64,000 nt of DNA from Tribonema minus (Eukaryota; Sar; Xanthophyceae; Tribonematales; Tribonemataceae), in the NCBI GenBank assembly GCA_017506865.1, contig JAFCMP010000148.1:100377-164376 (forward strand), given 5' to 3'. The notes beneath the pieces were generated by a model. The model was not told the origin of the DNA and ran no database searches. It saw only the letters and a list, made by a program, of their open reading frames with translations. Both the position numbers and the translations under genes were made by a program. This document shows positions 1 to 64,000 of this stretch, in pieces; the stretch's first letter is position 1; the number at the start of each line of letters is the position of its first letter.

Positions 1-77
1 GTTTGGGCCGGGTGTACATTGGTGAACCCACCCTTACGGGTGAGCGTTGACAGAAACCAGCCCCACTGCTGCTGCGC

Positions 78-3000
78 TTATGTGCTATGCGTGCCCCTCT
101 GAGGTGAGGCAGAGCTCGTGTGATGGCGTCGTCGCTTCACAATGTTAACCTCAGGCGGAAGCACGCCCGACAAGGCCCACGCAGCAGCGGCGCTCACCTC
201 GCGCGCCGCCGCTGCCTCCGCCGCCGCCGCCGCGCAGCGCGCCTCCGCCTCCGCGGCGCGCGCTGCGTGCGCGGCGGCGGCGGCGGAGAGCGCGTCGCTG
301 TGGCCGCGCGCGGCGCGCGCGAGCGCGTCCGCGCGCGCGGCGTCGCGCTGCTGCAGCGCCGCGTCGCGCGCCGCCGCGAGCGCCGCGACCGTCGCCTCGT
401 GTCCCGCGACGAGGGCGGCGAGCGCTGCTGCGTAGGCCTCGCGCAGGCCGGCGGCGCGCGTGTGGTGGCCGCCGGCGATCGCTGCTAGGGTCTCCGCGTG
501 CGCCTTGTCGCGCGCCGCGAGCGCCGCCGCGCCGCGCAGCGCGTACTGCTCGGACATGGCCTCCTGTGGGGGGCCGCAGGGGGGGGGGGGGGGGGGGGGG
601 TCAACGGCACGTGTAGGTCCTGTTGGGCTCAGTCGCAGGTCGATGGGTGATCTTGTCGGCTTACTGCTGGGGTCAGCGTCAGTGACCAATCAAGTAGGGG
701 CAGGGTCAAGCTGTTTCTAAGGGGGATTGCGAGCATGTACAACGGCCTAGCCCTACCCCTTGGCAACTTCAGTGCTCCAGAAGTCAAACGAGCATGGGAA
801 TTACTTGCAGACATCTACAATGGCATGTGCACTCGGCACTGTCTGCAGCGCTCCACATGGCGTACTCTGGCCGTGTCATGACACACATGGCAGAATCCAG
901 GGGGGGGGGGCACATGGTGGAGGACGTAGGGGAGGATCCCGAGATGCCATTTGGCGGCGGCGGCGTTTGAGTGTTGTCGTTGAGACACTTTCAGACTGTC
1001 ACACGACATGTAGATTCCGTACAGCAAGCTTCAAGTTGGATGCCATTCATCTGGGCTTTTTCGCGCCCTGAGCGAGAATTAATAAAAATTACAAAACCGA
1101 CTTCGGAGTACATACCCCAGCACACACACCCTATGTCGAGGCCTGTGCCGCACCTGCGCCTGCACGAGCCCATTGCGTAGCACACACACAGAGTCTACAC
1201 CCACATGACAATATACCCATACACGCCTACATATCCCCCACCCACCCCCCTTGTATCAACCCCCACCTGCGCCTGCGCGAGACCATCGCGCAGCAGCACG
1301 CGCAGCCGCGTCACCGCGCCGCCGCCCGCGCTCGCCTCGCTGGCGCTGCGCACGTGACCGTCTAGCAGCGACGGCGACCCCGCTGCTGAGCCCTGACGCG
1401 GCGTGCCTGCGGACGTGCGCCGGGGGGAGCTGCGAGGGCTCCAGGCGCCTGTGCGGGGGGTGCGCGAGGGGGTGCTGGTGGGGCTGCCGAGGGGGCTGGC
1501 GGGGCCTGCGGCGGTTACGCGGGCGGTTACAGACTGAGCGGTGTGGTTTATTGCATACTTCAAGTGTGTGTTAGAAGTACACGTACTGCGCGGCGTGTGG
1601 CTCCACATGCACGTATATGGACCTCAAACTATACAGGTATGTATCATGGAATGGGTACTTCTGTCGCTCAAGGATGACGCGAGACGTGCCCTCTCCTGGA
1701 ACTACTTACATACTGAAAGTACATCAAGTGCGATGGAACTTCAGAATTGTACGGGATGCACGCTTCTCGGAAGTGCACCACGCGACGGCGCGCACGGCCA
1801 GCGGTGGGTGTGCTCTGAGCCGATGTCCCAGGTGCCGAGCGCTGCCATGGACTTCAATTTTGAAGTAGGTCACCACCAGCACCAATTTCCATGCCAGACA
1901 AGCCGGGGTCCTCGTCCTGCCTTTCACGATGCGTTCAGTGCGCCGCTTGAAGCGCCTTCACCCACACAGCACGATATGCTACTTTGTACATACTTCTACA
2001 TACATGTAAGACCCATCCCGTGGCGCGCCTCGTCAAGAGAGTGGGTTGAGACTAGAGACTCAGGAGAGCGAGTCAAGAGACCCGAGCGAGTGACTCCCAA
2101 CAGTCAAAAGACAAGGCACCGAGTCAGCCGCATCCTCGCATCACTCGGGGTCAGCTACAGCAAATCTGCTCAGGCCCACTTGTGCACACAAACATTGAGC
2201 CGTCCCCAGTCCTTTCTGGTACTTCAGCTTGAAGTGTTGCCTCACGCGCACTCGCGGCCGCCCGCACACGTTATCCCAAAAACCGCACGCGTTCTCGCAA
2301 GACACGTACATCGACCCTTCCCGAAAGCAGGCCACGCGTGACAGCCCAAACACACCGACACCCGCACACAAACAATACATACCTGCCCCGGTCATGCAGT
2401 CCTGCAGCCACGCGGCGAGGTCCTGCTGCAGCGCGGTGACGAGCTCCGCGACCCCCCCGGGGCCCCAGTCCCCCTGCGGCTGGGGCGCGTCCCCCTGCTG
2501 CCGAGCGCTGTCGCGCTGCAGCAGCTCCGCAGCAGCGAGCTCGCGCCGCAGGTCTGCCACCAGGACCTGGTGCTGGGCCTCTGCGAGCTCTGCCGCGCGC
2601 CTGCAATAGTGACGAGTTGGAGCGTCGCCGTGTTATAGTTAGATTGAAGTTGTTGTTGAAGATGCGCCGCAGGTCGGCTACTAGGACGTGGTGCTGGGCC
2701 TCAGCCAGCTCCGCCGTGCGTCTGCGGTGGTATAGGTTAGAGTACAAAAGGAGCGCGTCGCCGCGTTAAGATTGAGTTGAAGCAACTGTTGAAGCTGCCT
2801 CCGTTGGTTCGCCGCGCGCCTGCAATACCAACATCACAGCACGAGTGGAGCGTCGACGCGTTCAGGTGTGGGTGAGGTAGCACTTTGTGTGCCATCAAAG
2901 ATACCTCCGGCGCCGGCTTCAATAATTGAGAGGGATACGTGCGTGCAACAGGAGCGAGCAGCTGCGGCGCCTGAACGGTGATGCGCATGGGCTTGAGCGC

Positions 3001-6000
3001 TGATGCGCAGCAGCAGCTCTACGGCGGCGGTGGCAGACGCTTGGTACGAACGGGCTGCGCGATCGTGACCCCAACTTAGTGGAACCCTGATCTCAGTTAC
3101 AAAGCCTGCCGCCAACCCTTGACCTATTCTTGAGCTCGACATCCCTCTTTGCATCATCCGGCAACGCCTGTCGTGCATGTGCGCTGCTGAGCACTGCACA
3201 AGCAGCGGCGGCAGCAGCGCGCTGACGGCCTTGGACATCTCCCCAGCATCTCTTGCCCACCAGTTTGGGGCCGCCAGCTGCTGGCCCGTGTCGCTGGCCT
3301 GAGCTGACGAGCGCGCGATGCAAGTCACTCTACAGAAACCTGACATTCCACTGCGCAGCACCCATTCTTTGGACTTCTCCGTGGCAAATTCACGCTAACC
3401 CAAAACCTAACCCGAACCCTAACCCTAACCCAAATTTCAACGCTAAGCTGACCCCGCTAAACCTAATCCTCCTATCCCTAATGCTGAGCGTTGGGTACTC
3501 ACGCGGCGGCTGCGGCGCGCTGCGCTGCCTTGGACTTCTCCGCGGCGAGTTCGCGCTGGCATGCCTCCAGCGCCGCGCGCGCGGCGCCGCTCTGCCTCCT
3601 GAGCGCTGCGCTCTCGCTCTTGACGGCGTTTGCCTGCGCGGTGGCAGGCAGTGCGGTGCATCGCGTTGCAATGGTGGCTCTTGCGTCAGCAAGGCTCAGT
3701 CACACAACTAGTATATTTGGCAACAGCCGCGGCGGCGGGCGGCGCATTGCGGCGCGTCACGGCGGCGGCTCTTGCGTCAGCATGGCTCAGTGACGCCATT
3801 GAGTGGTTTCGTGTGAGAGCGAATGCGGCGTAGGCGACGCGGTGACAACGGCTCACGCATCAGCAGCGCTCGGTCACACCTCCAGCTCAATAAATAACAC
3901 CGGAAGAATAGGAAGCCAAAGCTCGCTCCTGTCATGGTCAAGGTACCTAGCTGTGGGGAGTTGAAGTCATGGCGCGGTCGGCGCTTGAACACGCGTTGCC
4001 TGCGACGACCGCGCGCGCAGCAGGATGGTGTTGCTGATGGCAACGTAATGTTCATCGACATGAAAATATGACATTTGAAGTACTGCATTGACCTCGACTG
4101 AGGCAATGAGGTGGACCTGACCTCCGAACAGGACACTTGAAGTATGAGGGACCACTGGCAGTAGTGACGCCCCCCCATTGCCTAACCCTAACCCTAACCC
4201 TAACCCTAACCCTAAGCAGCAGAATGTCGCAAAGGATATGAAGCCCACAAAAACATGTACTCATGCCGCGCCGTTTCACAATGCACAGGATCGCCGCAAC
4301 AAGGCCATAGTACTGGTCAATACAACAATGCTGCTCTGATTTTCACCTCCTGTGCAGACGAGGCACCTTGCAGCTCGACAGTACGGCAACTGTGGCGAGC
4401 ACGTGTGCACCAAGACAGATGACGTCGTTGCATGTTGAAACGTGCTGCCGTTAGTGCACCACCATGCACCTGGGAGGCGCGTGTTGTCACCCACATCATG
4501 GTGCTTTGCCCCCCCCCCCCCCCCCCTCCAGAAAGGCCCGCAGCATTTGAGGCATTGGCAGGAATATCCTTGCAGTACATGGTCGAAACTCCAGAAAATG
4601 CTCACCTGCTGGACGACCTCCTCGCCAGATGAGCCTGCGGCCCCGAGAGCGTGCGCGACGCTCGCCATGGCCTGCCGCAGCGTCGCGCACTCGTGCCTGA
4701 GCGCCAGCAACTCATCCTGAATCAAGGGAGTTCAAGTTCAAGTAGGGGTTAGGGCTAGAATTGGGGCTGGACCAGGGCAAGCGTTGGCTTGGAGTGGTGG
4801 CGCAGTGCTTACATTGATGTTTTGCGCACTCGTGCCTGAGCGTCACAACTCATCCTGAATTGAGAATTGGGTTTGAGGTAAGGGCTATGCCAAAGTTTGC
4901 TTGAGGTCGTGGCACACTTGAAGTTGTATATTGAAGTTGTCATGCACTGTTGTCTGAGTGCCAGCAACTCCTATTGACCCAGGGAGTTCAAGTTCAAGTA
5001 GGGGTTAGGACCAGCATGAGGGCAAGCGCGTCCTGAATCATGAGGTAGGTTCAAGTACTACTAGTAGGGTTAGGGGTAAGGACCACTAGGGTTAGGGCAA
5101 GGTTCGGGTTGAAGGTGTTGCGCACTGCCTAGACTGAACTTTTGGCGCGATGATGGAACATCATGCAACAAGTGCAGTAGAAATCCACTGCACGCAAAAG
5201 CACTGCCTAGACTGAGCTTATGACGCAGTTACGGAATGTCATGCAACAAGCGCTTTGCGCGGTAGGAGTCCGCAGCATGCAAGAGCTCTGCGTTATGCTG
5301 CATGTTCTCTCCGCGGCTGTGGCATGAGTGCCCGCCGGTGCCAAGGGTTACGGGGGGAAGGGTTGTAATCATGATCAGGTTAAGGATCAGGGTTGTGCCA
5401 CTCATGAAGCTGCAATGCCTACTGTACACACCACCAAGGGCTCGTCAACCCGAAGCAGGGGCCGTACTGAAGCTGCAATTCCCACTGTACATGACACCAA
5501 GCGGGAAACCTTCTGCAAACCTCTTCCGAGACACGTGTTCTCGTCATCAGTGCAACAACGGCGCCCGTATACGCCACCAAGAAGCTGATGTTGCTGCATG
5601 ACCCTGCAAAACCCGTGTTCTCACCATCGCGGCGGTGTCCAGTGCCGCAATACCCTCTGCACATGTCACCAAGCAGCAGACCTGCTGCACGACTCCGCAC
5701 AATACGTGTACCCACCATTGGCTAACCCTAACCCTAATGCCGGCGCCTGATGGTGCGGTGGCACCTATCCAAAACAGGTGCAATACCTGCTGTATACGCC
5801 ACCAAGCAGCACATCTGCACCACTGTCCAGGATACAAGCTCTCACCACTGGTATCACGATGGCGGCGGCGGCGGCGGCGCGGCGGACAGTCGCAATACCT
5901 ACTGTATATGCCATCGAACAGCAGACTTTACTGCACAACGCTCCACAAAACAAGCTCTCAATACACAATCGATACAAAGACGGTGCCCAATGACGCAGCG

Positions 6001-8195
6001 GACGGCCGCGATACCTACAGTATACGCCATCACGCAGCACTGCTTCCCGACCCACCCTCAACGAAGTGTTCTCACCATATCCACCAGTGGCACAGCGCCG
6101 CCACTCGATGACGCGGCGGCATCTGTTGAAACAGCCTCAATAGCATGTACGTACTGTATGCGCCATCGAGCAGCAGACTTTGCTGCACAACCCTCCAAGA
6201 TGTATTCCCACCACTGGCACAACGACGGGGCCCGGCGACGCGGCAGCACCTATGCAAAACAGCCGCAATACCTACTGTAGACGCCATCAAGCAGCTGTGC
6301 TGCGCAGTCGACCCCCCAAACGTGTTCTCACCATTGGTACAACGACGGCGCCCGGCGGCGCGGCGGCGGCTGTTGCCGTGCCCTCATCTTGCATCGGCGG
6401 CGGCGGCGGCGCCAGGCGAATGCTTTGCAGCGCCGCAGCGGCCACCTCGCTCGCCTGCAGCGCAGCGCGCAGGCGCTCCACCTGTCGCGCGATGGCAGCG
6501 GCAACATCAAGCATGAAGATGTGATCTTGTCCACCTGATGGCTATGTTCTATGCATAGAGGTATAATCTGTGTGTTTCTTCTTTTATGGTTGAGTCTTGC
6601 TTGGAGCGTAAAGACAATGGAGACTTTACTGCAGTTATACGCAGCGCGCAGGCGCTCCACCTGCCGCGCAAGAGCGTTGACGCCGTCAAGCTGTATGTGA
6701 AGCAGGGGCGATGCTCTCAATGCATCATTGTGTATGTGCACAGATGCAGCGGATGCTCTGCAGCGCGGCAGCGGCCACCTCGCTCGCTTGCAGCGCGGCG
6801 CAAAGGCGCTCCACCTGCCACGCGAGAGCATTGGCGACACCAAGCGCGAATGCAGCATGAGGTCGTGATTTTGTCCACTTCATGTTTGTGGCATATGAGT
6901 CTGATATGACGTGCATGTGCTCATTTTGCTGAATCCCATCTAGGGCGCAATAACGACTTATAGTTCAATTCAGCGAGGTTCTCGCGCAGCGCGCAGGCAC
7001 CTGCGGCGCGAGAGCGTTGACGCCATCAAGTCGAAAGTGAAGCAGGGGCACTGCTCTCAATGTGTCACGGGGGGGCGTGTACGCATCCTAAGACGTGTAT
7101 CCTGGTCCATACATACCTCCTCCCGCAGACCAACAGCAGCCCCCGCCGCGCCGGTGCCTGTCATGAGCTGTATACACACAGCGAGTGCCGTAGGCTGCGA
7201 AGGGGCAGTGTAGCGAGCGTAATGGGACTCATGCACGTATTCTCCCAAGTATACTCCCTTAAGTCTATACATACCTCCTCTCGCAGACCAACTGCCTGGG
7301 CAGCCCCGCTGGCGCCGGCGCCGCTGGCATCGACGGTCTGGACCCTGTTGGCAATGGCCGCGACGGGCACGGCTTTGGCGCGCTGCACGTAGCGCAGCGT
7401 AGAGAGCGTCTCGTGGTAGGACTCGGCCGCGGGGCTGCGGCAGGATGACACAAGACGTTGCCAAAAGAGTTTGCATGAAGTGTTGGAGGGTAAAAAAACG
7501 TAGAGCATCGCTGAGAATAAAGTGTTGTCATATGCATACATAGATATAGATACTGTTCAAACAAAAGTAGTGGTGAGGAGGCGACACAACGTAGCGCAGC
7601 GTCAATAGCGTCCCGTGGTAGGACTCAGCCGCGGGGCTGCAGACGTATGACACAAAGCGTTGCAATATAGTAGCATTGGCATAGAGATCACATCAAACTT
7701 TATAAAGCAGAGAGTATTGCCAGGCATAAGGTGTTGCCTTATCTACAAAAAAAAAAAAACACAGTGTTGCCGGCCTGTCGGGAGGAGGCAACACAACGTA
7801 ACGCAGCGTCGGCAGCGTCCCGTGGTAGGACCCGGCCGGGGGCTGAGGCGGGTTGGCACAGAGCATTGCAGTTAAAATTGGCATGAAGCATCGAAAGTAT
7901 CAAATCTGAAGCATTGCTGAGAATGAAGATTTGCCATATGTATACATGCATGATTCATTGAAGTGAGAGTATCGCCAATGTGTTGTGGAGACACTTGTGC
8001 ACAAGGTGAGCCCGACCGGTTCATGCGCGCGACGATCACACAAGGTGCTCAGTGGAGAAGCGTATGCGCGCCAGCACTTTGGTTGTTGCCAACCGCGGGG
8101 GTCAATTCTCAATCGACTTTCCGCAACCTGAGGAGGCACGCAACAAAACTGGATTGCTGCTTGCTGCCACGTCCTTCATGCACTTCCGCTTGAGG

Positions 8196-8230
<35 letters not shown>

Positions 8231-9125
8231 AAACCCTGTGGAACATGCAAGATATCATACAGCTCTCGTGCTCACGCAGTGCGTGGGGGTCTCGCACCGC
8301 ATATGTGGGCTCAGCTGCGGAAGCAAGTGAGACCAACAGCACCACTGCTCAGCCGCGTACCCGATGGTGGCGAGCATGGTGGTGCGCGATTTGGATACTA
8401 GATATTATGCAGCTCTCGTGCTCGTGCAATGCATGTACGTGTGGGCTCAGCTGACAGCAACTGTGTGCGCACGCGTAGGCGCATACCTGATGGTGGCGAG
8501 CATGGTGGTGCGCGAGTTGCCGCCGAGGCTGTCCCGCAGCAGCCGCGTCAGGACGCTGTTGCGGTACGGCACAAAGTTGAAGTTGCCCGCGTCGCCCGCG
8601 TCCGCGGCGCCCCTCGCGGCCTGACGAGCGTTGACAGCACGCGTGGCATGTGCATGAGACGCAGTCTGCAAAAATTTCAGCCGTGGTTGACTGTGCTGTC
8701 AGGCAACAAGAATATGGAGTGTGCGCGTTGGACCGAATGCAGTTGTGCTCAACGGCGCTGCCACCGCAGAGCGCCTACTTGCAGCAGTTGCAGCAGCCTA
8801 CACAGCATCGCTCTGATGAAGTGTGTAAAGCTGCGCCGCTGCGTGCCTGATGGCCTCGTGCGCACACGCTCCCTCCCCCCCCCAAGGTTTGCCTTCACGA
8901 GCAGGCGCCAATCGTCACCCAACGTTGTCTGCCGCCAGCACCCCCACTTCTAAATGATGCGCACCATACGCGACACTCATGCAACACGAAGCACCTCTCA
9001 GCAGTACCTGATACTCAGCCAGCAAGGTAAGACTAGGCAGCCTACCTTCGCCATGGGTGACAGCGCCACGGGCTCCGACGCGCGCCGCCGCGCCGCCGCG
9101 CCGCCGCCGCCGCCGCCGCCGCTGC

Positions 9126-9166
<41 letters not shown>

Positions 9167-12100
9167 AAGGCCAGCGCCTTGATGACGTCGCCGAGCGTGC
9201 TGAGCGACTTGTTTATTGCTGCCGCCTCGCGCAGTCGCGCGGGAGACGCGGCGTCCCCGGCCCCCACGCGCTCGCTGCCCGCGAGGTCGACCAGGCAGAT
9301 CTTGCTGACGCACGTGGCGAGCGCGCTGCCGTCGGCGGCGGCGGCGGCGCCGATGCTGCGCAGCGGTGATGCGCCGGCGGTAGAGGCGGCGGCGGCGGCG
9401 ACGGTGGTGTGCAGCGAGATGGTGAAGATGGCGTGGGAGCGCGAGGAGACCTCGTTCTGCGCCGTGGAGGCTGGGGGGCAGACAGGGGGGGAGAGTAGGG
9501 GGGAGGGGGGGGGGGGGGTAGGTAAGGGTATGAGGTGACACGCGCATGCATACCCTTCGTTCTGGGCCGTGGAGGCTGCGCGGCAGGTGAGGGGATGGGG
9601 ATGGGGATGGGCGGGATTGGGCGGGGGGGGGTGGGTATGTAAGGGTATGGGGTTACACGCGCATGCATATCCCTCAGTTACCGGCAAGCCATGCTATACG
9701 TGATGATCAGATCGGCAGCAGCGATTACGCAGCGCTGCTGCCAGCTAGACCCTAACTTTAATCCTACCCTAAGTGGCAGCGCTCTCACGCTTGCCCTAAT
9801 TCCAACGTAACCTTGACCCCAGTACTGCCTCACAGCCTCAGATGTACCTTATCCCAGGATGCCAACAATATTAAAGGTAAAGGTGCCCACGGTTCCGTAT
9901 TGCCACGGCCGTTGTCAGGCTCATGATCTGAAAGTCGCAGGTTCAAATCCTGCTCACCCAACCCTGACCCTAACTCAATCTTTGCCCCTTCGTGCGCTCT
10001 GCGGCGCCGAGCTCGTGGCGCGGCCAAATCTCGGCATACATCATAACTGACCCAAACCCTTATCCTAACCCTCCCCTGTCCCTGACCCTCCAATGGCAAC
10101 CCTAAACCTATCCCTAAACCTCTCCCCAACCTCAACTCTAACCTTGCCCTGTCATACGCCACGCCGCGCCGAGCGCCAGGCGCGGCCGTATGTCGGCGTT
10201 GCCGTGACCGACTCAAAACCCAACCTGACCTAACCCCAACCCTGACCCCCATATCAACCCTGACTATAAACCTAAGCTCATACCCTGAATCTTCATCTGA
10301 CCTTAACCCTGACCCTGACCCTAACTCTTACCATTACTCTAACCTGTCGTGCGCCGCGCCGTGCCAAGCTCGAGGCGCGGCCATATGTTGGCGCAGCTGG
10401 TAACGGCAAATGTAAATGCACCCTTAATCGTAATGCCAATCCTATCCCTAGCCCTACTCCAAACCCTGACCTGTCATGCGCCGCGCCGCGCCGAGCTCGA
10501 GGCGCGGCCGAATGTTGGCGTAGCTGGTGACGGCGTGCCTGCGCAGGCCGTCCACAAAGGCGCCCGTCTGCGGGTGCTCGCGCACGCGCAGCGGGTGGCC
10601 CGCGCCTGCCGCAAAGAGGTCGCCAACCTGTGTGCGCGCACGCGGTCAAGGGCACGGTTGGCGTTTAGATATACTAGTGCTAGAGTTTGGGTTTTGAAGT
10701 TGGTCGACCAAACAGGGTTAAAAGAGTTTCAGGTAGGTGAGAAGGATGAGGGTTGTTGGCGCACGCGCAGCGGCTGGCCCGCGCCCGCCGCGAAGAGGTC
10801 GCCGACCTGCGCATGAGGGGGGATCAGGATGAGGGACTGGGGGTGTAATTAGGTCATAGCTAGGTGTTGAAAGCTAGGGTTTAGTTTAGAACGTCAGGAT
10901 TAGGGTGCTCGCGCACGCGCAGCGGGTGCCCCGCGCCCGCCGCAAAGAGGTCGCCGACCTGAGCATCAGGATAAGCATCAGGGCTAGGGTTAAAACTGGG
11001 GGTAGAATGAACTGGGGGGTAGATTGAAGGTAGGGTCAGGTTTTTGGTTGGGGTGTTTGGAAGGATGAGGGTGTTTGCGCACGCGCAGGGGGTCGGTCAC
11101 GCCCGCAGCAGAGAGGTCGCCGACCTGCGCGTGATGGCGCGATCATTTTTTTTATTTTTTATTTAAGATGAAGACCTGAGTCCAACCACAACGGTTGAGA
11201 GAGACTCACCTGCTCATTGTAGATCTCACAGAAGGACACCTCCACGTAGCTGCGCGCGCCGTCCTCCTCCAGCCGCAGCCGCTCAAACAGCTCTGCGCAC
11301 AGCCGCGGTATCAGCCCCTGCCCGTCCGGCCCATCGCTGCTCGCTGGCGCATGCGAAGAACACACCAACCAGGCGGTCAGCTGAGAAGCAGAAATAGGCG
11401 ATGAGCTGTGAAGTAGAGGTCTAAAGAGGTCATACGAGCGACAGTTGAAGTTGAAGTTGCAACTGTAGCCGCTCAAACAGTTTATCGCACAGCCGTGGAA
11501 TCAGCCCCTGTGCGCCGGGCCCATCGTTGCTCGCTGCCACACGCGTAGAACACACCCAACTAGTTGAGATGTCAAGCAGAAGTTAACATGATTTACAATT
11601 GAAGGTGAAGTTGCACAAGTGCAGCGCCGAAGTGCGGCACAGTACGCATCAGCCCCTGCCCGTCGGGCCCATCGTTGCTCGCCGCCACACGCGCCAGACA
11701 CACCAACTGGGCGGTTAGCTGCGAGGCTGAGTTCAATGATCTACATGTGAAGTTGAAGTTACACACGTCCAGTCGCGGTACAGTACATACCCGCCCCTGC
11801 GCGTCTCCGGCACGCACTGCACACCCAGCGCCCTACTGTACAGCATTGCGCCTACCGCGTGCTTCAAGCTGTTTACAAAGTCGGGAAATTCGTCGCACAG
11901 GCGCCGATACGCCAAGTGTCGCACAGGCGCCGCCGGGCCCGCACGCGCATGCACAGCCCTCAGCACGAGTCGCCGCGTCGCGCGCTCACCGCCGCTGCCG
12001 CCGCCGCCGCCCCCGCCGCTGCCGCCGCCCCCCCCGAGCATCGTGTGCGTCTTCCCGGAGCCCGTCTGGCCGTACGCGAGCAGGCTGCAGTTGTAGCCCT

Positions 12101-13676
12101 GCAGCGCGCTGTCCACGATGGCGGCGCCGAGCCGCACGTACGCCGCCGCCTGGCCGCAGTAGTGCGCGTCCGCGGCGCCGACGCTCCACAGACAGTGGTC
12201 GAAGAAGAAGGAGCGCTCCCATGAGGACTGCGCGGAGAGAAGGGGCAAGATCGCGACGCGGCGTTTTGAGTGTAGTCGTCGACTTTGGGTGCAGTCATGA
12301 TGCGTCTGCTGTTGCACGAATGGCGATCGCGATATGGTCTGTTTAGTCGTCAGTGCGGGCCACAACTGATTGCGACACGACGTTTTCAGTATGGCCGTTG
12401 GTGCGGATGCGGTCACGGTGCAGGCGCTGCCGCGCGAATGGCGAAAGCAATATGGCCTGTTCAGTCTTCAGTGCGGGTGCGGGCAGTCTTGTGGGTGCTG
12501 CTGCAAGGGCGGGGTGCGGTGCGTTTATCGCGCGCGCGCGTCTGGACGCGCTCGTGCGTCTGTTGAGGCTGCAACGGCGACCTGAAGCGTGCTTGTGAGC
12601 GCGGCTCTGGTCGTGCGGCATGGATCATCCATCAAAGCGCTACGCAGTGCACAATGTAGTACCTGAGGGAAGACTGTCGACATCGCAGCCACCATCTCTA
12701 CCTCTGGTACGTGTCTCAATCACAAGAATGAGTGGATGATTGTTGTCCCAAATACGCACGTGTAAAAATCAAGGCGCAAAAGCAGCAAGTGCCGCCATAC
12801 CGCAGCCAGCATGTTGGGGTGCGCGCCTGCACCGTTCGCACTCTCTTGGGGTGCGTCGGTCTGCTGCTGCTGCTGTCGTATGGGATGCCACAAACTGGGC
12901 TGGGCGGTACCTCACCTTCTTCTTGTCACTGGTGGCGCCGCCGCTGTCTACAGTGTCGTAGTACGTAGGATCCAGCAGCCGCGTGGTGTTGCCGTCCATG
13001 CTGATGATGGAACGGCACCCCGCCCTGCGCTCTGCGGCTGAGAAAGGCCTCACCCTAACTGCCACGGTAACCCTCGACGGGTCTTTGGCCGAGCTGCAAT
13101 GCACCAGATGAGCCCAGAGTCAGCCACAATGCATGACATATTACAGTGGCAGAGCGGCAGGCTTCAGCAGTTACAGTTGGTGTCGTAAACAGAGTTGGCA
13201 GTCTTCGAGAATTCCGCCTATTGCGTTGAGACGCTCGCGAAGGGACGGGAGGGGTCGGAAGGGCACCGACGCTGACGCCAATACACTCACCGGGATTGCT
13301 CGGCGTCTGTTGCAGTCAGCTCTAGTGCGTTGCTGGTCTTGATGGCTGCCTGTGCTGGTGCTAGTGCCGCTGCAGCGGCATCTGCAGCAGCAATCACACC
13401 TGAGCTGCTGCTACTGCTGCTGCTATCGTCGGAAGACCTCCTGCTCCACAGCAGCTCCGCCTCATCCATTGTTCGCTTATCGACACCGTGGCTGTGCCTC
13501 CTCCCTTGCGGCGAGTGGCTGGGGGGCTTGATCAGCCCCTGCACTCTGCCGCCTGCAGTCGATCGCCGCGAGTTTTGGTGCTCATGGCGCTGATTGACTA
13601 GCGCCACCACTGGAGGCCCGCTCCCTCTCAACCGCGGCGGGCTAGGAAGGGAGCAGCCCTTCATACTCTGCGCCAT
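78..13676 (-). CDS. Kinesin-3-like motor protein, 14 exons, complete
   Basis: An ATP-driven microtubule motor of 1,112 residues. Exons on the minus strand: 13676-13291, 13093-12916, 12227-11791, 11336-11210, 10627-10471, 9470-9046, 8620-8487, 7434-7275, 6481-6332, 4716-4606, 3633-3503, 2600-2383, 1505-1267 and 563-78. All junctions are GT-AG, phases agree and the total length is divisible by three. Motor motifs: VAVRVRPF near residue 140, P-loop GQTGSGKT at 241-248, SSRSH at 437-441, DLAGSE at 490-495, then [18 protein letters not shown] and [22 protein letters not shown] and the nucleotide-pocket sequences resemble kinesin-3 (KIF1/Unc104). A Ser-rich extension of about 128 residues precedes the motor. 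Poly-Gly/Ser insertions follow the P-loop and precede VPYRNS. The tail (residues 669-1112) is Ala/Glu/Gln-rich, with coiled-coil-like stretches; I see no FHA or PH domain. The first ATG of exon 1 (13,676) is taken as start, and the last exon ends in TAA at 78-80. Subfamily assignment is less certain than the kinesin call. Confidence 0.93.
2655..2835. repeat. Acceptor-side exon-edge copies, kinesin intron 11
   Basis: A long copy at 2,657-2,730 and a short one at 2,795-2,830 repeat the 5' edge of exon 12 (GTGGTGCTGGGCCTC and CGCGCGCCTGCAATA). Confidence 0.82.
4181..4215. repeat. Interstitial telomere-type array (CCCTAA)n
   Basis: Five to six uninterrupted CCCTAA units inside a kinesin intron. 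A degenerate array lies at 3,396-3,431 in the next intron. Confidence 0.9.
5440..6330. repeat. Donor-side exon-edge copies, kinesin intron 9
   Basis: About six degenerate tandem units of 130-150 bp. Each repeats the 3' edge of kinesin exon 9 (reverse complement of CACCATTGGTACAACGACGG) plus the start of its intron, with CTGTATACGCCATCAAGCAG-like sequence between. Confidence 0.8.
6630..7030. repeat. Acceptor-side exon-edge copies, kinesin intron 8
   Basis: Three copies (about 6,640, 6,765, 6,985) of the 5' edge of kinesin exon 9, carrying GCGCTCCACCTGC and the adjoining intron GAGAGCGTTGACGCC. Confidence 0.8.
7580..7860. repeat. Acceptor-side exon-edge copies, kinesin intron 7
   Basis: Two copies (7,585-7,645 and 7,790-7,855) of the 5' edge of exon 8 with the 3' splice site, carrying GCGTCCCGTGGTAGGAC. 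A donor-side copy of the same exon's other edge lies at 7,110-7,150. Confidence 0.85.
9915..9961 (+). tRNA. 3' half of an elongator tRNA-Met(CAT), truncated
   Basis: Within kinesin intron 5, antisense to the gene. It shows an anticodon stem TCAGG/TCTGA around loop CTCATGA (anticodon CAT), variable loop AAGTC, T arm GCAGG-TTCAAAT-CCTGC, and a 3' acceptor strand TCACCCA plus A. The preceding 27 bases do not supply the expected 5' acceptor strand TGGGTGA or a D arm. This is therefore a tRNA fragment, pseudogene or the head of a tRNA-derived repeat, not a working gene as it stands. Confidence 0.55.
9985..10415. repeat. Donor-side exon-edge copies, kinesin intron 5
   Basis: Three copies (about 9,988, 10,148, 10,345) of the 3' edge of kinesin exon 5. 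They carry CGCGCCGAGC and GAGGCGCGGCC-like blocks and are separated by CCCTAA-rich spacers. Confidence 0.85.
10745..11135. repeat. Acceptor-side exon-edge copies, kinesin intron 4
   Basis: Three copies (about 10,750, 10,905, 11,070) of the 5' edge of kinesin exon 5. Each spans GCGCACGCGCAGCGG to GAGGTCGCCGACCTG, so each keeps the CAG 3' splice site. Confidence 0.88.
11460..11720. repeat. Acceptor-side exon-edge copies, kinesin intron 3
   Basis: Two copies (11,463-11,565 and 11,618-11,715) of the 5' edge of exon 4, each with ATCAGCCCCTG and CCCATCGTTGCTCGC. Confidence 0.85.
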
Positions 13677-14599
13677 GCTGGCTGGCACGCAGCCGTAGCA
13701 GGCGCACGGCAATTCGCAGGCGTCGTCTCTCTCTGCTCTTTTCGTGTTGTCTTCTCACTCACTCTCACTTCTCGCGGTTTCAAGACCTGAAACGACGCAG
13801 ATGTGAGGGGTACAACCGATCTCATAGGGCCCCTCGTACTTTTATTATATTCCACTTGTGCTTCTGAAGATGCAGATGTCAATACTGTTGGACTGCCCCT
13901 TGAAGGCAGGCGAAGGCCATACACTAGATGATATACACTAGATGATCACAGTTGGCACATGTGGCATTGGCTTGGTCTACATATTCTCAACCACACTCGC
14001 ACATAGCCCGCCTTGGTTGACACATCAACTAGCTCGTCGGTGCAGGCTACAGTAGATTTGGCATAATGTCACACAAGCTCTCGTCAGTAGTCCTCAGCAG
14101 TGCTTCGGATACAACAAAGCTCAGTGATACATTTCACTATTGCTGGAGAGTCCATCGTCTTGCGCGCTGCGAAACACTCCTTATGGAAATCTCACAATGC
14201 AGATCAGCCATAAGTGCGTTGACGCTTGTGCCAGTGCTAATGACCTCACAACAAAAAAAGGCGAGCTTTTGGTGCAACAATACCGAGTCTCAAAATGGGT
14301 GGGCAAGGGTATGGGGGGTATCTGCTTCAAAGGTAGGTATAACTGCGTGTGTGCCTAAGCTTTGGTGCCGCGTTGCCAGAGAGTTGCGGATGGCGGCGTG
14401 AGGGACTTGACTTAAGGTTCTTGTGCCAGGCGCTGCAGAGGAGGAGCAGTTTGGCAGCTCGTTGACTGGAGCTCGACACTGACAGAAAAACTTTGAACCT
14501 GCCCCGACTGGACTACATTGACCATCTGTGTCATCTGTGGGGGGCCATTCGTGATCAGTAACTGCTGTAAGTCATAGCTCCCTGGAGCTCGCTGGCGTG
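13677..14599. promoter_or_regulatory. Spacer between divergent kinesin and KH genes
   Basis: A 0.9 kb region between two divergent first exons, so it should carry both promoters. It is less GC-rich than the genes. I see no clear TATA box or repeat; the direct repeat ACTAGATGAT(C) (13,922-13,947) is the only noticeable structure. Confidence 0.4.
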
Positions 14600-15427
14600 A
14601 TGGAGGACCGGATTCACGCAGGGAACGGTGCAACAGATAGCCAGCGGTGGGATCCGGAGGTCAACTACAGTCAGCACAGTAATGGACTACAGAGCTTTTG
14701 GCAGCCCCCTGCTCGGCGCAGGCAGCCAGATGACGAGGCTGCCATGCACAGGCAGGCCGCCGCTGCTGCGCACAAACAGCAACACGACTTTTACGCCTAC
14801 GGCGAAGGCCACCAGCAGCAGCACTTCCAGGCGCAGCAGCAGCAGCAACAGCAGCACCTGCACCAGCATCATCACCACCAGCAGCAACAGCAGCTGCAGC
14901 AACAGCAGATGCAGCACCAGCAGCACCAGCAGCAGCAGCGCATGGCGCACCAGCCGTCGCCGCAGAGCCGGCAGCACAGCGGCAAGGGCGCGCTGCACTG
15001 GCCCTCCCGGATAGGCGGCATCATCTCAAATCGGCACAGCGGCGGCCCTGGCGGCCCTGGCGCCGGGCCCGGCAAGCTCGGCCACCCCTCCTTGGCGGGG
15101 GGCATGTACGGCATGCCGCCCGGTGCGGGGCGCCCCGAGCTCCCCCACAACCTGCAGCAACCCCCGGCCCCCTACAACCGCATCCCGGGGTCCATGTCGG
15201 CCGACGCGCTGCAGGCGAGCCTCTCCGGCCTGAGCCTCAGCGACGGCGGCGGCGGCGCCATGGCGCAGAATGGGGGCGGGGGCGGGGCGCTGCCGCCCCC
15301 CCCCGGGGGGCGTACGCGGCGCCCCCGATCTACGCGCAGCACACTTTCCCGGGAACGTTCCCGGGGCCGCAGCACCGCGGCGGCGGCGGCGGCATAGTGC
15401 CCGCGTCGGCGTCGGGGCTCAGCGCCA

Positions 15428-15485
<58 letters not shown>

Positions 15486-18400
15486 AAGCAACGCGTCGTC
15501 CGAGGCGGTGTCGCGCGTCCTCATACCGAACGCCAAGATCGGCGCCGTCATCGGCAAGGGCGGCGCAATCGTCAAGCACATCCGCGAGTGCAGCGGCGCG
15601 CGCGTGACGATCTCGGACGCCGGCGACGACGCGGGCTGGGCGGGCGGCGGCGGCCCCGGCGGCGGCGAGCGCCTCGTCCACCTCGTGGGCTCGTTCGGCG
15701 CCGTCGTGGCAGCGCTCGGCGCGATTCTTGCGCACGCGGAGACGCCCAGCAACGGCGAGCCGCTGCCCGGGCTCGCGCAGCTCGTCGCGGGCGGGCTGCT
15801 GAGCGGCGAGGCGGCGGCGGCGGTGGATGCGGCGATCACGGTGCCGCCGAGCGCGTTCCGCATGCTCATACCCAATGCCAAGGCGGGCGCGCTGATTGGT
15901 GAGCGCCCAACTCTAGCCCTAATGGTAACCCTTGACTCGAATGATCACCGTGCCGCCAAGCACGTTCCGCATGCTCATACCCAACGCCAAGGCGGGCGCG
16001 CTGATTTGGTGAGCGCCCAACCCTAACCCTAACCCTTGTTCTGGATTCTAGCTCTAACACAGAATGCGCTGATAGGTGAATCTTGGAGTGCGGCGGCGAC
16101 GCCGCAGCGCTGATAGGCGAGAGCCCAACCCTAGCTTGAACCCTCATCCTTGACTCTGACCTCAGTATATGGCGCGCTGACGAACGAGTCCGTGAGGGCG
16201 GCGGCGACGCCGCAGCGCCGGGCATCGGCGCACACGCGTGGAAGCATGTGTCTGTGTCTGCCGCGGGCTTGCACAGTGGGCGTGTCTGTGGTTTTTCCAG
16301 TGCGTGTTCGTCATCTCGGGTGCGGCGGCATCGGCATCGGCGGCGGCGGTGCGGCGCTGGAGCTGTGTACGCTACTCAGAGGAGGAAGCCGGGGGGGGAG
16401 GGAGGGGCCCCTAATGCTGCAGGAGATGACTGCGCGCAGTGCTCTTGAATGCCGTCTTGGCTGTGTGAGGCGACGTTACTGCGTGTGGCTGCATCTGCCG
16501 CAGCTGCTCCGCGCCGTGTGGGCGCAGTGCCGGCAGGGGAGGGGAGAGGGGGGGCGGGGGGCGACATCCAATGGGGTGCAAGGCACAGCATTTGCCAATT
16601 TTGCGGGGAGACGTATCAGAACAGGGAGGGCACGGCGCAAGACAGAGGTTTGAGCGGCACGTCACCTCTGTCAGCACCGCCAACTGTGACGCGCAAGAGG
16701 GCGTGACGCTCCGCTGCCGCTGCTGCGCGCTGCCGCCCCGTGCACCACCTCACAGCATCACACGTACACTACCCGTAGCGATGGCGCACCCTAGCTACAG
16801 TACCTCACATGTATTTTACCCGTAGCAATGGTGCACCCCAGCTACAGTACCTCACATGTACGCTACCCGCAGCGATGGTGCACCCCAGCTACAGTATCAC
16901 ATGTACACTACCCGTCGTGACGGCGTACCTTAGCTACAGTACCTATCACACGTCCTCTACTCATAGCGATGGTGCGCTCAGCCTCGAATGCCGCCGCCCG
17001 CCACCCGCCGCCGCGCTAACCCTAGCTACAGTACCCATCACGTGTACTCTACCCATAGCGATGTTGCGGCCTAGCCACGCCGCTGGCCGCCGCTGCGCTA
17101 ATCTCCGCCTATCTACAGCACCTATCACATGTAATATACCCGTAGCGATGTTGCCCCCTAGCTGCGCCGCCGGCCGCCGCCGCCGCGCTAAATTCCGCGC
17201 CCCCGCCGCGTCTTGCCGCGACCTTACGTGCTCACGCAATGAGAGTTTTATTTTGTGAACCTTAAAATCTGCATTGCAGGCCGCGGCGGCACTACCATCA
17301 AGGCCATCCGCGACGCGAGCGGCGCGCGCATCGAGATCTCCAGCCACCTCGCGGGGAACCTGCCGGCGCCGCCGGGGGGCGCGGGCGCCGCGGGGCCGCC
17401 GACGCCCGCCGCCATCGCCGTGGCGCTGTCTGCGGACCGCGTCGTCTCGGTGTCGGGGCCGTTCGCGGCGTGCGTGCGCGCGCACCACCTCATCGTCGCC
17501 AGCGTGAGTGGCTATGTGCGGGCGTACTTGTTCTTGAGGGGTACTCTTGAAGTGTACTCTTGAAGTGTGCTGTACTTCAACGTGCGTCGTGTTGGTGTTG
17601 GGGCCGTTCGCGGCGTGCGTGCGTGCGCACCACCTCATCGTCGCCAGCGTGAGTCGTCTCGCACATGGCGCAACCAGCAGGGCACCTTCCTGCTTATTGC
17701 TGCTGCTTGTCTTCACGTACCCATGCAGTGCCGCGCGACGTGCGCACATGACGATCTTGAAGTGTAATTGTGAAGTATACTATTCAAGTATATTCTTGAA
17801 GTGGGCTATACTTCAACATGCGTCGTCTCGGTATCGGGGCCGTTCGCGGCGTGCGTGCGCGCGCACCACCTCATCGTCGCCAGCGTGAGTACTATTGAAG
17901 TTCGATATACTTCCATGTGCTTCGCGGGGGGTCGCGGGCCGTTGGCGGCGCGCGCGCGCGCGTGCGCACCGCGTCATGTGTCGCCTTCTTGAAGTGTACT
18001 CTTGAAGTAAGCTATACTTCAACATGCCTGGCTGTTCGTGTCGGTGTCGGGGCCGTTCGTTCGCGACGTGCGTGCGCGCGCACCACCTCATCGTCGCCAG
18101 CGTGAGTCATTGCTACGAAAAGTTCAACCCAAACCCACGCATCCCATTCAAACCCAAACTGGTCCCCGCTATCACACTGCACCATTGAAGATGGTAGTGC
18201 GGCGCGCGCGTGTCGTGCGCATGTGCATGCGTGCGTGTTCTCAAAGTATACCACTCTTGAAGTGTGCTATCACTTACACATGCTTCGCGGGGTGTCGGGG
18301 CCGTTCGCGGCGTGCGCGCGCGCGCACCACCTCATCGTCGCCAGCGTGAGTACTCTTGAAGTTTGCTATACTTCGACATGCTTCGCAGGGGGTCGCGGGC

Positions 18401-21400
18401 TGTCGGCGGCGCACGCGTGCGCATGCGCACCACTTCTTAAGGTATACTCTTGAAGTATGCAACACGTCAACGTGCTGGGCTTTCGCAGGGTGTCTGGGCC
18501 GGTGGCGGCGCACGCGAGCGAGCCCAACGTGAACTTCAAAGTTGCAAGTTGAAGTTTGTACTTGCGGCCCTCGCGCAACGTGTCGCGTGGTTGCCACGTG
18601 GTGCGTCGCAAGCACGAGTGCGTAACGCCTATTCACATGCATACATGCATATACTAAGTACACCCATACTTCAATACTTCTTTGAAGTATGTATATATTC
18701 GAAGTATTTGCATGTGCCTGGCTTTTGCAACATGTGTCATGTATGTACCCTCGTGTGGCCGCGCCTGACCCCTGCCACCCCTGCGCATGCGCTGCTGCTG
18801 CTGCCGCTGCCGCGGCCGCTCGCTGCAGCTCGCTGTTGGTACTGCTGCTGCTGGTACTGCTGCCGCTGCTGGTACTGCTGCTGCTGCTGCTGCTGCTGGT
18901 GCTGCTAATGCTACCACTGCTGCTGGTGCTGCTGCTAACTGCTGCTGCTACCACTAATGCTACTACTGCTGCTGCTGCTGCTGCTGCTTACTGCTGCTAT
19001 TAATTCTGCTGCTGCCGCTGCTGCTGCTGCTGCAGATGATGGACCAAGGCGTGATGGCGATGCCGCCCCCCATCCCCATATCCATGTCGATGCCCAATCC
19101 TAGCGGTTACGTGCCAGGCGGCGGCGGCGGCGGCGGCGGCGGCGGCATGGGCTCAGGTACGCCATGCGCGCTGCGCCAAGGAGCGCTTGCTGACGCTAGC
19201 TGCAACCCCGATGACGATGCATGTTAGGTATTTGCGGGCTCGCGCGTTTGGCTTGGCAGCAGCGTGTGACTGTCGCGGCACTGCATGCAAGCCTGGGGAA
19301 GAGCGTGCCGCCGCGCGCCGCCGCAGCGTCAGTCGCCTGCATCGCTGTCGCGGCGACGCAGTGCATGGGCGGCGCGCGGTGCCCACCGCCAGGCGCAATG
19401 CCATCTCCCCAGCGACGACCGCACCACAGCCGCACCTGCGCGATGCACAGTCCCGCTTGGCAAGCTCTACGATCGCATAGGACACCCTGCCTCCCTTGGG
19501 GCCGGTATAAATAGGGTTAGGGTTAGAGTTAGGGTTAGGGTTACCTAACCCTAAGTCCACAAGCAACGCTTGGCAGCAGCGCGAAGCGTGCGCGGAGGTC
19601 GTCGCGGGCTGCTGCTGCTGCGACGCCGCTCGCAAGCTGCGGCGCCGCAATGCCGGGGACCGCAGAACTGAGCCCGTCATCGCCGCGCTTTCCCCGCGCA
19701 TGTTGTTGTGCGTGTACGCGCCGCAGGCTACTACTCGCGCTACAGCGGCGGCATTGAGACGCTGCCGATGGCGGGCGGCGCGCGCGGCGGCGGCGGCGGC
19801 GGCGCAAACATGGACTACGGCGATGCAAAGCTGCCGCCCGCCGCCGTAGGCCGCGGCGACTACTATGCTGGCGGCGGCGGCCACGACTTTGACGGCACCG
19901 GTGCGATGCCGCAAAGGCCTGGACTGAGGTCTGAGGAGGGGTATGGCGGCGGCGGCGGCGGCGGCGTGGCGTCGCTGGGGGGCCGCGAGTTTGAGCTGTT
20001 TGCGGGGGGGGCGGCGGGGGGCGCGCCGCGGCTGCCGCGCGGCGCGCAGGCGCGCTCGTGGGCGCCCATGGAGGTGCGCTAATGACTCACTCACTCACTC
20101 ACTCATACACTCACTCTCACTCAGTCACTCATCTTGAAACCCTTTCTGCTTACGTCTCTTCCATAATCTCGGATAGTGTATTTGACTCACTTGCCACTCG
20201 CTCGCTCGACCAATGTGTGGGCGCACCAGGGGACGGCGGTCGGGGCAGTGTGGACACGGCCGGACCTTGAGGTGCGTCGTGCGCTCAAGTGGCCAAGTAG
20301 CAGGCATGGTCATGCCTCCACTCTGTGGGCGTGCGCGCAGGCAGGCAGTGTCGTGGTGCCTTTTTTTCGGAGGGGGGAGGTCATATGCCAGGGTCCTCGA
20401 TGATGCATCGTTGTGCTTTGAGTCTGCAGGCGTGCGCGCAGCCATGCCTCCCCTGGTGCCTGCTGTGTCTAGCACGTGACCGAAGTAGCCAAGGGGGGGG
20501 GCAGGGAGGAGGGGGGGCACACGCCGTGCCGTGCGCGCTTTCGCCGCGCGGCTGACGCGGGGCGCGCGAGCGCCCGCCGAGCGCTGCGTGCTGCGCGCGT
20601 CACTGCGGCAACACATGCGCACGCACGACGATTGTGCACGGCGGCGCTGACGGCGCAAGCCCGTGGGTGGCTAGCGCGCACGCGCGCTTGCGGGGGACGT
20701 GGGTCAGGAGGGGAGGGGGGGCGCGCGGGGGGCATTCAGCGCGGCAGGCCCATCAGCAGCGGCCCATGTACAGCCCAGCGGCGGTTCTAACAGGGGTTTG
20801 AAGGTAGCAGCGGATGGTGTTCAAATAAGGCGCAAGCGCGGACCCACGAGCTGCATGCGCGCGCCTGCGCCCAGGCGCGGCATGGCGCCACGTGCGTCAG
20901 CGCAGGGTTAGGCTTAGGGTTAGGGTTAGGTTTGGACTAGGGTTAGGTTAGCCTAACCCTAACCCTAACCCTCCATGCGCAGTGTGCTGTCACGCAAGCG
21001 CCAGCCGCGGTGGCACGAGGTTCCTCTGGCGCTTGCACTACGTCGATCAACTGCGCACAGCCCTTGGAGCCGCCAGCGCAGTGACACGCGCATCTTGCGG
21101 CCGGTGCGCTCGCGTTACGGCGGCCTCAAGGGACATAAGTAGCACGCACTGCTCCCCTGCGGCGCCTTTCGCCGACAGCGGTTCGCACCGCCACGCTGGC
21201 ACCTCTGCAGGGGATGGGATTAACGCTGTGCTCAGTGCTCAGAACGGCGGCCGCGTGTCCGCTCAGTGTGATGTACTGGAGCATGCCCCCCCCCCCCCCC
21301 CCCCCCCCACCCCACACAGCTGCGTACCCCTTGCGCATCAGTCCAGATACTCTGTCTGCATGTCTGCATACAGCTGTTTTGTGTTGTTCCTTACTGGCGA

Positions 21401-22077
21401 ATGCATCGTTGAAGTACCGCCATCCCACTGTCGTGTGCGGTTCCTCACTGGTGAATCCGGGATGTTCCCATCTGGCGAATGCATCGTCCCATCTACCGCC
21501 CCCCCACGGTTGTGTGCGGTTCCTCACCGGCGAATGACCGTGATTTGAATCCCCCCCTCTCCCTCAGCTAACCCCCTCCCGCCCCCTTCCCCCATGTCCC
21601 CCCTCTCCCCCCCCGCAGCTGCCAGGCGGCGACCTCGCGCAGCTCGACATGGACCGCAACGTGCTCAACCTCATGAACCTGTCGGGCGCAATGAGCGCGG
21701 AGGACCGCACGCGCGCCGCGACGGTGCCCACCGACGCGTCGTCGTACGCGTCGCCGCCGCAGCAGCAGCCGCAGCAGCAGCAGCAGCGCGATCAAGCGAG
21801 CCCGGCGGCGGCGGCAGCGAAGGACGCGCAGCTCTCCGAATACCTCGCCAATGCGCACGGCAACCCACGGTGGGGCGACGCTTCCGCCGGCGGCGGCAGC
21901 GGCGGCGGCGGCAGCGGCGGCGGCGGCAGCGGCGGCGGCGACAGCGATGGCGGCGAAGCCGATGGCGATCGCCGCACTGACGGCGGCAGCGGCGACGGCA
22001 GCGGCGGCGGTGACGGCGGCGGCGATGGCAGCGGTGACAAGGCCGCAAGCGATCCTCCAAATGCTGCTGAAGCATGA
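14600..22077 (+). CDS. Two-KH-domain RNA-binding protein (PCBP/hnRNP K-like), 5 exons, apparent 1-base frameshift
   Basis: A KH-domain protein that probably binds single-stranded RNA or DNA. Exons: 14600-15898, 17280-17503, 19036-19156, 19727-20073 and 21619-22077, about 816 residues. Junction phases agree (1, 0, 1, 0). The N-terminus is rich in Gln and His. A poly-Gly run near residue 280 leads into KH1 (RVLIPNAKIGAVIGKGGAIV, GXXG loop GKGG). KH2 (FRMLIPNAKAGALIG, then RGGTTIKAIRDASGARIEI) is split by intron 1 inside its GXXG loop. The C-terminus has Gly-rich and Gln-rich stretches. The frame used from 14,600 and the frame encoding the KH domains differ by one base. The switch falls at C9-G6 (15,296-15,310), so one missing homopolymer base, a sequencing slip or an unrecognised intron explains it. 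A stop at 20,080 would end the protein early if exon 4 were not spliced, but the phase match favours exon 5. Introns 1, 2 and 4 hold exon-edge copies or inverted telomere motifs. Confidence 0.9.
15930..16020. repeat. Donor-side exon-edge copy, KH gene intron 1
   Basis: A near-exact copy of the last 55 bases of exon 1 and the first bases of intron 1: GTGCCGCCAAGCACGTTCCG to GCTGATTTGGTGAGCGCCCAA. One extra T sits at the junction, which puts the decoy donor out of frame. Confidence 0.95.
17583..18540. repeat. Donor-side exon-edge copies, KH gene intron 2
   Basis: Seven copies of the 3' edge of the KH2 exon (GGGGCCGTTCGCGGCGTGCG to CGTCGCCAGCGTGAGT) start at about 17,583, 17,822, 17,915, 18,030, 18,285, 18,380 and 18,488. 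Four retain an intact decoy 5' splice site. Spacers carry TTGAAGTGTACT-type motifs. Confidence 0.93.
19513..19554. repeat. Inverted telomere-type motif, TTAGGG then CCCTAA
   Basis: Four to five TTAGGG units run into CCTAACCCTAAG, so the array can fold back on itself. It lies in KH gene intron 3, just after TATAAATAG (19,506-19,514). Confidence 0.9.
20904..20972. repeat. Inverted telomere-type motif in KH gene intron 4
   Basis: Degenerate TTAGGG units (20,904-20,948) are followed head-to-head by GCCTAACCCTAACCCTAACC (20,950-20,972). Confidence 0.9.
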
Positions 22078-22703
22078 TGCACGATTGCCCGAATGCGCAC
22101 AGGGGCTGGCGCACGGACAGCCGGTCGTTCTGACCCGGCCTGAACGGGGACACCGCAGCAGCGGTGGCAGCAAGCCTCCTGCTGCTGAGCATCCACTAGA
22201 GTGTGCGTTCCTCTCTCCCTGAGCTCCCCCCCCCTCCTCCCCAGCCTGGTCAAGTGCTCCCAGCCCCCCCATTCCCCCCCCCCGCCAGTCTTCCTCTTGC
22301 GTTTCTTGCTCTGTACATGTGCCTGCCAAAAACCACCTGTCCGTGCCAACCTGCCCGCTTCTTCCCATGGTCCCACTGCCCGCGCCCTGCAAGGCACGAG
22401 AGCCGTGCATCCTGAGCCTGGCACCCCCTTCCCGCAACAACGCTCAGCATGCTTATACCTACATACCCCCCCCCCCCCCCCCCCGCCCCTCCCCCCTCTC
22501 CGGCCCATGAGCCTCACGACATCCCATCCGCCAGTCGGCGCCCCCAGGGCGGCAGCGGCCTTTAGTCGTGGTTCTCCCAGTCGCTTGTGAACACACACAC
22601 GCACGCTCCTGCGTTTCTCACTGTTGCGCAAGGGCGCCATCTGCTGCACCGCTGCCATCGCAACGACTGTGATGATCGCCAGGGCCGGCTTGCATTCCGC
22701 TTT

Positions 22704-22737
<34 letters not shown>

Positions 22738-24621
22738 CCCGCCCGCCTCCCCCTCCCCGACCGGGTGCCCTGGTTGCACACCCGGCCCCGCCTTTGCGGT
22801 CCGCACCTTTTCAACAGCCGCCCGATTGCGCGGCGCACCCTCCCCCGGATAAATGCACGCCCTCCACAGTTGCGGCCGCTGATGGAACGACATCAGAATT
22901 TCGCGCTTCGGACCCAGGCATGGTCGCGCAGGCGCCAACCCCAGTGCTAGGGCTGGGCGCCCTGTGTGCGCGTCGCGAGCTGCCGTCGCCGCAGCATCAG
23001 TGTTCCCGCACTTTGATGACCAAAATCTGTTTTCATGACTCTTGATCTTCTCTCCCGTTCGTAGGGCCCCCGCCGCCCCCCCCCCCAACCCCCTCCCCCT
23101 TTCGCTGTCTAAAGACCGTGCGCGGCGCAGCCGTCGCCCCGTGCGCGCGCGCCCTCGCTCCCACACACACACGCACATAATGCAGCACGCCTGTCCGCGC
23201 GCCCCCCTCCTCACGGTTTGAAGTTCGGCGCGCATGTGCTTGATTGCAAATGTTCCTGCCAGCGCGCGCCCGCCACTGCTCCCCATAAATGACACACGCC
23301 AGCGGCCTCTGCGGCGCCATGCGCGCAGCCTTTGCGCTTCATGCGTCTTGCTGCCGCGGCGCCCCTGTGCGGCAACTCGCGCTGCTGCGTGCATATGACC
23401 AGCATACTTAAGAGCGTTACTGTGGCTGCGCGCGCGCGTCCTTGCCTACGCGGGCCTTTTCTTTACGCTTTGTTGCCGCCGCACCCCGTGCGGCGCCTCA
23501 CGCTGCCGCTTGCACGCCCCTGCATAGCTATTCCTATCGTTGATCGACGACGGCTTGCGCGCAGCCTTTTCACTTTGCACATTTTGTTGTTGTTGTGGGG
23601 GGGCCCGCGCGCCCCCGTGCGTGCCACCAGCAAATTCCTATTTGTTGATCGGCACCTGCGCTTGCACATCTTGGTGACACGCAGAGCACTGCCATATAAC
23701 GACTGCTGTCCCGGCGCAATCGCCGCTGCACGATGCACAAAACAGCATCTGTGGGCTTGAAGGGGCTTGCCGCGCGTGCTTATAGGGCTTTATAACACGG
23801 GCACAGGTTGTGCAAAGTGTGTACCTCAAACAAAGTACATGACTGGGCTTTATTGCGCCCAAAGCGAGAACAAGAAAGCATATGACCATGACACAGGCGG
23901 CGAAGTTGCTCAGCATTGCTCGACTGCCAACATGTGCAGGCTGATCACAGAAGCCATGGCAGCAGCAGCACAACGAACGCATCAACTGCAGTAGAGCCCA
24001 TACGTTGACAAGTGTAGTGTAAAGTGTATTGTGTCAAATCTCGCACCCGTCAATCTACATGCGAAGCTGCCGCCTCCAAGGGGGCGCACAGGGCCCCACA
24101 CGCGCACGCACTTCACACGGCACTTCAACAGCTACCGCAACCTGACAACATTTCGCGCGCCGACAGACGACACCCATGAACCCTCACGAAAGTCACCCCG
24201 CAGCGGCAGAGCATGGCAGCATCTGACCGAGACCCAGGCCAGCATACGACGACGGACAAAGCGAGCAAGCCCTTCTGAGCGTTGCCACGTGAGGCGCGCT
24301 TTACAAAACCCGCCCCCGCCCGAATAAGGGGGGGGCCGGGCTCGCGGGAGCCGACACCACGTGTCCCTGCCCTCCGCGATTGTGATTATGTTACATGGCA
24401 CTGAAGAGGGGAACGGGCAAACCACTGTCTACACGCCCCCCCCCCCCCCTATCTTTCGAAATTGGCTAACAGCCCTCCGCACCCCCCCGGACACCCTTCC
24501 CCCGCCTCGTGCTGCAGTAATTGCGAGAGCACAGCCGCAGAGCGGTCGAGGACCGCACTCGTTGAGACCGGGCGGGGGGGGGGGGCGGGGTGCGGACGAC
24601 CCCAGCGCGGCAGCTCGGCGG
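22078..24621. other. Intergenic, convergent KH/calponin 3' region, with degenerate tandem repeat
   Basis: No coding exon could be supported. The stretch holds poly-C runs (22,468-22,483; 22,707-22,735; 24,436-24,449) and a degenerate tandem repeat at about 23,320-23,610. In that repeat a unit containing GCGCAGCCTTT, a T-rich stretch and GTGCGGC(G/A) recurs about three times. Confidence 0.5.
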
Positions 24622-25514
24622 TTATGCGGCGTCGCGGCGCGCGCCGACGTCCGCCCACTGCGTGATGCCGTTGCGCGGCGGCTCTGCGCGCGGCATGACG
24701 GCGCTGCTGCCGAGCGCTGCCTTCGGCACGGCGGACGCGTCGAGCGAGGGGCCGCACGCGTCGGCGGCGGCGGTGATGCCGTTGCTGGCGACGTCCGCGC
24801 GCTCCATGACGCCGTACGAGCCCATGTGCGCCTGCGTGACGGAGGACGCGTCGACGCTCGGGCCCGCGTACTCGGCGCCGCTCGTGATGCCCGTCTTGAC
24901 GATGGCGGGGCGCTGAAGGGGGGGGGGAGGGGGGGGGGGAAGGGGGGGGGGGGGGGATGGGGGGGGGTGAGCACTCGTGACGGTCTGCACTGCGTACAAC
25001 GACGACAACGTGTCATACAGGCATAGGGGGCGGGGGGAGACAGCGGCGCAAGGGGGTACAGTATAGACAGAGTGCTTGTGACGGTTCTGGCCGTGAGCGT
25101 GTGGAATGAGGACTCGCTTGCGCTGCATTGAAGAAGGCGCGGCGGTGCGGCAATCAGCCTGTTGCAGTCAATGTGGGAGGCAGGTAGAAACTCACGACAT
25201 GACACGCTCGCGGTTCTGCCGCCGCGCCGCCGGCGTCATTACTTGAGGGCGGCGAGAGAGAGGGAGGCACAGCATTGACGACCCTCGCTCACAATGATAC
25301 AGCCGCCACGAGAGGCAGCAGCGCTCACCTCCATGACGCCCGCGGTATACTAACAACGACAAACTCTGAACTTTTGTTTTGTGATGCAACACAGCGGCCA
25401 CTGGCGCGCAGCGCGCAGCAGCAGCAGCGCTCTACCAAGCGCTCACGGCGCCCCCTGACACAAAAAATAAACTCTAACGGCTTGCTTGTGATGCAGCACA
25501 GCGGCCACTGGCGC

Positions 25515-25547
<33 letters not shown>

Positions 25548-26804
25548 CTCACCTCCATGACGCCCGCGGAGCCCATCGCGCAGCGCGTCATGCCGGTCGA
25601 GTCGAGCGACGGCCCCGCGTTGTCGGCGCCCATGGTGATTCCCGTCTTGACGACATCTGCGCGCTCCATGATGCCGTACGAGCCCATCATGGTCATGCAG
25701 ATGGAGCCGCTGTCGCCGGTGCCGGCGTACTCGGCGCCCATGGTGATGCCACCCTGGGGGAAGCGGGGTGGGTGGGGGGGGGGCAACTCAGATTGATGTT
25801 TTCAAAGCGGGAGTATGAGAAGACTTGCACAGAAATGGGGGGGGGGGGGGTCAGGTTTGCGGCACGAGCATATTGTGTGCTGTTGCAAGCGGTAGCTGAA
25901 ATGCATGCTGTATGCGTGTATGAGTTCCGCGAGAGGCATGTGCTCTTGCGCGCTGATGGCGTGTGATTACGAGCGAGGACGGTATAAACGCGCATGCACA
26001 CGCCAGCACTTTGCGGTTTTCCTGCATCACTTCAAACAGCGTAGCGGCCGCAGGTTACAGCTGCGCACCTCGCATTGGAGACTGAGGCAGGCACGCGCTG
26101 ACAGCTTTTAAGATGCACTGTACACAAGCTCATGCACAATATCGTTTCTACCAGCCCAGCGGCTTCACCACATCGGCCTGGCAGGGAAAAACATCATCTG
26201 AGGCAGAAAAGCTCACCTTGGTGACGTGCAGGCGCTCCATGACCGCCGCGCTGCCCTGCGTCTGCTTGGTGATGGCGCCCCCGAGGCGGGCCTTCGCCAT
26301 CTGCTCAGCGGTGAACTCCCTCTTGTTGGCGGTGTGCATCTTGGCGCCGAGATGCGGCCCATGGAACTCAGGCACCGAGGACTGGATTGTAGATCCGAGA
26401 GCAAACAAGCACTTGATGACGAGGCTGATGTCCTTCTCCTCGTAGAGGTCGACGGTCTCGAACAGCGAGTGCTCCGCCACCCCCAGGGCCCGGCACCCCT
26501 TGAGGTAGGCGCTGATGTTCTCCATCTGCTTGAAGGGCATGCTGGATGTGTTGATCTTCTTGACGGTGCCGGGCCTGATGGCGTTGAGGAGCTTGCACAG
26601 CACGGAGCCGTCCTTGAGCGCAGCTGCGAAGGTGCCCTCGAACTTGACCCTCGTCACCGCCTCTATCCATTCCTGCGCTGCATGCTCTCCTGCATAGTCG
26701 TAGTTCGCCGCGGCCTTGCGAGCGAGCTCCGCGTCGAGGCCATAGCCACCGCCGCGGGCTCCCACCATCTGCCTTTCCTGCTTGTTGTCCATCATGCCCG
26801 CCAT
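24622..26804 (-). CDS. Calponin/transgelin-like CH-domain protein with five 37-residue repeats
   Basis: A predicted actin-binding protein of 359 residues. Minus-strand exons are 26804-26217, 25753-25553 and 24912-24622, all joined in phase 0. Residues about 20-150 form a single calponin-homology domain with the transgelin signature (AAANYDYAGEHAAQEWIEAV, CKLLNAIRPGTVKKIN, FKQMENISAYLKGCRALGV, LFETVDLYEEKD). Residues about 180-359 hold five tandem units of about 37 residues with the pattern MGSYGVMERADV...GITMGA...GPSLD. These resemble the short calponin-family repeat (MGTN...GMT..GTRR) but are longer and more regular. The ATG at 26,804 is used; a downstream ATG five codons later is also possible. 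Two of the 3' splice sites are preceded by runs of C in the sense strand. The last repeat is incomplete and ends in a TAA stop. The CH domain is certain; the repeat's actin-binding role is inferred from the family. Confidence 0.93.
25316..25525. repeat. Donor-side exon-edge copy and duplicated intron, calponin gene intron 2
   Basis: The last bases of exon 2 with its donor recur at 25,316-25,345 (GCAGCGCTCACCTCCATGAC in the plus strand). About 45 bases of adjoining intron recur (CACAGCGGCCACTGGCGCGC at about 25,391 and 25,498). Confidence 0.88.
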
Positions 26805-28309
26805 CTTAATCACCTCTTAGCGACTCTGTGCGGGTCTTATCAGGAGCTCCTTTATGAAAGCGCTACCCCTGTCTTGATGTGGTGACTGGAAGAGAACCGA
26901 ACAACTACCAGTGCCTTGCTTCTTAGAACGTGTGCTATGCGCGAGTGGCTAGTGTTGCTCTGCTGCTGCTGTTGTCACTTGCTCTCTGCTCCTGCCTCCT
27001 TTTGCTCGAATTTCGCCGAACTCGCGGTTTCATCCCGTAACGTCTGGCTCTTTTCGTAGGTCACAGCGGTTTGTGTGGGTCGCACGCATTCACCTGCATG
27101 GGCATATACGTGATGGAGACAAAAACGTAGGGCATGCACGAAAGGCTTGTGGTGATTCCTTCGCCGTGTCCACCTCGACCAGTCTTGGATCCTCGTTGGA
27201 AGGCTGATACTGAAGGCGCCATCAACTGTTTTTTCACACATCTTCAGAAGCCATTACAAGTCAGATGAATGTGACGAAGACGTCACCAGGTATGAAGGAT
27301 ATGCAGCTTCAGAACATGCGGTGTGCGTGTACGGTGTGATGTGTCAAACTTGGTCGAACCCAAATGCAAATGACCACAACTAGTAGGCACCCTGGTGATC
27401 ACTTGACGAGTGTGCACATGCAGTTTGCCAAACAGCTTGTCTGCATTAATATGCGCTCTTACTCGCACACAAGTGAATGTCGTTCCAGCTTTCGGTGTGC
27501 ACCTCGTTAGCAGGGTGCTTTGTACCAGAATGTGCGCAGGGACGGGGCGTATACCATGTAGTACGAGAATTTAATAAAAAGTACCTCAAAGGCGACCCAG
27601 GCCTGCGTAAATCTTTTCCAAGACGGGACAAGTGTGCCTCGCGGCTGGGCAACATTAAGTAGGGTTTGGTTGTGCGGTGTTGGTGGTAGTGTGAAGAGGG
27701 GGAAGCCTGTTTGCGTTTGAGTCTGTCTTCGGAGAAGGAATGCTGCATTGAGTGCACATCCAAAGAGAGGGCTTTTCGCGCCCCTTGCGAACCGAAATTA
27801 ATAAAAGTACCTGAACATCTCATTGGGCCAGGGTGCAGATAAGGCCTTCAAGTGCAAGTGATGTTGAGCTACAGGGTCATGCTAGCAGTATCTGAGCTGG
27901 AATCAGATCACCTGCTTTGCAGAGAGACATCTCTCCATATGCATCCCCGGCCAAGCATCTGACTGCAGTCAGTACGCTGACTGGTTCCAACCTATCCACG
28001 CCCCCGTGTGCTGATGCTTGTGCGTATCTCTTGCTTGTTGATCTAGATGTCATGGCATATGTGTAGGCAAGGATATGTGTAGGCAAGGCACAGCAATATC
28101 ACAAATTAAGGGGAACCTGCAGACCCCGACCCTAGGATCTCCTGGCTGTTCATAATCTCTCATCTGACTACTCGCGGGCAAGACTCAGAGCACCCTCCCA
28201 CACACACGCTTGGTGTCGTAGGCTGGCGAGAGTCGGCAATGGCAGGTTGTCGATATGCGCTGTTGTGAGTGATTGTCATCCTATATACATGTACACAAAC
28301 AGCAAGAGC

Positions 28310-30700
28310 ACGTGGTGACCCCCTGGCTTTACCATGAGCTTACAAGCTTGTGCGCTTTTAGCAGGGTAGCCGTCCCCTTCAGAGTGCCAGGATTATTGGC
28401 ACCCCGGACGAAACACTGTAGTACTGTATTCACTTCCGCTAGGGGCAGAAACCCTATGAAAAACAAAGCATGCATGTGGTACCCTGGCACCCCAGGAAGG
28501 AGGTGGTCCTAGCACGCCAGAAGCGGACAGCCACCCTGCCAAGAGTGCACAACCTGTTTGGCTCAGTGGTAAGGCCAGTGTCACCACAAGCAGGAGCCCA
28601 GCGAAGACACCGTCAACGCCGTTGTCCATCAAGAAGAGCGGTAAGTTTACCACGCTCAAGCACTGCCAGCAGGAAGGACCGCCACCAGCAACAGTGAAGT
28701 GTACCACGTAGGGAACTGGACATCGGGCACCTTTGCATGGGCCATCGGATGTTTTGACATCAAGTCGAAACATCCGATAGCCTGTACAAAGATGCTATCA
28801 GAAGTCAAACGCTTTGTTGCTGCAGCATGGTGGCAGTCCTTCCTGTTGGTCTGAGCGCAGCAACTTGCCGCTCGTCTTGGCCGGCGACGGCGTTGACAGC
28901 GTCTTCCCCGCGGGTGCTTGCTTGTGGTGACCGTCCCTGGCTTTTACCACTGAGCTACGAAGGTTGTGCGCTCTCCGCAGGCTGTAGCTGTCCTTCTTCC
29001 CCTGCTCGATGGGTGATCTGGCCATGGGTGGAGCAGAGGCTCGCGAGGCGGGCGATGCAGAGATGCCTGGAGCAGAGACGGGACTGGCACAGAGATGGGG
29101 TGTAGAGACAAGATGCGCTGGATGATTGTGTTTTTTGCTGGTGTTTTGCCTCATCACCTTGAAGCTCACATTGGCACTGGAAGGTAGCATCAGCGCTCTT
29201 TGACATGCTTTTTTATTTCGGTGTGGCACTGCCACTTTTGTGCTTGGCATTTCTTGGGTTTGGGCCGTTCGGCACTGTTCAACGTGGGGTTCATCACTCT
29301 TATTCTATCGGTTATGTGCAGTGCGCATTGTAAACGCACATCTCAGACTTTGTGCGCAAATGCAGCCATGGACTCTCACCGTATGATTGCGGACACATGT
29401 GGCACCATAATACGGCAGATTGGTGCTGCTTTTGCATGAATCTGCAGCTGTGCCCTTGCAGCGGCTGCCACATGTGCTGTGCCACATGTCTTTATGACTC
29501 TGCACATCAGACGCTGACAAGTTTTAGGCCTAAAGCCGCGCTGCGCGCGGCGAGTACGCCCGCAGCAGCGGCAGCAGATTTTAGTCGAAAACTCCTCTTT
29601 TTCCCTCCTTTCTTCTCTTCCCCTTCCCCCCTTATCGTCTCTGCTGCAATTGCATCCTCGTGCATCTACATGACTTCAAAGTGTCACATTCAAGGCCCAG
29701 ACTGACCATGGGCTGTGCAGAGCTCATATGAGTGATGAGCTGGACTGCTGGTGTCACTGGGACGGATGCATCACAAGGACTTGCAGTGTCACATATAGTC
29801 ACATAAAACAGTCTCACCAAATGGGATCTGACCTGCTACTGCTGCTACGCAGGGAAGGAAGCGAACTGGGCAGAGGGCGTCGTGGTCCCCGGCAAGCACC
29901 TGCAGCGCGTGCGCGCCATTGTCCGCAGCGTCCCCGCCGGCAGCCAGGCTCTGAATGGGCTCACGCCCAGCGCAGCATGCGACGACAACGGAGCCTACTT
30001 TCTTCACACAGCATCTAATGCGCGCGCTGGGGCCGCGACATACAATGCCGTGCTGCACGCTGTGACCGCCGAGCCGGGCCTGAGCAGCGACGCCTTCAAG
30101 ACGCACGCAGGCAGCAGCAGCGCGCGCATTAGATGCTGTGTGAAGAAAGTAGGCTCCGTTGTCGTCGCATGCTGCGCTGGGCGTGAGCCCGTTCAAAGCC
30201 TCGCTGCCGGCGGCGACGCTGCGGACGATGGCGGCACGCGCTGCAGGTGTTCGCCGAGGACGACGACGCCCTCCGCCCAGTTCGCTTCCTTCCCTGCGGT
30301 GTAAGTTGCGCTTGAAACAAGTCAGAGACCATCACCTCAATGTGTACAAAGATGCCGTCACAAGTCCAACCGGCAGACTTGACTGTTGCTGCAGCATGGT
30401 GGCAGTCCTTCCTGTTGGTCTGAGCGCAGCAACATGCCGCTCGTCTTGGCGGGCGGCGGCGTTGACGGCGTCTCTTCACCGGGTTCTTGCTTGTGGTGAC
30501 CATCCCTGGCTTTACCACTGAGCTACGAAGCTTGTGCGCTCTTAGAGGCTGTAGCTGTCCTTCTTCCCCTTGTTGATGGGTGATGTGGCCATGGCTGGAG
30601 CAGAGGCTCTCGAGGCGGGAGACGCAGAGGCGCCTGGAGCAGAGACGGGACTGGCGCAGAGTCGGGGTCTAGAGAAAAGGTTTGCGCTGGATGATTTGTG
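28310..30700. repeat. Dispersed repeat family, four copies in mixed orientation
   Basis: Copies lie at about 28,525-28,705 (plus orientation), 28,798-29,125 and 30,335-30,700 (both inverted, about 80-90% alike by eye), with a fragment at 28,310-28,382. Shared blocks include GGTGGCAGTCCTTCCTGTTG, CTTGCTTGTGGTGACC and GAGCAGAGACGGGACTGGC. The inverted copies share a similar conceptual peptide on the minus strand (SPVSAPG.SASPASRASAP, then GKKDSYSL), so the repeat may come from a duplicated coding exon or a mobile element. The element contains GGCTCAGTGGTAA-like sequence that mimics a tRNA A box, but no B box was seen. Confidence 0.7.
29849..30297. repeat. Large inverted repeat, arms of about 180 bp, spacer of about 89 bp
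   Basis: The left arm 29,849-30,029 and right arm 30,119-30,297 are reverse complements at roughly 93% identity. They include a perfect block of about 60 bases around CACAGCATCTAATGCGCGCG. Transcripts from either strand could fold into a long hairpin. The left arm stays open on the plus strand (PSAACDDNGAYFLHTASNAR) and the same peptide is encoded by the right arm on the minus strand. Confidence 0.85.
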
Positions 30701-31456
30701 CGGTCGTCGGTCGAGCCATACATGAACTTCACGACACGCTTGAAGTACGCATGGTGCGACGAAGAAGCGAAGGTTTGCAGCACACGAACGCAACGGAGAC
30801 CTCTTCCCGCAGCTCAGCGAGGCGTTTGTGGCTGGTGGTGGCGCTAATCAATCTTTAAGGTGTGCGCGCCGTCAAGTGGTCCAGCGTTCCCTTCTTCGGG
30901 CTATGAGTGCTTGGGGTGTCTCGCCTGAGCCGCTGCTGTTCGGCGGTCGGCGGCATATAAGCGCCTGCATACTACGTACTCATGTCGTGTCAATAGCCAG
31001 ATGTCGCATACGCAGAGTCGCCGCAGGCAGCACCAGCGGCTGCGCTGCGCTGTGCTGTAAATCAAGAAGTGTTCACCGTGTTTGCTGCTTGTGAGCCGGC
31101 ATACATGACCATTCGCGCCTTTTCATAATGAAATGCAGTCCCCTTCTTTGCCTGTTGTTTGCCTTTACATTGCCCATCACCAACAACCGGCGCTTTGGGT
31201 ACTGAACACCCTGTTCTTGCGCGTAGACCATGCACACACACACATAACAGCCTCGCTGCTCTCTCTGAGAAGTGCATGCCACTGCTGTCTGTGCGTTGCC
31301 ATGACCTCAACAGCAGAATCACATACGCAGCGGCTTCACACGTCTCCAAGCGCTGAGGTCAGCACCGGCGGTAACAACAGCTTTTGGCGGCAGCGGCAGC
31401 AGCGGCAGCAGCAGCAGCAGCAGACCCCCAACCTCGGCGCGTAAGCCGCCTCACAC

Positions 31457-32131
31457 ATGGTACAGCCCATGCAATTACCGGCGCGGCACGCGGCCATGCG
31501 CCCCGTCGTCGAGCACGAGTACTTCGACCACAGAGTCGTGCCGCAGCTCGAGGCGTACCTCGCGGAGCAGGCGTCCTCCGGCACGTACGACTTCGAGGCG
31601 AACAAGGCGCTGCTCAAGCTGTACCAGTTCTTCCCGGACCTCGTCAAGGCCGACATGGTCGCGCTCGCGGCCGGCAAGGCGCTCATGGCGCTGCCCGCGC
31701 CGGATTTCGCAGCGCTCAGCTACCTCGCGCCCGCAGCAGCGCTCGCCGCGGAGCCGCTGACGTCGCTCGCGCGCGCGCTCGACGCGCTCGAGGGCGCGCG
31801 CTACGGCGCGTTCTGGGCGGTGACGCGCGAGCCCGAGGCGGCGGCGCTCATCCAGCGGCTGCCGGGGTTCGCGGACCAGGCGCGGCGCGTCGCGCTGTCG
31901 GCGCTGGCGGCGACGTTCCAGAGCGTTCCGCTGTCGGCGCTGGAGGAGGCGGTGGCGCTGTCGGGGGCGGAGCTGGAGGCGTTCGTGGGGGGGCTGGGGG
32001 GGGAGGTGAAGCTCGGCGACGGGCGCGCCGCCTTCGCGCGCAACGAGTTCAACCAGATGCAGCCCAAGCGCTTCAAGGAGAGCGTGGAGTTTGAGAAGGT
32101 GCTCAAGGCGGTGGGCACGCTGTCGGGGTGA
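31457..32131 (+). CDS. EIF3K: Eukaryotic translation initiation factor 3 subunit K, single exon
   Basis: A subunit of the eIF3 complex, which organises the 43S pre-initiation complex on the small ribosomal subunit. The 224-residue reading frame matches the size of plant and animal eIF3k (about 218-226). Recognised stretches are YDFEANKALLKLYQFFPDLV (residues about 44-63), KALMALPAPDFAALSYLAP, YGAFWAVT, LPGFADQARRVALSALAATFQSVP and the C-terminal ARNEFNQ. These follow the family order of the N-terminal helical (HAM/TPR-like) domain and the C-terminal winged-helix (PCI-like) domain. The start is the first ATG, followed by an unconserved leader of about 20 residues. The gene has no intron, in contrast to its neighbours. 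A CAG-rich stretch (about 31,390-31,430) lies just upstream and a G run of about 20 (32,149-32,169) just downstream. Confidence 0.95.
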   Translation: MVQPMQLPARHAAMRPVVEHEYFDHRVVPQLEAYLAEQASSGTYDFEANKALLKLYQFFPDLVKADMVALAAGKALMALPAPDFAALSYLAPAAALAAEPLTSLARALDALEGARYGAFWAVTREPEAAALIQRLPGFADQARRVALSALAATFQSVPLSALEEAVALSGAELEAFVGGLGGEVKLGDGRAAFARNEFNQMQPKRFKESVEFEKVLKAVGTLSG

Positions 32132-33944
32132 TGTGGCTAGGGGGGTAGGGGGGGGGGGGGGGGGGGGGGAGGAAGGGACGGACGCTTAGGGTCGCCTGCC
32201 CGTTCGTTTAGGGGAGGTGCGGGAGCCGAGCGCGGCTCCCTGGAGTGAATGCAACACACTTCTTTCTGCCATGTGTGCGCGGATGCTGCTGGATTTGAGG
32301 TCATGAGCGCCGCGAAGCGGCGCTGCCGTGTGCCATTGTCTCTGCTCAGTGTAGGTAGTCAGATGTAGTACACCTTCCTGTACATGCGCTGCGCATGTTT
32401 CTGACTGCAAGTAGAGCACACCGAGACGGTTTCGGTTCATCATGGCTCAGCCATCGTGTCTTGAGGCGAGAGTGCCGAATTGCAAATTGTTGTGCACCAT
32501 GTGTTGTACGTTAGAAGCGCTGGCTGGGCACACAGGGCAGGTGTAGGATGCCGTTCCTGGTCTTGGCTGCAATGAAGGAGCAGTGACGTTGGTCGGTGTC
32601 GTGCTTCTAAGTCAGTGCGACAATAGCAGCCTTCACACATGTTGCGCGTACGCGTGCTGTAGTGGTGACGATGTTTCTCGGCGCACATCGCCCTTAATAG
32701 CTGCCGCACCGTGCCAGTGCTGTTTGCCGGCCTGCTGATCGTGGCTCTGCGCCCAGACAGTCGGTATGCGCAGGCTTGTCGGTGCTCAGCAGGGATCCAA
32801 CCTCAACATGTGTGCTGTGCTGTGTTCGTTGCCCAGATACCTGTATGACCATGACCATCTGCTGCTACCTACGCGACGCCGTCAGACAGAGTGTGCACTC
32901 AGGGGAATACATGATAACCTAAGTAAGGCTCCTGCATACCGTGCGCGGTAAACTGCTCGATGGCACTGACCGGTATATCTTGACATTTTGGTGCATTCAT
33001 ACTTCTGAGGCATCACTCTCCAGTGCGCGCTGCAGCGAAACATCCCTAGCCATCACGTGTGAACAATGAGGTGGTGAGGAATGCGGTGTGCACGGGACAC
33101 ACTTTCGCATTACACAGCTCAATTGCATATTTGCTGCGCAGCACTGTACAAGACGATGCTCAGTGCGCAACAGCTAGGGTTAGGCCGGCGGCAGGGGGCT
33201 TCATCCGCACTAGCAGAACCAGCAAGTAGAAGGCATCGCGTTGAGACAACACACGCATGCAGCGCGCCAAGCTGCCATTGTGACGCTGGATATTGAAAGC
33301 AGCACGTCGTGGGCACGTCGCCACCCACAACAACTTCAAGTTGAACCTGGTCGTACGGCGCCACGACACTTGTCTCAAACGCCGCTACAGCCACCCATGA
33401 CAAAGCCAGAGTAGAATTGACACGGACCTCGCTTGTTGATGATGATGCCGACTTCACAGCCAGCAGAGCTCTGTGCGGAAATGCGGTCACAAGCAGCACA
33501 GCCGCGCGCAGCACACACAGAAGAGCAGGTAGGTACACAAATTGGCGCCGCGTTTCATTGAAGCGTGCATCACCCGAGTCGCTCCATTGCGTGGCCTCGT
33601 GCGCCGACGCCATCGCGCCTCCTGATGTACCTATCCCGATGACGCAAATGGTCAAGGCGCGCAGAACTGAAACATTGTGTGGGCATGTATGCAATTCTAG
33701 GGATCCGGATATACTGTTGGTATGGGACCGCATCATCCTGCCGGCAATCCCGCTGCGAGGCTAGGGCACTGGTGAACCGTTGGTTCTGTCTTGTATACAT
33801 GTACATGGCCGGGGAGGGCAGGGGCTTGAATCTATTTCGTATGCACATTGATGGTCCACATGTGGCGGCGCGCGCCTGACCGCCGGAGGACTTCGTGCTG
33901 ATTTTTGATGTTCAAGTTGAAGTTCAGATATTCAACTTGGAAGT
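32132..33944. other. Intergenic, convergent EIF3K/leader-gene 3' region
   Basis: It holds the long G run after EIF3K and a weak small ORF described separately. Otherwise I see no coding exon, RNA gene or repeat. Confidence 0.5.
33119..33613 (-). CDS. Possible small ORF, 164 residues, one hydrophobic segment
   Basis: An open frame starting MASAHEATQW at 33,613, which also stays open upstream to about 33,736. It contains one hydrophobic stretch (FVYLPALLCVLRAAVLLVTA) that could be a membrane segment, followed by a Val/Ser-rich region. I recognise no family, splice site pattern or homologue. It lies downstream of the stop codon of the minus-strand secretory gene, in a region otherwise without coding signs. 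It may be chance, a 3' UTR or a separate small gene. Confidence 0.18.
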   Translation of the reverse strand: MASAHEATQWSDSGDARFNETRRQFVYLPALLCVLRAAVLLVTAFPHRALLAVKSASSSTSEVRVNSTLALSWVAVAAFETSVVAPYDQVQLEVVVGGDVPTTCCFQYPASQWQLGALHACVVSTRCLLLAGSASADEAPCRRPNPSCCALSIVLYSAAQQICN

Positions 33945-36271
33945 TCAGATGTCGAACTCGGCGTCGCTTTCGTTCTGGTACGCCTCCACGGGGATGTCGT
34001 CGTCGACCTCGCTCCACTTGCCGGCCCTGTTGTGCGCAGCGCGCGCATGCGTGCGGACGCAGTGCGGCACGAGCGGCGCGATGGCGTCAGTGGCCAGGCA
34101 GGGGGTGCTGTTGACGGCATCATGGGCATTGTAGCAAGCAGCGACAGTCTGCTGCGGCAAGCATGCATCAGTCGCTCAGCGCGAGTCCCCCCTGTCATGT
34201 GCTGTTGCACGCGACTAGAGTGCGCAACGCGAAGTCATGCGGCAAAGCACGCGCCCCCCCCCACACACACATTGCGCCATTTTGGCCTGCCAGCCCTCTG
34301 TTAACTAGGTCTTGTGCCATCCTGATTCTCAGCCTTTTTATTTCCAACAGCACAGCAGTGCTCAGCAAACAACACTGGATCCTGCGGTCCAGTCACACAG
34401 ACATGTACTTAGGTAGAGGCTGCCTGTGCTGCCGCGCAGGTCTCGCCCGTGCTGAACGTATGACAACTTGATTGTCGCCAAATCGGCCCTGATGTAGTTT
34501 TACAATGAATAATTTTTGATGGACCCTGATATGGTACATGAATCTAGTGTTGATGCTACACGCCGCCGGCATGCGATGCTGAGGGCGCCACGGTCACGCC
34601 GCGTCAGCAAGTGCAGTGTGGTCACTGCGTGCTGCTGGGCAATGAAACAGGGTGCGCAGTCAGTGCTTTCCTCCGACAGCGACGGCCGTGAACCGCCGGC
34701 AGCTTATCACGCGCGCCACACCAGAGCTCACAGGAGTGCAACGTATAAATGCACGCCATGTGCTTCTCAGAACCGCCTGCTGTGCCATTGTCACTCAGCG
34801 CCATTACTCTGAAGTGAAAATTGCACATGATACGTGAACCTGTACCTTCTACTGTACAGCCTGAACCTGGCAAGCAGACTTGAGCTGAGCGCTGCTCACC
34901 ACTACTCTGAAGTACAAATTGCAGGTGATGCATGAACCTGTACCTTCTACTATACAGCCAGCATCTGAATACCAGAATTCGGTTGAGCGCTGCTCACCAT
35001 GGCACGGGCTCCTCATGCTCGCTGTCGCCATCCACCACCGTCGCGCCACTACTCTGAAGTGGAAATTGCACATGATGCGCGAACCTGTACCTTCTACTGT
35101 TCAGCCTGAACATGGTAAGTAGAATTTGGTTGCGCGCTGCTCACCACGGCACGGGCTCCTCGTGCTCGCTGTCGCCGTCCACCACCGTCATGGTCTGCTT
35201 CGTCCCCACGTACGGCACCTGGTTGAAGGCCTTTGTCATCTTCTTCTCGAACTCCTGCGGTATCTCGCACTGTGCGGCGCAGGCCAAGGCCACGAGAACG
35301 ACACGGCTATATCACGAAGCTGCGCAGTTGAAGCAAAGGAAAAAGTTCTTCGGCGCAGGAGCACATTTCCCAAGCGTACAACACAGTCGTCACAGCGGCA
35401 GCGCTCTGTTTGTCCACAATGTTAAATGCTCCATCAGAGTTGCACAAAGTCTAACGAATTGGTACAGTGCAGCTGGCGAAGTTGACACAATCCTGCCTGC
35501 TGTAGCCAAATCTGCACCTCAGCTGCAACGCTGTGCCTCTGAGGTTTACGCTCTTACAATTGTGCAAATTACTGTGTCCTAAAAACCCATCCGTGCTTTC
35601 TCGGTTTACCTCTCCCGTCTGGAAGCATGTCATCATGTCAGCCTCTGTCACTTGCAGCGACGGATCCGTGTCCAGCTCCTGCATGGAGAAGGTTCCCTCG
35701 CTGTCAAACACCGAGCCCTCCCGGTCGCTGACGACTCCCAGCGAGCCGCTGCGGTGCATCGCGCCTGCCATGAGGGAGGTGCGCAGCAACTTGAAGGTCG
35801 CGTTGGTTGAACAGTGTGAGATCGGCGCCGGCTGTAGGACAGTGTGAGATCGGCGCCGGCTGTAGGACGAACGCTGCGCAAACGGACGGCTGCTCACCGA
35901 CCTGCACAGTACGGTAAATTCATAACTGTGGCTAAGCCTGGTAAATGCCGGTGGGTGATACAATCTGCAGTTCTAACATAACTGTGGCTAAGCCTGGTAA
36001 ATGCCGGTGGGTTATACAATCTGCAGTTCTAATTCAAGTTGATGATGACATGTGCTACACGACCAGCGAGCCACTGTGAACTACCAGCATCACGATACAT
36101 TCAGCATGCATCGTTGTGCGTCGTCAGCACTCGCGGAGCACACAGCACTCGCGCATGAACGATGCATGTTGGAGGAGGGTCTTCTCTCCTACCTGGCGTT
36201 ATGCTGACGAATCCGTGCGCAGCTGCCGCCACCAACAGCAGCAGCGTCGCGCGACAGCAGGAAGGCGCCAT
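33945..36271 (-). CDS. Small protein with secretory/plastid-type leader, about 4 exons, function unknown
   Basis: I do not recognise the family. Four minus-strand exons can be read: 36271-36193, about 35830-35610, 35269-35145 and 34026-33945. The last two junctions agree in phase and the final exon ends in TGA, giving a C-terminus ending SDAEFDI. Exon 1 encodes MAPSCCRATLLLLVAAAAHG followed by FVSITP. This is a clear signal-peptide core with a Gly-Phe junction reminiscent of the ASAF motif of plastid import in algae with secondary plastids. Exon 2 begins with a basic, Ser-rich stretch (FKLLRTSLMAGAMHRSGSLG) that could be a transit peptide, then turns acidic. The mature part is acidic (VVDGDSEHEEPVPW, WSEVDDDIPVEAY). 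The 5' border of exon 2 is unresolved because a 28-base tandem repeat duplicates its candidate 3' splice site, and none of the candidate sites keeps phase with exon 1. Secretion instead of plastid targeting is possible. It shares a 175 bp upstream spacer with the dynamin gene. Confidence 0.6.
34785..35125. repeat. Donor-side exon-edge copies, leader-gene intron
   Basis: Units of about 110-150 bp repeat CACTACTCTGAAGT, GAACCTGTACCTTCTACT and GAGCGCTGCTCACC. The copy at about 35,000-35,050 includes 40 bases of coding sequence (GGCACGGGCTCCTCATGCTC) from the exon at 35,145-35,269. Confidence 0.85.
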
Positions 36272-36446
36272 GATAGCTTCGGTGGCTTGTTGTGGGTGTC
36301 AACGGGTTTGAGCTGAGGTCCGGGTTCAACCTTCGAAAGTTCCACACTTGAAGTTCAAACCTAACTTGAAGTACTCTCTCTGTTCGACGCACCTCTGTGT
36401 TGCCCCTATCCGATCGGAGGCGTCGCTGCTACTAGGTGCTGCTGTA
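36272..36446. promoter_or_regulatory. Compact bidirectional spacer (175 bp)
   Basis: Only 175 bp separate the start codons of the minus-strand leader-peptide gene and the dynamin gene, so both 5' UTRs and promoters must overlap here. It contains three TTGAAGT/TTCAA(A) elements (36,337-36,371) of the kind dispersed in introns. No TATA box is evident. Confidence 0.4.
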
Positions 36447-39400
36447 ATGTCATCCGACGATGCCGAGGACAGCAGCGCGTCGCCCGCTACAGCAGTGGCA
36501 GAAGACAACAACACAGGGGAGGCCAGCTCTATCGAGCAAGGCATCCAGCGGGATGTCAGACCCTGGCTCAACCTTGTCGACGATCTGTCTAACCTGACCC
36601 ATGACACGGAAATATCTGTGCCACAGGTGAGCCGCTGGTGCAGCGTGCTGATCGACTTGCTGTGAGCATTTACGTAGCCAGGGCCAGTTGTAGTTCTGGG
36701 ATCTTTCGTGATAGCGCTGACTTGTGCCGTCTTGTCCTGCTGTCTCTCCTATCCCTGCAGATATGCGTCATGGGAGACCAGAGCAGGTACGCCAGTCACA
36801 TCGCACCGAAGCATGCACCTGGTCCATATCCGTCACCTTGCTGGCACAACCTGCACTGCGGCACTCCGCAAGTACTGCTGGCACCATGTTTTGCAGCATC
36901 CCACGCCTGGTATACCCCCTTCAAATCCGCCAAACCCCTCCCATTGTCACCTGCAGCGGCAAATCCTCAGTCCTGGAGTCCCTCTCAGGGATCCCCTTCC
37001 CACGAGGATCGGGCCTGGTCACCCGGTGTCCCATACGGCTGAGCATGAAGCGGACAGCAGCGGGGAGTGCGTGGATAGCGCACGCGCACACGAGCAGCAG
37101 CCCGGGGGATGTGAAGCGGGCGGAGACACCCGCGCACCTCACGGCGCTGATGGAGGCGCTCACGGACACGCTCACGTCAGGCAAGCAACGCTCAATCACC
37201 ACTGCACTTGTCGGCTGTCGAGCGTCGGTCTGTCAATACCGAATGTCAACAAGTGATATTGAGCTTCGAGTTTCGGTGCCTGCGCGGCTCACGGCGCTGA
37301 TGGAGGCGCTCACGGACACGCTCACGTCAGGCAAGCAGCGCTTTATATCGATGGGGCTGTCGCTGTCGAGCATCCAGGAGCGTCGGCTTTGATGCGCCAA
37401 TCGTCCGCTGTTGACAGCTGTCCAGTGCGTTGAGGGCTAAGCTCGTTAGCAAATATAGGCAGGAGGCGGGACACGCATGAGTTACAGGCGGAGATGCTCG
37501 CGCAGCTGACGGCGCTGATGGAGGCGCTCATGGACACGCTCACGCCAGGCAGGCAGCGCTCGATCGATGAGTACGTTTGTCGGCTGTCGATGTTGAGCGT
37601 CCGATGTCGGCGCCCGCGCAGCTCACGGCGCTGAAGGAGACGCTCACGGACACGCTCACGTCAGGCAAGCAGCGCTCAGTAGATGGCTGCGATTGTCAGC
37701 GGTCGATCAGGCAAGCAGCGCTCAGTAGATGGCTGCGATTGTCAGCGGTCGATCTTCCACCGCTGATGCCGAACGTCAACAAGTGAACTTCAGCGTTTAC
37801 CATGGGCGCGCGCGCGGCTCACGGCGCTGACGGAGACATTGCTCACGCCTGGCAAGCCGTGCTGGGTGAATGATACCGAGCGTCGACTGTTGATGCGCCG
37901 AACGTGCGCTGTTGACAGCTGTCTAGTGTGTTGGGGGCTATATTCATTGGCAAACAAGTGACATTGCGCGTCCACCATTGGCGCGCACGCGGCTCACGGC
38001 GCTGATGGCGACGCTCACGGACACGCTCACACCAGGCAGGCCGTGCTTGAGCGGAAGGCCGGCTGTGGATGCGCCGAGCATCTGCTGCTGACAGCTGTCC
38101 AGTGTGTTGAGGGTTGAGTTAATTGTAAAATGAAGTTGGGAGGCGCCCTGGGGCACTCATGAATTCACAGGCGGAGGCACCCACGCCGTTGACGGCGCAG
38201 ATGGGCGTGCTCCCACAGGGACACTCGCGTCAGGCAAGCGGTGTTTGGTGAACGAAGCCGAGCGGCACTGCTGATGCGCCCACGGTGCTCTCTTGACAGC
38301 GGTCAGGGATGTCAACTTGAAGTTTTTGTGACGACATTCGTCCGAGAGGAGGTCATCCATGTTTGAGAAGCCAGCACACCATGCGGCGCGGGGAAGCTGA
38401 TGTTGGCGGGTGCAAACTTGCAGGCGTCACGCAAGCGTTTCTTGGTCATGTTTTCGTCATGCCGATTGAGGCGCGTGTCACTGGCGATGGCCAGGTGTTG
38501 TTGCGCTCACCGGCGCGATACGCTTGTCCCGACACCTGAATTCAGCGGTACTCGTCCCATGGTCACAGCGCATGAACCAAAAGTTCTGGCCTTGACCATT
38601 CATGCACCCCCCACCCCCCCCCCACCCCCTCCACCCTGCAGGCAAGGGCAGCAGCAACTTTAGCACGGAGTCTATTAATGTAAAGGTGACGGCGCCGGGG
38701 GTGCCGGATCTGACGGTGGTGGATTTGCCGGGCATTATACGGACGTCGACAGCAGGGCAGGACCCGCGCATGATACAGCAGGTGCCACAAATACACATTT
38801 GATGCCACTGTACTATATAGTGCATTGCAGTACATGAATGTACCCCGGTACTATTGAAAAGTGTTGCGGATGCCAACAGCGGGGCAAGACCCGCGAACGA
38901 AACAGCAGATGCCGCACGTACACATCTGCTACACCACTGCACTGTACAGAACACACTCAGTACACTACTGTACTGTGATGCTGTTCAGTGCGCACGGCAG
39001 GACAGACCCGTGCATACATTCAGGTGCTCCACGTATCCACACTCATGAGACACTGCTGTTCAGTGCACTCCAGTCTGCTACTGTGTGGTACTTTACTTGA
39101 AATAGCGTCCATGGCGGGGCAGATCGTAACTGGCACCGCAAGTACATGCTCGATGCACCATGTAGCACGTAGACGAAACTACCATCACACAACAGTACAC
39201 ATTTCTGTACTGTTGCATATTCTCATGAGCACGCGTATCATGCCATTGGCAAAAACTCCTCCGCGCCCACGTACCCATGCGCCGACGATCAGCCGCGGCA
39301 CGGTCTCCGCGGGATCGACCCCTCACTTCAGGTTCCCACTTCTTTTTTTCGGTGCTGCCGCTGCCGTGCAGGTCAACGCGTTGATCGACAGCTTCCTCAT

Positions 39401-42400
39401 GCAGGAGCGCACCATCATCCTGTGCGTGATACCCGCAAACCAGGACATCGCGACTGTGGACATCCTGGAGCGCGCGCTGAAGGTCAGGATTAGAGTTCGG
39501 GGTTGGGATTAGGGCTAGGGTTAGGAATAGAGTTAGGGGTAGGGTTAGGGTTGGGGTTAGGGTGAGGGGTAACGAGATATGCGCATAGCGATATGTTGCG
39601 CACTCTGCGCAGCACTGCTTTGGCTCATTCGCGGCTGCTTGCGGCGGCGAGTTGGTCGTTTCGGCGTGATGCTGCTGGTAACAGGTACCTGTAGGGTTTG
39701 AAGTACGTGCACACACGATCGTTGCTCGTACGCATGTGGTGAACGGCGCGCCCTTCGCGCAGGACTTTGGTGATACACGCAAGTTTTGGGCGCTCGAGGC
39801 GCTTCTTCTGCGTTTCTCATCGTTGTCGAGGCGCTTAAAGTAGGTGACATACTCCAGCGGATGCACACACTACGGAGCGCCCCTTTAGCAAACGTGTGCG
39901 CGCAGTTGTCCGTGGTGCACTGGCGTTTCAGTACCCCGACATCTTCTGTTCGCAACGGGCCTTGACTTTGTGCATGCCCTGTGACGCGTGAAGGGCCGAT
40001 GCAACCATGAATGCCGCTGCATGAAACTGCTGTGCTGCCGCGTACTATAACCTCCGCGCTGCGCCCAGCGCCCTCACCCTTGCGCACGCAGCCATGTGAA
40101 TTCACCCATTTGAGTTCACCCAGGCTACGTCACGGCAGTCGACAGCCGGCCTGCGTGTTGTGATCCGTTCCTCAACCTCCAATCTTCCCGTCCCCGGAAT
40201 TTGTGATGTCTTTGTTTCACCCTAAACTCCCTTCAACTAGCCGTCTTTGACCCCGCCCCCCCCCCCCCACTTATTTTGTTTCGCCCCTCCCTCCCACGCA
40301 GAGTCGCAACTTGACCCCACCCCAACTCATCCCCCTGACCCCCCCCCCCCCACCCTTCCCCCTCCCCCCCCCCCCCGCCCCCCAGGTGGACCCATCGGGG
40401 GAGCGAACAATTGGCGTGCTCACCAAGCCCGACCTCATTGGCCCCGGCAACGAGGACGAGGTCATGGCAGTGCTCCTCAACGTGCGCAAGCCGCTGCAGC
40501 TCGGCTACACCATGCTGCGCAACCGCACGCAGAAAGAGCTCGCCGCAGGCGCGTCGGCCGCCGAGGCCAAGCGCCTGGAGCAGGTGGGTTTGCACTTCAA
40601 CTTGAAGTTTAATCTCTGAACTTCAACCTCAAGTTCATGAAGGAGCTCGTCGCGGGAGGGGGGGGGGGGGGGGGCTCCGAGGCCAAACGCCTGGAGCAGG
40701 TGGGTTGACGCTTTGACGCTCCATGTTGAGGTTTTTGCTTTCCAAACTTCAACCTCAAATTTTCGAAGGAGCTCGCCGCCGGCACATCGGCTCCAATGCT
40801 AAGCGCCTGGAGCAGGTGGGTTGACGCTCCATGTTGAAGGTTTCACCATGAACCTCAAGTTTACGGAGGAGCTCGCCGGGGGCGTGTCGGCCGCAGGCGA
40901 AGCGCCTGGAGCAGGTGGGTCTCAACTCCATGAAGTCGTCTCTCTCGAACTTCAACCCTAAGTTGACGTCTGTGGCCGCTGTGGGCATGTTGGCCGTTGC
41001 GGTTAAGCGCCTGGAGCAGATGGGTTCTACGTCGCGGCACGGTGTTCAGCAGCCCCCGCCCCTGGTGCTCTTGACACGCAGGCTATGATCCTCATGGTGA
41101 GACCCTGACGCTCACAGTGTGCGCCGTAACCCTGGCATGTCCGTTTGAACTTGAAGGAGTCCTTCTGAGGGCGCGCCCGCACTCGAAGTTTCTTGCTCTC
41201 CGCATTCACACTGTGATACTCATGGTGTGAATGACGCTCACAGCGTGCACCGTGACCGTGGCTCATCCGGTTGAACTTGCAGGATTTCTTCATGAAGGCG
41301 CACCCATACTTCAAGTGTCTCGCTCTCCACATTCAGACTATGGCGCTCATAGTGTGACTTGATACTCATGCTGTGACGGAAGGCATGACTGCAGCTCATA
41401 GTGTACACCGTGACCCTTGCACGTCGGGTTGAACTTGCAGGAGTTCTTCAAGGCGCACCTGCACTTCAAGTGTCTTGCTTTCTGCATTCCGGCTATGATG
41501 CTCATAGCGTGACTTGGTGCGCATGGTGTGACTGACGCTCACGGTGGGCACTGCGACCCTCGCACGTCCGGTTGAACTTGCAGGAGTTCTTCAAGGCGCA
41601 CCCGCACTTCAAGTCGTGCGACCCGAAGCTCTTCGGCATCGACAACCTCACGTCGCGCCTCACGCAGCTGCTGGTCACGCGGATACAGGCCGAGCTGGTG
41701 CCCATGAAGGTGAGTCGCAGTGCAAAAGTTGAACTTGAAGCCGCAGCGCCACCTGTTTTAAGCCCCTTTGCTCAGGGTGTGCGCTGCCTCCCCATCGGCC
41801 ACCCCGGCCTTCCTCTGTGCAAATCATGTGCAGCCCCCCCCCCCCCCCCCCACTGCCATATTCGCACATGACTCACAGCTCGCGACTCGCAGACGGAGGT
41901 CGGGTCGGCGCTTGCGTCCGTGCGCCTTGGAGCTCAAGACGCCCACGTCTGGGCATCATGCGAGCCCACCCTACACTCAGCCATATTCGCACACTCACAC
42001 CATGACTCAGACTCGTGACTTGGAGGTGGAGGTCGAGCCAGCGCTCGCCTCCGTGCGCGCGGAGCTCAAGACGCTCAGCGGCTACGGCACATCGCACGAC
42101 CCGCTCCCACTGTGACGCAGCCCTACACTCACGCCGTGACTCATGACTCGTGACTCGCAGGCGGAGGTCGAGTCGGCGCTCGCCTCCGTGCGCGCGGAGC
42201 TCAAGACGCTCAGCGGCTACGGCGCGGCGCGCGGCCCCGCGGAGCGCCAGAAGCTGCTCGTCACCATCACGCAGGAGTACGTGCGCCACCTCACGAGCGT
42301 CGTGCAGGGCGAGTACCGCGACCGCGTCATCGTGGTGCACCCGCAGCTGCGTCTGTACACGCGCGCGCTCGGCGTCTTTGAGGAGCTGCGCGGCAAGGTG

Positions 42401-45400
42401 GAGGACACGGCGCCGCCGTTCAGCGACGAGAACTTTGTGCAGGTGAGCGGGGCAGCCTGCGTACTTGTTTACCCAGCGCTGCATGCAATCGTACGTGTTT
42501 ACATGCCTTGCCTGTATTTACGAATTCCGCGCTGCATGCTAGAGTATGTGCTGCTGACATACCTTACCTGCCTGAAGCCGCGCCGTTCAGCGGCGAGACT
42601 TTGTGCAGGTGAGTGGGGCAGTTTGATCTACGTATTCCGCGGCACATGTACCGCGGTGCGTGTCAAGAACTGCGTGGTGACATACCGCGCGTGCCTGCAT
42701 GGCGGCGCCGTTCAGCGATGAGTCTACGTACCCCGCGGTGCGTATACACACCTACGTGTCTTGCCTGCACGGCGCCTGCCGTTCAGCGACGTGAACTTTG
42801 TGCGGGTGAGCGGGCAGCCTGCGCACGTACTTGCCCCGCGCTGCTTGCAGAAGTACACGCTGCTCAAATACCGCGCGTTCTTCTGTACGCTCTGTGCCTG
42901 CGGATAGCGCTGCTGCCGACTCTGCGCTCGCCGCTGCCAGCCCGGACTCCACGCCCCCATAGCTCGCGCCGCTTGCCTGCGCGCCACCCCGTTGCTCGCT
43001 GCTGCAACCGCATACTCAACACGGCTCGCGTACTCACGCACCACGCGTTCACAGCAGCTGCCCTCGCCGCGACGACTGTGGCCTCTGCCCTAGCTCTAGC
43101 CCTAACCCTGACCCCAACCCTAGCCCTCACCCGGACACCGCGCGCAGCGGTGCGCCGTACCCGCGAAGCGAACGCACCGTCGCTCGCTGCCCCCACCCTC
43201 TATGTGTACACAGAACTCAACATGCATACTTGACGCGCATACTCAGACCGCGCATGTTATCAGCACCTTCCCCAGCCGCGATGGCCTTGAGCAATGCGCC
43301 TTGTGCCTGGACACCGCGCGGAGTGGGGCACCACACTCGTGTAGCTGCCACTGGCCACATACGTTGTGCGCCCCTGATGGCTCGCTGCCACGATCAGATA
43401 CTGGCGGCGTAGGTGGACTCGCTGCGCGGGCGCGAGCTGCGCCCTAACCCTAACCCCAACCCTGGCTGCAAACCACGCACTTTGAATCCGGACACCGCAC
43501 GCAGCGGTGCGCCACACTCTCGCGTAGCTGACTCTAGCTGCGTGTGTGCTTGCGCATGCACTTGTTGCTCGCTGCCACCACCAGATGCTCGCGGCGCAGA
43601 TGAGTTCGCTGCGCAGGCGCGAGCTGCGCCCCAGCCCCAACCCTGGCTGAGAGCCATGCCGTAACCCTAACCCTGACCCTAACCCTGTTCCTAACCCTAG
43701 CCCTCCCCTAACCTGGACAGCATGTGGAGCAGTGCGCCACATTCGCATATCTGACACTAGCCACGCCACGCACATTTTGTTGCTCGCTGGCACAAACAGA
43801 TACTGGCGGCGCAGATGGACTCGCTGCGCGGGCGCGAGCTGCCGGGGTTCATGAGCGCGCAGAGCTTCTACATGTTCATGGCGCAGTACGTGGAGGCGTG
43901 GCGGGAGCCCGCGCGCGCTGCCGCCGCCGAGGTAACCCTAACCCTACTTGATACCACCGTAGTTGACCAGTAATAGTTGACCAGTAATATAAAACCTTAG
44001 TTCTAGTTACTGGGCGGTAGTCCATTGCGTTTCTTGACGTGGCGGGAGCCCGCGCGCGCGGCCGCCGCTGAGGTAACCCTAACCCTACTTAATCAGTAAG
44101 ATATAACCTTAGCCCTAGTTACTTGGTGGTAGTCCCTTGCTGTTTTTGGCGTGGCGGGCGCCTGTGTGCGTGGCGGCCGCCGAGGTAACCCTCACTTCAG
44201 TTAACCAGCAATCCCAAGCCCTAGCCCTAGGTACTTGGTAACCCTATCCATAGTTCACCAGTGGTGATGCCTCTGCACGCACGGTGAGCGTCGAAACCTC
44301 AAGGTTTCGTAACCTTAGGTTCCGACCTTTAGTTCTGTCAGTTCCGGCGCCGAAGGCGTCGGCAGGGGGGGCCGGAATTGCCGGAACTCAAATACACGTA
44401 AACACTCATTTCTGGGGCTTTTAGCACTAGTTGCAGCCCTATAGCATATTAATTGTCTTCTCTGAGCATGTTGGCATAGCACTGCTTCTTGAGGCTCGGT
44501 GTCTCATATGGTGATCTGACCGACTGATGCCCTTAGGTTAGGGATAGGGTTGGGGCCAGGGGGACAGGGGAGGGGGGAGGGGGTGGGGGGGTGAAGTAAG
44601 GTGCGATGACTACTGACAACGATGACCACACTGCCGTTATAGCAGTGTGGAGCGTAACGTGTGTAAACTTATTATCAATACACTTCTGCCATGCACAGAA
44701 TGACGTCAAACACCCCAGTGGGGCCCATTTGCCCTCTGAATGAGTTCCGCCGGTTCCGGCGAGTTCCGGCAGTTCTGGCCCAGACCCTTTGCCATAACTG
44801 GGTTCGGTAAAGCCAAAATAGGTTTCGGCGCGCACCCTGTCTGCACGCTGAGATGGGGATGTACAACCTCAGCTCTGCTCGTTTGTCGTCCGACCGACAC
44901 CGTGCCTAACCTCAATTCCAACCCTAAGCCTTACGCCAGCCGCAGCGCTGCTGTGAGGCGCAAAGGCATCCAACCACGCCACCACAACCACCACCTCACG
45001 AACCATGGACTCATCGCTGACACATGGTTGAATGGCATCCTCGTTGCAGGTGCGCGCGCTGCCACTTGAACTGGCCTCGCGGCTGCTTGAACTCCTAACG
45101 GTGCAGCTTGAAGTTGTCGCCATGCAGTGCCTTGAGGACCTTAACCCTACCCTGATGCGCTCCGTAGGGTTAGGGTTAGCCACTAGCACCCCATCAACAT
45201 CATACTTGAAGTAGACCGATTCTGTCTGATTGTGGCAAAATGGCACCCCTCCCTGCAGGTTCGCGCGCTGACACTTGAAGTGGCCTCGCGCCTCCTTGAA
45301 GTTCTCGTGGTGCAGTACTCAGCGCTGCGCGAGGCAGCGCGCTTGAAGTTGTCGTAATGCAGTGCCTTGGAGACTTGAGGCGCGCGTGTCACCACCACTA

Positions 45401-48400
45401 TGCAATCAACATCATAGTTCTGACATGGCTAAATGGCACCCTTGTTGCAGGTGCGCGCGCTGACGCTTGAAGTAGCCTCGCGGCTCCTTGAAGTTCTCGT
45501 GGTGCAGTACCCGGCGCTGCGCGAGGCGGTGCGCGGCGTTGCGCGCCGCGTGCTGGAGGAGGCGCACGGCAGCGCTCTGCAGGCCCTCGACGACCTGCTG
45601 CGCAAGGAGAAGGACCCTTTTACCGTCAACGACTTTTTGGAGCAGCACATCAATAAACTCAGGTAGGACTGGAGCCTGCTATGTATGATACGACCACTTG
45701 TTCAACGGTGAGGTGCTCTACCACTGCAAGAGCGAGCGGCAAGCGCAGCCTGCAAGGGCTGTGCATGATACGACCAATCGGTCAACGGTGAGGTGCTCCA
45801 CCACTGCAAGAGCGAGCGGAAAGCGCAGCCTGCAAGGGCTGTGCATGATACGACCAATCGGTCAACGGTGAGGTGCTCCACCACTGCAAGAGCGAGCGGA
45901 AAGCGTAGCCTGCAAGGCAGGCTTAAACGGGCCATCGGGACCGTGGCGGCGCACAACAATGACGACTTTCCTGGAACAGCACATTATATACAATAAGGCT
46001 ATTATATCTAATAAGCTCAGGTAGAACCGGAACCAATTATGGTGATTGATCGACGAGAGTTGCTCTACCGCTGCGAGAGCGAGCGTACAGCATAGCCTTG
46101 CAGTCCTTGTTTTTTCTACTGCCGCAAGAGCGAGCGTGCAGCATAGCCTTGCGGTCCTTGTTCACCGTGAACGACTCTTGGAGCAGCACATCAATGAGCT
46201 CAGGTAGGATAGGAACCTACTACGTATGGTAATTGATCAATGGTGAGTTGCTCTACCGCTGCAAGAGCAAGTGTGCAGCCCTGCAGGGCAGGCTCGAACC
46301 GTGCGGCTGCCATGGGCAATTTGTATCAGCACACAACCTCAACTCTAGCCCGCAACTTCAAATTGTTTCACAGCGTCAGATTTAAGCCGCCGGCATAAGG
46401 CAGGCGCAGATCCAGCGGCCGCAGTGTACAATGAGTTGGGCCATCCCCCATCTCATCTCAGCCCTGGGTCTGCAACTTCCATTGCGAGCCATCAACTTCA
46501 AGTTCACATTGCCGCCGCCGCGGGCAAGCACTTTACGCCCGCAGCACTGTGCGCAGATGCAACTAGGTGTTTGACTTCGCCTCAAGAGCCAGTCGGCAGG
46601 AGCTGCAGAGCGGGTACTGCAAGGCAGACTAGGCGAAGCTACAACGGAGAATGAGTTTGGGACGCACAACACGTCTAATTCACAACTTCAGTGCCAGTTC
46701 AATACTTAAACGCCAAGTTGCCGCCGCTTGCTGCTGCCGCCGCCCTTCTGCAATGCACCTGCAGTATTGTGCGCAAATGTAAACCAGTGTCAGACTTCAT
46801 CGCGAGCGCCTCTCTGCAGGGGCTGCAGGGGCAGGCGCCGCAAGGCAGGCTCGGATTAGGGTTAGAATCAGTTGAAACCTAAGCCTGAGGCAGCCGCACT
46901 ATAGGGTGTGTGAAAACATCAGTGCATGAGCCCTGATACGGTATATACCCCTTATCAACAGCTTCAACGCCACCCTGCTGCCGCTGCCGCCGCCGCCGCT
47001 GCCGCCGCCGCCACTGCCGCTGCCGCCGCTGTCGCCACCGCCTCGCGCCGCTTCAATACCGTGGTCACCAGGGCTGCACACACTCTCTCACCTCCGCCCT
47101 CGCCCCAAACTCAAGAACTTTCTGCAACTTCAACACCGCCGTGCTGCTTTCGCGCGCGCAGGTACGATCGCTTCGAGACCGCCGTCATCGTGACCACACA
47201 TACTTTTTGACCTCCACCCTTGTGCAAATGCTGATCTGCAACTTCAGCACCACCACGCACACGCCCTCTCACCTTAACCCCTCCCGCCAAACTGTTCCGC
47301 AATATTAACGCCACGGCGCTGCCGCTGCCGCCACCGCCTCACGCCGCTTAAACACCAATGTCAGCAGGGCCGCACACACTCTCTCACCCTCGAACCCTAG
47401 TGCAAACCTTATGCTGGTACGCAATTCCAACACCACGCTGCCGCCAACTTCAACATCGCGCCGACGCCGCCGCGCGCAGGTATGACCGCTTCGAGACCGC
47501 CGTCGCTGCCATCCGCGGCCGCTCATACTTTTTTCACTTCCGCCCTAGGCAATCCTCAAATGCCGTTCTGCAACTTCAACATCACGCTGCCACCAACTTC
47601 AACCGTGCGCCGCCGTCTCGTGCAGGTACGACCGCTTTGAGACCGCCGTCGCCGCGGCCTTCCAGGAGCTCCAGGGCAAGGCCACCGCCGACAAGGCCGG
47701 CTGGGCGGCGGCAAAGGAGAACGTCGGGCAGGCGCTGCGGCGCTGGTACCGCGCAACTCACGGCGTTAACAGCGCGAGCAACGCGGAGGACATGAGCGCG
47801 ATCCTCGAGGCGTACTGGCTGCTCGCGGCGAAGCGCTTCGTCGACAACGCGTGCATGACGCTCGACAAGGTCGTCATGGGCGACGTCGCGCGCCGCATGC
47901 AGGTGGGTGCCGCCGCCGCTGCCGCCGCCGCCGCTGCTGCTGCTGCTGCGCTGCCTCTGCTGCTGCTGCTGCTGCTGCTGCGCGAGGCGTTTGCGCCATG
48001 ATCACTGGTGATTATCCTCTCCCGTTTCGTCAAAAGCTGGGCGGGGGCACGCCAGGGGTGCTGCTCCGCAGCAGGCGCCGCGCATCACGTTTCTGCTTCT
48101 TTAGGAATGCACACGTGTAAGAGCGCGGCTCCTACGACATCGCCCTGCCCCCGCTCCCCCCCCCTTACCTGATGTCCGCTCAGGCTGTGCTGCTTTTGGC
48201 GCGCTGCCCGTTGCGCTCCTTCAGAGACGACATCAGCAATGCTTTCGCAGTGAACATCACATACTGAGCGCTGCTGCTCTGACGGACCGTGAAGTACAGT
48301 GTGCCGCGCGCGTCGCCGACCCTGCACCTCTACGGAGATGAAACAACTGAGTCGCACCAATGCACGTACAACAGCAAGACTGTGTCGTACAAGAGCTGGG

Positions 48401-49262
48401 CAGAGCCATGGCTCCAACTGCGCGAGCAGAGAGCGGCCCTGACCGCGCGCGCAGCGCCACGCAGGAGATGTGCTAACCCTAACCCTGACTCTAACTTCAA
48501 CCCTGAGGACGAGTGCTACCGCTTCGCACGCGTCGTGCCGCGTACGAGGAGTGCTAACCCTTGACTTCAACCCTTTAACCTTAATTTCAACCCTCAGGAG
48601 GAGTGCTATCGGTTCGTCCAGGACGATGAGCGGCTCTCGCGCTTCTTCGAGGAGGACGGCAAGCTGCTTGCGCGCAAGCACGAGCTCACGGAGCGGCGCG
48701 ATAGGCTCAGCAAGGCCAGCGCCGCCATGGCCAACATCCAGGTACGTTGCAATGTGCCGCTGTGATGAGCTCTCACACAAGTAAGTCTTGACCAACTCTC
48801 CCTTGACTAGCGTGCGGCAATGACTTAGTTTATGGAGCGGTGCGACAGGCTCAGCAAGGGCAGCGCCGACACGGCCAACATCCAGGTGCGTCCCTCAGGC
48901 GCTGCTAATCACTTCTTCAAGCACTGACACTCATCAGTGCTTCAAGCGCTGACGCTCCCCCCCCCCCCCATCTGCGCACGCAGGTTCGCAACGGGCGTGC
49001 ACGCCCCGTGCGCGTCACCGTCACCGCGGGACAGCTCGGCCTGGGACTCAGCCTCGCTGAGGACGGCGGCCGCGTAGTGGTCAAGGGCTTCCGCCCAATG
49101 CCAGATGGTCACCGCAACCCGGGGCAGGAGGCGGGGGTGAAGCTCGGGGACGTGCTCGAGCAGGTTGAGGGGCACCGCCTGGGGTCGTTTCAGGAGGCGA
49201 TCGAGCGGCTCAAGCGGAGCCGCGGCACCGTGGTGCTGACGCTGCTGCGCGAGCGGGGGTAG
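36447..49262 (+). CDS. Mx-type dynamin GTPase with a C-terminal PDZ domain, 13 exons, complete
   Basis: A large membrane-remodelling GTPase of 776 residues. Exons: 36447-36626, 36761-36786 (26 bases), 36957-37180, 38642-38781, 39372-39482, 40386-40583, 41584-41709, 42161-42442, 43800-43931, 45451-45662, 47626-47902, 48598-48741 and 48984-49262. Phases agree throughout and the length is divisible by three. GTPase motifs: G1 GDQSSGKS at 65-72 (split between exons 2 and 3), [12 protein letters not shown]3 DLPG at 171-174, G4 TKPD at 240-243. [11 protein letters not shown] before G1 and the PRGSG loop resemble Mx proteins. The middle/stalk region follows, including RGRELPGF and [10 protein letters not shown]. 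The GTPase effector domain spans about 545-684 ([20 protein letters not shown]). Residues about 688-776 form a PDZ fold: GLGL carboxylate loop, then [20 protein letters not shown]. There is no PH or Pro-rich domain. Intron 3 is GC-AG. The first in-frame ATG is used. Confidence 0.95.
37282..38250. repeat. Donor-side exon-edge copies, dynamin intron 3 (GC-AG)
   Basis: Six copies (about 37,282, 37,500, 37,615, 37,808, 37,981, 38,185) of the 3' edge of exon 3, CTCACGGCGCTGATGGAGGC to CTCACGTCAGGCAAGC. All keep GC, not GT, at the donor (GGCAAGC or GGCAGGC). A 46-base direct repeat (37,660-37,755) is nested inside. Confidence 0.95.
38862..39140. repeat. Donor-side exon-edge copies, dynamin intron 4
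   Basis: Three degenerate copies (about 38,864, 38,992, 39,110) of the edge GCAGGGCAGGACCCGCGCAT and ACAGCAGGTGCCACA. Confidence 0.75.
39494..39571. repeat. Degenerate TTAGGG array in dynamin intron 5
   Basis: About ten diverged GGGTTA/GGGATTA units begin 12 bases after the 5' splice site. Shorter arrays of the opposite polarity occur at 43,082-43,135, 43,662-43,712 and 51,596-51,640; others lie at 60,497-60,535, 61,217-61,240 and 62,763-62,825. Confidence 0.85.
40630..41485. repeat. Exon-edge copies from both flanks, dynamin intron 6
   Basis: Four donor-side copies (about 40,635, 40,762, 40,865, 40,965) of exon 6's 3' edge (GAGGCCAAGCGCCTGGAGCA, then GGTGGGTT) are followed by three acceptor-side copies (about 41,140, 41,265, 41,425) of exon 7's 5' edge (GTTGAACTTGCAGGAGTTCT). 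The two sets do not mix: donor copies sit in the first half, acceptor copies in the second. Confidence 0.95.
41885..42110. repeat. Acceptor-side exon-edge copies, dynamin intron 7
   Basis: Two copies (41,880-41,960 and 42,003-42,110) of the 5' edge of exon 8 (GACTCGCAGGCGGAGGTCGA through AGCTCAAGACG). The second extends through CTCAGCGGCTACGGC. Confidence 0.95.
42585..42815. repeat. Donor-side exon-edge copies, dynamin intron 8
   Basis: Three copies (about 42,580, 42,703, 42,772) of the 3' edge of exon 8 (GCCGTTCAGCGACG, then TTTGTGCAGGTGAG). Confidence 0.88.
43380..44195. repeat. Exon-edge copies on both sides of dynamin exon 9
   Basis: Upstream, two acceptor-side copies (about 43,380-43,445 and 43,582-43,632) repeat GATACTGGCGGCG through CGCTGCGCGGGCGCGAGCTG. 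Downstream, two donor-side copies (44,037-44,085 and 44,150-44,190) repeat GCGTGGCGGGAGCCCGCGCG through GAGGTAACCCTAACC. The exon itself is 43,800-43,931. Confidence 0.95.
45050..46270. repeat. Exon-edge copies on both sides of dynamin exon 10, plus an 80-bp tandem repeat
   Basis: Acceptor-side copies begin at about 45,049 and 45,258 (GCAGGTGCGCGCGCTG and CTTGAAGTGGCCTCGCG). The exon is 45,451-45,662. Downstream, a recent 80-bp tandem repeat (45,680-45,920, three units, nearly identical) precedes two donor-side copies (about 45,965-46,030 and 46,166-46,215) that carry GAGCAGCACATCAATGAGCT and CAGGTAGGA. Confidence 0.93.
46965..47515. repeat. Acceptor-side exon-edge copies, dynamin intron 10
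   Basis: Copies of exon 11's 5' edge (GCAGGTACGATCGCTTCGAG, then ACCGCCGTC) lie at 47,156-47,192 and 47,475-47,510. Each is preceded by a repeated intron segment ending GCCGCACACACTCTCTCACC. A fragment lies at about 46,970-47,095. Confidence 0.92.
48500..48890. repeat. Exon-edge copies on both sides of dynamin exon 12
   Basis: An acceptor-side copy (48,503-48,560, GAGGACGAGTGCTACCGCTT) precedes the exon and a donor-side copy (48,830-48,890, GACAGGCTCAGCAAGGGCAG to AACATCCAGGTGCGT) follows it. Confidence 0.9.
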
Positions 49263-50796
49263 GGGGGGCGGCGCGCGCCGTTCGTTGCGCGCGGTGTTCA
49301 TGTGTTTGTGGGTGCGCGCGCGTGTTGATAAGGCAATGCAGGTGTGTGCGCGTGCACGGCGACCGGCGGCTGGCGCGTCACTTCTTGATCTCCTGTCTGC
49401 AACAGTTGCTGCTGTGCTGTGTCAACTTGATGTGAATGTACGCCATGCTCATCTTCTCCAGCTGCGGTGGAGCACTTTCGCAGGCAAGCATTGGCGGCAG
49501 TTGGCACTTGAGCCGTGTGCATGTATTTATACTTCAAGGCATTTGAATGACAAGTAGCGATAGCACGTGCGCAAAGCGCCCACGTTTGCTTACGGCTGTG
49601 TTTGTGATCGGTACCGTTCAGCAGCAATGGCGCGGCGCACTTGATGTGTGACCCCCTTGCACCCCCCAGGCTCTTGGCTGACGCAAACGCGCACCGCAGC
49701 ACAAGCCGTCAGAGCCAGGCGAGCGGGATCATTTCACCAGGCACTGTGGAAAGTGATTGCATGCGCATGATTCTACACCAGCCGCAATGCAATGCGGATG
49801 GATACGATAATTGGTCGAGCCCTGCCCCCCTCCCAAGCCTCAACATCAAACTTCATGCGCAAAAAAAGTACCGCAAGTCGTCATTGCAAGTCAGATAGTA
49901 GCACGCGCAACGCAAGTCGCCTGCGCTCACGTGCACTCGACTCGCGCATATCGGCGGCATCATTCAAGTCATCAACACACGACAGTTGCAAGCACAAAAT
50001 TGCACGCAGCAGCGCGCGATGGACACCATGACACAAGTGCATGCACCGCTGGGCCTTGGCGGACAAAACCTCATCTAGTACTTCAACAGGGGGGAGTCCT
50101 CCCACAATCGGCGTGCCGGCGCCTGAGAACGTTAGCACTCAATGCGACCGCACAGCCAGCGTGCGCGGGGACACCGTACGCGTGTATCTATCGCGTTCAT
50201 CACGCTACAAAATCTGTATACAGGGGGGCGAAATGCGAGCCTTTGTGGGGGACCCCCCCGCCCTCCCCCCCTCCTTCTCAGCATTGGCGAGCCCAAGGGG
50301 GGGGGTCTAGAGTCTAGACCTCCCGGGTGAGAGGGGAAGGGGGGGTTTGCTCTGCCGCAAAAGCCCGCTATGGCCTGTACCCCCCCCGGCCCCCAGCACA
50401 CCGCCATTGGATCCATAGTGCCCAGGGCCGTGTTTCGCTGGGCCAGAAGGGGGGGGAGAGGGGCGGCGCAGCTGCGCTCGCGCGATGGCGCTCACGCGAC
50501 CAGCTCCTCAGCATTTCCGAGCCCAAGGGGGGGGTCTAGCGTCTAGACCCCTCCCCGGGTGAGCGGGGAAAGGGGGGCGACGCCGCAGCGCTGCTCATGC
50601 GACGGCGCTCACACCATGTGGCGCGTACGCGTTGTGGCGCTCACGCGACAGCGCTCACGAATCGCGCTCACGCGGTGTCGCTCACGGCCGGATGAATCTC
50701 TCGCGGAATGGCGCTTACGCGATCGCTCACGCGACGGCGCTCAAGCGACGGCGCTCACGCGACAGCGCTCACGCGATGGCGCTCACGCGACAGCGC
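49263..50796. other. Convergent dynamin/EDR2_C 3' region with a 60-bp direct repeat and a minisatellite
   Basis: No gene could be supported. Copies at about 50,283-50,343 and 50,518-50,577 share GCGAGCCCAAGGGGGGG or a close match, then TCTAGA/CTCTAGACC-type palindromic bases and CGGGTGAG. A minisatellite with the unit GGCGCTCACGCGAC(A/G) runs from about 50,595 to 50,808 and overlaps the last codons of the EDR2_C gene. Confidence 0.7.
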
Positions 50797-53785
50797 TCAA
50801 GCGATGGCGCGCGCGCGCCGCGGGTCCATGCCCTCGAGCTGCGCGCACGCGAGCACGCGCTCCGGCAGCTCCGCGTCTGCGCGCCCCTCGAGGACGAAGG
50901 CCACGCGCAGCGACGTGCGCGCGAAGCGCGGCAGCAGGTGGTGCAGCCCCTTGCGCGCGAGGTAGCACCAGTGCCGCACGTTGCAGTCCATCTCCAGGTG
51001 TGGTGCCGCGCTGCCGCCGCTGCCGCCGCTGCTGCCGCCGCTGCCGCCGCTGCTGCCGCCGCTGCCGCCGACGCCGCCGCTGCTGCTGCCGCTGCCGCCG
51101 CCGCTGCCGCCGCTGCCGCCACTGCTGCCGCCGCCAACACTGCCGCCGCTGCTGCCGCCGCCGCCGTTGCCGCCGCCGCTGCCGCCGCTGTTGCCGCCGC
51201 TGTTGCCGCTGCTGCCGCCGCCGCCGCCGCTCACGCGCCGCAGCGTGCCCGACTTTGTCACCAGCACGGGCTTGCCGTTGTACTGGGCGATGAGGCTGGG
51301 AATGCCCGCCTGCATGAGGGGGGTTTCGTGCAGGGGGAAGGGGCGGGTGAGCCGGGAGGTTGGGGGGGGGTCAGAGCCTTCGCGGCCCCATTCACAAGAG
51401 CGTGCGCAATGCCGCTATGACCAGCAGCTGCATGCATGCGTGCATGCGCACATCTGCGATGCACATCAAGGGCGCGGCTCACGCGTGCACACGGCGCAGT
51501 GCGGCAATCGCGCGGCACATGCTGCACTTGGCGTCGTCGCGTGCGATCGCCGCACGTCAGGGACACTTCCTACCCTGTCAGAGACACTTCCTACCCTGAC
51601 CCTAACCCTAACCCTGACCCTCAACCCTAACCCTAACCCTTCAAGCGCGCGCAGGTGCGGAGTTGCGAAGCGCTGAGCGCTGCTGAGCATTGCTGCGCGC
51701 GGCGCGTGCACCTCCTCTACGTTGTTGACCACGCCGATGGCCTTGAAGCGACCGCGCATCTCCGCGTCCGCCTCTGCCGCCGCGCAGAATTCGCACAGCA
51801 GCCGCAGCGCCGGCGACAGATGCGCCGTCTCCGCCGCGCCGCCGCTGCCGCCGCCGCTGCTGCCGTTGTCGCCTGCACGCGCCAGGCCGGGAGCGCGCTT
51901 CATGAGGCTTGCGCGCTGGTGACAGTGTGCATTGCTGATGAGTACAAGGCACAAATTAGCCGCATACACACATACTTCGAAGTATGTAACTTGGGTCCGG
52001 GCTGCCGCAGCACGCGGCAGACGCTGCGCGTGGTATGCGCGGCGCCGCGCACGCACGTGCGGCGCCGCTGCCGCCGCCGCTGACTGCGCCGCACTGGCGG
52101 CGACTGCAGGCGCATCAGGTGTGATCAACAAACAAACTACATTGATGTGCTGGCTGGAAGTCCTTGATTAACTGATGGCCAACGCCGCCACACGCGTGGC
52201 CGGTCTGCTGCACTCACCAGCTCACTCGCTGTTGCACTTGGCGACACACGCGAGCTGCAGGCGCGAGGTCGTAACTGCCAGGGCACACGCTGCCTCGGCC
52301 GACAGAGAAGTAGAAGACGCAGCGCAGCGTCGGACCCTTGCGCTTTGCGACATACCCAACGTGAGCTTCGGCCCATGCGTACCTGCCACGGCACGCGCCC
52401 CCTCCAGACAGCGTCCGCACTACGCACAGCCGCTTACTGTTGCGCGCTGCAACATACTACTTACTGTTGCGCTTTGCAACATACATGTGTGAGCTAATGT
52501 AGGTCATGCATACTTCGAAGTACGCGCGCCGCCTCTGGCGATAGCGCAAAGTCCAAAACGCAGCGCAGCACCGGACTGCTGCGCCTTGTAACACACCTAT
52601 GAGAGCTTTGGTCATACATACCTGCCAATGCACGTGCTGCCTCCGCGGATAGAGCAAAGTAGAAGACGCAGTGCAGCGTTGGTCCGTCGAGCGCTGGCGA
52701 AAACACGGTGGGGTGCTCCAGCGGCAGCTGGATGTTCACCACCAGCAGCGACGGCACCTGTGCACGCCGCGGCGGCAGCAGCGGGGGCGGATGCATTTCA
52801 AAAGCTTGATACCGTACAGCTATTCGTACTATATGAAACAAAGAGCACCTAGCGGCAGCTGTATGTTGACCACCAGCAGCGACAGCACCTGCGCGCGCCG
52901 CCGCGGCGGCGGCAGCGGCAGCGGCGCGTGCAAGGGACGGGCGTGACAGGAGAGCTGCGCCGTGAGCGCGATACGTGCGCCGCCGATGCATCCCCGGTGC
53001 ACACGTACAGGACACGGTGATCATCAACGACGGCGCGCGCTGCTGAGCCTTGCGTATGTAGGGACACAGAGGTGGCAAAACTTCTGATAGCGCTCAGCAA
53101 GTGCCATCAATGGCCCATTGTACATGCATGCCTAACAAGTGCGCGATAGCGTGCAGCCTCCGCACCGGCGGCAGTGACGCGCCGTCCCGTCGAAAACGAC
53201 AGTTCATGTGTGACGCAGCAGGAATGTGGGGGGCCGGGAACACATGCGCATGTGGAATGCGAATGCGTGTCACCGGCAGCTGTCGCGAGGGGCGGACGCA
53301 CACGACCCTTTTGGTGACGGCGACCGCTGCCGACTTCTGTTGAAGTGAACAATAGTTCAAGTGCGACGCACCAGGGGGTGGGGGGACGCGTGCGGCGGCG
53401 CGGGCAGCGCGACGCGGTCCGCAATGCCGTCGACCTTCGCGTGCGCGCTGGTGAACAGGTCGCAGCCGACCATGTCGTACAGCGCCGCCTCCGAGGCCGC
53501 CTTCAGGCCGCGCTTCCTGTAGTTGGGGCCGTGGCGGACCAGAAAGACGCCCGCTCGGAGGGGGGACCAGCTGTGCAGGGGGGGGCGCTGCTGCGCGCCG
53601 TGAGTAGCGGCGGCGGGGTGGCCGTCAACGTCTGCTCTGGGTACCGTCGCTCCCGCCGTGATCGGTGCACCCGCTGCTGCTGCTGCGCTGCCCTCCTCGC
53701 TCCCGCCAGCGGCAGCATCGGCGTCGCGCGCCGCCAGCTGCTCGTCCTCGGGCTCATCTTCCTCTAGCGCAAGCTGCTCTAGGGC
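50797..53785 (-). CDS. EDR2_C (DUF1336) domain protein, C-terminal exons; 5' end unresolved
   Basis: Four minus-strand exons with agreeing phases (53785-53372, 52757-52622, 51872-51712, 51309-50797) encode 407 residues ending in TGA. Together they make a full EDR2 C-terminal domain. In order: an acidic linker (ALEQLALEEDEPEDEQ); LHSWSPLRAGVFLVRHGPNY with ALYDMVGCDLFTSAHAKVDG; VPSLLVVNIQLPLEHP with DGPTLHCVFYF; RLLCEFCAAAEADAEMRGRF; IPSLIAQYNGKPVLVTKSG; then HLEMDCNVRHWCYLARKG and FVLEGRADAELPERVL. In plants this domain follows PH and START modules in EDR2, a negative regulator of defence that binds phosphoinositide; that role is not shown here. A Gly/Ser insertion of roughly 70 residues (about 51,015-51,238) interrupts the domain between the VLVTKSG and HLEMD strands. 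Exon-edge copies flank the second exon on both sides. Possible earlier exons lie at 54,220-54,309 and 54,386-54,581. Confidence 0.85.
52255..52920. repeat. Exon-edge copies on both sides of the second EDR2_C exon
   Basis: For the minus-strand exon 52757-52622, donor-side copies occur at about 52,500-52,580, 52,375-52,425 and 52,275-52,350 (GTAGAAGACGCAGCGCAGCG). An acceptor-side copy occurs at 52,850-52,920 (GCGGCAGCTGTATGTTGACC through GCACCTG). Confidence 0.9.
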
Positions 53786-54219
53786 CTGGGGCGAGACGGT
53801 GCAAGGGAAAACGCACGCATGATTGAAGTGGCAGGGCAGTCTGACACGATGCTGCGTGCAGACTCAACTGCCGCTACAAAATGGCGTCGCGTTGTTGCGC
53901 AGTACATGACACCGACCCTTCAGAAAACGCTCACCGGTATGCGCTGAGTAAACTCCATAAAATCTACGAAGGATCATGCCAGAATCTGCTGCAGAGGGTC
54001 AGCAAGTGCCTCAGCGCACACGGTAGATGCGCACCGGGGACGCAATTACTGAAGGATGACGCTTGGCGATTGTACTCGACAGCATAAGGCTGAATAGCCA
54101 TGGACTACAGACTTGAGATTTCGCGTCAGCTTGCTGGACAAAGCTCATCACAGCATCGGCAAGAGCTTTGTTGCCTCAACGTCAAGCGCATCTCCAAACA
54201 AACAGTTGATTACAGTTAC

Positions 54220-54581
54220 CTGCGAATTATCCTCGATGAGGCAGGACACCGACGCGCTGAAGTCGATGCTCTGGTTTGGAGGATCATCCGGGTCCGCTGC
54301 TGCACTCATCTATGCCTCCATCAGCTGAGAGCTGCCCGCTGATCGGCCCCATCACAGTAGGGTCCTATGATACATACGTACATACCTTCTTGGTGCAAGA
54401 ATAAACGTGCTTGGGGTTCTCTCGAGGTACACACGGAAGCAGCCAGCGCAATTGGCCGCCCTTGCTGCTGATCGCAGCACGATTTTGTCCCTGACGCTTC
54501 CTGGCCGGCTTTCCCCGTGAGGTGGCATCAGCGTCCTCTGCAAGCCACAAAGATGCAATTTGGGCCTCCGGCACATTTAGA
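54220..54581 (-). CDS. Two candidate upstream exons of the EDR2_C gene
   Basis: Minus-strand stretches 54581-54386 and 54309-54220 are bounded by plausible splice signals (a T-rich tract and CAG before the first; TAG before the second; GTATGT and GTAACT after them). They could join in phase to each other and to the exon starting at 53,785. They would encode LNVPEAQIASLWLAEDADAT through KHVYSCTKK, then SAAADPDDPPNQSIDFSASV to IEDNSQ. I recognise no PH or START domain in them. They could belong to another gene or be chance. Confidence 0.3.
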
Positions 54582-54639
54582 CTGAAAAAAAACACTTCTC
54601 GCAGAGGCTGATCCGTGATCCGTGGCAAGTAAAGGGAAC

Positions 54640-55310
54640 ATCGACGGTGACTGCTCTGGAGTCCCCATTTGCAGCAGCAACAGCACCTTCCTCCGATCTT
54701 TATGCAGTTTGGCGTCCTTGCTGCAGATTTTAACAGCAGTGCATTGTGCAGCCCATTGCCACTTGTCGTGGCAGCCCTGGTGACCCGACACTTAACCCTT
54801 GTGCAACAGCTGCGCCAGCAGGAGCACCTTTCTCCGACCTCCGTGCAGAGGCACCATCCTGGGCCTGATGGCGCCCAGGGCTGCTACATCCACTCGTGTG
54901 GAGTGTTGCCCACATGCAGAGGACGGAGCTAGGGGCTGGAGCGCGCTTGTGGGATCGCTGCCAGCAGCAGCTGTAGCGCCAGCAGCTCAAGATGACGCTA
55001 GGGATTGGAGCGCGCCTGTGGAATTATCGATAGCAACAGCAGCAGAGAGCAGCTGCACCTGCAGGAGCAGCTCCGAGAGTCTTCCGCACCTGCATGCATG
55101 CAGAGGCGTTATCTTGGGGCCTGATGGCGCCCATGATTGCTACAACCACTCCTCTGGACTGTTGCAGTGCCCGCATCAGGATACAGTTGGGGGCTGGAGC
55201 GCGTTCAGCCCTGCGGGCTTGCCAGCAGCAGCAGCAGCAGCAGCAGCAGCTTTGCAGGGCCCACCTGTGCGGGCACAATTGTGGGGCCTGATGGTGGTAG
55301 TAGTAGTGGT
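54640..55310. repeat. Tandem repeat, unit about 230-240 bp, 2-3 copies
   Basis: Blocks such as TGGGCCTGATGGCGCCCA/TGGGGCCTGATGGCGCCC (54,859 and 55,115), GGGGCTGGAGCGCG (54,932 and 55,191) and poly-CAG stretches recur in the same order. A more diverged copy may begin at about 54,655. Confidence 0.6.
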
Positions 55311-56079
55311 AGTAGCAGTATACTATTCCTAGGGACGAAGTCACTAGGTCTCCGCTTGCACATCGTGCGAAACACCCAAAATCGCAATAACTTCTGAACT
55401 AGAAGCCTGTTTCTCATCCTGTTTGGTGCATGGTACAGACCATACTGTTAGGTATAATGATAATGCAACAGATCTGCAGCAGACCATTTGTGTGATGCTG
55501 TGGGTAATTATAAAGCCTCAAAAACAGGGTTTATTCGGGATTAAAAGAGTTTCTGTGTGTGTGCACCGAAAACCCGATATTCCTAGGCTTGAAAAGCGTA
55601 GGTCTTAGCCGCTACGAGAATGTCACACTTTCGCAACTACCCCTGATGGGACGCCCCAGGCAGCGATAGGCGGCGCCCTCTTCAGACTAAGTTTATATGA
55701 GGGGCAAACTAAGATGTGCGACTGGCGAGCTCGCGCTATCGCCTGTGGCCAGAGCGACACTAGGGATTATCGGCTTTTATCGGTCGAAAGTTGAGGAAGG
55801 CGGTTTAAGACCCGATAACCGACGCTGCCGCTTCGGCCGCTCGCTGGCGAGCTATGTAGATCAGTAACTTGCCAAGCAGGCCGGCCGGCTCGTCCAGGCC
55901 CGACGATCGGCCCCAGTCACGCTTTGCTTAACCTATCTGAAAAACCTCGCCCCTCCCTCGTTTGCGCATTTTGCCGACCACCGTCGCCTTGCAGTAGCAC
56001 TGGCACGTGAAAAGTAAAGTCAGTCTATCACGCGCGCCATAGCCGAGAAAGCATCGTTGTTCACAACGCATGACAGGTG

Positions 56080-56300
56080 AAGCTTCGTCAGACTGACTGG
56101 CAGATCAGGCTTCGTCCACTATCTAAGCCGTGGCAGGCGGAACTTCCTAGGCTTCGTCAGGTCGACGTTTGTTGCAGAAGGCTTCGGTCAACAGCGCGCA
56201 TGGCAACAAGGCTTCGTCAGGATAATACAGCATGGCAGGCTTCGTCCGGCTTCGTCAGGACAACAGCGCAGCAGAAGAAGGCTTCGTCCAGCCTAGGACC
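56080..56300. repeat. Minisatellite of GGCTTCGTC(A/C)
   Basis: At least nine copies of AGGCTTCGTCAG or CTTCGTCC, irregularly spaced by 15-45 bases. Confidence 0.75.
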
Positions 56301-56959
56301 CCGCAGCGGCGCACACGAACGAGTGTGACGCTGCTGCCATTCACGTATATATAATCGCCGGTATTTCATGTCACATCATGAATCAATCGCTGCTCGACGA
56401 GCAAGCAAGAGACTGTGCAGAGGAGAGGATGATCATGAGACAGAAGCAAAGTGGTGAGGCTAGCTCAAAGAGTAGGCGTGCGCAGCAAGAGCAAGGAGCA
56501 GCCGTGCGGTACAGCTCGCGGAGGGCAAGTCTGGTGGCAACACAGTGGAGCTGCCTGTCAGTGAGCGAGACAAGGCACCCTAACGCAGCACGCGATGACT
56601 GTTGCTGAGTGAGGTGCAGCAACAGTCCTTGCTTCACGGTTATGCTGAGCCACGTGTGGCACCAAGTGCTGGCGCTGACTAGTATTACGGCGAATAAACC
56701 GCATGGTATGGCGGGGAAGCAGCAACTTGGTGTGGCTTGTGAGCTGAGCATGGTAAGGCTCAGCTACACGTGTCTGCCAGCATAAGCCCAGTGCAGCTGT
56801 TGAGGAAGCTGATCCCATGGCGTGGGCTGCCTTGACAGACGGAGCGTGTCGTGTTGGGTTCCGGCATGGGCTGCTGCAGGCAAGTCCAAGTTAAGCTACT
56901 CGACGAGCAGGAGGAGCACGGCACTGGTGATTAAGGTGACATGCAGGTATGCAGCAAAT

Positions 56960-57560
56960 TGTGGTCGGTTGATTTGGCGACCCGTCAGCGATGAACCTCC
57001 ATAGGTGGTGCTTGCCAACTGTTCGCAAAGGCAATTGGCCTGGCTGGCTGAAGCTGGAGCCTCAATTCAACATAGAAGCCTGAGGCTTGCAGAGCTGCAT
57101 GCTGTCAAACAGGGCAGTGAGCACGCAGAAGATTGCGATCGATAGACTTGGCGACCCATCAGTCATGAATTTTCATGGCTGGTACTTGCCAACTGTTTGC
57201 AACGACTGGCCTGGGCTGGCTGCAGCTGAAGACATGTGCAATATGCGAGGCTTGCAGAGCTGCCAGTGCATGCTGTCACACTGGGCCGTGTATGCAGTGA
57301 GCACGCATCAGGTTGCGGTCGGTTGAATTCGCGACTCATGAGCATTGAACTGCCATGGCCGGTCCTTGCTACCTGATTCGATGGGGACTGCCTTGGGCTG
57401 ACTGCAGCTGAAGACATATGCAACATGCGAGGCTTGCGGAGGTGCCTGTGCATGCTGTCACACTGGGCCATGCATGCAGTGAGCACGCAGCAATTGTGCT
57501 CGGTTGACTTGGCGCATCGTGAGCATTGGACTGCCATCTGGCAGCAGGTGCCATGGTAAT
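56960..57560. repeat. Tandem repeat, unit about 180 bp, 3-4 copies
   Basis: TTGGCGACCC-type anchors occur at about 56,972, 57,148, 57,329 and 57,509. GCTTGCCAACTGTT, GCATGCTGTCA and GTGAGCACGCA recur in register. Copies are diverged and encode no consistent open frame. Confidence 0.85.
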
Positions 57561-59155
57561 GCATTCTTCATGGGGCAAGGTGATACCAACAACGCACTGG
57601 TGTCAACAGCATCATGTGGTATGAGAGCAGCTGAGGCGCAGACCAAGCCGGCATAGCAGGACATCATAGCACACTTCTGATACTGCCATGAATCCTGCGT
57701 GAAGTAGTTGCAATCCTCTGGACAGTGTATGCGTTTGAAGCCACATAATGTGGTACCAACAACCATGACATACAATGTTACATTATGTGCTGAACTCCTG
57801 CTTTGCCCTGCTTGCCAACATACACATCTGCAGTGTGCAATGAAGCAGCGTCGGGTGTGGTTATGCCTTTGATAACCCCAGGCGGTGGAGCAGTCATCAC
57901 AGAACTCACAGTGGAGTCGCGCAGCCCTTTAAACGCACGAAAAATGGCTGCTTACCTGCAGCTCAGCGTGGCTGAAATTTGCGCTAAAAGTCTCTCAAGT
58001 TCAGAGGAGAGTTATGCTCCCGTATTGTTTTGCAACCAGCTTTTGAGCATTTGTTTACAAGCTATCACTTCTTTCATTGCACACGTTGTCACATGTGCCG
58101 CCTCCTGTGCCCCCTGCTTTCTCAGAGTCCGCTGCTGTGCACTGACAACAATGTGCCTGTCTGCATGACCAGCTTTCCAACATGTTTGCAATACAACAGC
58201 CCTGTCATCAAATTTCCACAGCTTGTGAGCAAACACAATGCTCCTGTTGCTTTTTGTAGCACCATGGTGCACTCTATCTGCACTTTCCCCCAGCCCGCAG
58301 GGCTATTATAGTCTAAGAGAAGGGGGAGCTGTTTTGGGTGGGAATGGGATGCGCTTAGGCGCGCACCCTGTGTGTGCTGGGTGCCATTCGCTAACAGTAT
58401 GGTCTATACTGCACATACTCTGCAAGATACAGCGTTTTTTCGCCCCGCAAGGCGAAGATCAACAACAGTACACACCCCACCTTTGTACTGGAGGCGAACA
58501 TGACTCCGCCATACAGAGTGTGCATCCAGTGGTGGACGTACCGCCTTTGCTACAGATGCCAGTACTACTGCAGTAATAAAATGGGTGTTTCATTTCATAA
58601 CTGTTTCAGTCTGTGGGATGCGGCTGCGTAGACGGGGTGGCCATACAAGAATAACTTCCATTGGGGTGGCACGGTACGGCACGGCATCTAGTCCTGAAGG
58701 AAGATACACGAGCAATGGCTCATAGCTTAGCGTTCCAATCAACAACCTGTGATGGTGAGGCTAGGCGACTACGCTAGGCGATGGTGTGGCAGGCCGCACG
58801 GGTCTCTTAACTTAAAAGCTCTCTCCACGCAGTGAGGGCCTGTGCGGCTTATGAAAATCAACACACGCCTCACACACACCTCGATCAAATTATTGACGAT
58901 GACCGTTCGGCACGACAGACCTGCTCCTTAAAGGCAAGCGTGCTGTGTGTACAGCTCGAGAGGCGAGTGCAGCTGTGGTCTTCGCCGTGGTGGTCATACT
59001 ATCATAGGCCTCGTCGTCTGTCTCAGAGGACTGGACTGCCACTGTGTCATCCTGCGCGCGCGGGTCCACTGTGGCTCGGAGCCAGCTACAATCAATGCCA
59101 CACGGCGCCTGCGAGCATCATCAGCCGTGGCAACAGGGGGCATAGTGGCAGCCGG

Positions 59156-62100
59156 ATGAGGAGCGGTGGAGCGGTAGCGCGGTCCGCTATGGGTGCGCAG
59201 CAGCAGAAGGGCCCCGTCAAGAGCAGCAGGCAACGAGGGAGCAGGACAGCTTGCGACAGGTGCGAACCATCCGATGCTGGACCTGCGTGATTCAACACTT
59301 TCGATCTCAAACCATGCCTTGGAAAGTGCGGAGAGCGAAAGCGACAGCAGTCCATGGAACTATCTTGGTGTGCCGGTGTGCTGCCGGTCTTGAAGCTCTC
59401 GTCTCAGCTTTCTGCAATGCCGGCAATACTTCGATTTTGAAATTGAACCCCAGTCGTGATTGATGCTTGATGCATTGCAGGAGCTGATGCACACCATCAG
59501 AACGGCTCAGTTCGATGTGTACGATGAACGCCGCCAGCGCTTCTTAGCCTGGCGCAGAAGCTTCCGCTGTACTAGCTCTCAAAAGCGTAGTCTCTCAGCT
59601 GTGCTGCGATTCACGCCAAATAGCTCTCTCGCCCAGTAGCGGCATGGCCACCTGAGTTTATGTCGATCTTGACTGACCTCTACTGGCAGGACAGCAGCAG
59701 CAGCAGATCACACCTCAGTGTATGATGAATCCACTGCCTAATCAAGATGCTTATCAAAGCTGGCCAGAATTACTTCGCCAACATGTGATGTCCTCAACTA
59801 CGTAAACTTGATCTGCAAATAATGATCGCCCTGTTGGCCTTTGTGACCTCTTTTTTTGTTCATGATTAACCCTGGGCACAACTGCTTCAAGACGTGTCAT
59901 CTGATCTGATGACTGATGACGCTGAGGCCAACAACACCTTACAAGGGTGTTAGCAATTGCACGTAGTAATAGCCTGCAAGTCATATCAAAGCAGAGTGGT
60001 CGGCAGGCTCTGACGCTGGCTGACGCTTTGCGGCGCATAAGCCCTTGCAGCCCCAAACGCCCCCTCAGTGATCGTGCGACGCCGCTCAACTGCAGCTTGC
60101 GTCCTTTTGGCACTTGAAGTTTCACCTGCTGAATACCTACCTACCTTCATGCTTGAGCACGACTCGCTCGACGGCAAGTCGAAGCTTGGCCGAGCTCCGG
60201 CAGCTGCAGCATACCTGCCCTCCTTGCCTGCTCCCTTGACGGCGCGTCAGAGAGCGCGGCCGATGCAGTTGGCCTAACCCCGAAGGAGGGACAGACCCGA
60301 GTGCAGAAGAGGCGCTGACGGTGGCGGCTCGATGTGCGTCTGTGCTGCGGCGCACTAGAAGGAAGTTGAGCTTCAAGGCAGTGGGCGTGATGGCATTTTA
60401 GTAGCAGGAAGGCTATGGTCACCTCTGCGCGTCGGCGCAATACTGGTCACAGAACACCGCAAAGCACGTGCGGCCGCTCGCCCCAGCGCTGCGCTAAGGG
60501 TTAGGGCTAGGGTTACGGGTAGGGTCAGAATTAGGTTGCTGCGTGCACTGAGCGAACGGTCCACTCATGAGGTGTGCGTGCGTCGCGCATGCGACGGTGG
60601 CGCGCGGAAGCAACGGTCTCCATCAACTTCAACTTCATACCCCCTCGCATCTGGCACAGAAGTCTGTAGCACCCACGCAGCAATTGGGGAGCACATTCTG
60701 CTACTGCGCCCGAGACGCAATGTGTCAGCAGCAAGTCACTAAAGCTGATGCATTGTGAACGGCCATTGAGAGCTGAATTTGCAATCTAGGCGCAGATGCC
60801 AGATTGGCACGTCTCCATGCTGTTGGCGCGCTGCGGCATGTGAAGTGCGCCATCCACAGCGCAGTGGCGCACGCCAGCAGCAATCTGGCATGCACTCTGT
60901 CACTGCTAACGTATCCGTCGCTGCGACAGCGAACCCTGCAGGACAACTGCTCAGGACGGCCGCTGTCGCACACTTGAAGGTGCAGCTTGAGCCCGCCCCC
61001 CCCTTCCCTCATCTGTGGCAGTGCTCATTGATGGGTGCGCGGTCATGCTGTCAGAGCCCAACGCCATATTGACGACTGACAAAGGGGCAGGCAGTCCTAC
61101 CGAGCGGTATGTATGCTACGGCCACAGGCCGCTCGTGTACGGGTTTTCTTCCACCGCAACTTCACTCCGCTCTCAGCCCCCGCGGTAACCTCAAAATGCA
61201 CCTCACTGTTAAACTCCCTAACCCTAACCCTATTCCTACGGTGTATGCGCATCTCGTGCCGCCGCTGCGCGCTCCCCTTCCCCCCCCCGCTGCCACCAGC
61301 ACTTGTGTTAATCAGCGCACAATTAGTGTTGTGTCTGCGCCTGAACCACCACCGCTGCATCGTCACTGTCGTATCATACCCGTGCCTAATGCCGCCTCTG
61401 CCGCTCTCCCCGCAGCTGCGCGTGATGATCGGAGCACAACAAGTGTTGTATGTGCGCCTGAACTGCCGCCGTTGCGTCGGTTACTGTCATGTCATTTCTG
61501 TCGTGTCATTACAGTCATGTCAGATTCATGCCTCACGCCACCTTTCCCGCACGCCCCCCCTGCCCCCCCGCCCGCTGCGCGGTGCACAACGATGTTGCGT
61601 TCGCGCCTGAATCATCACCCCAACGAGTCGTAATGGGTGGCGTAGTTGCTGTCGTGTCATATCCATGCCTGACGCCGCCTTTGCCGCACGCCCTCCCCCT
61701 TCCCCCGGCGCTGCACGCGCGTTCGCAGGTGCGCAACAAGTGGTGTGCCTGCGCCTGAATCACCACTGTTGCGTCGTTTATTGTCGTTACTGTCGTATCA
61801 AATCCATGCCTCATGCCGCTTCTGCTGCACGCCCCGCCTCCCCCCTGCGCTGCCACCAGCGCCGTGTTGGTCAGCGCACATTAAGTGTTGTACCTGCGCC
61901 TCAGCCACCATTGTTGCGTCGTTACTGTCGTGTTTGCCTCACGCCGCCTTTGTCGCACCCCCCCCCCCTCCCTTCACGCCCCTGCTGCGATGCGCGCGTG
62001 GCACACAACAGGTGTTGTGCCTGCGCCTGAATCACCACAGTTGCGTCACTTACTGTCGTGTCGTTCTGTCGTGTCATTACTGTCGTGTCAAATCCATGCC

Positions 62101-63624
62101 TCACGCCACCTCTGCCGCCCCCCCCCCCCCCCCCCCCCCCGCGCTGCACGCGCGCGCCGCAGTTGCGCGACGCGCAAGCGCCGCTGCGATGGCGACGGCA
62201 CCAACGCCTGCAGCCTGTGCGCGCGGCGCCGCCGGCCGTGCGTCTACAGCAAGGTGAGTGCGGCGCGCCCACGGTCGCCGCGAGTGTGTTTTTTCGCAGG
62301 CGCGCACTCACAATCGGTGACATTGCTCAATAGGGCGCACCATCCTGTGCGCGCCCCGCCGTCGCCGCCCGTGCGTCTACAGCAAGGTGAGCGCGGCGTG
62401 CCCGCAGTCGCCGCGGGCGCCTCAGGGTACGTGTACTGCCTCGTTTGGTGCACTCCAAACGCTTTTCCAGCAGTGCAGGTCATTTCCTGCGCTTGTGAGC
62501 ACTTTTGTAGTCCAACTTCTCGTGCTATAGCTCACGTCAGTCCCGTCGGCGCGTTGTGACGTGGGCCTCCACATTATGCAGTGTGACGCTGTACTTCGAG
62601 GCGTGCACTCACAATCGGTGGCATTGCTCAGTAGGGCGCACTACCATGTGCGCGCAGCGCCGCCGCTCGTGCGTCTACAGCAAGGTGAGAGCGCCGCGAG
62701 TGTGGTTGTTTGGAGGCGCGCACTCACAATCAGCGGCATTGCTCAGTCAGGCGTGCGGCATGATGAGGGTCAGAGTTAGGATGAGGGCTGCTGGGGCTAC
62801 GGTCAGGGTAGGGTTTAGGGTTAAGTATGTCGTGAATCAGTCCAAACGCCGCAGTCATTTCGGCTTTGCTCCCGATGGCTGACGTCGCGTATGCTCGGTG
62901 TCGATGCGCCCGCCAGTCGCGCAGCTATGCCCCCCCGCTGCGCGCGCACGGCGCAAGGGGAGACGGTGCACAAACGTCATCCACTGCCGCCAGCCGCGGA
63001 CCTGCTGCTGAGCATCAGCGTGCTGTGCGCCAACGCGCGCAACTCGCGAAGATGGCTACAGTAACGGCTATGCCCCCCTTGTCAGTCTGCAACTGCGCAC
63101 TACACTACCAGTCGCTCCGCAGCGCAACACGCCGCGAAACGTACGCAGTCGCGCCATCATCAGGGCGCCGTGCAAGCTCGCCTCGCCCGCCATTCGACCA
63201 CGCCAGCCGCGCCCGCCGCGCATCCTAACAATGCTCACCCCCCCTCCTCCCTCACGCTGCGCAGAGACCGTATGCAAAAACGGCTGCGGCGGCGGCGGCG
63301 GCGGCGGCAGCTGCTGCAGCGCCACTGTCCGCAGCAAGTTCAACAGTGACCTCCGCCGCATCTTCAACAACATCGTCGCCGCCCATGACGCCGCCGGCGG
63401 GCTCGCCGCATTCGCCGCCGCCTGAGGAGCCGCCGCAGCAGCAGCAGCAGCCGCGGCGGCAGCTGCGGCGGCGGCGCGCGAGCGGCGGCGCAACGGCGGC
63501 GGAGGCGCCGGCGGCAGCGGCGCAGATCGTGGCGCGCCTGCCGCGCGGCCACATCTCCCGCTCCCCCGCGACAGGTTCGTCACTGTGCGGCTGCCTGCAG
63601 CAGCAGGAACGCAGTACACGCTGA
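59156..63624 (+). CDS. Zn2Cys6 zinc-cluster (fungal GAL4-type) protein, 5' part
   Basis: A putative DNA-binding transcription regulator. Exons 59156-59259, 62163-62253 and 63265 onward join in agreeing phases. The first exon ends in the first cysteine region (SRTACD) and the second supplies the rest, giving CDSCATRKRRC, then DGDGTNACSLCARRRRPC. This fits C-x2-C-x6-C-x7-C-x2-C-x6-C, the binuclear zinc cluster, followed by VYSKRPYAKT. Downstream is a poly-Ala, Ser/Thr/Pro-rich and poly-Gln stretch. The frame reaches a stop at 63,622-63,624. A weak donor (GTTCGT) after 63,574 could instead continue the gene beyond the window, which would fit the usual size of such regulators. The ATG at 59,156 is the nearest plausible start. 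Introns 1 (2.9 kb) and 2 (1.0 kb) are rich in exon-edge copies. The split cluster was joined by eye, and the middle intron is long, so transcript support would be decisive. Confidence 0.8.
61280..62700. repeat. Exon-edge copies on both sides of the Zn2Cys6 exon
   Basis: Upstream of exon 62,163-62,253, about six units of 110-180 bp repeat CATGCCTCACGCCGCC, GCGCTGCACGCGCG..CGCAG and GTGCGCCTGAATCACCAC. Downstream, two donor-side copies (62,348-62,400 and 62,645-62,690) repeat CCGTGCGTCTACAGCAAGGT plus GAG. Decoy splice sites remain intact in most. Confidence 0.88.
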
Positions 63625-64000
63625 TGTGCGAGCCGCGTCGTGCCGCCGAGTGCCGCCACATGGCGCGGCGGCAGCAGCTGCCCGCCGCTGCCGCTGCTGC
63701 TGCTGCGCCTGCGCGTCCGCCGGCTGCGCAAGCGGCAGATGGCGGCTGCGGCAGCGGCAGCCTGCGCGCGGGGCCAGCGGCCAGGACGGAGCGCGCATTG
63801 CGCATCTGCTGCCGTCACGCCTGCCCGCACGCATCGTTGCTGGTCCGATGCGGCGGCACCGCGAGCGCATGTGGCAGGTTTCCGCAGCGCGCCTGCGCGG
63901 CTAGTGCGGCGGCGGCGCTCTCGACAGCGCTGCTCCGGAAGCGGGAATCCGAGGCCCGCACGCGCGCTGCTGCTGTGCGACCAACGGCGCTGCAAGTGCG

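Follow-up and report, generated by a model that had tools for sequence, protein, structure and literature searches.

The closest known counterpart of the exon-edge arrays described here is the amphioxus 'mirage', which is the same kind of structure. In the available sections of the two reports, mirages are described from Adh3, the globin genes BflGb6 and BflGb9, troponin C and PGBD5, with repeat units of 10-72, 60, 108 and 150-160 bp; normal splicing of the mRNA and turnover of the repeats are also reported (PMC3087553, PMC3902484). Intron gain by tandem genomic duplication has been described for the potato RdRp gene (PMC4974935). In the Rogers model of such gain, sequence with splice signals is also duplicated in tandem, and the new intron lies inside an exon. 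Introner elements, which likewise carry splice sites into introns, represent repeated recent intron change across one algal genome, as dispersed families. Paired single-strand breaks in plants are a known route to short head-to-tail duplications.

We analyzed a 64,000-nt stretch of contig JAFCMP010000148.1 (the window) from Tribonema minus, a yellow-green alga (xanthophyte) belonging to the stramenopiles, along with genes from elsewhere in its assembly. Introns of T. minus hold copies of the edges of adjacent exons. A donor copy repeats the 3' edge of the upstream exon and an acceptor copy repeats the 5' edge of the downstream exon. As in the available mirage descriptions, the copies span the intron/exon boundary, both 5' and 3', and carry splice signals. 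Those accounts concern a handful of genes, whereas copies occur in about a third of 84 T. minus introns. Judged against the same accounts, T. minus is also unlike amphioxus in that both ends of one intron are often affected, the copies are mostly diverged and the host is a stramenopile. The amphioxus structures are backed, in the text available, by haplotype differences and RT-PCR, whereas the T. minus arrays are known from one assembly alone. The preliminary description of the window knew of no genome with such systematic polarity; in kind, however, the structure has a counterpart in several amphioxus genes and, given the T. minus arrays, mirages are not confined to chordates. Among the matches listed for Tribonema and Xanthophyceae (titles and abstract openings) there was no earlier report of exon-edge copies in T. 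minus.

The main count covers 13 genes whose exons are supported by a protein, with 84 introns between them. The sample is non-random: eight genes are of the dynamin family and were found by one search (one of these lies inside the window), the EHD gene came from the same search, P0136 is a window gene, P0150 is a neighbor gene, and only P0145 and P0157 come from arbitrary places. P0148 is intronless. Genes P0135, P0134, P0141, P0142 and P0150 are truncated at locus ends and were retained with the exons in hand; last exons at locus ends were dropped, two from P0145 and one each from P0157 and P0154. Excluded from the 84 introns were L020, for which only a distant homologue is available, and window genes with hand-set exons.

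Strong copies of the facing exon edge were identified in 28 of the 84 introns (48 donor-side and 20 acceptor-side), distributed over nine of the 13 genes; four genes have none. Within this set, none of 126 wrong-side edges and none of 88 mid-exon segments reached threshold. The preliminary description had proposed comparing introns with their flanking exons against shuffled introns; in the 84-intron sample, shuffling gave a right-edge score at the threshold in only 3 of 33,600 introns. In all ten two-sided introns, donor copies precede acceptor copies without mixing. A separate test of repeat pairs against coarse exons gave 114 concordant and five discordant pairs (three of the five explained by the decoy itself being scored as coding), with 182 pairs off any block and five on two blocks set aside. 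Introns with copies are longer than those without (medians 843 and 530.5 nt, P = 0.005), consistent with the lengthening proposed earlier, and the arrays offer a concrete route to it. Our recount of the window gave about 54 copies, in line with the more than fifty, in seven genes on both strands, noted originally. The accompanying statement that most introns contain copies is too broad: outside the window the proportion is 19 of 66, and copy-bearing introns form a majority only in the window's dynamin gene. As a side observation, one mid-exon segment below threshold scored above its 200 shuffles.

This Mx-like dynamin gene (36447..49259, plus strand; protein P0001) has 13 exons. The 12-exon hand model agrees with the P0001 annotation at 10 of 11 introns; the ends of intron 3 differ by a few bases each, and the annotation has a thirteenth exon. 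Donor copies are present in seven of the 12 introns, acceptor copies in five and either kind in eight, with 27 copies overall, all read on the plus strand. The 3' edge of exon 3 with its donor has five copies in intron 3 (37119..38304), and intron 4 holds a single donor-side copy (38740..38949). Intron 6 contains four donor-side copies of the exon end AAGCGCCTGGAGCAG with donor GTGGGT (40532..41026; the fourth has AT instead of GT) and then acceptor-side copies of TTGCAG joined to GAGTTCTTCAAGGCGCACC (41083..41614), two above threshold and a diverged third that is below threshold and visible in the alignment. The unmixed order of four donor and three acceptor copies first read in this intron is therefore correct. 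Intron 7 has two acceptor-side copies (41842..42237). Intron 8 has three donor-side (42406..42849) and two acceptor-side copies (43087..43842), and intron 9 has two of each (43895..44239 and 45022..45534). The donor-side array of intron 10 (45619..46294) has one copy above threshold and its acceptor-side array (46966..47655) has two. In intron 11, a repeat pair (48444..48616) extends 19 nt into the exon that follows; it falls under the edge-copy threshold. Intron 12 has a single donor-side copy (48690..48891).

Five more genes of the window, with exon limits set by hand, yielded 28 right-edge copies (two of which are (GGC)n low-complexity matches), no wrong-edge copies and no mid-exon copies. 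On the plus strand, the KH-domain gene has a donor-side copy past the exon ending near 15898 (15834..16032) and, for the exon that ends at 17503, four such copies (17439..18351; GTCGCCAGC with donor GTGAGT). The Zn2Cys6-like gene has two donor-side copies of the exon ending near 62253 (62211..62753). The kinesin gene, on the minus strand, has single acceptor-side copies of exons 2399-2600 (2543..2725), 4594-4719 (4685..4860) and 7105-7137 (7105..7295), and two acceptor-side copies each of exons 6344-6484 (6416..6845), 7308-7439 (7387..7870) and 11207-11343 (11277..11805). Donor-side copies were identified singly for kinesin exons 3502-3639 (3205..3242) and 8489-8620 (8363..8519). Exon 10475-10630 is flanked by three donor-side copies on its left (9961..10534) and three acceptor-side copies on its right (10475..11127). 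Also on the minus strand are a donor-side copy in the calponin-like gene (25315..25569) and a donor-side array at exon 35140-35270 of an unnamed gene (34798..35189). The EDR2-like gene (P0136, minus strand) has one copy in six introns, and a donor-side array in intron 4 (52272..52685). No edge copies were identified in the single-exon eIF3k-like gene of the window.

Many of the copied splice sites are intact. Where copies reach the junction, 26 of 36 donor copies preserve GT and 16 of 17 acceptor copies preserve AG; the alignments of 12 further donor copies and 3 further acceptor copies stop short of it. The mean score of decoy donors is 5.9 bits, compared with 8.7 for genuine donors and -1.0 for intronic GT overall, and 15 of the 36 equal or exceed their real partner. 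The introns thus contain strong decoy donors, in line with the decoy splice sites named in the preliminary description. The decoys lie tens to hundreds of nucleotides from the real sites, with roughly 20-110 nt of exon context, and copy-to-copy spacing is about 110-190 nt. At the level of annotation, proteins follow the outer splice sites. The transcript-derived EHD protein P0149 matched four exons at 162/165, 109/109, 50/50 and 47/47 positions. The arrays constitute a natural experiment on splice-site choice, in which near-exact donor and acceptor copies are apparently unused.

The decoys could instead be functional, either because inner pairs are used in nested or alternative splicing or because extra U1/U2 sites shield long introns, with selection keeping the cores. 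The donor scores, the nested order in two-sided introns, and arrays in which cores are similar and spacers diverged all favor such a role. However, 40 of 42 intact decoys would bring a stop or frameshift if spliced to the normal partner, spacing is divisible by three in only 20 of 68 cases, only a third of introns have copies, and paralogues differ in having them. We consider functional decoys improbable. Similarity of decoy cores was rejected as proof of selection, because the copies had been picked by exon similarity.

The copies are local for the two edges tested. In searches of 158 Mb, the KH exon edge gave seven matches, all within two paralogous KH genes, and a dynamin edge gave three, all in its own gene. 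Comparison of exon edges with introns of other genes was positive in 1 of 1680 cases. Dispersed elements bearing splice sites, such as introners, would share their likeness to these copies in carrying such sites into introns, but sequence common to introns of unrelated genes was not seen beyond that single match, and the tested copies are private to each junction. The chance that such elements explain the arrays is negligible. Tandem arrays are difficult to assemble, yet an assembly artefact is barely credible as their source: near repeat pairs are 65 to 100% identical (mostly below 95%), and the copies respect exon edges and strand across loci from many contigs. They also match their own exon rather than the paralogous one. 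At positions that distinguish the paralogous exons, decoys agree with their own exon 71 times, with the paralogue 12 times and with neither 7 times, and 16 of 19 decoys favor their own exon, which fits either recent origin or homogenization.

Paralogues also constrain the relative age of the arrays. In two pairs, array-bearing introns have positional counterparts without arrays. Since these intron positions are common to both paralogues, the comparison shows the arrays to be younger than the introns that hold them. One shared intron is 1265 nt in L013, with an array, and 525 nt in L012, without one. Array copy number also differs between paralogues within the one assembly. These comparisons bear on the idea that each array is a newborn intron, formed when a piece of exon that includes AGGT is duplicated in tandem. 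Dynamin intron 3, when read as GC-AG, has GCAAG at each end, and the 113-nt intron 3 of the EDR2-like gene lies wholly within a duplication extending into both exons (52720..52924, minus strand), as this idea would lead one to expect. However, the Rogers model places the new intron inside an exon, whereas in T. minus existing introns grow; in neither of the two paralogue pairs did we find an intron younger than an intronless orthologous site. Rogers-type gain is very unlikely to account for the arrays.

We consider it probable that the arrays are of the mirage type, with short tandem duplications frequent in T. minus introns and many of them lying across exon-intron junctions. We infer that these arise by tandem duplication, that splicing uses the outermost sites and that arrays turn over by slippage or exchange. 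A unit across a 5' splice site would place extra exon tails and donors downstream, within the intron, and one across a 3' splice site would place extra acceptors and exon heads upstream, also within the intron. The spliceosome would keep to the outermost site, as no other choice would preserve the protein in nearly every case. Introns would thereby lengthen inward from both ends, while arrays would expand, shrink and be partly homogenized by slippage or unequal exchange. Given outermost-site splicing, the polarity and the order of donors before acceptors follow from the geometry of duplication. The preliminary description had taken polarity as the sign of a special genome-wide process at splice junctions. 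The copies are widespread as far as sampled (the nine genes above, with local repeats in five of six arbitrary 10-kb loci), but polarity, being forced by that geometry, does not support a junction-directed process.

Several breakpoints and divergence patterns bear on the tandem-duplication reading. The exon-side breakpoint is constant in several arrays (57, 57 and 57 nt in three of four copies of one; 49, 49, 49; and 50, 50), as one founding duplication predicts, and varies in others (e.g., 23, 52, 48 and 31 nt in dynamin intron 6). Because the exon is under selection, its likeness to the copies should outlast that of the intron parts, and exon edges would stand out. Exon edges had a detected copy in 38 of 168 cases and intron edges in 17 of 132, about twice as often for exons (lengths and thresholds differ, and 22 low-complexity intron ends were omitted), as would be expected if the constrained side decays more slowly. 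Between decoys, identity is 0.83 in the exon part and 0.64 in the intron part (31 pairs), a comparison biased by picking copies on exon similarity; in 17 cases picked by the intron edge, the chosen intron part is 0.87 and the exon side 0.77 identical. In some arrays, among them the KH array and L013 intron 2 (intron reach 2 nt), the exon core is 92-98% identical and the neighboring intron is unalignable. Simple aging of the whole unit predicts some intron similarity, contrary to these arrays; turnover, conversion or selection must therefore be added, and for arrays with unalignable spacers conversion or insertion may be needed. The idea that copies are youngest closest to the exon was rejected (nearest versus farthest copy 13 versus 6, P = 0.29).

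Targeting of splice junctions by duplication is possible. Annotated introns carry local arrays at about 3.5 times the density of intergenic sequence (8.0 versus 2.3 per 10 kb), and 41 of 48 arrays span a junction, compared with 17.4 expected under uniform placement, although constraint on the exon makes detection easier. When the exons were hidden, 18 of 31 arrays touched an intron end (9.2-11.1 expected, P 0.0004-0.006). Exon reach has a median of 50.5 nt (IQR 39.5-58.5; 40 arrays, one two-edge array omitted) and is not uniform (KS P = 1.5e-5). Tandem duplication alone predicts no such peak near 50 nt, but short exon reaches are easily missed and this may help create it. Against targeting, a second set, for which exon limits were coarse, did not repeat the excess (7 of 16 touch an intron end, 5.6 expected, P = 0.30). 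Of the 17 duplicates picked by their intron edge, with the exon left aside, 12 enter the exon, which by rough reckoning only is about the level of uniform breakpoints. If selection acts on copies that span a junction, it should remove them, and any excess would have to be mutational. A junction-directed process, such as staggered nicking at RNA-DNA hybrids or polymerase pausing near splice sites, followed by fill-in and end joining with an exon reach of about 50 nt, is on balance doubtful; paired-break duplication is offered only as a candidate mechanism. Slightly more doubtful is the fuller proposal that junctions are tandem-duplication hot spots through a lesion near exon ends, coupled to transcription or splicing and extending some 50 nt into the exon, with introns growing inward and the spliceosome having to reject strong decoys in a large share of introns. 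If targeting were true, it would reveal a mutational process tied to splicing or transcription.

Telomere-like repeats were considered as a mark of breaks at junctions and rejected: 2 of 23 lie within 60 nt of a junction (3.9 expected), which also counts against a junction-directed process, and their rate is similar in all loci (0.39 versus 0.30 per kb). Interstitial telomeric repeats are nevertheless common in these introns, with 23 in 59 kb compared with 0.2 in shuffled sequence.

The alga Tribonema minus belongs to the xanthophytes, within the PX clade of stramenopiles, and its assembly comprises 158 Mb in 554 contigs; the window covers bases 100,377 to 164,376 of contig C148. Self-comparison of the window, which has a G+C content of 60%, identified 124 same-strand repeat pairs; 118 of these are no more than 1,500 bases apart, and many lie at exon edges. 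The dynamin gene could be built by hand as 12 exons that encode one open protein (best match 'Mx2, Mx-like dynamin-related GTPase [Tribonema minus]'). The annotated protein (771 residues) matches this model at 10 of 11 introns, and the annotation has an extra last exon. By alignment, exon 6 is followed by four copies that end in AAGCGCCTGGAGCAG and the donor GTGGGT (AT replaces GT in the last), and exon 7 is preceded by three copies of TTGCAG joined to GAGTTCTTCAAGGCGCACC, one more diverged. This is the arrangement noted in the preliminary description, with donor copies (intronic copies of the upstream exon's 3' edge) followed by acceptor copies (of the downstream exon's 5' edge). An exon tail of about 60 bases plus GTGAGT occurs in four copies in the KH-domain gene (also by alignment). 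Dynamin intron 3 (window 37170-38655) may be read as GC-AG (exon end TCAG followed by GCAAGC) or, as annotated, GT-AG; the readings differ by a few bases, and in the GC-AG reading GCAAG is present at both ends.

Exon-edge copies were sought in 84 introns of 13 genes, a sample that is not random because dynamin-family genes make up most of the 13. A purpose-written spliced alignment program set the exon limits from 12 annotated T. minus proteins plus, for an EHD gene, one protein from Ectocarpus. The 40 bases of each facing exon edge were searched against the intron, and a score of at least 32 defined a strong copy. By this measure, 24 of the 84 introns contain strong copies of the 3' edge of the exon upstream, and 14 contain such copies of the 5' edge of the exon downstream. 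The far (wrong) edges of the same exons gave no strong copies (0/63 and 0/63), and no exon middles exceeded the threshold (0/45 and 0/43; one sub-threshold case beat its 200 shuffles). Exon edges gave a strong copy in 1 of 1680 comparisons with other genes' introns, and among 33,600 shuffled introns only 3 scored as high as the threshold. Alignment of introns with their flanking exons, set against shuffled introns, thus bears out the strict polarity that had been described. The effect is also widespread in the sampled genome as had been proposed, but the suggestion that it involves most introns does not stand, as only 28 of the 84 carry a strong copy of either facing edge.

Copies in these introns number 48 on the donor side and 20 on the acceptor side. 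Donor copies lie in the first half of the intron in 46 of 48 cases and acceptor copies in the second half in 19 of 20, and all donor copies precede the acceptor copies in each of the 10 two-sided introns. Copies occur in 8/12 introns of dynamin, 1/6 of the EDR2-like gene and 19/66 at other loci; four of the 13 genes have none. Five further multi-exon window genes with hand-set exons yielded 28 right-edge copies, two of them low-complexity matches; wrong edges and exon middles yielded none.

A second approach used coding blocks in place of gene models and scored repeat pairs as concordant or discordant. The respective counts are 25 and 3 for the annotated window genes, 15 and 0 for other window genes, 20 and 1 for loci L009-L020, 18 and 1 for the arbitrary loci L021-L026, and 36 and 0 for the kinesin loci L027-L036. 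These counts exclude 182 pairs that touched no block and 5 that fell on two. In the window, each of the three discordances stems from a decoy (a copy with its splice site) that itself scored as coding. The exon-edge copy effect is real and widespread, and most sampled introns are without it.

If a segment that crosses a donor junction were duplicated head to tail and the outermost donor kept in splicing, the extra donor copies would be confined to the intron after the exon, with its 3' edge, ahead of any acceptor copies. Duplication at an acceptor junction would have the mirror-image outcome. Strict polarity is therefore predicted by plain tandem duplication, and is not the surprise that it was first taken to be. 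In some arrays the copies share an exon breakpoint (three of the four at 57 in intron 4 of the P0150 gene; 49, 49, 49 in intron 2 of the P0145 gene; 50, 50 in intron 2 of P0130, the gene at locus L013), which is compatible with a founding duplication followed by expansion. The breakpoint varies in others (23, 52, 48 and 31 in dynamin intron 6). The copies are local for the two edges tested: the KH exon edge (69 bases) has seven genome matches, five in its own gene and two in a paralogue on another contig (C57), and the dynamin edge has three, all within its own gene. The arrays are true, striking and, as sampled, widespread, and are of a kind best explained by tandem duplication across junctions.

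Junction-spanning arrays were previously known from single amphioxus genes, as the 'mirages' (PGBD5 and troponin C are also among these; PMC3902484). The T. minus arrays share every sequence-level feature tested with mirages, but differ in scale, in often being two-sided, in their mostly diverged copies and in lineage. Among the literature matches listed, there is no account of such arrays for Tribonema or xanthophytes. Introners were rejected, as the tested edges are private to their own junctions, and so were intron births in the tested pairs, where intron positions are common to the paralogues.

A testable possibility is that splice junctions act as hot spots of mutation. Array density is 8.0 per 10 kb in annotated introns, where exon edges aid detection, vs 2.3 per 10 kb in DNA separated by over 400 bases from any coding block, where 6 of the 18 arrays lie, by position, in the kinesin and Zn genes. 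No arrays lie wholly within coding DNA. Within gene spans, 41 of 48 arrays cross a junction vs 17.4 expected for uniform placement in introns, detection again being aided by exon edges. When exons were hidden and the score cutoff was lowered slightly, the 59 kb of intron sequence held 31 arrays, located in 24 of the 84 introns. An intron end is touched by 18 of the 31, where 9.2 to 11.1 would be expected (P 0.0004 to 0.006). A second, independent set comprised 32 putative introns whose limits were coarse; here 7 of 16 arrays touch an end vs 5.6 expected (P 0.30). Exon reach peaks near 50 bases (median 50.5, IQR 39.5-58.5; 40 arrays) and exceeds 0.6 of the unit in only three of the 40. Duplicates were found for 17 of 132 intron-edge segments tested and 12 run on into the exon, about the uniform-breakpoint expectation by rough reckoning, which counts against targeting. 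Targeting of duplications to splice junctions is thus possible, but rather unlikely.

Among the sites that distinguish paralogous exons (locus pairs L016/L017 and L012/L013), decoys agree with their own exon in 71 cases, with the paralogue in 12 and with neither in 7; of 19 decoys, 16 favor their own exon and three the paralogue's. Most decoys therefore either postdate the gene duplications or were homogenized afterwards. Both decoys in intron 8 of the P0141 gene match the paralogue's exon. Three of nine paralogous intron pairs have a clear common stretch and two are marginal. In P0130, intron 2 is 1,265 bases long and carries copies at either end; its counterpart in the paralogue P0132 has 525 bases and no copies. 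The KH gene (window 15490-19157) has four decoys where its paralogue on C57 (P0131, locus L040; exon identity 86-90%) has one, and intron 4 of the paralogue begins with ~150 bases that match the sequence after the second decoy of the window gene. KH intron 3 has 1,381 bases and a donor copy in the window gene, and 676 bases without a copy in the paralogue. Thus, introns are older than arrays in these pairs, and arrays have been gained and lost. Introns with copies have a median length of 843 bases vs 530.5 for those without (P 0.005).

Intact decoy donors average 5.9 bits vs 8.7 for real donors and -1.0 for all intronic GT (matrix built from the 84 real donors), and 15 of 36 score at least as high as their real partner. 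Use of decoys is predicted to cause a stop or frameshift in 40 of 42 cases, and annotated proteins follow the outer splice sites. The transcript-derived protein P0149 matches four EHD exons (162/165, 109/109, 50/50 and 47/47 residues) that take in both edges of a decoy-bearing intron. Judging from sequence, we infer that decoys are rejected by splicing.

Other repeats were also identified. Two heptamers are over-represented in introns of the 13 annotated genes (ACTTCAA, 43 vs 3.3 in shuffles; TTGAAGT, 31 vs 2.4; e.g., window 17530-18700), and occur 4 and 2 times, respectively, in 22 kb of coding DNA. Poly-C far exceeds poly-G on the intron sense strand (CCCCCCC 206 vs GGGGGGG 30, overlapping counts), and long C runs seen by eye ahead of some acceptors (e.g., window 40330-40385) are perhaps polypyrimidine tracts. 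Interstitial telomere-like repeats (CCCTAA/TTAGGG) occur at window 39500-39568, 43087-43132 and 51593-51640 and in 11 of 84 introns; telomere-like nine-mers number 23 in 59 kb of intron, where they are not enriched near junctions, vs 0.2 in shuffles, and 0 in 22 kb of coding DNA. Locus L015 has a tandem array at 1-2936 (period ~420 bases, 92-96% identity) that overlaps no coding block. Window 28815-30679 resembles a mobile or foldback element, with two direct repeats (130-134 nt, 89-92%, ~1,570 apart) and, between them, a hairpin-like inverted repeat (29914-30233, 93% complementary).
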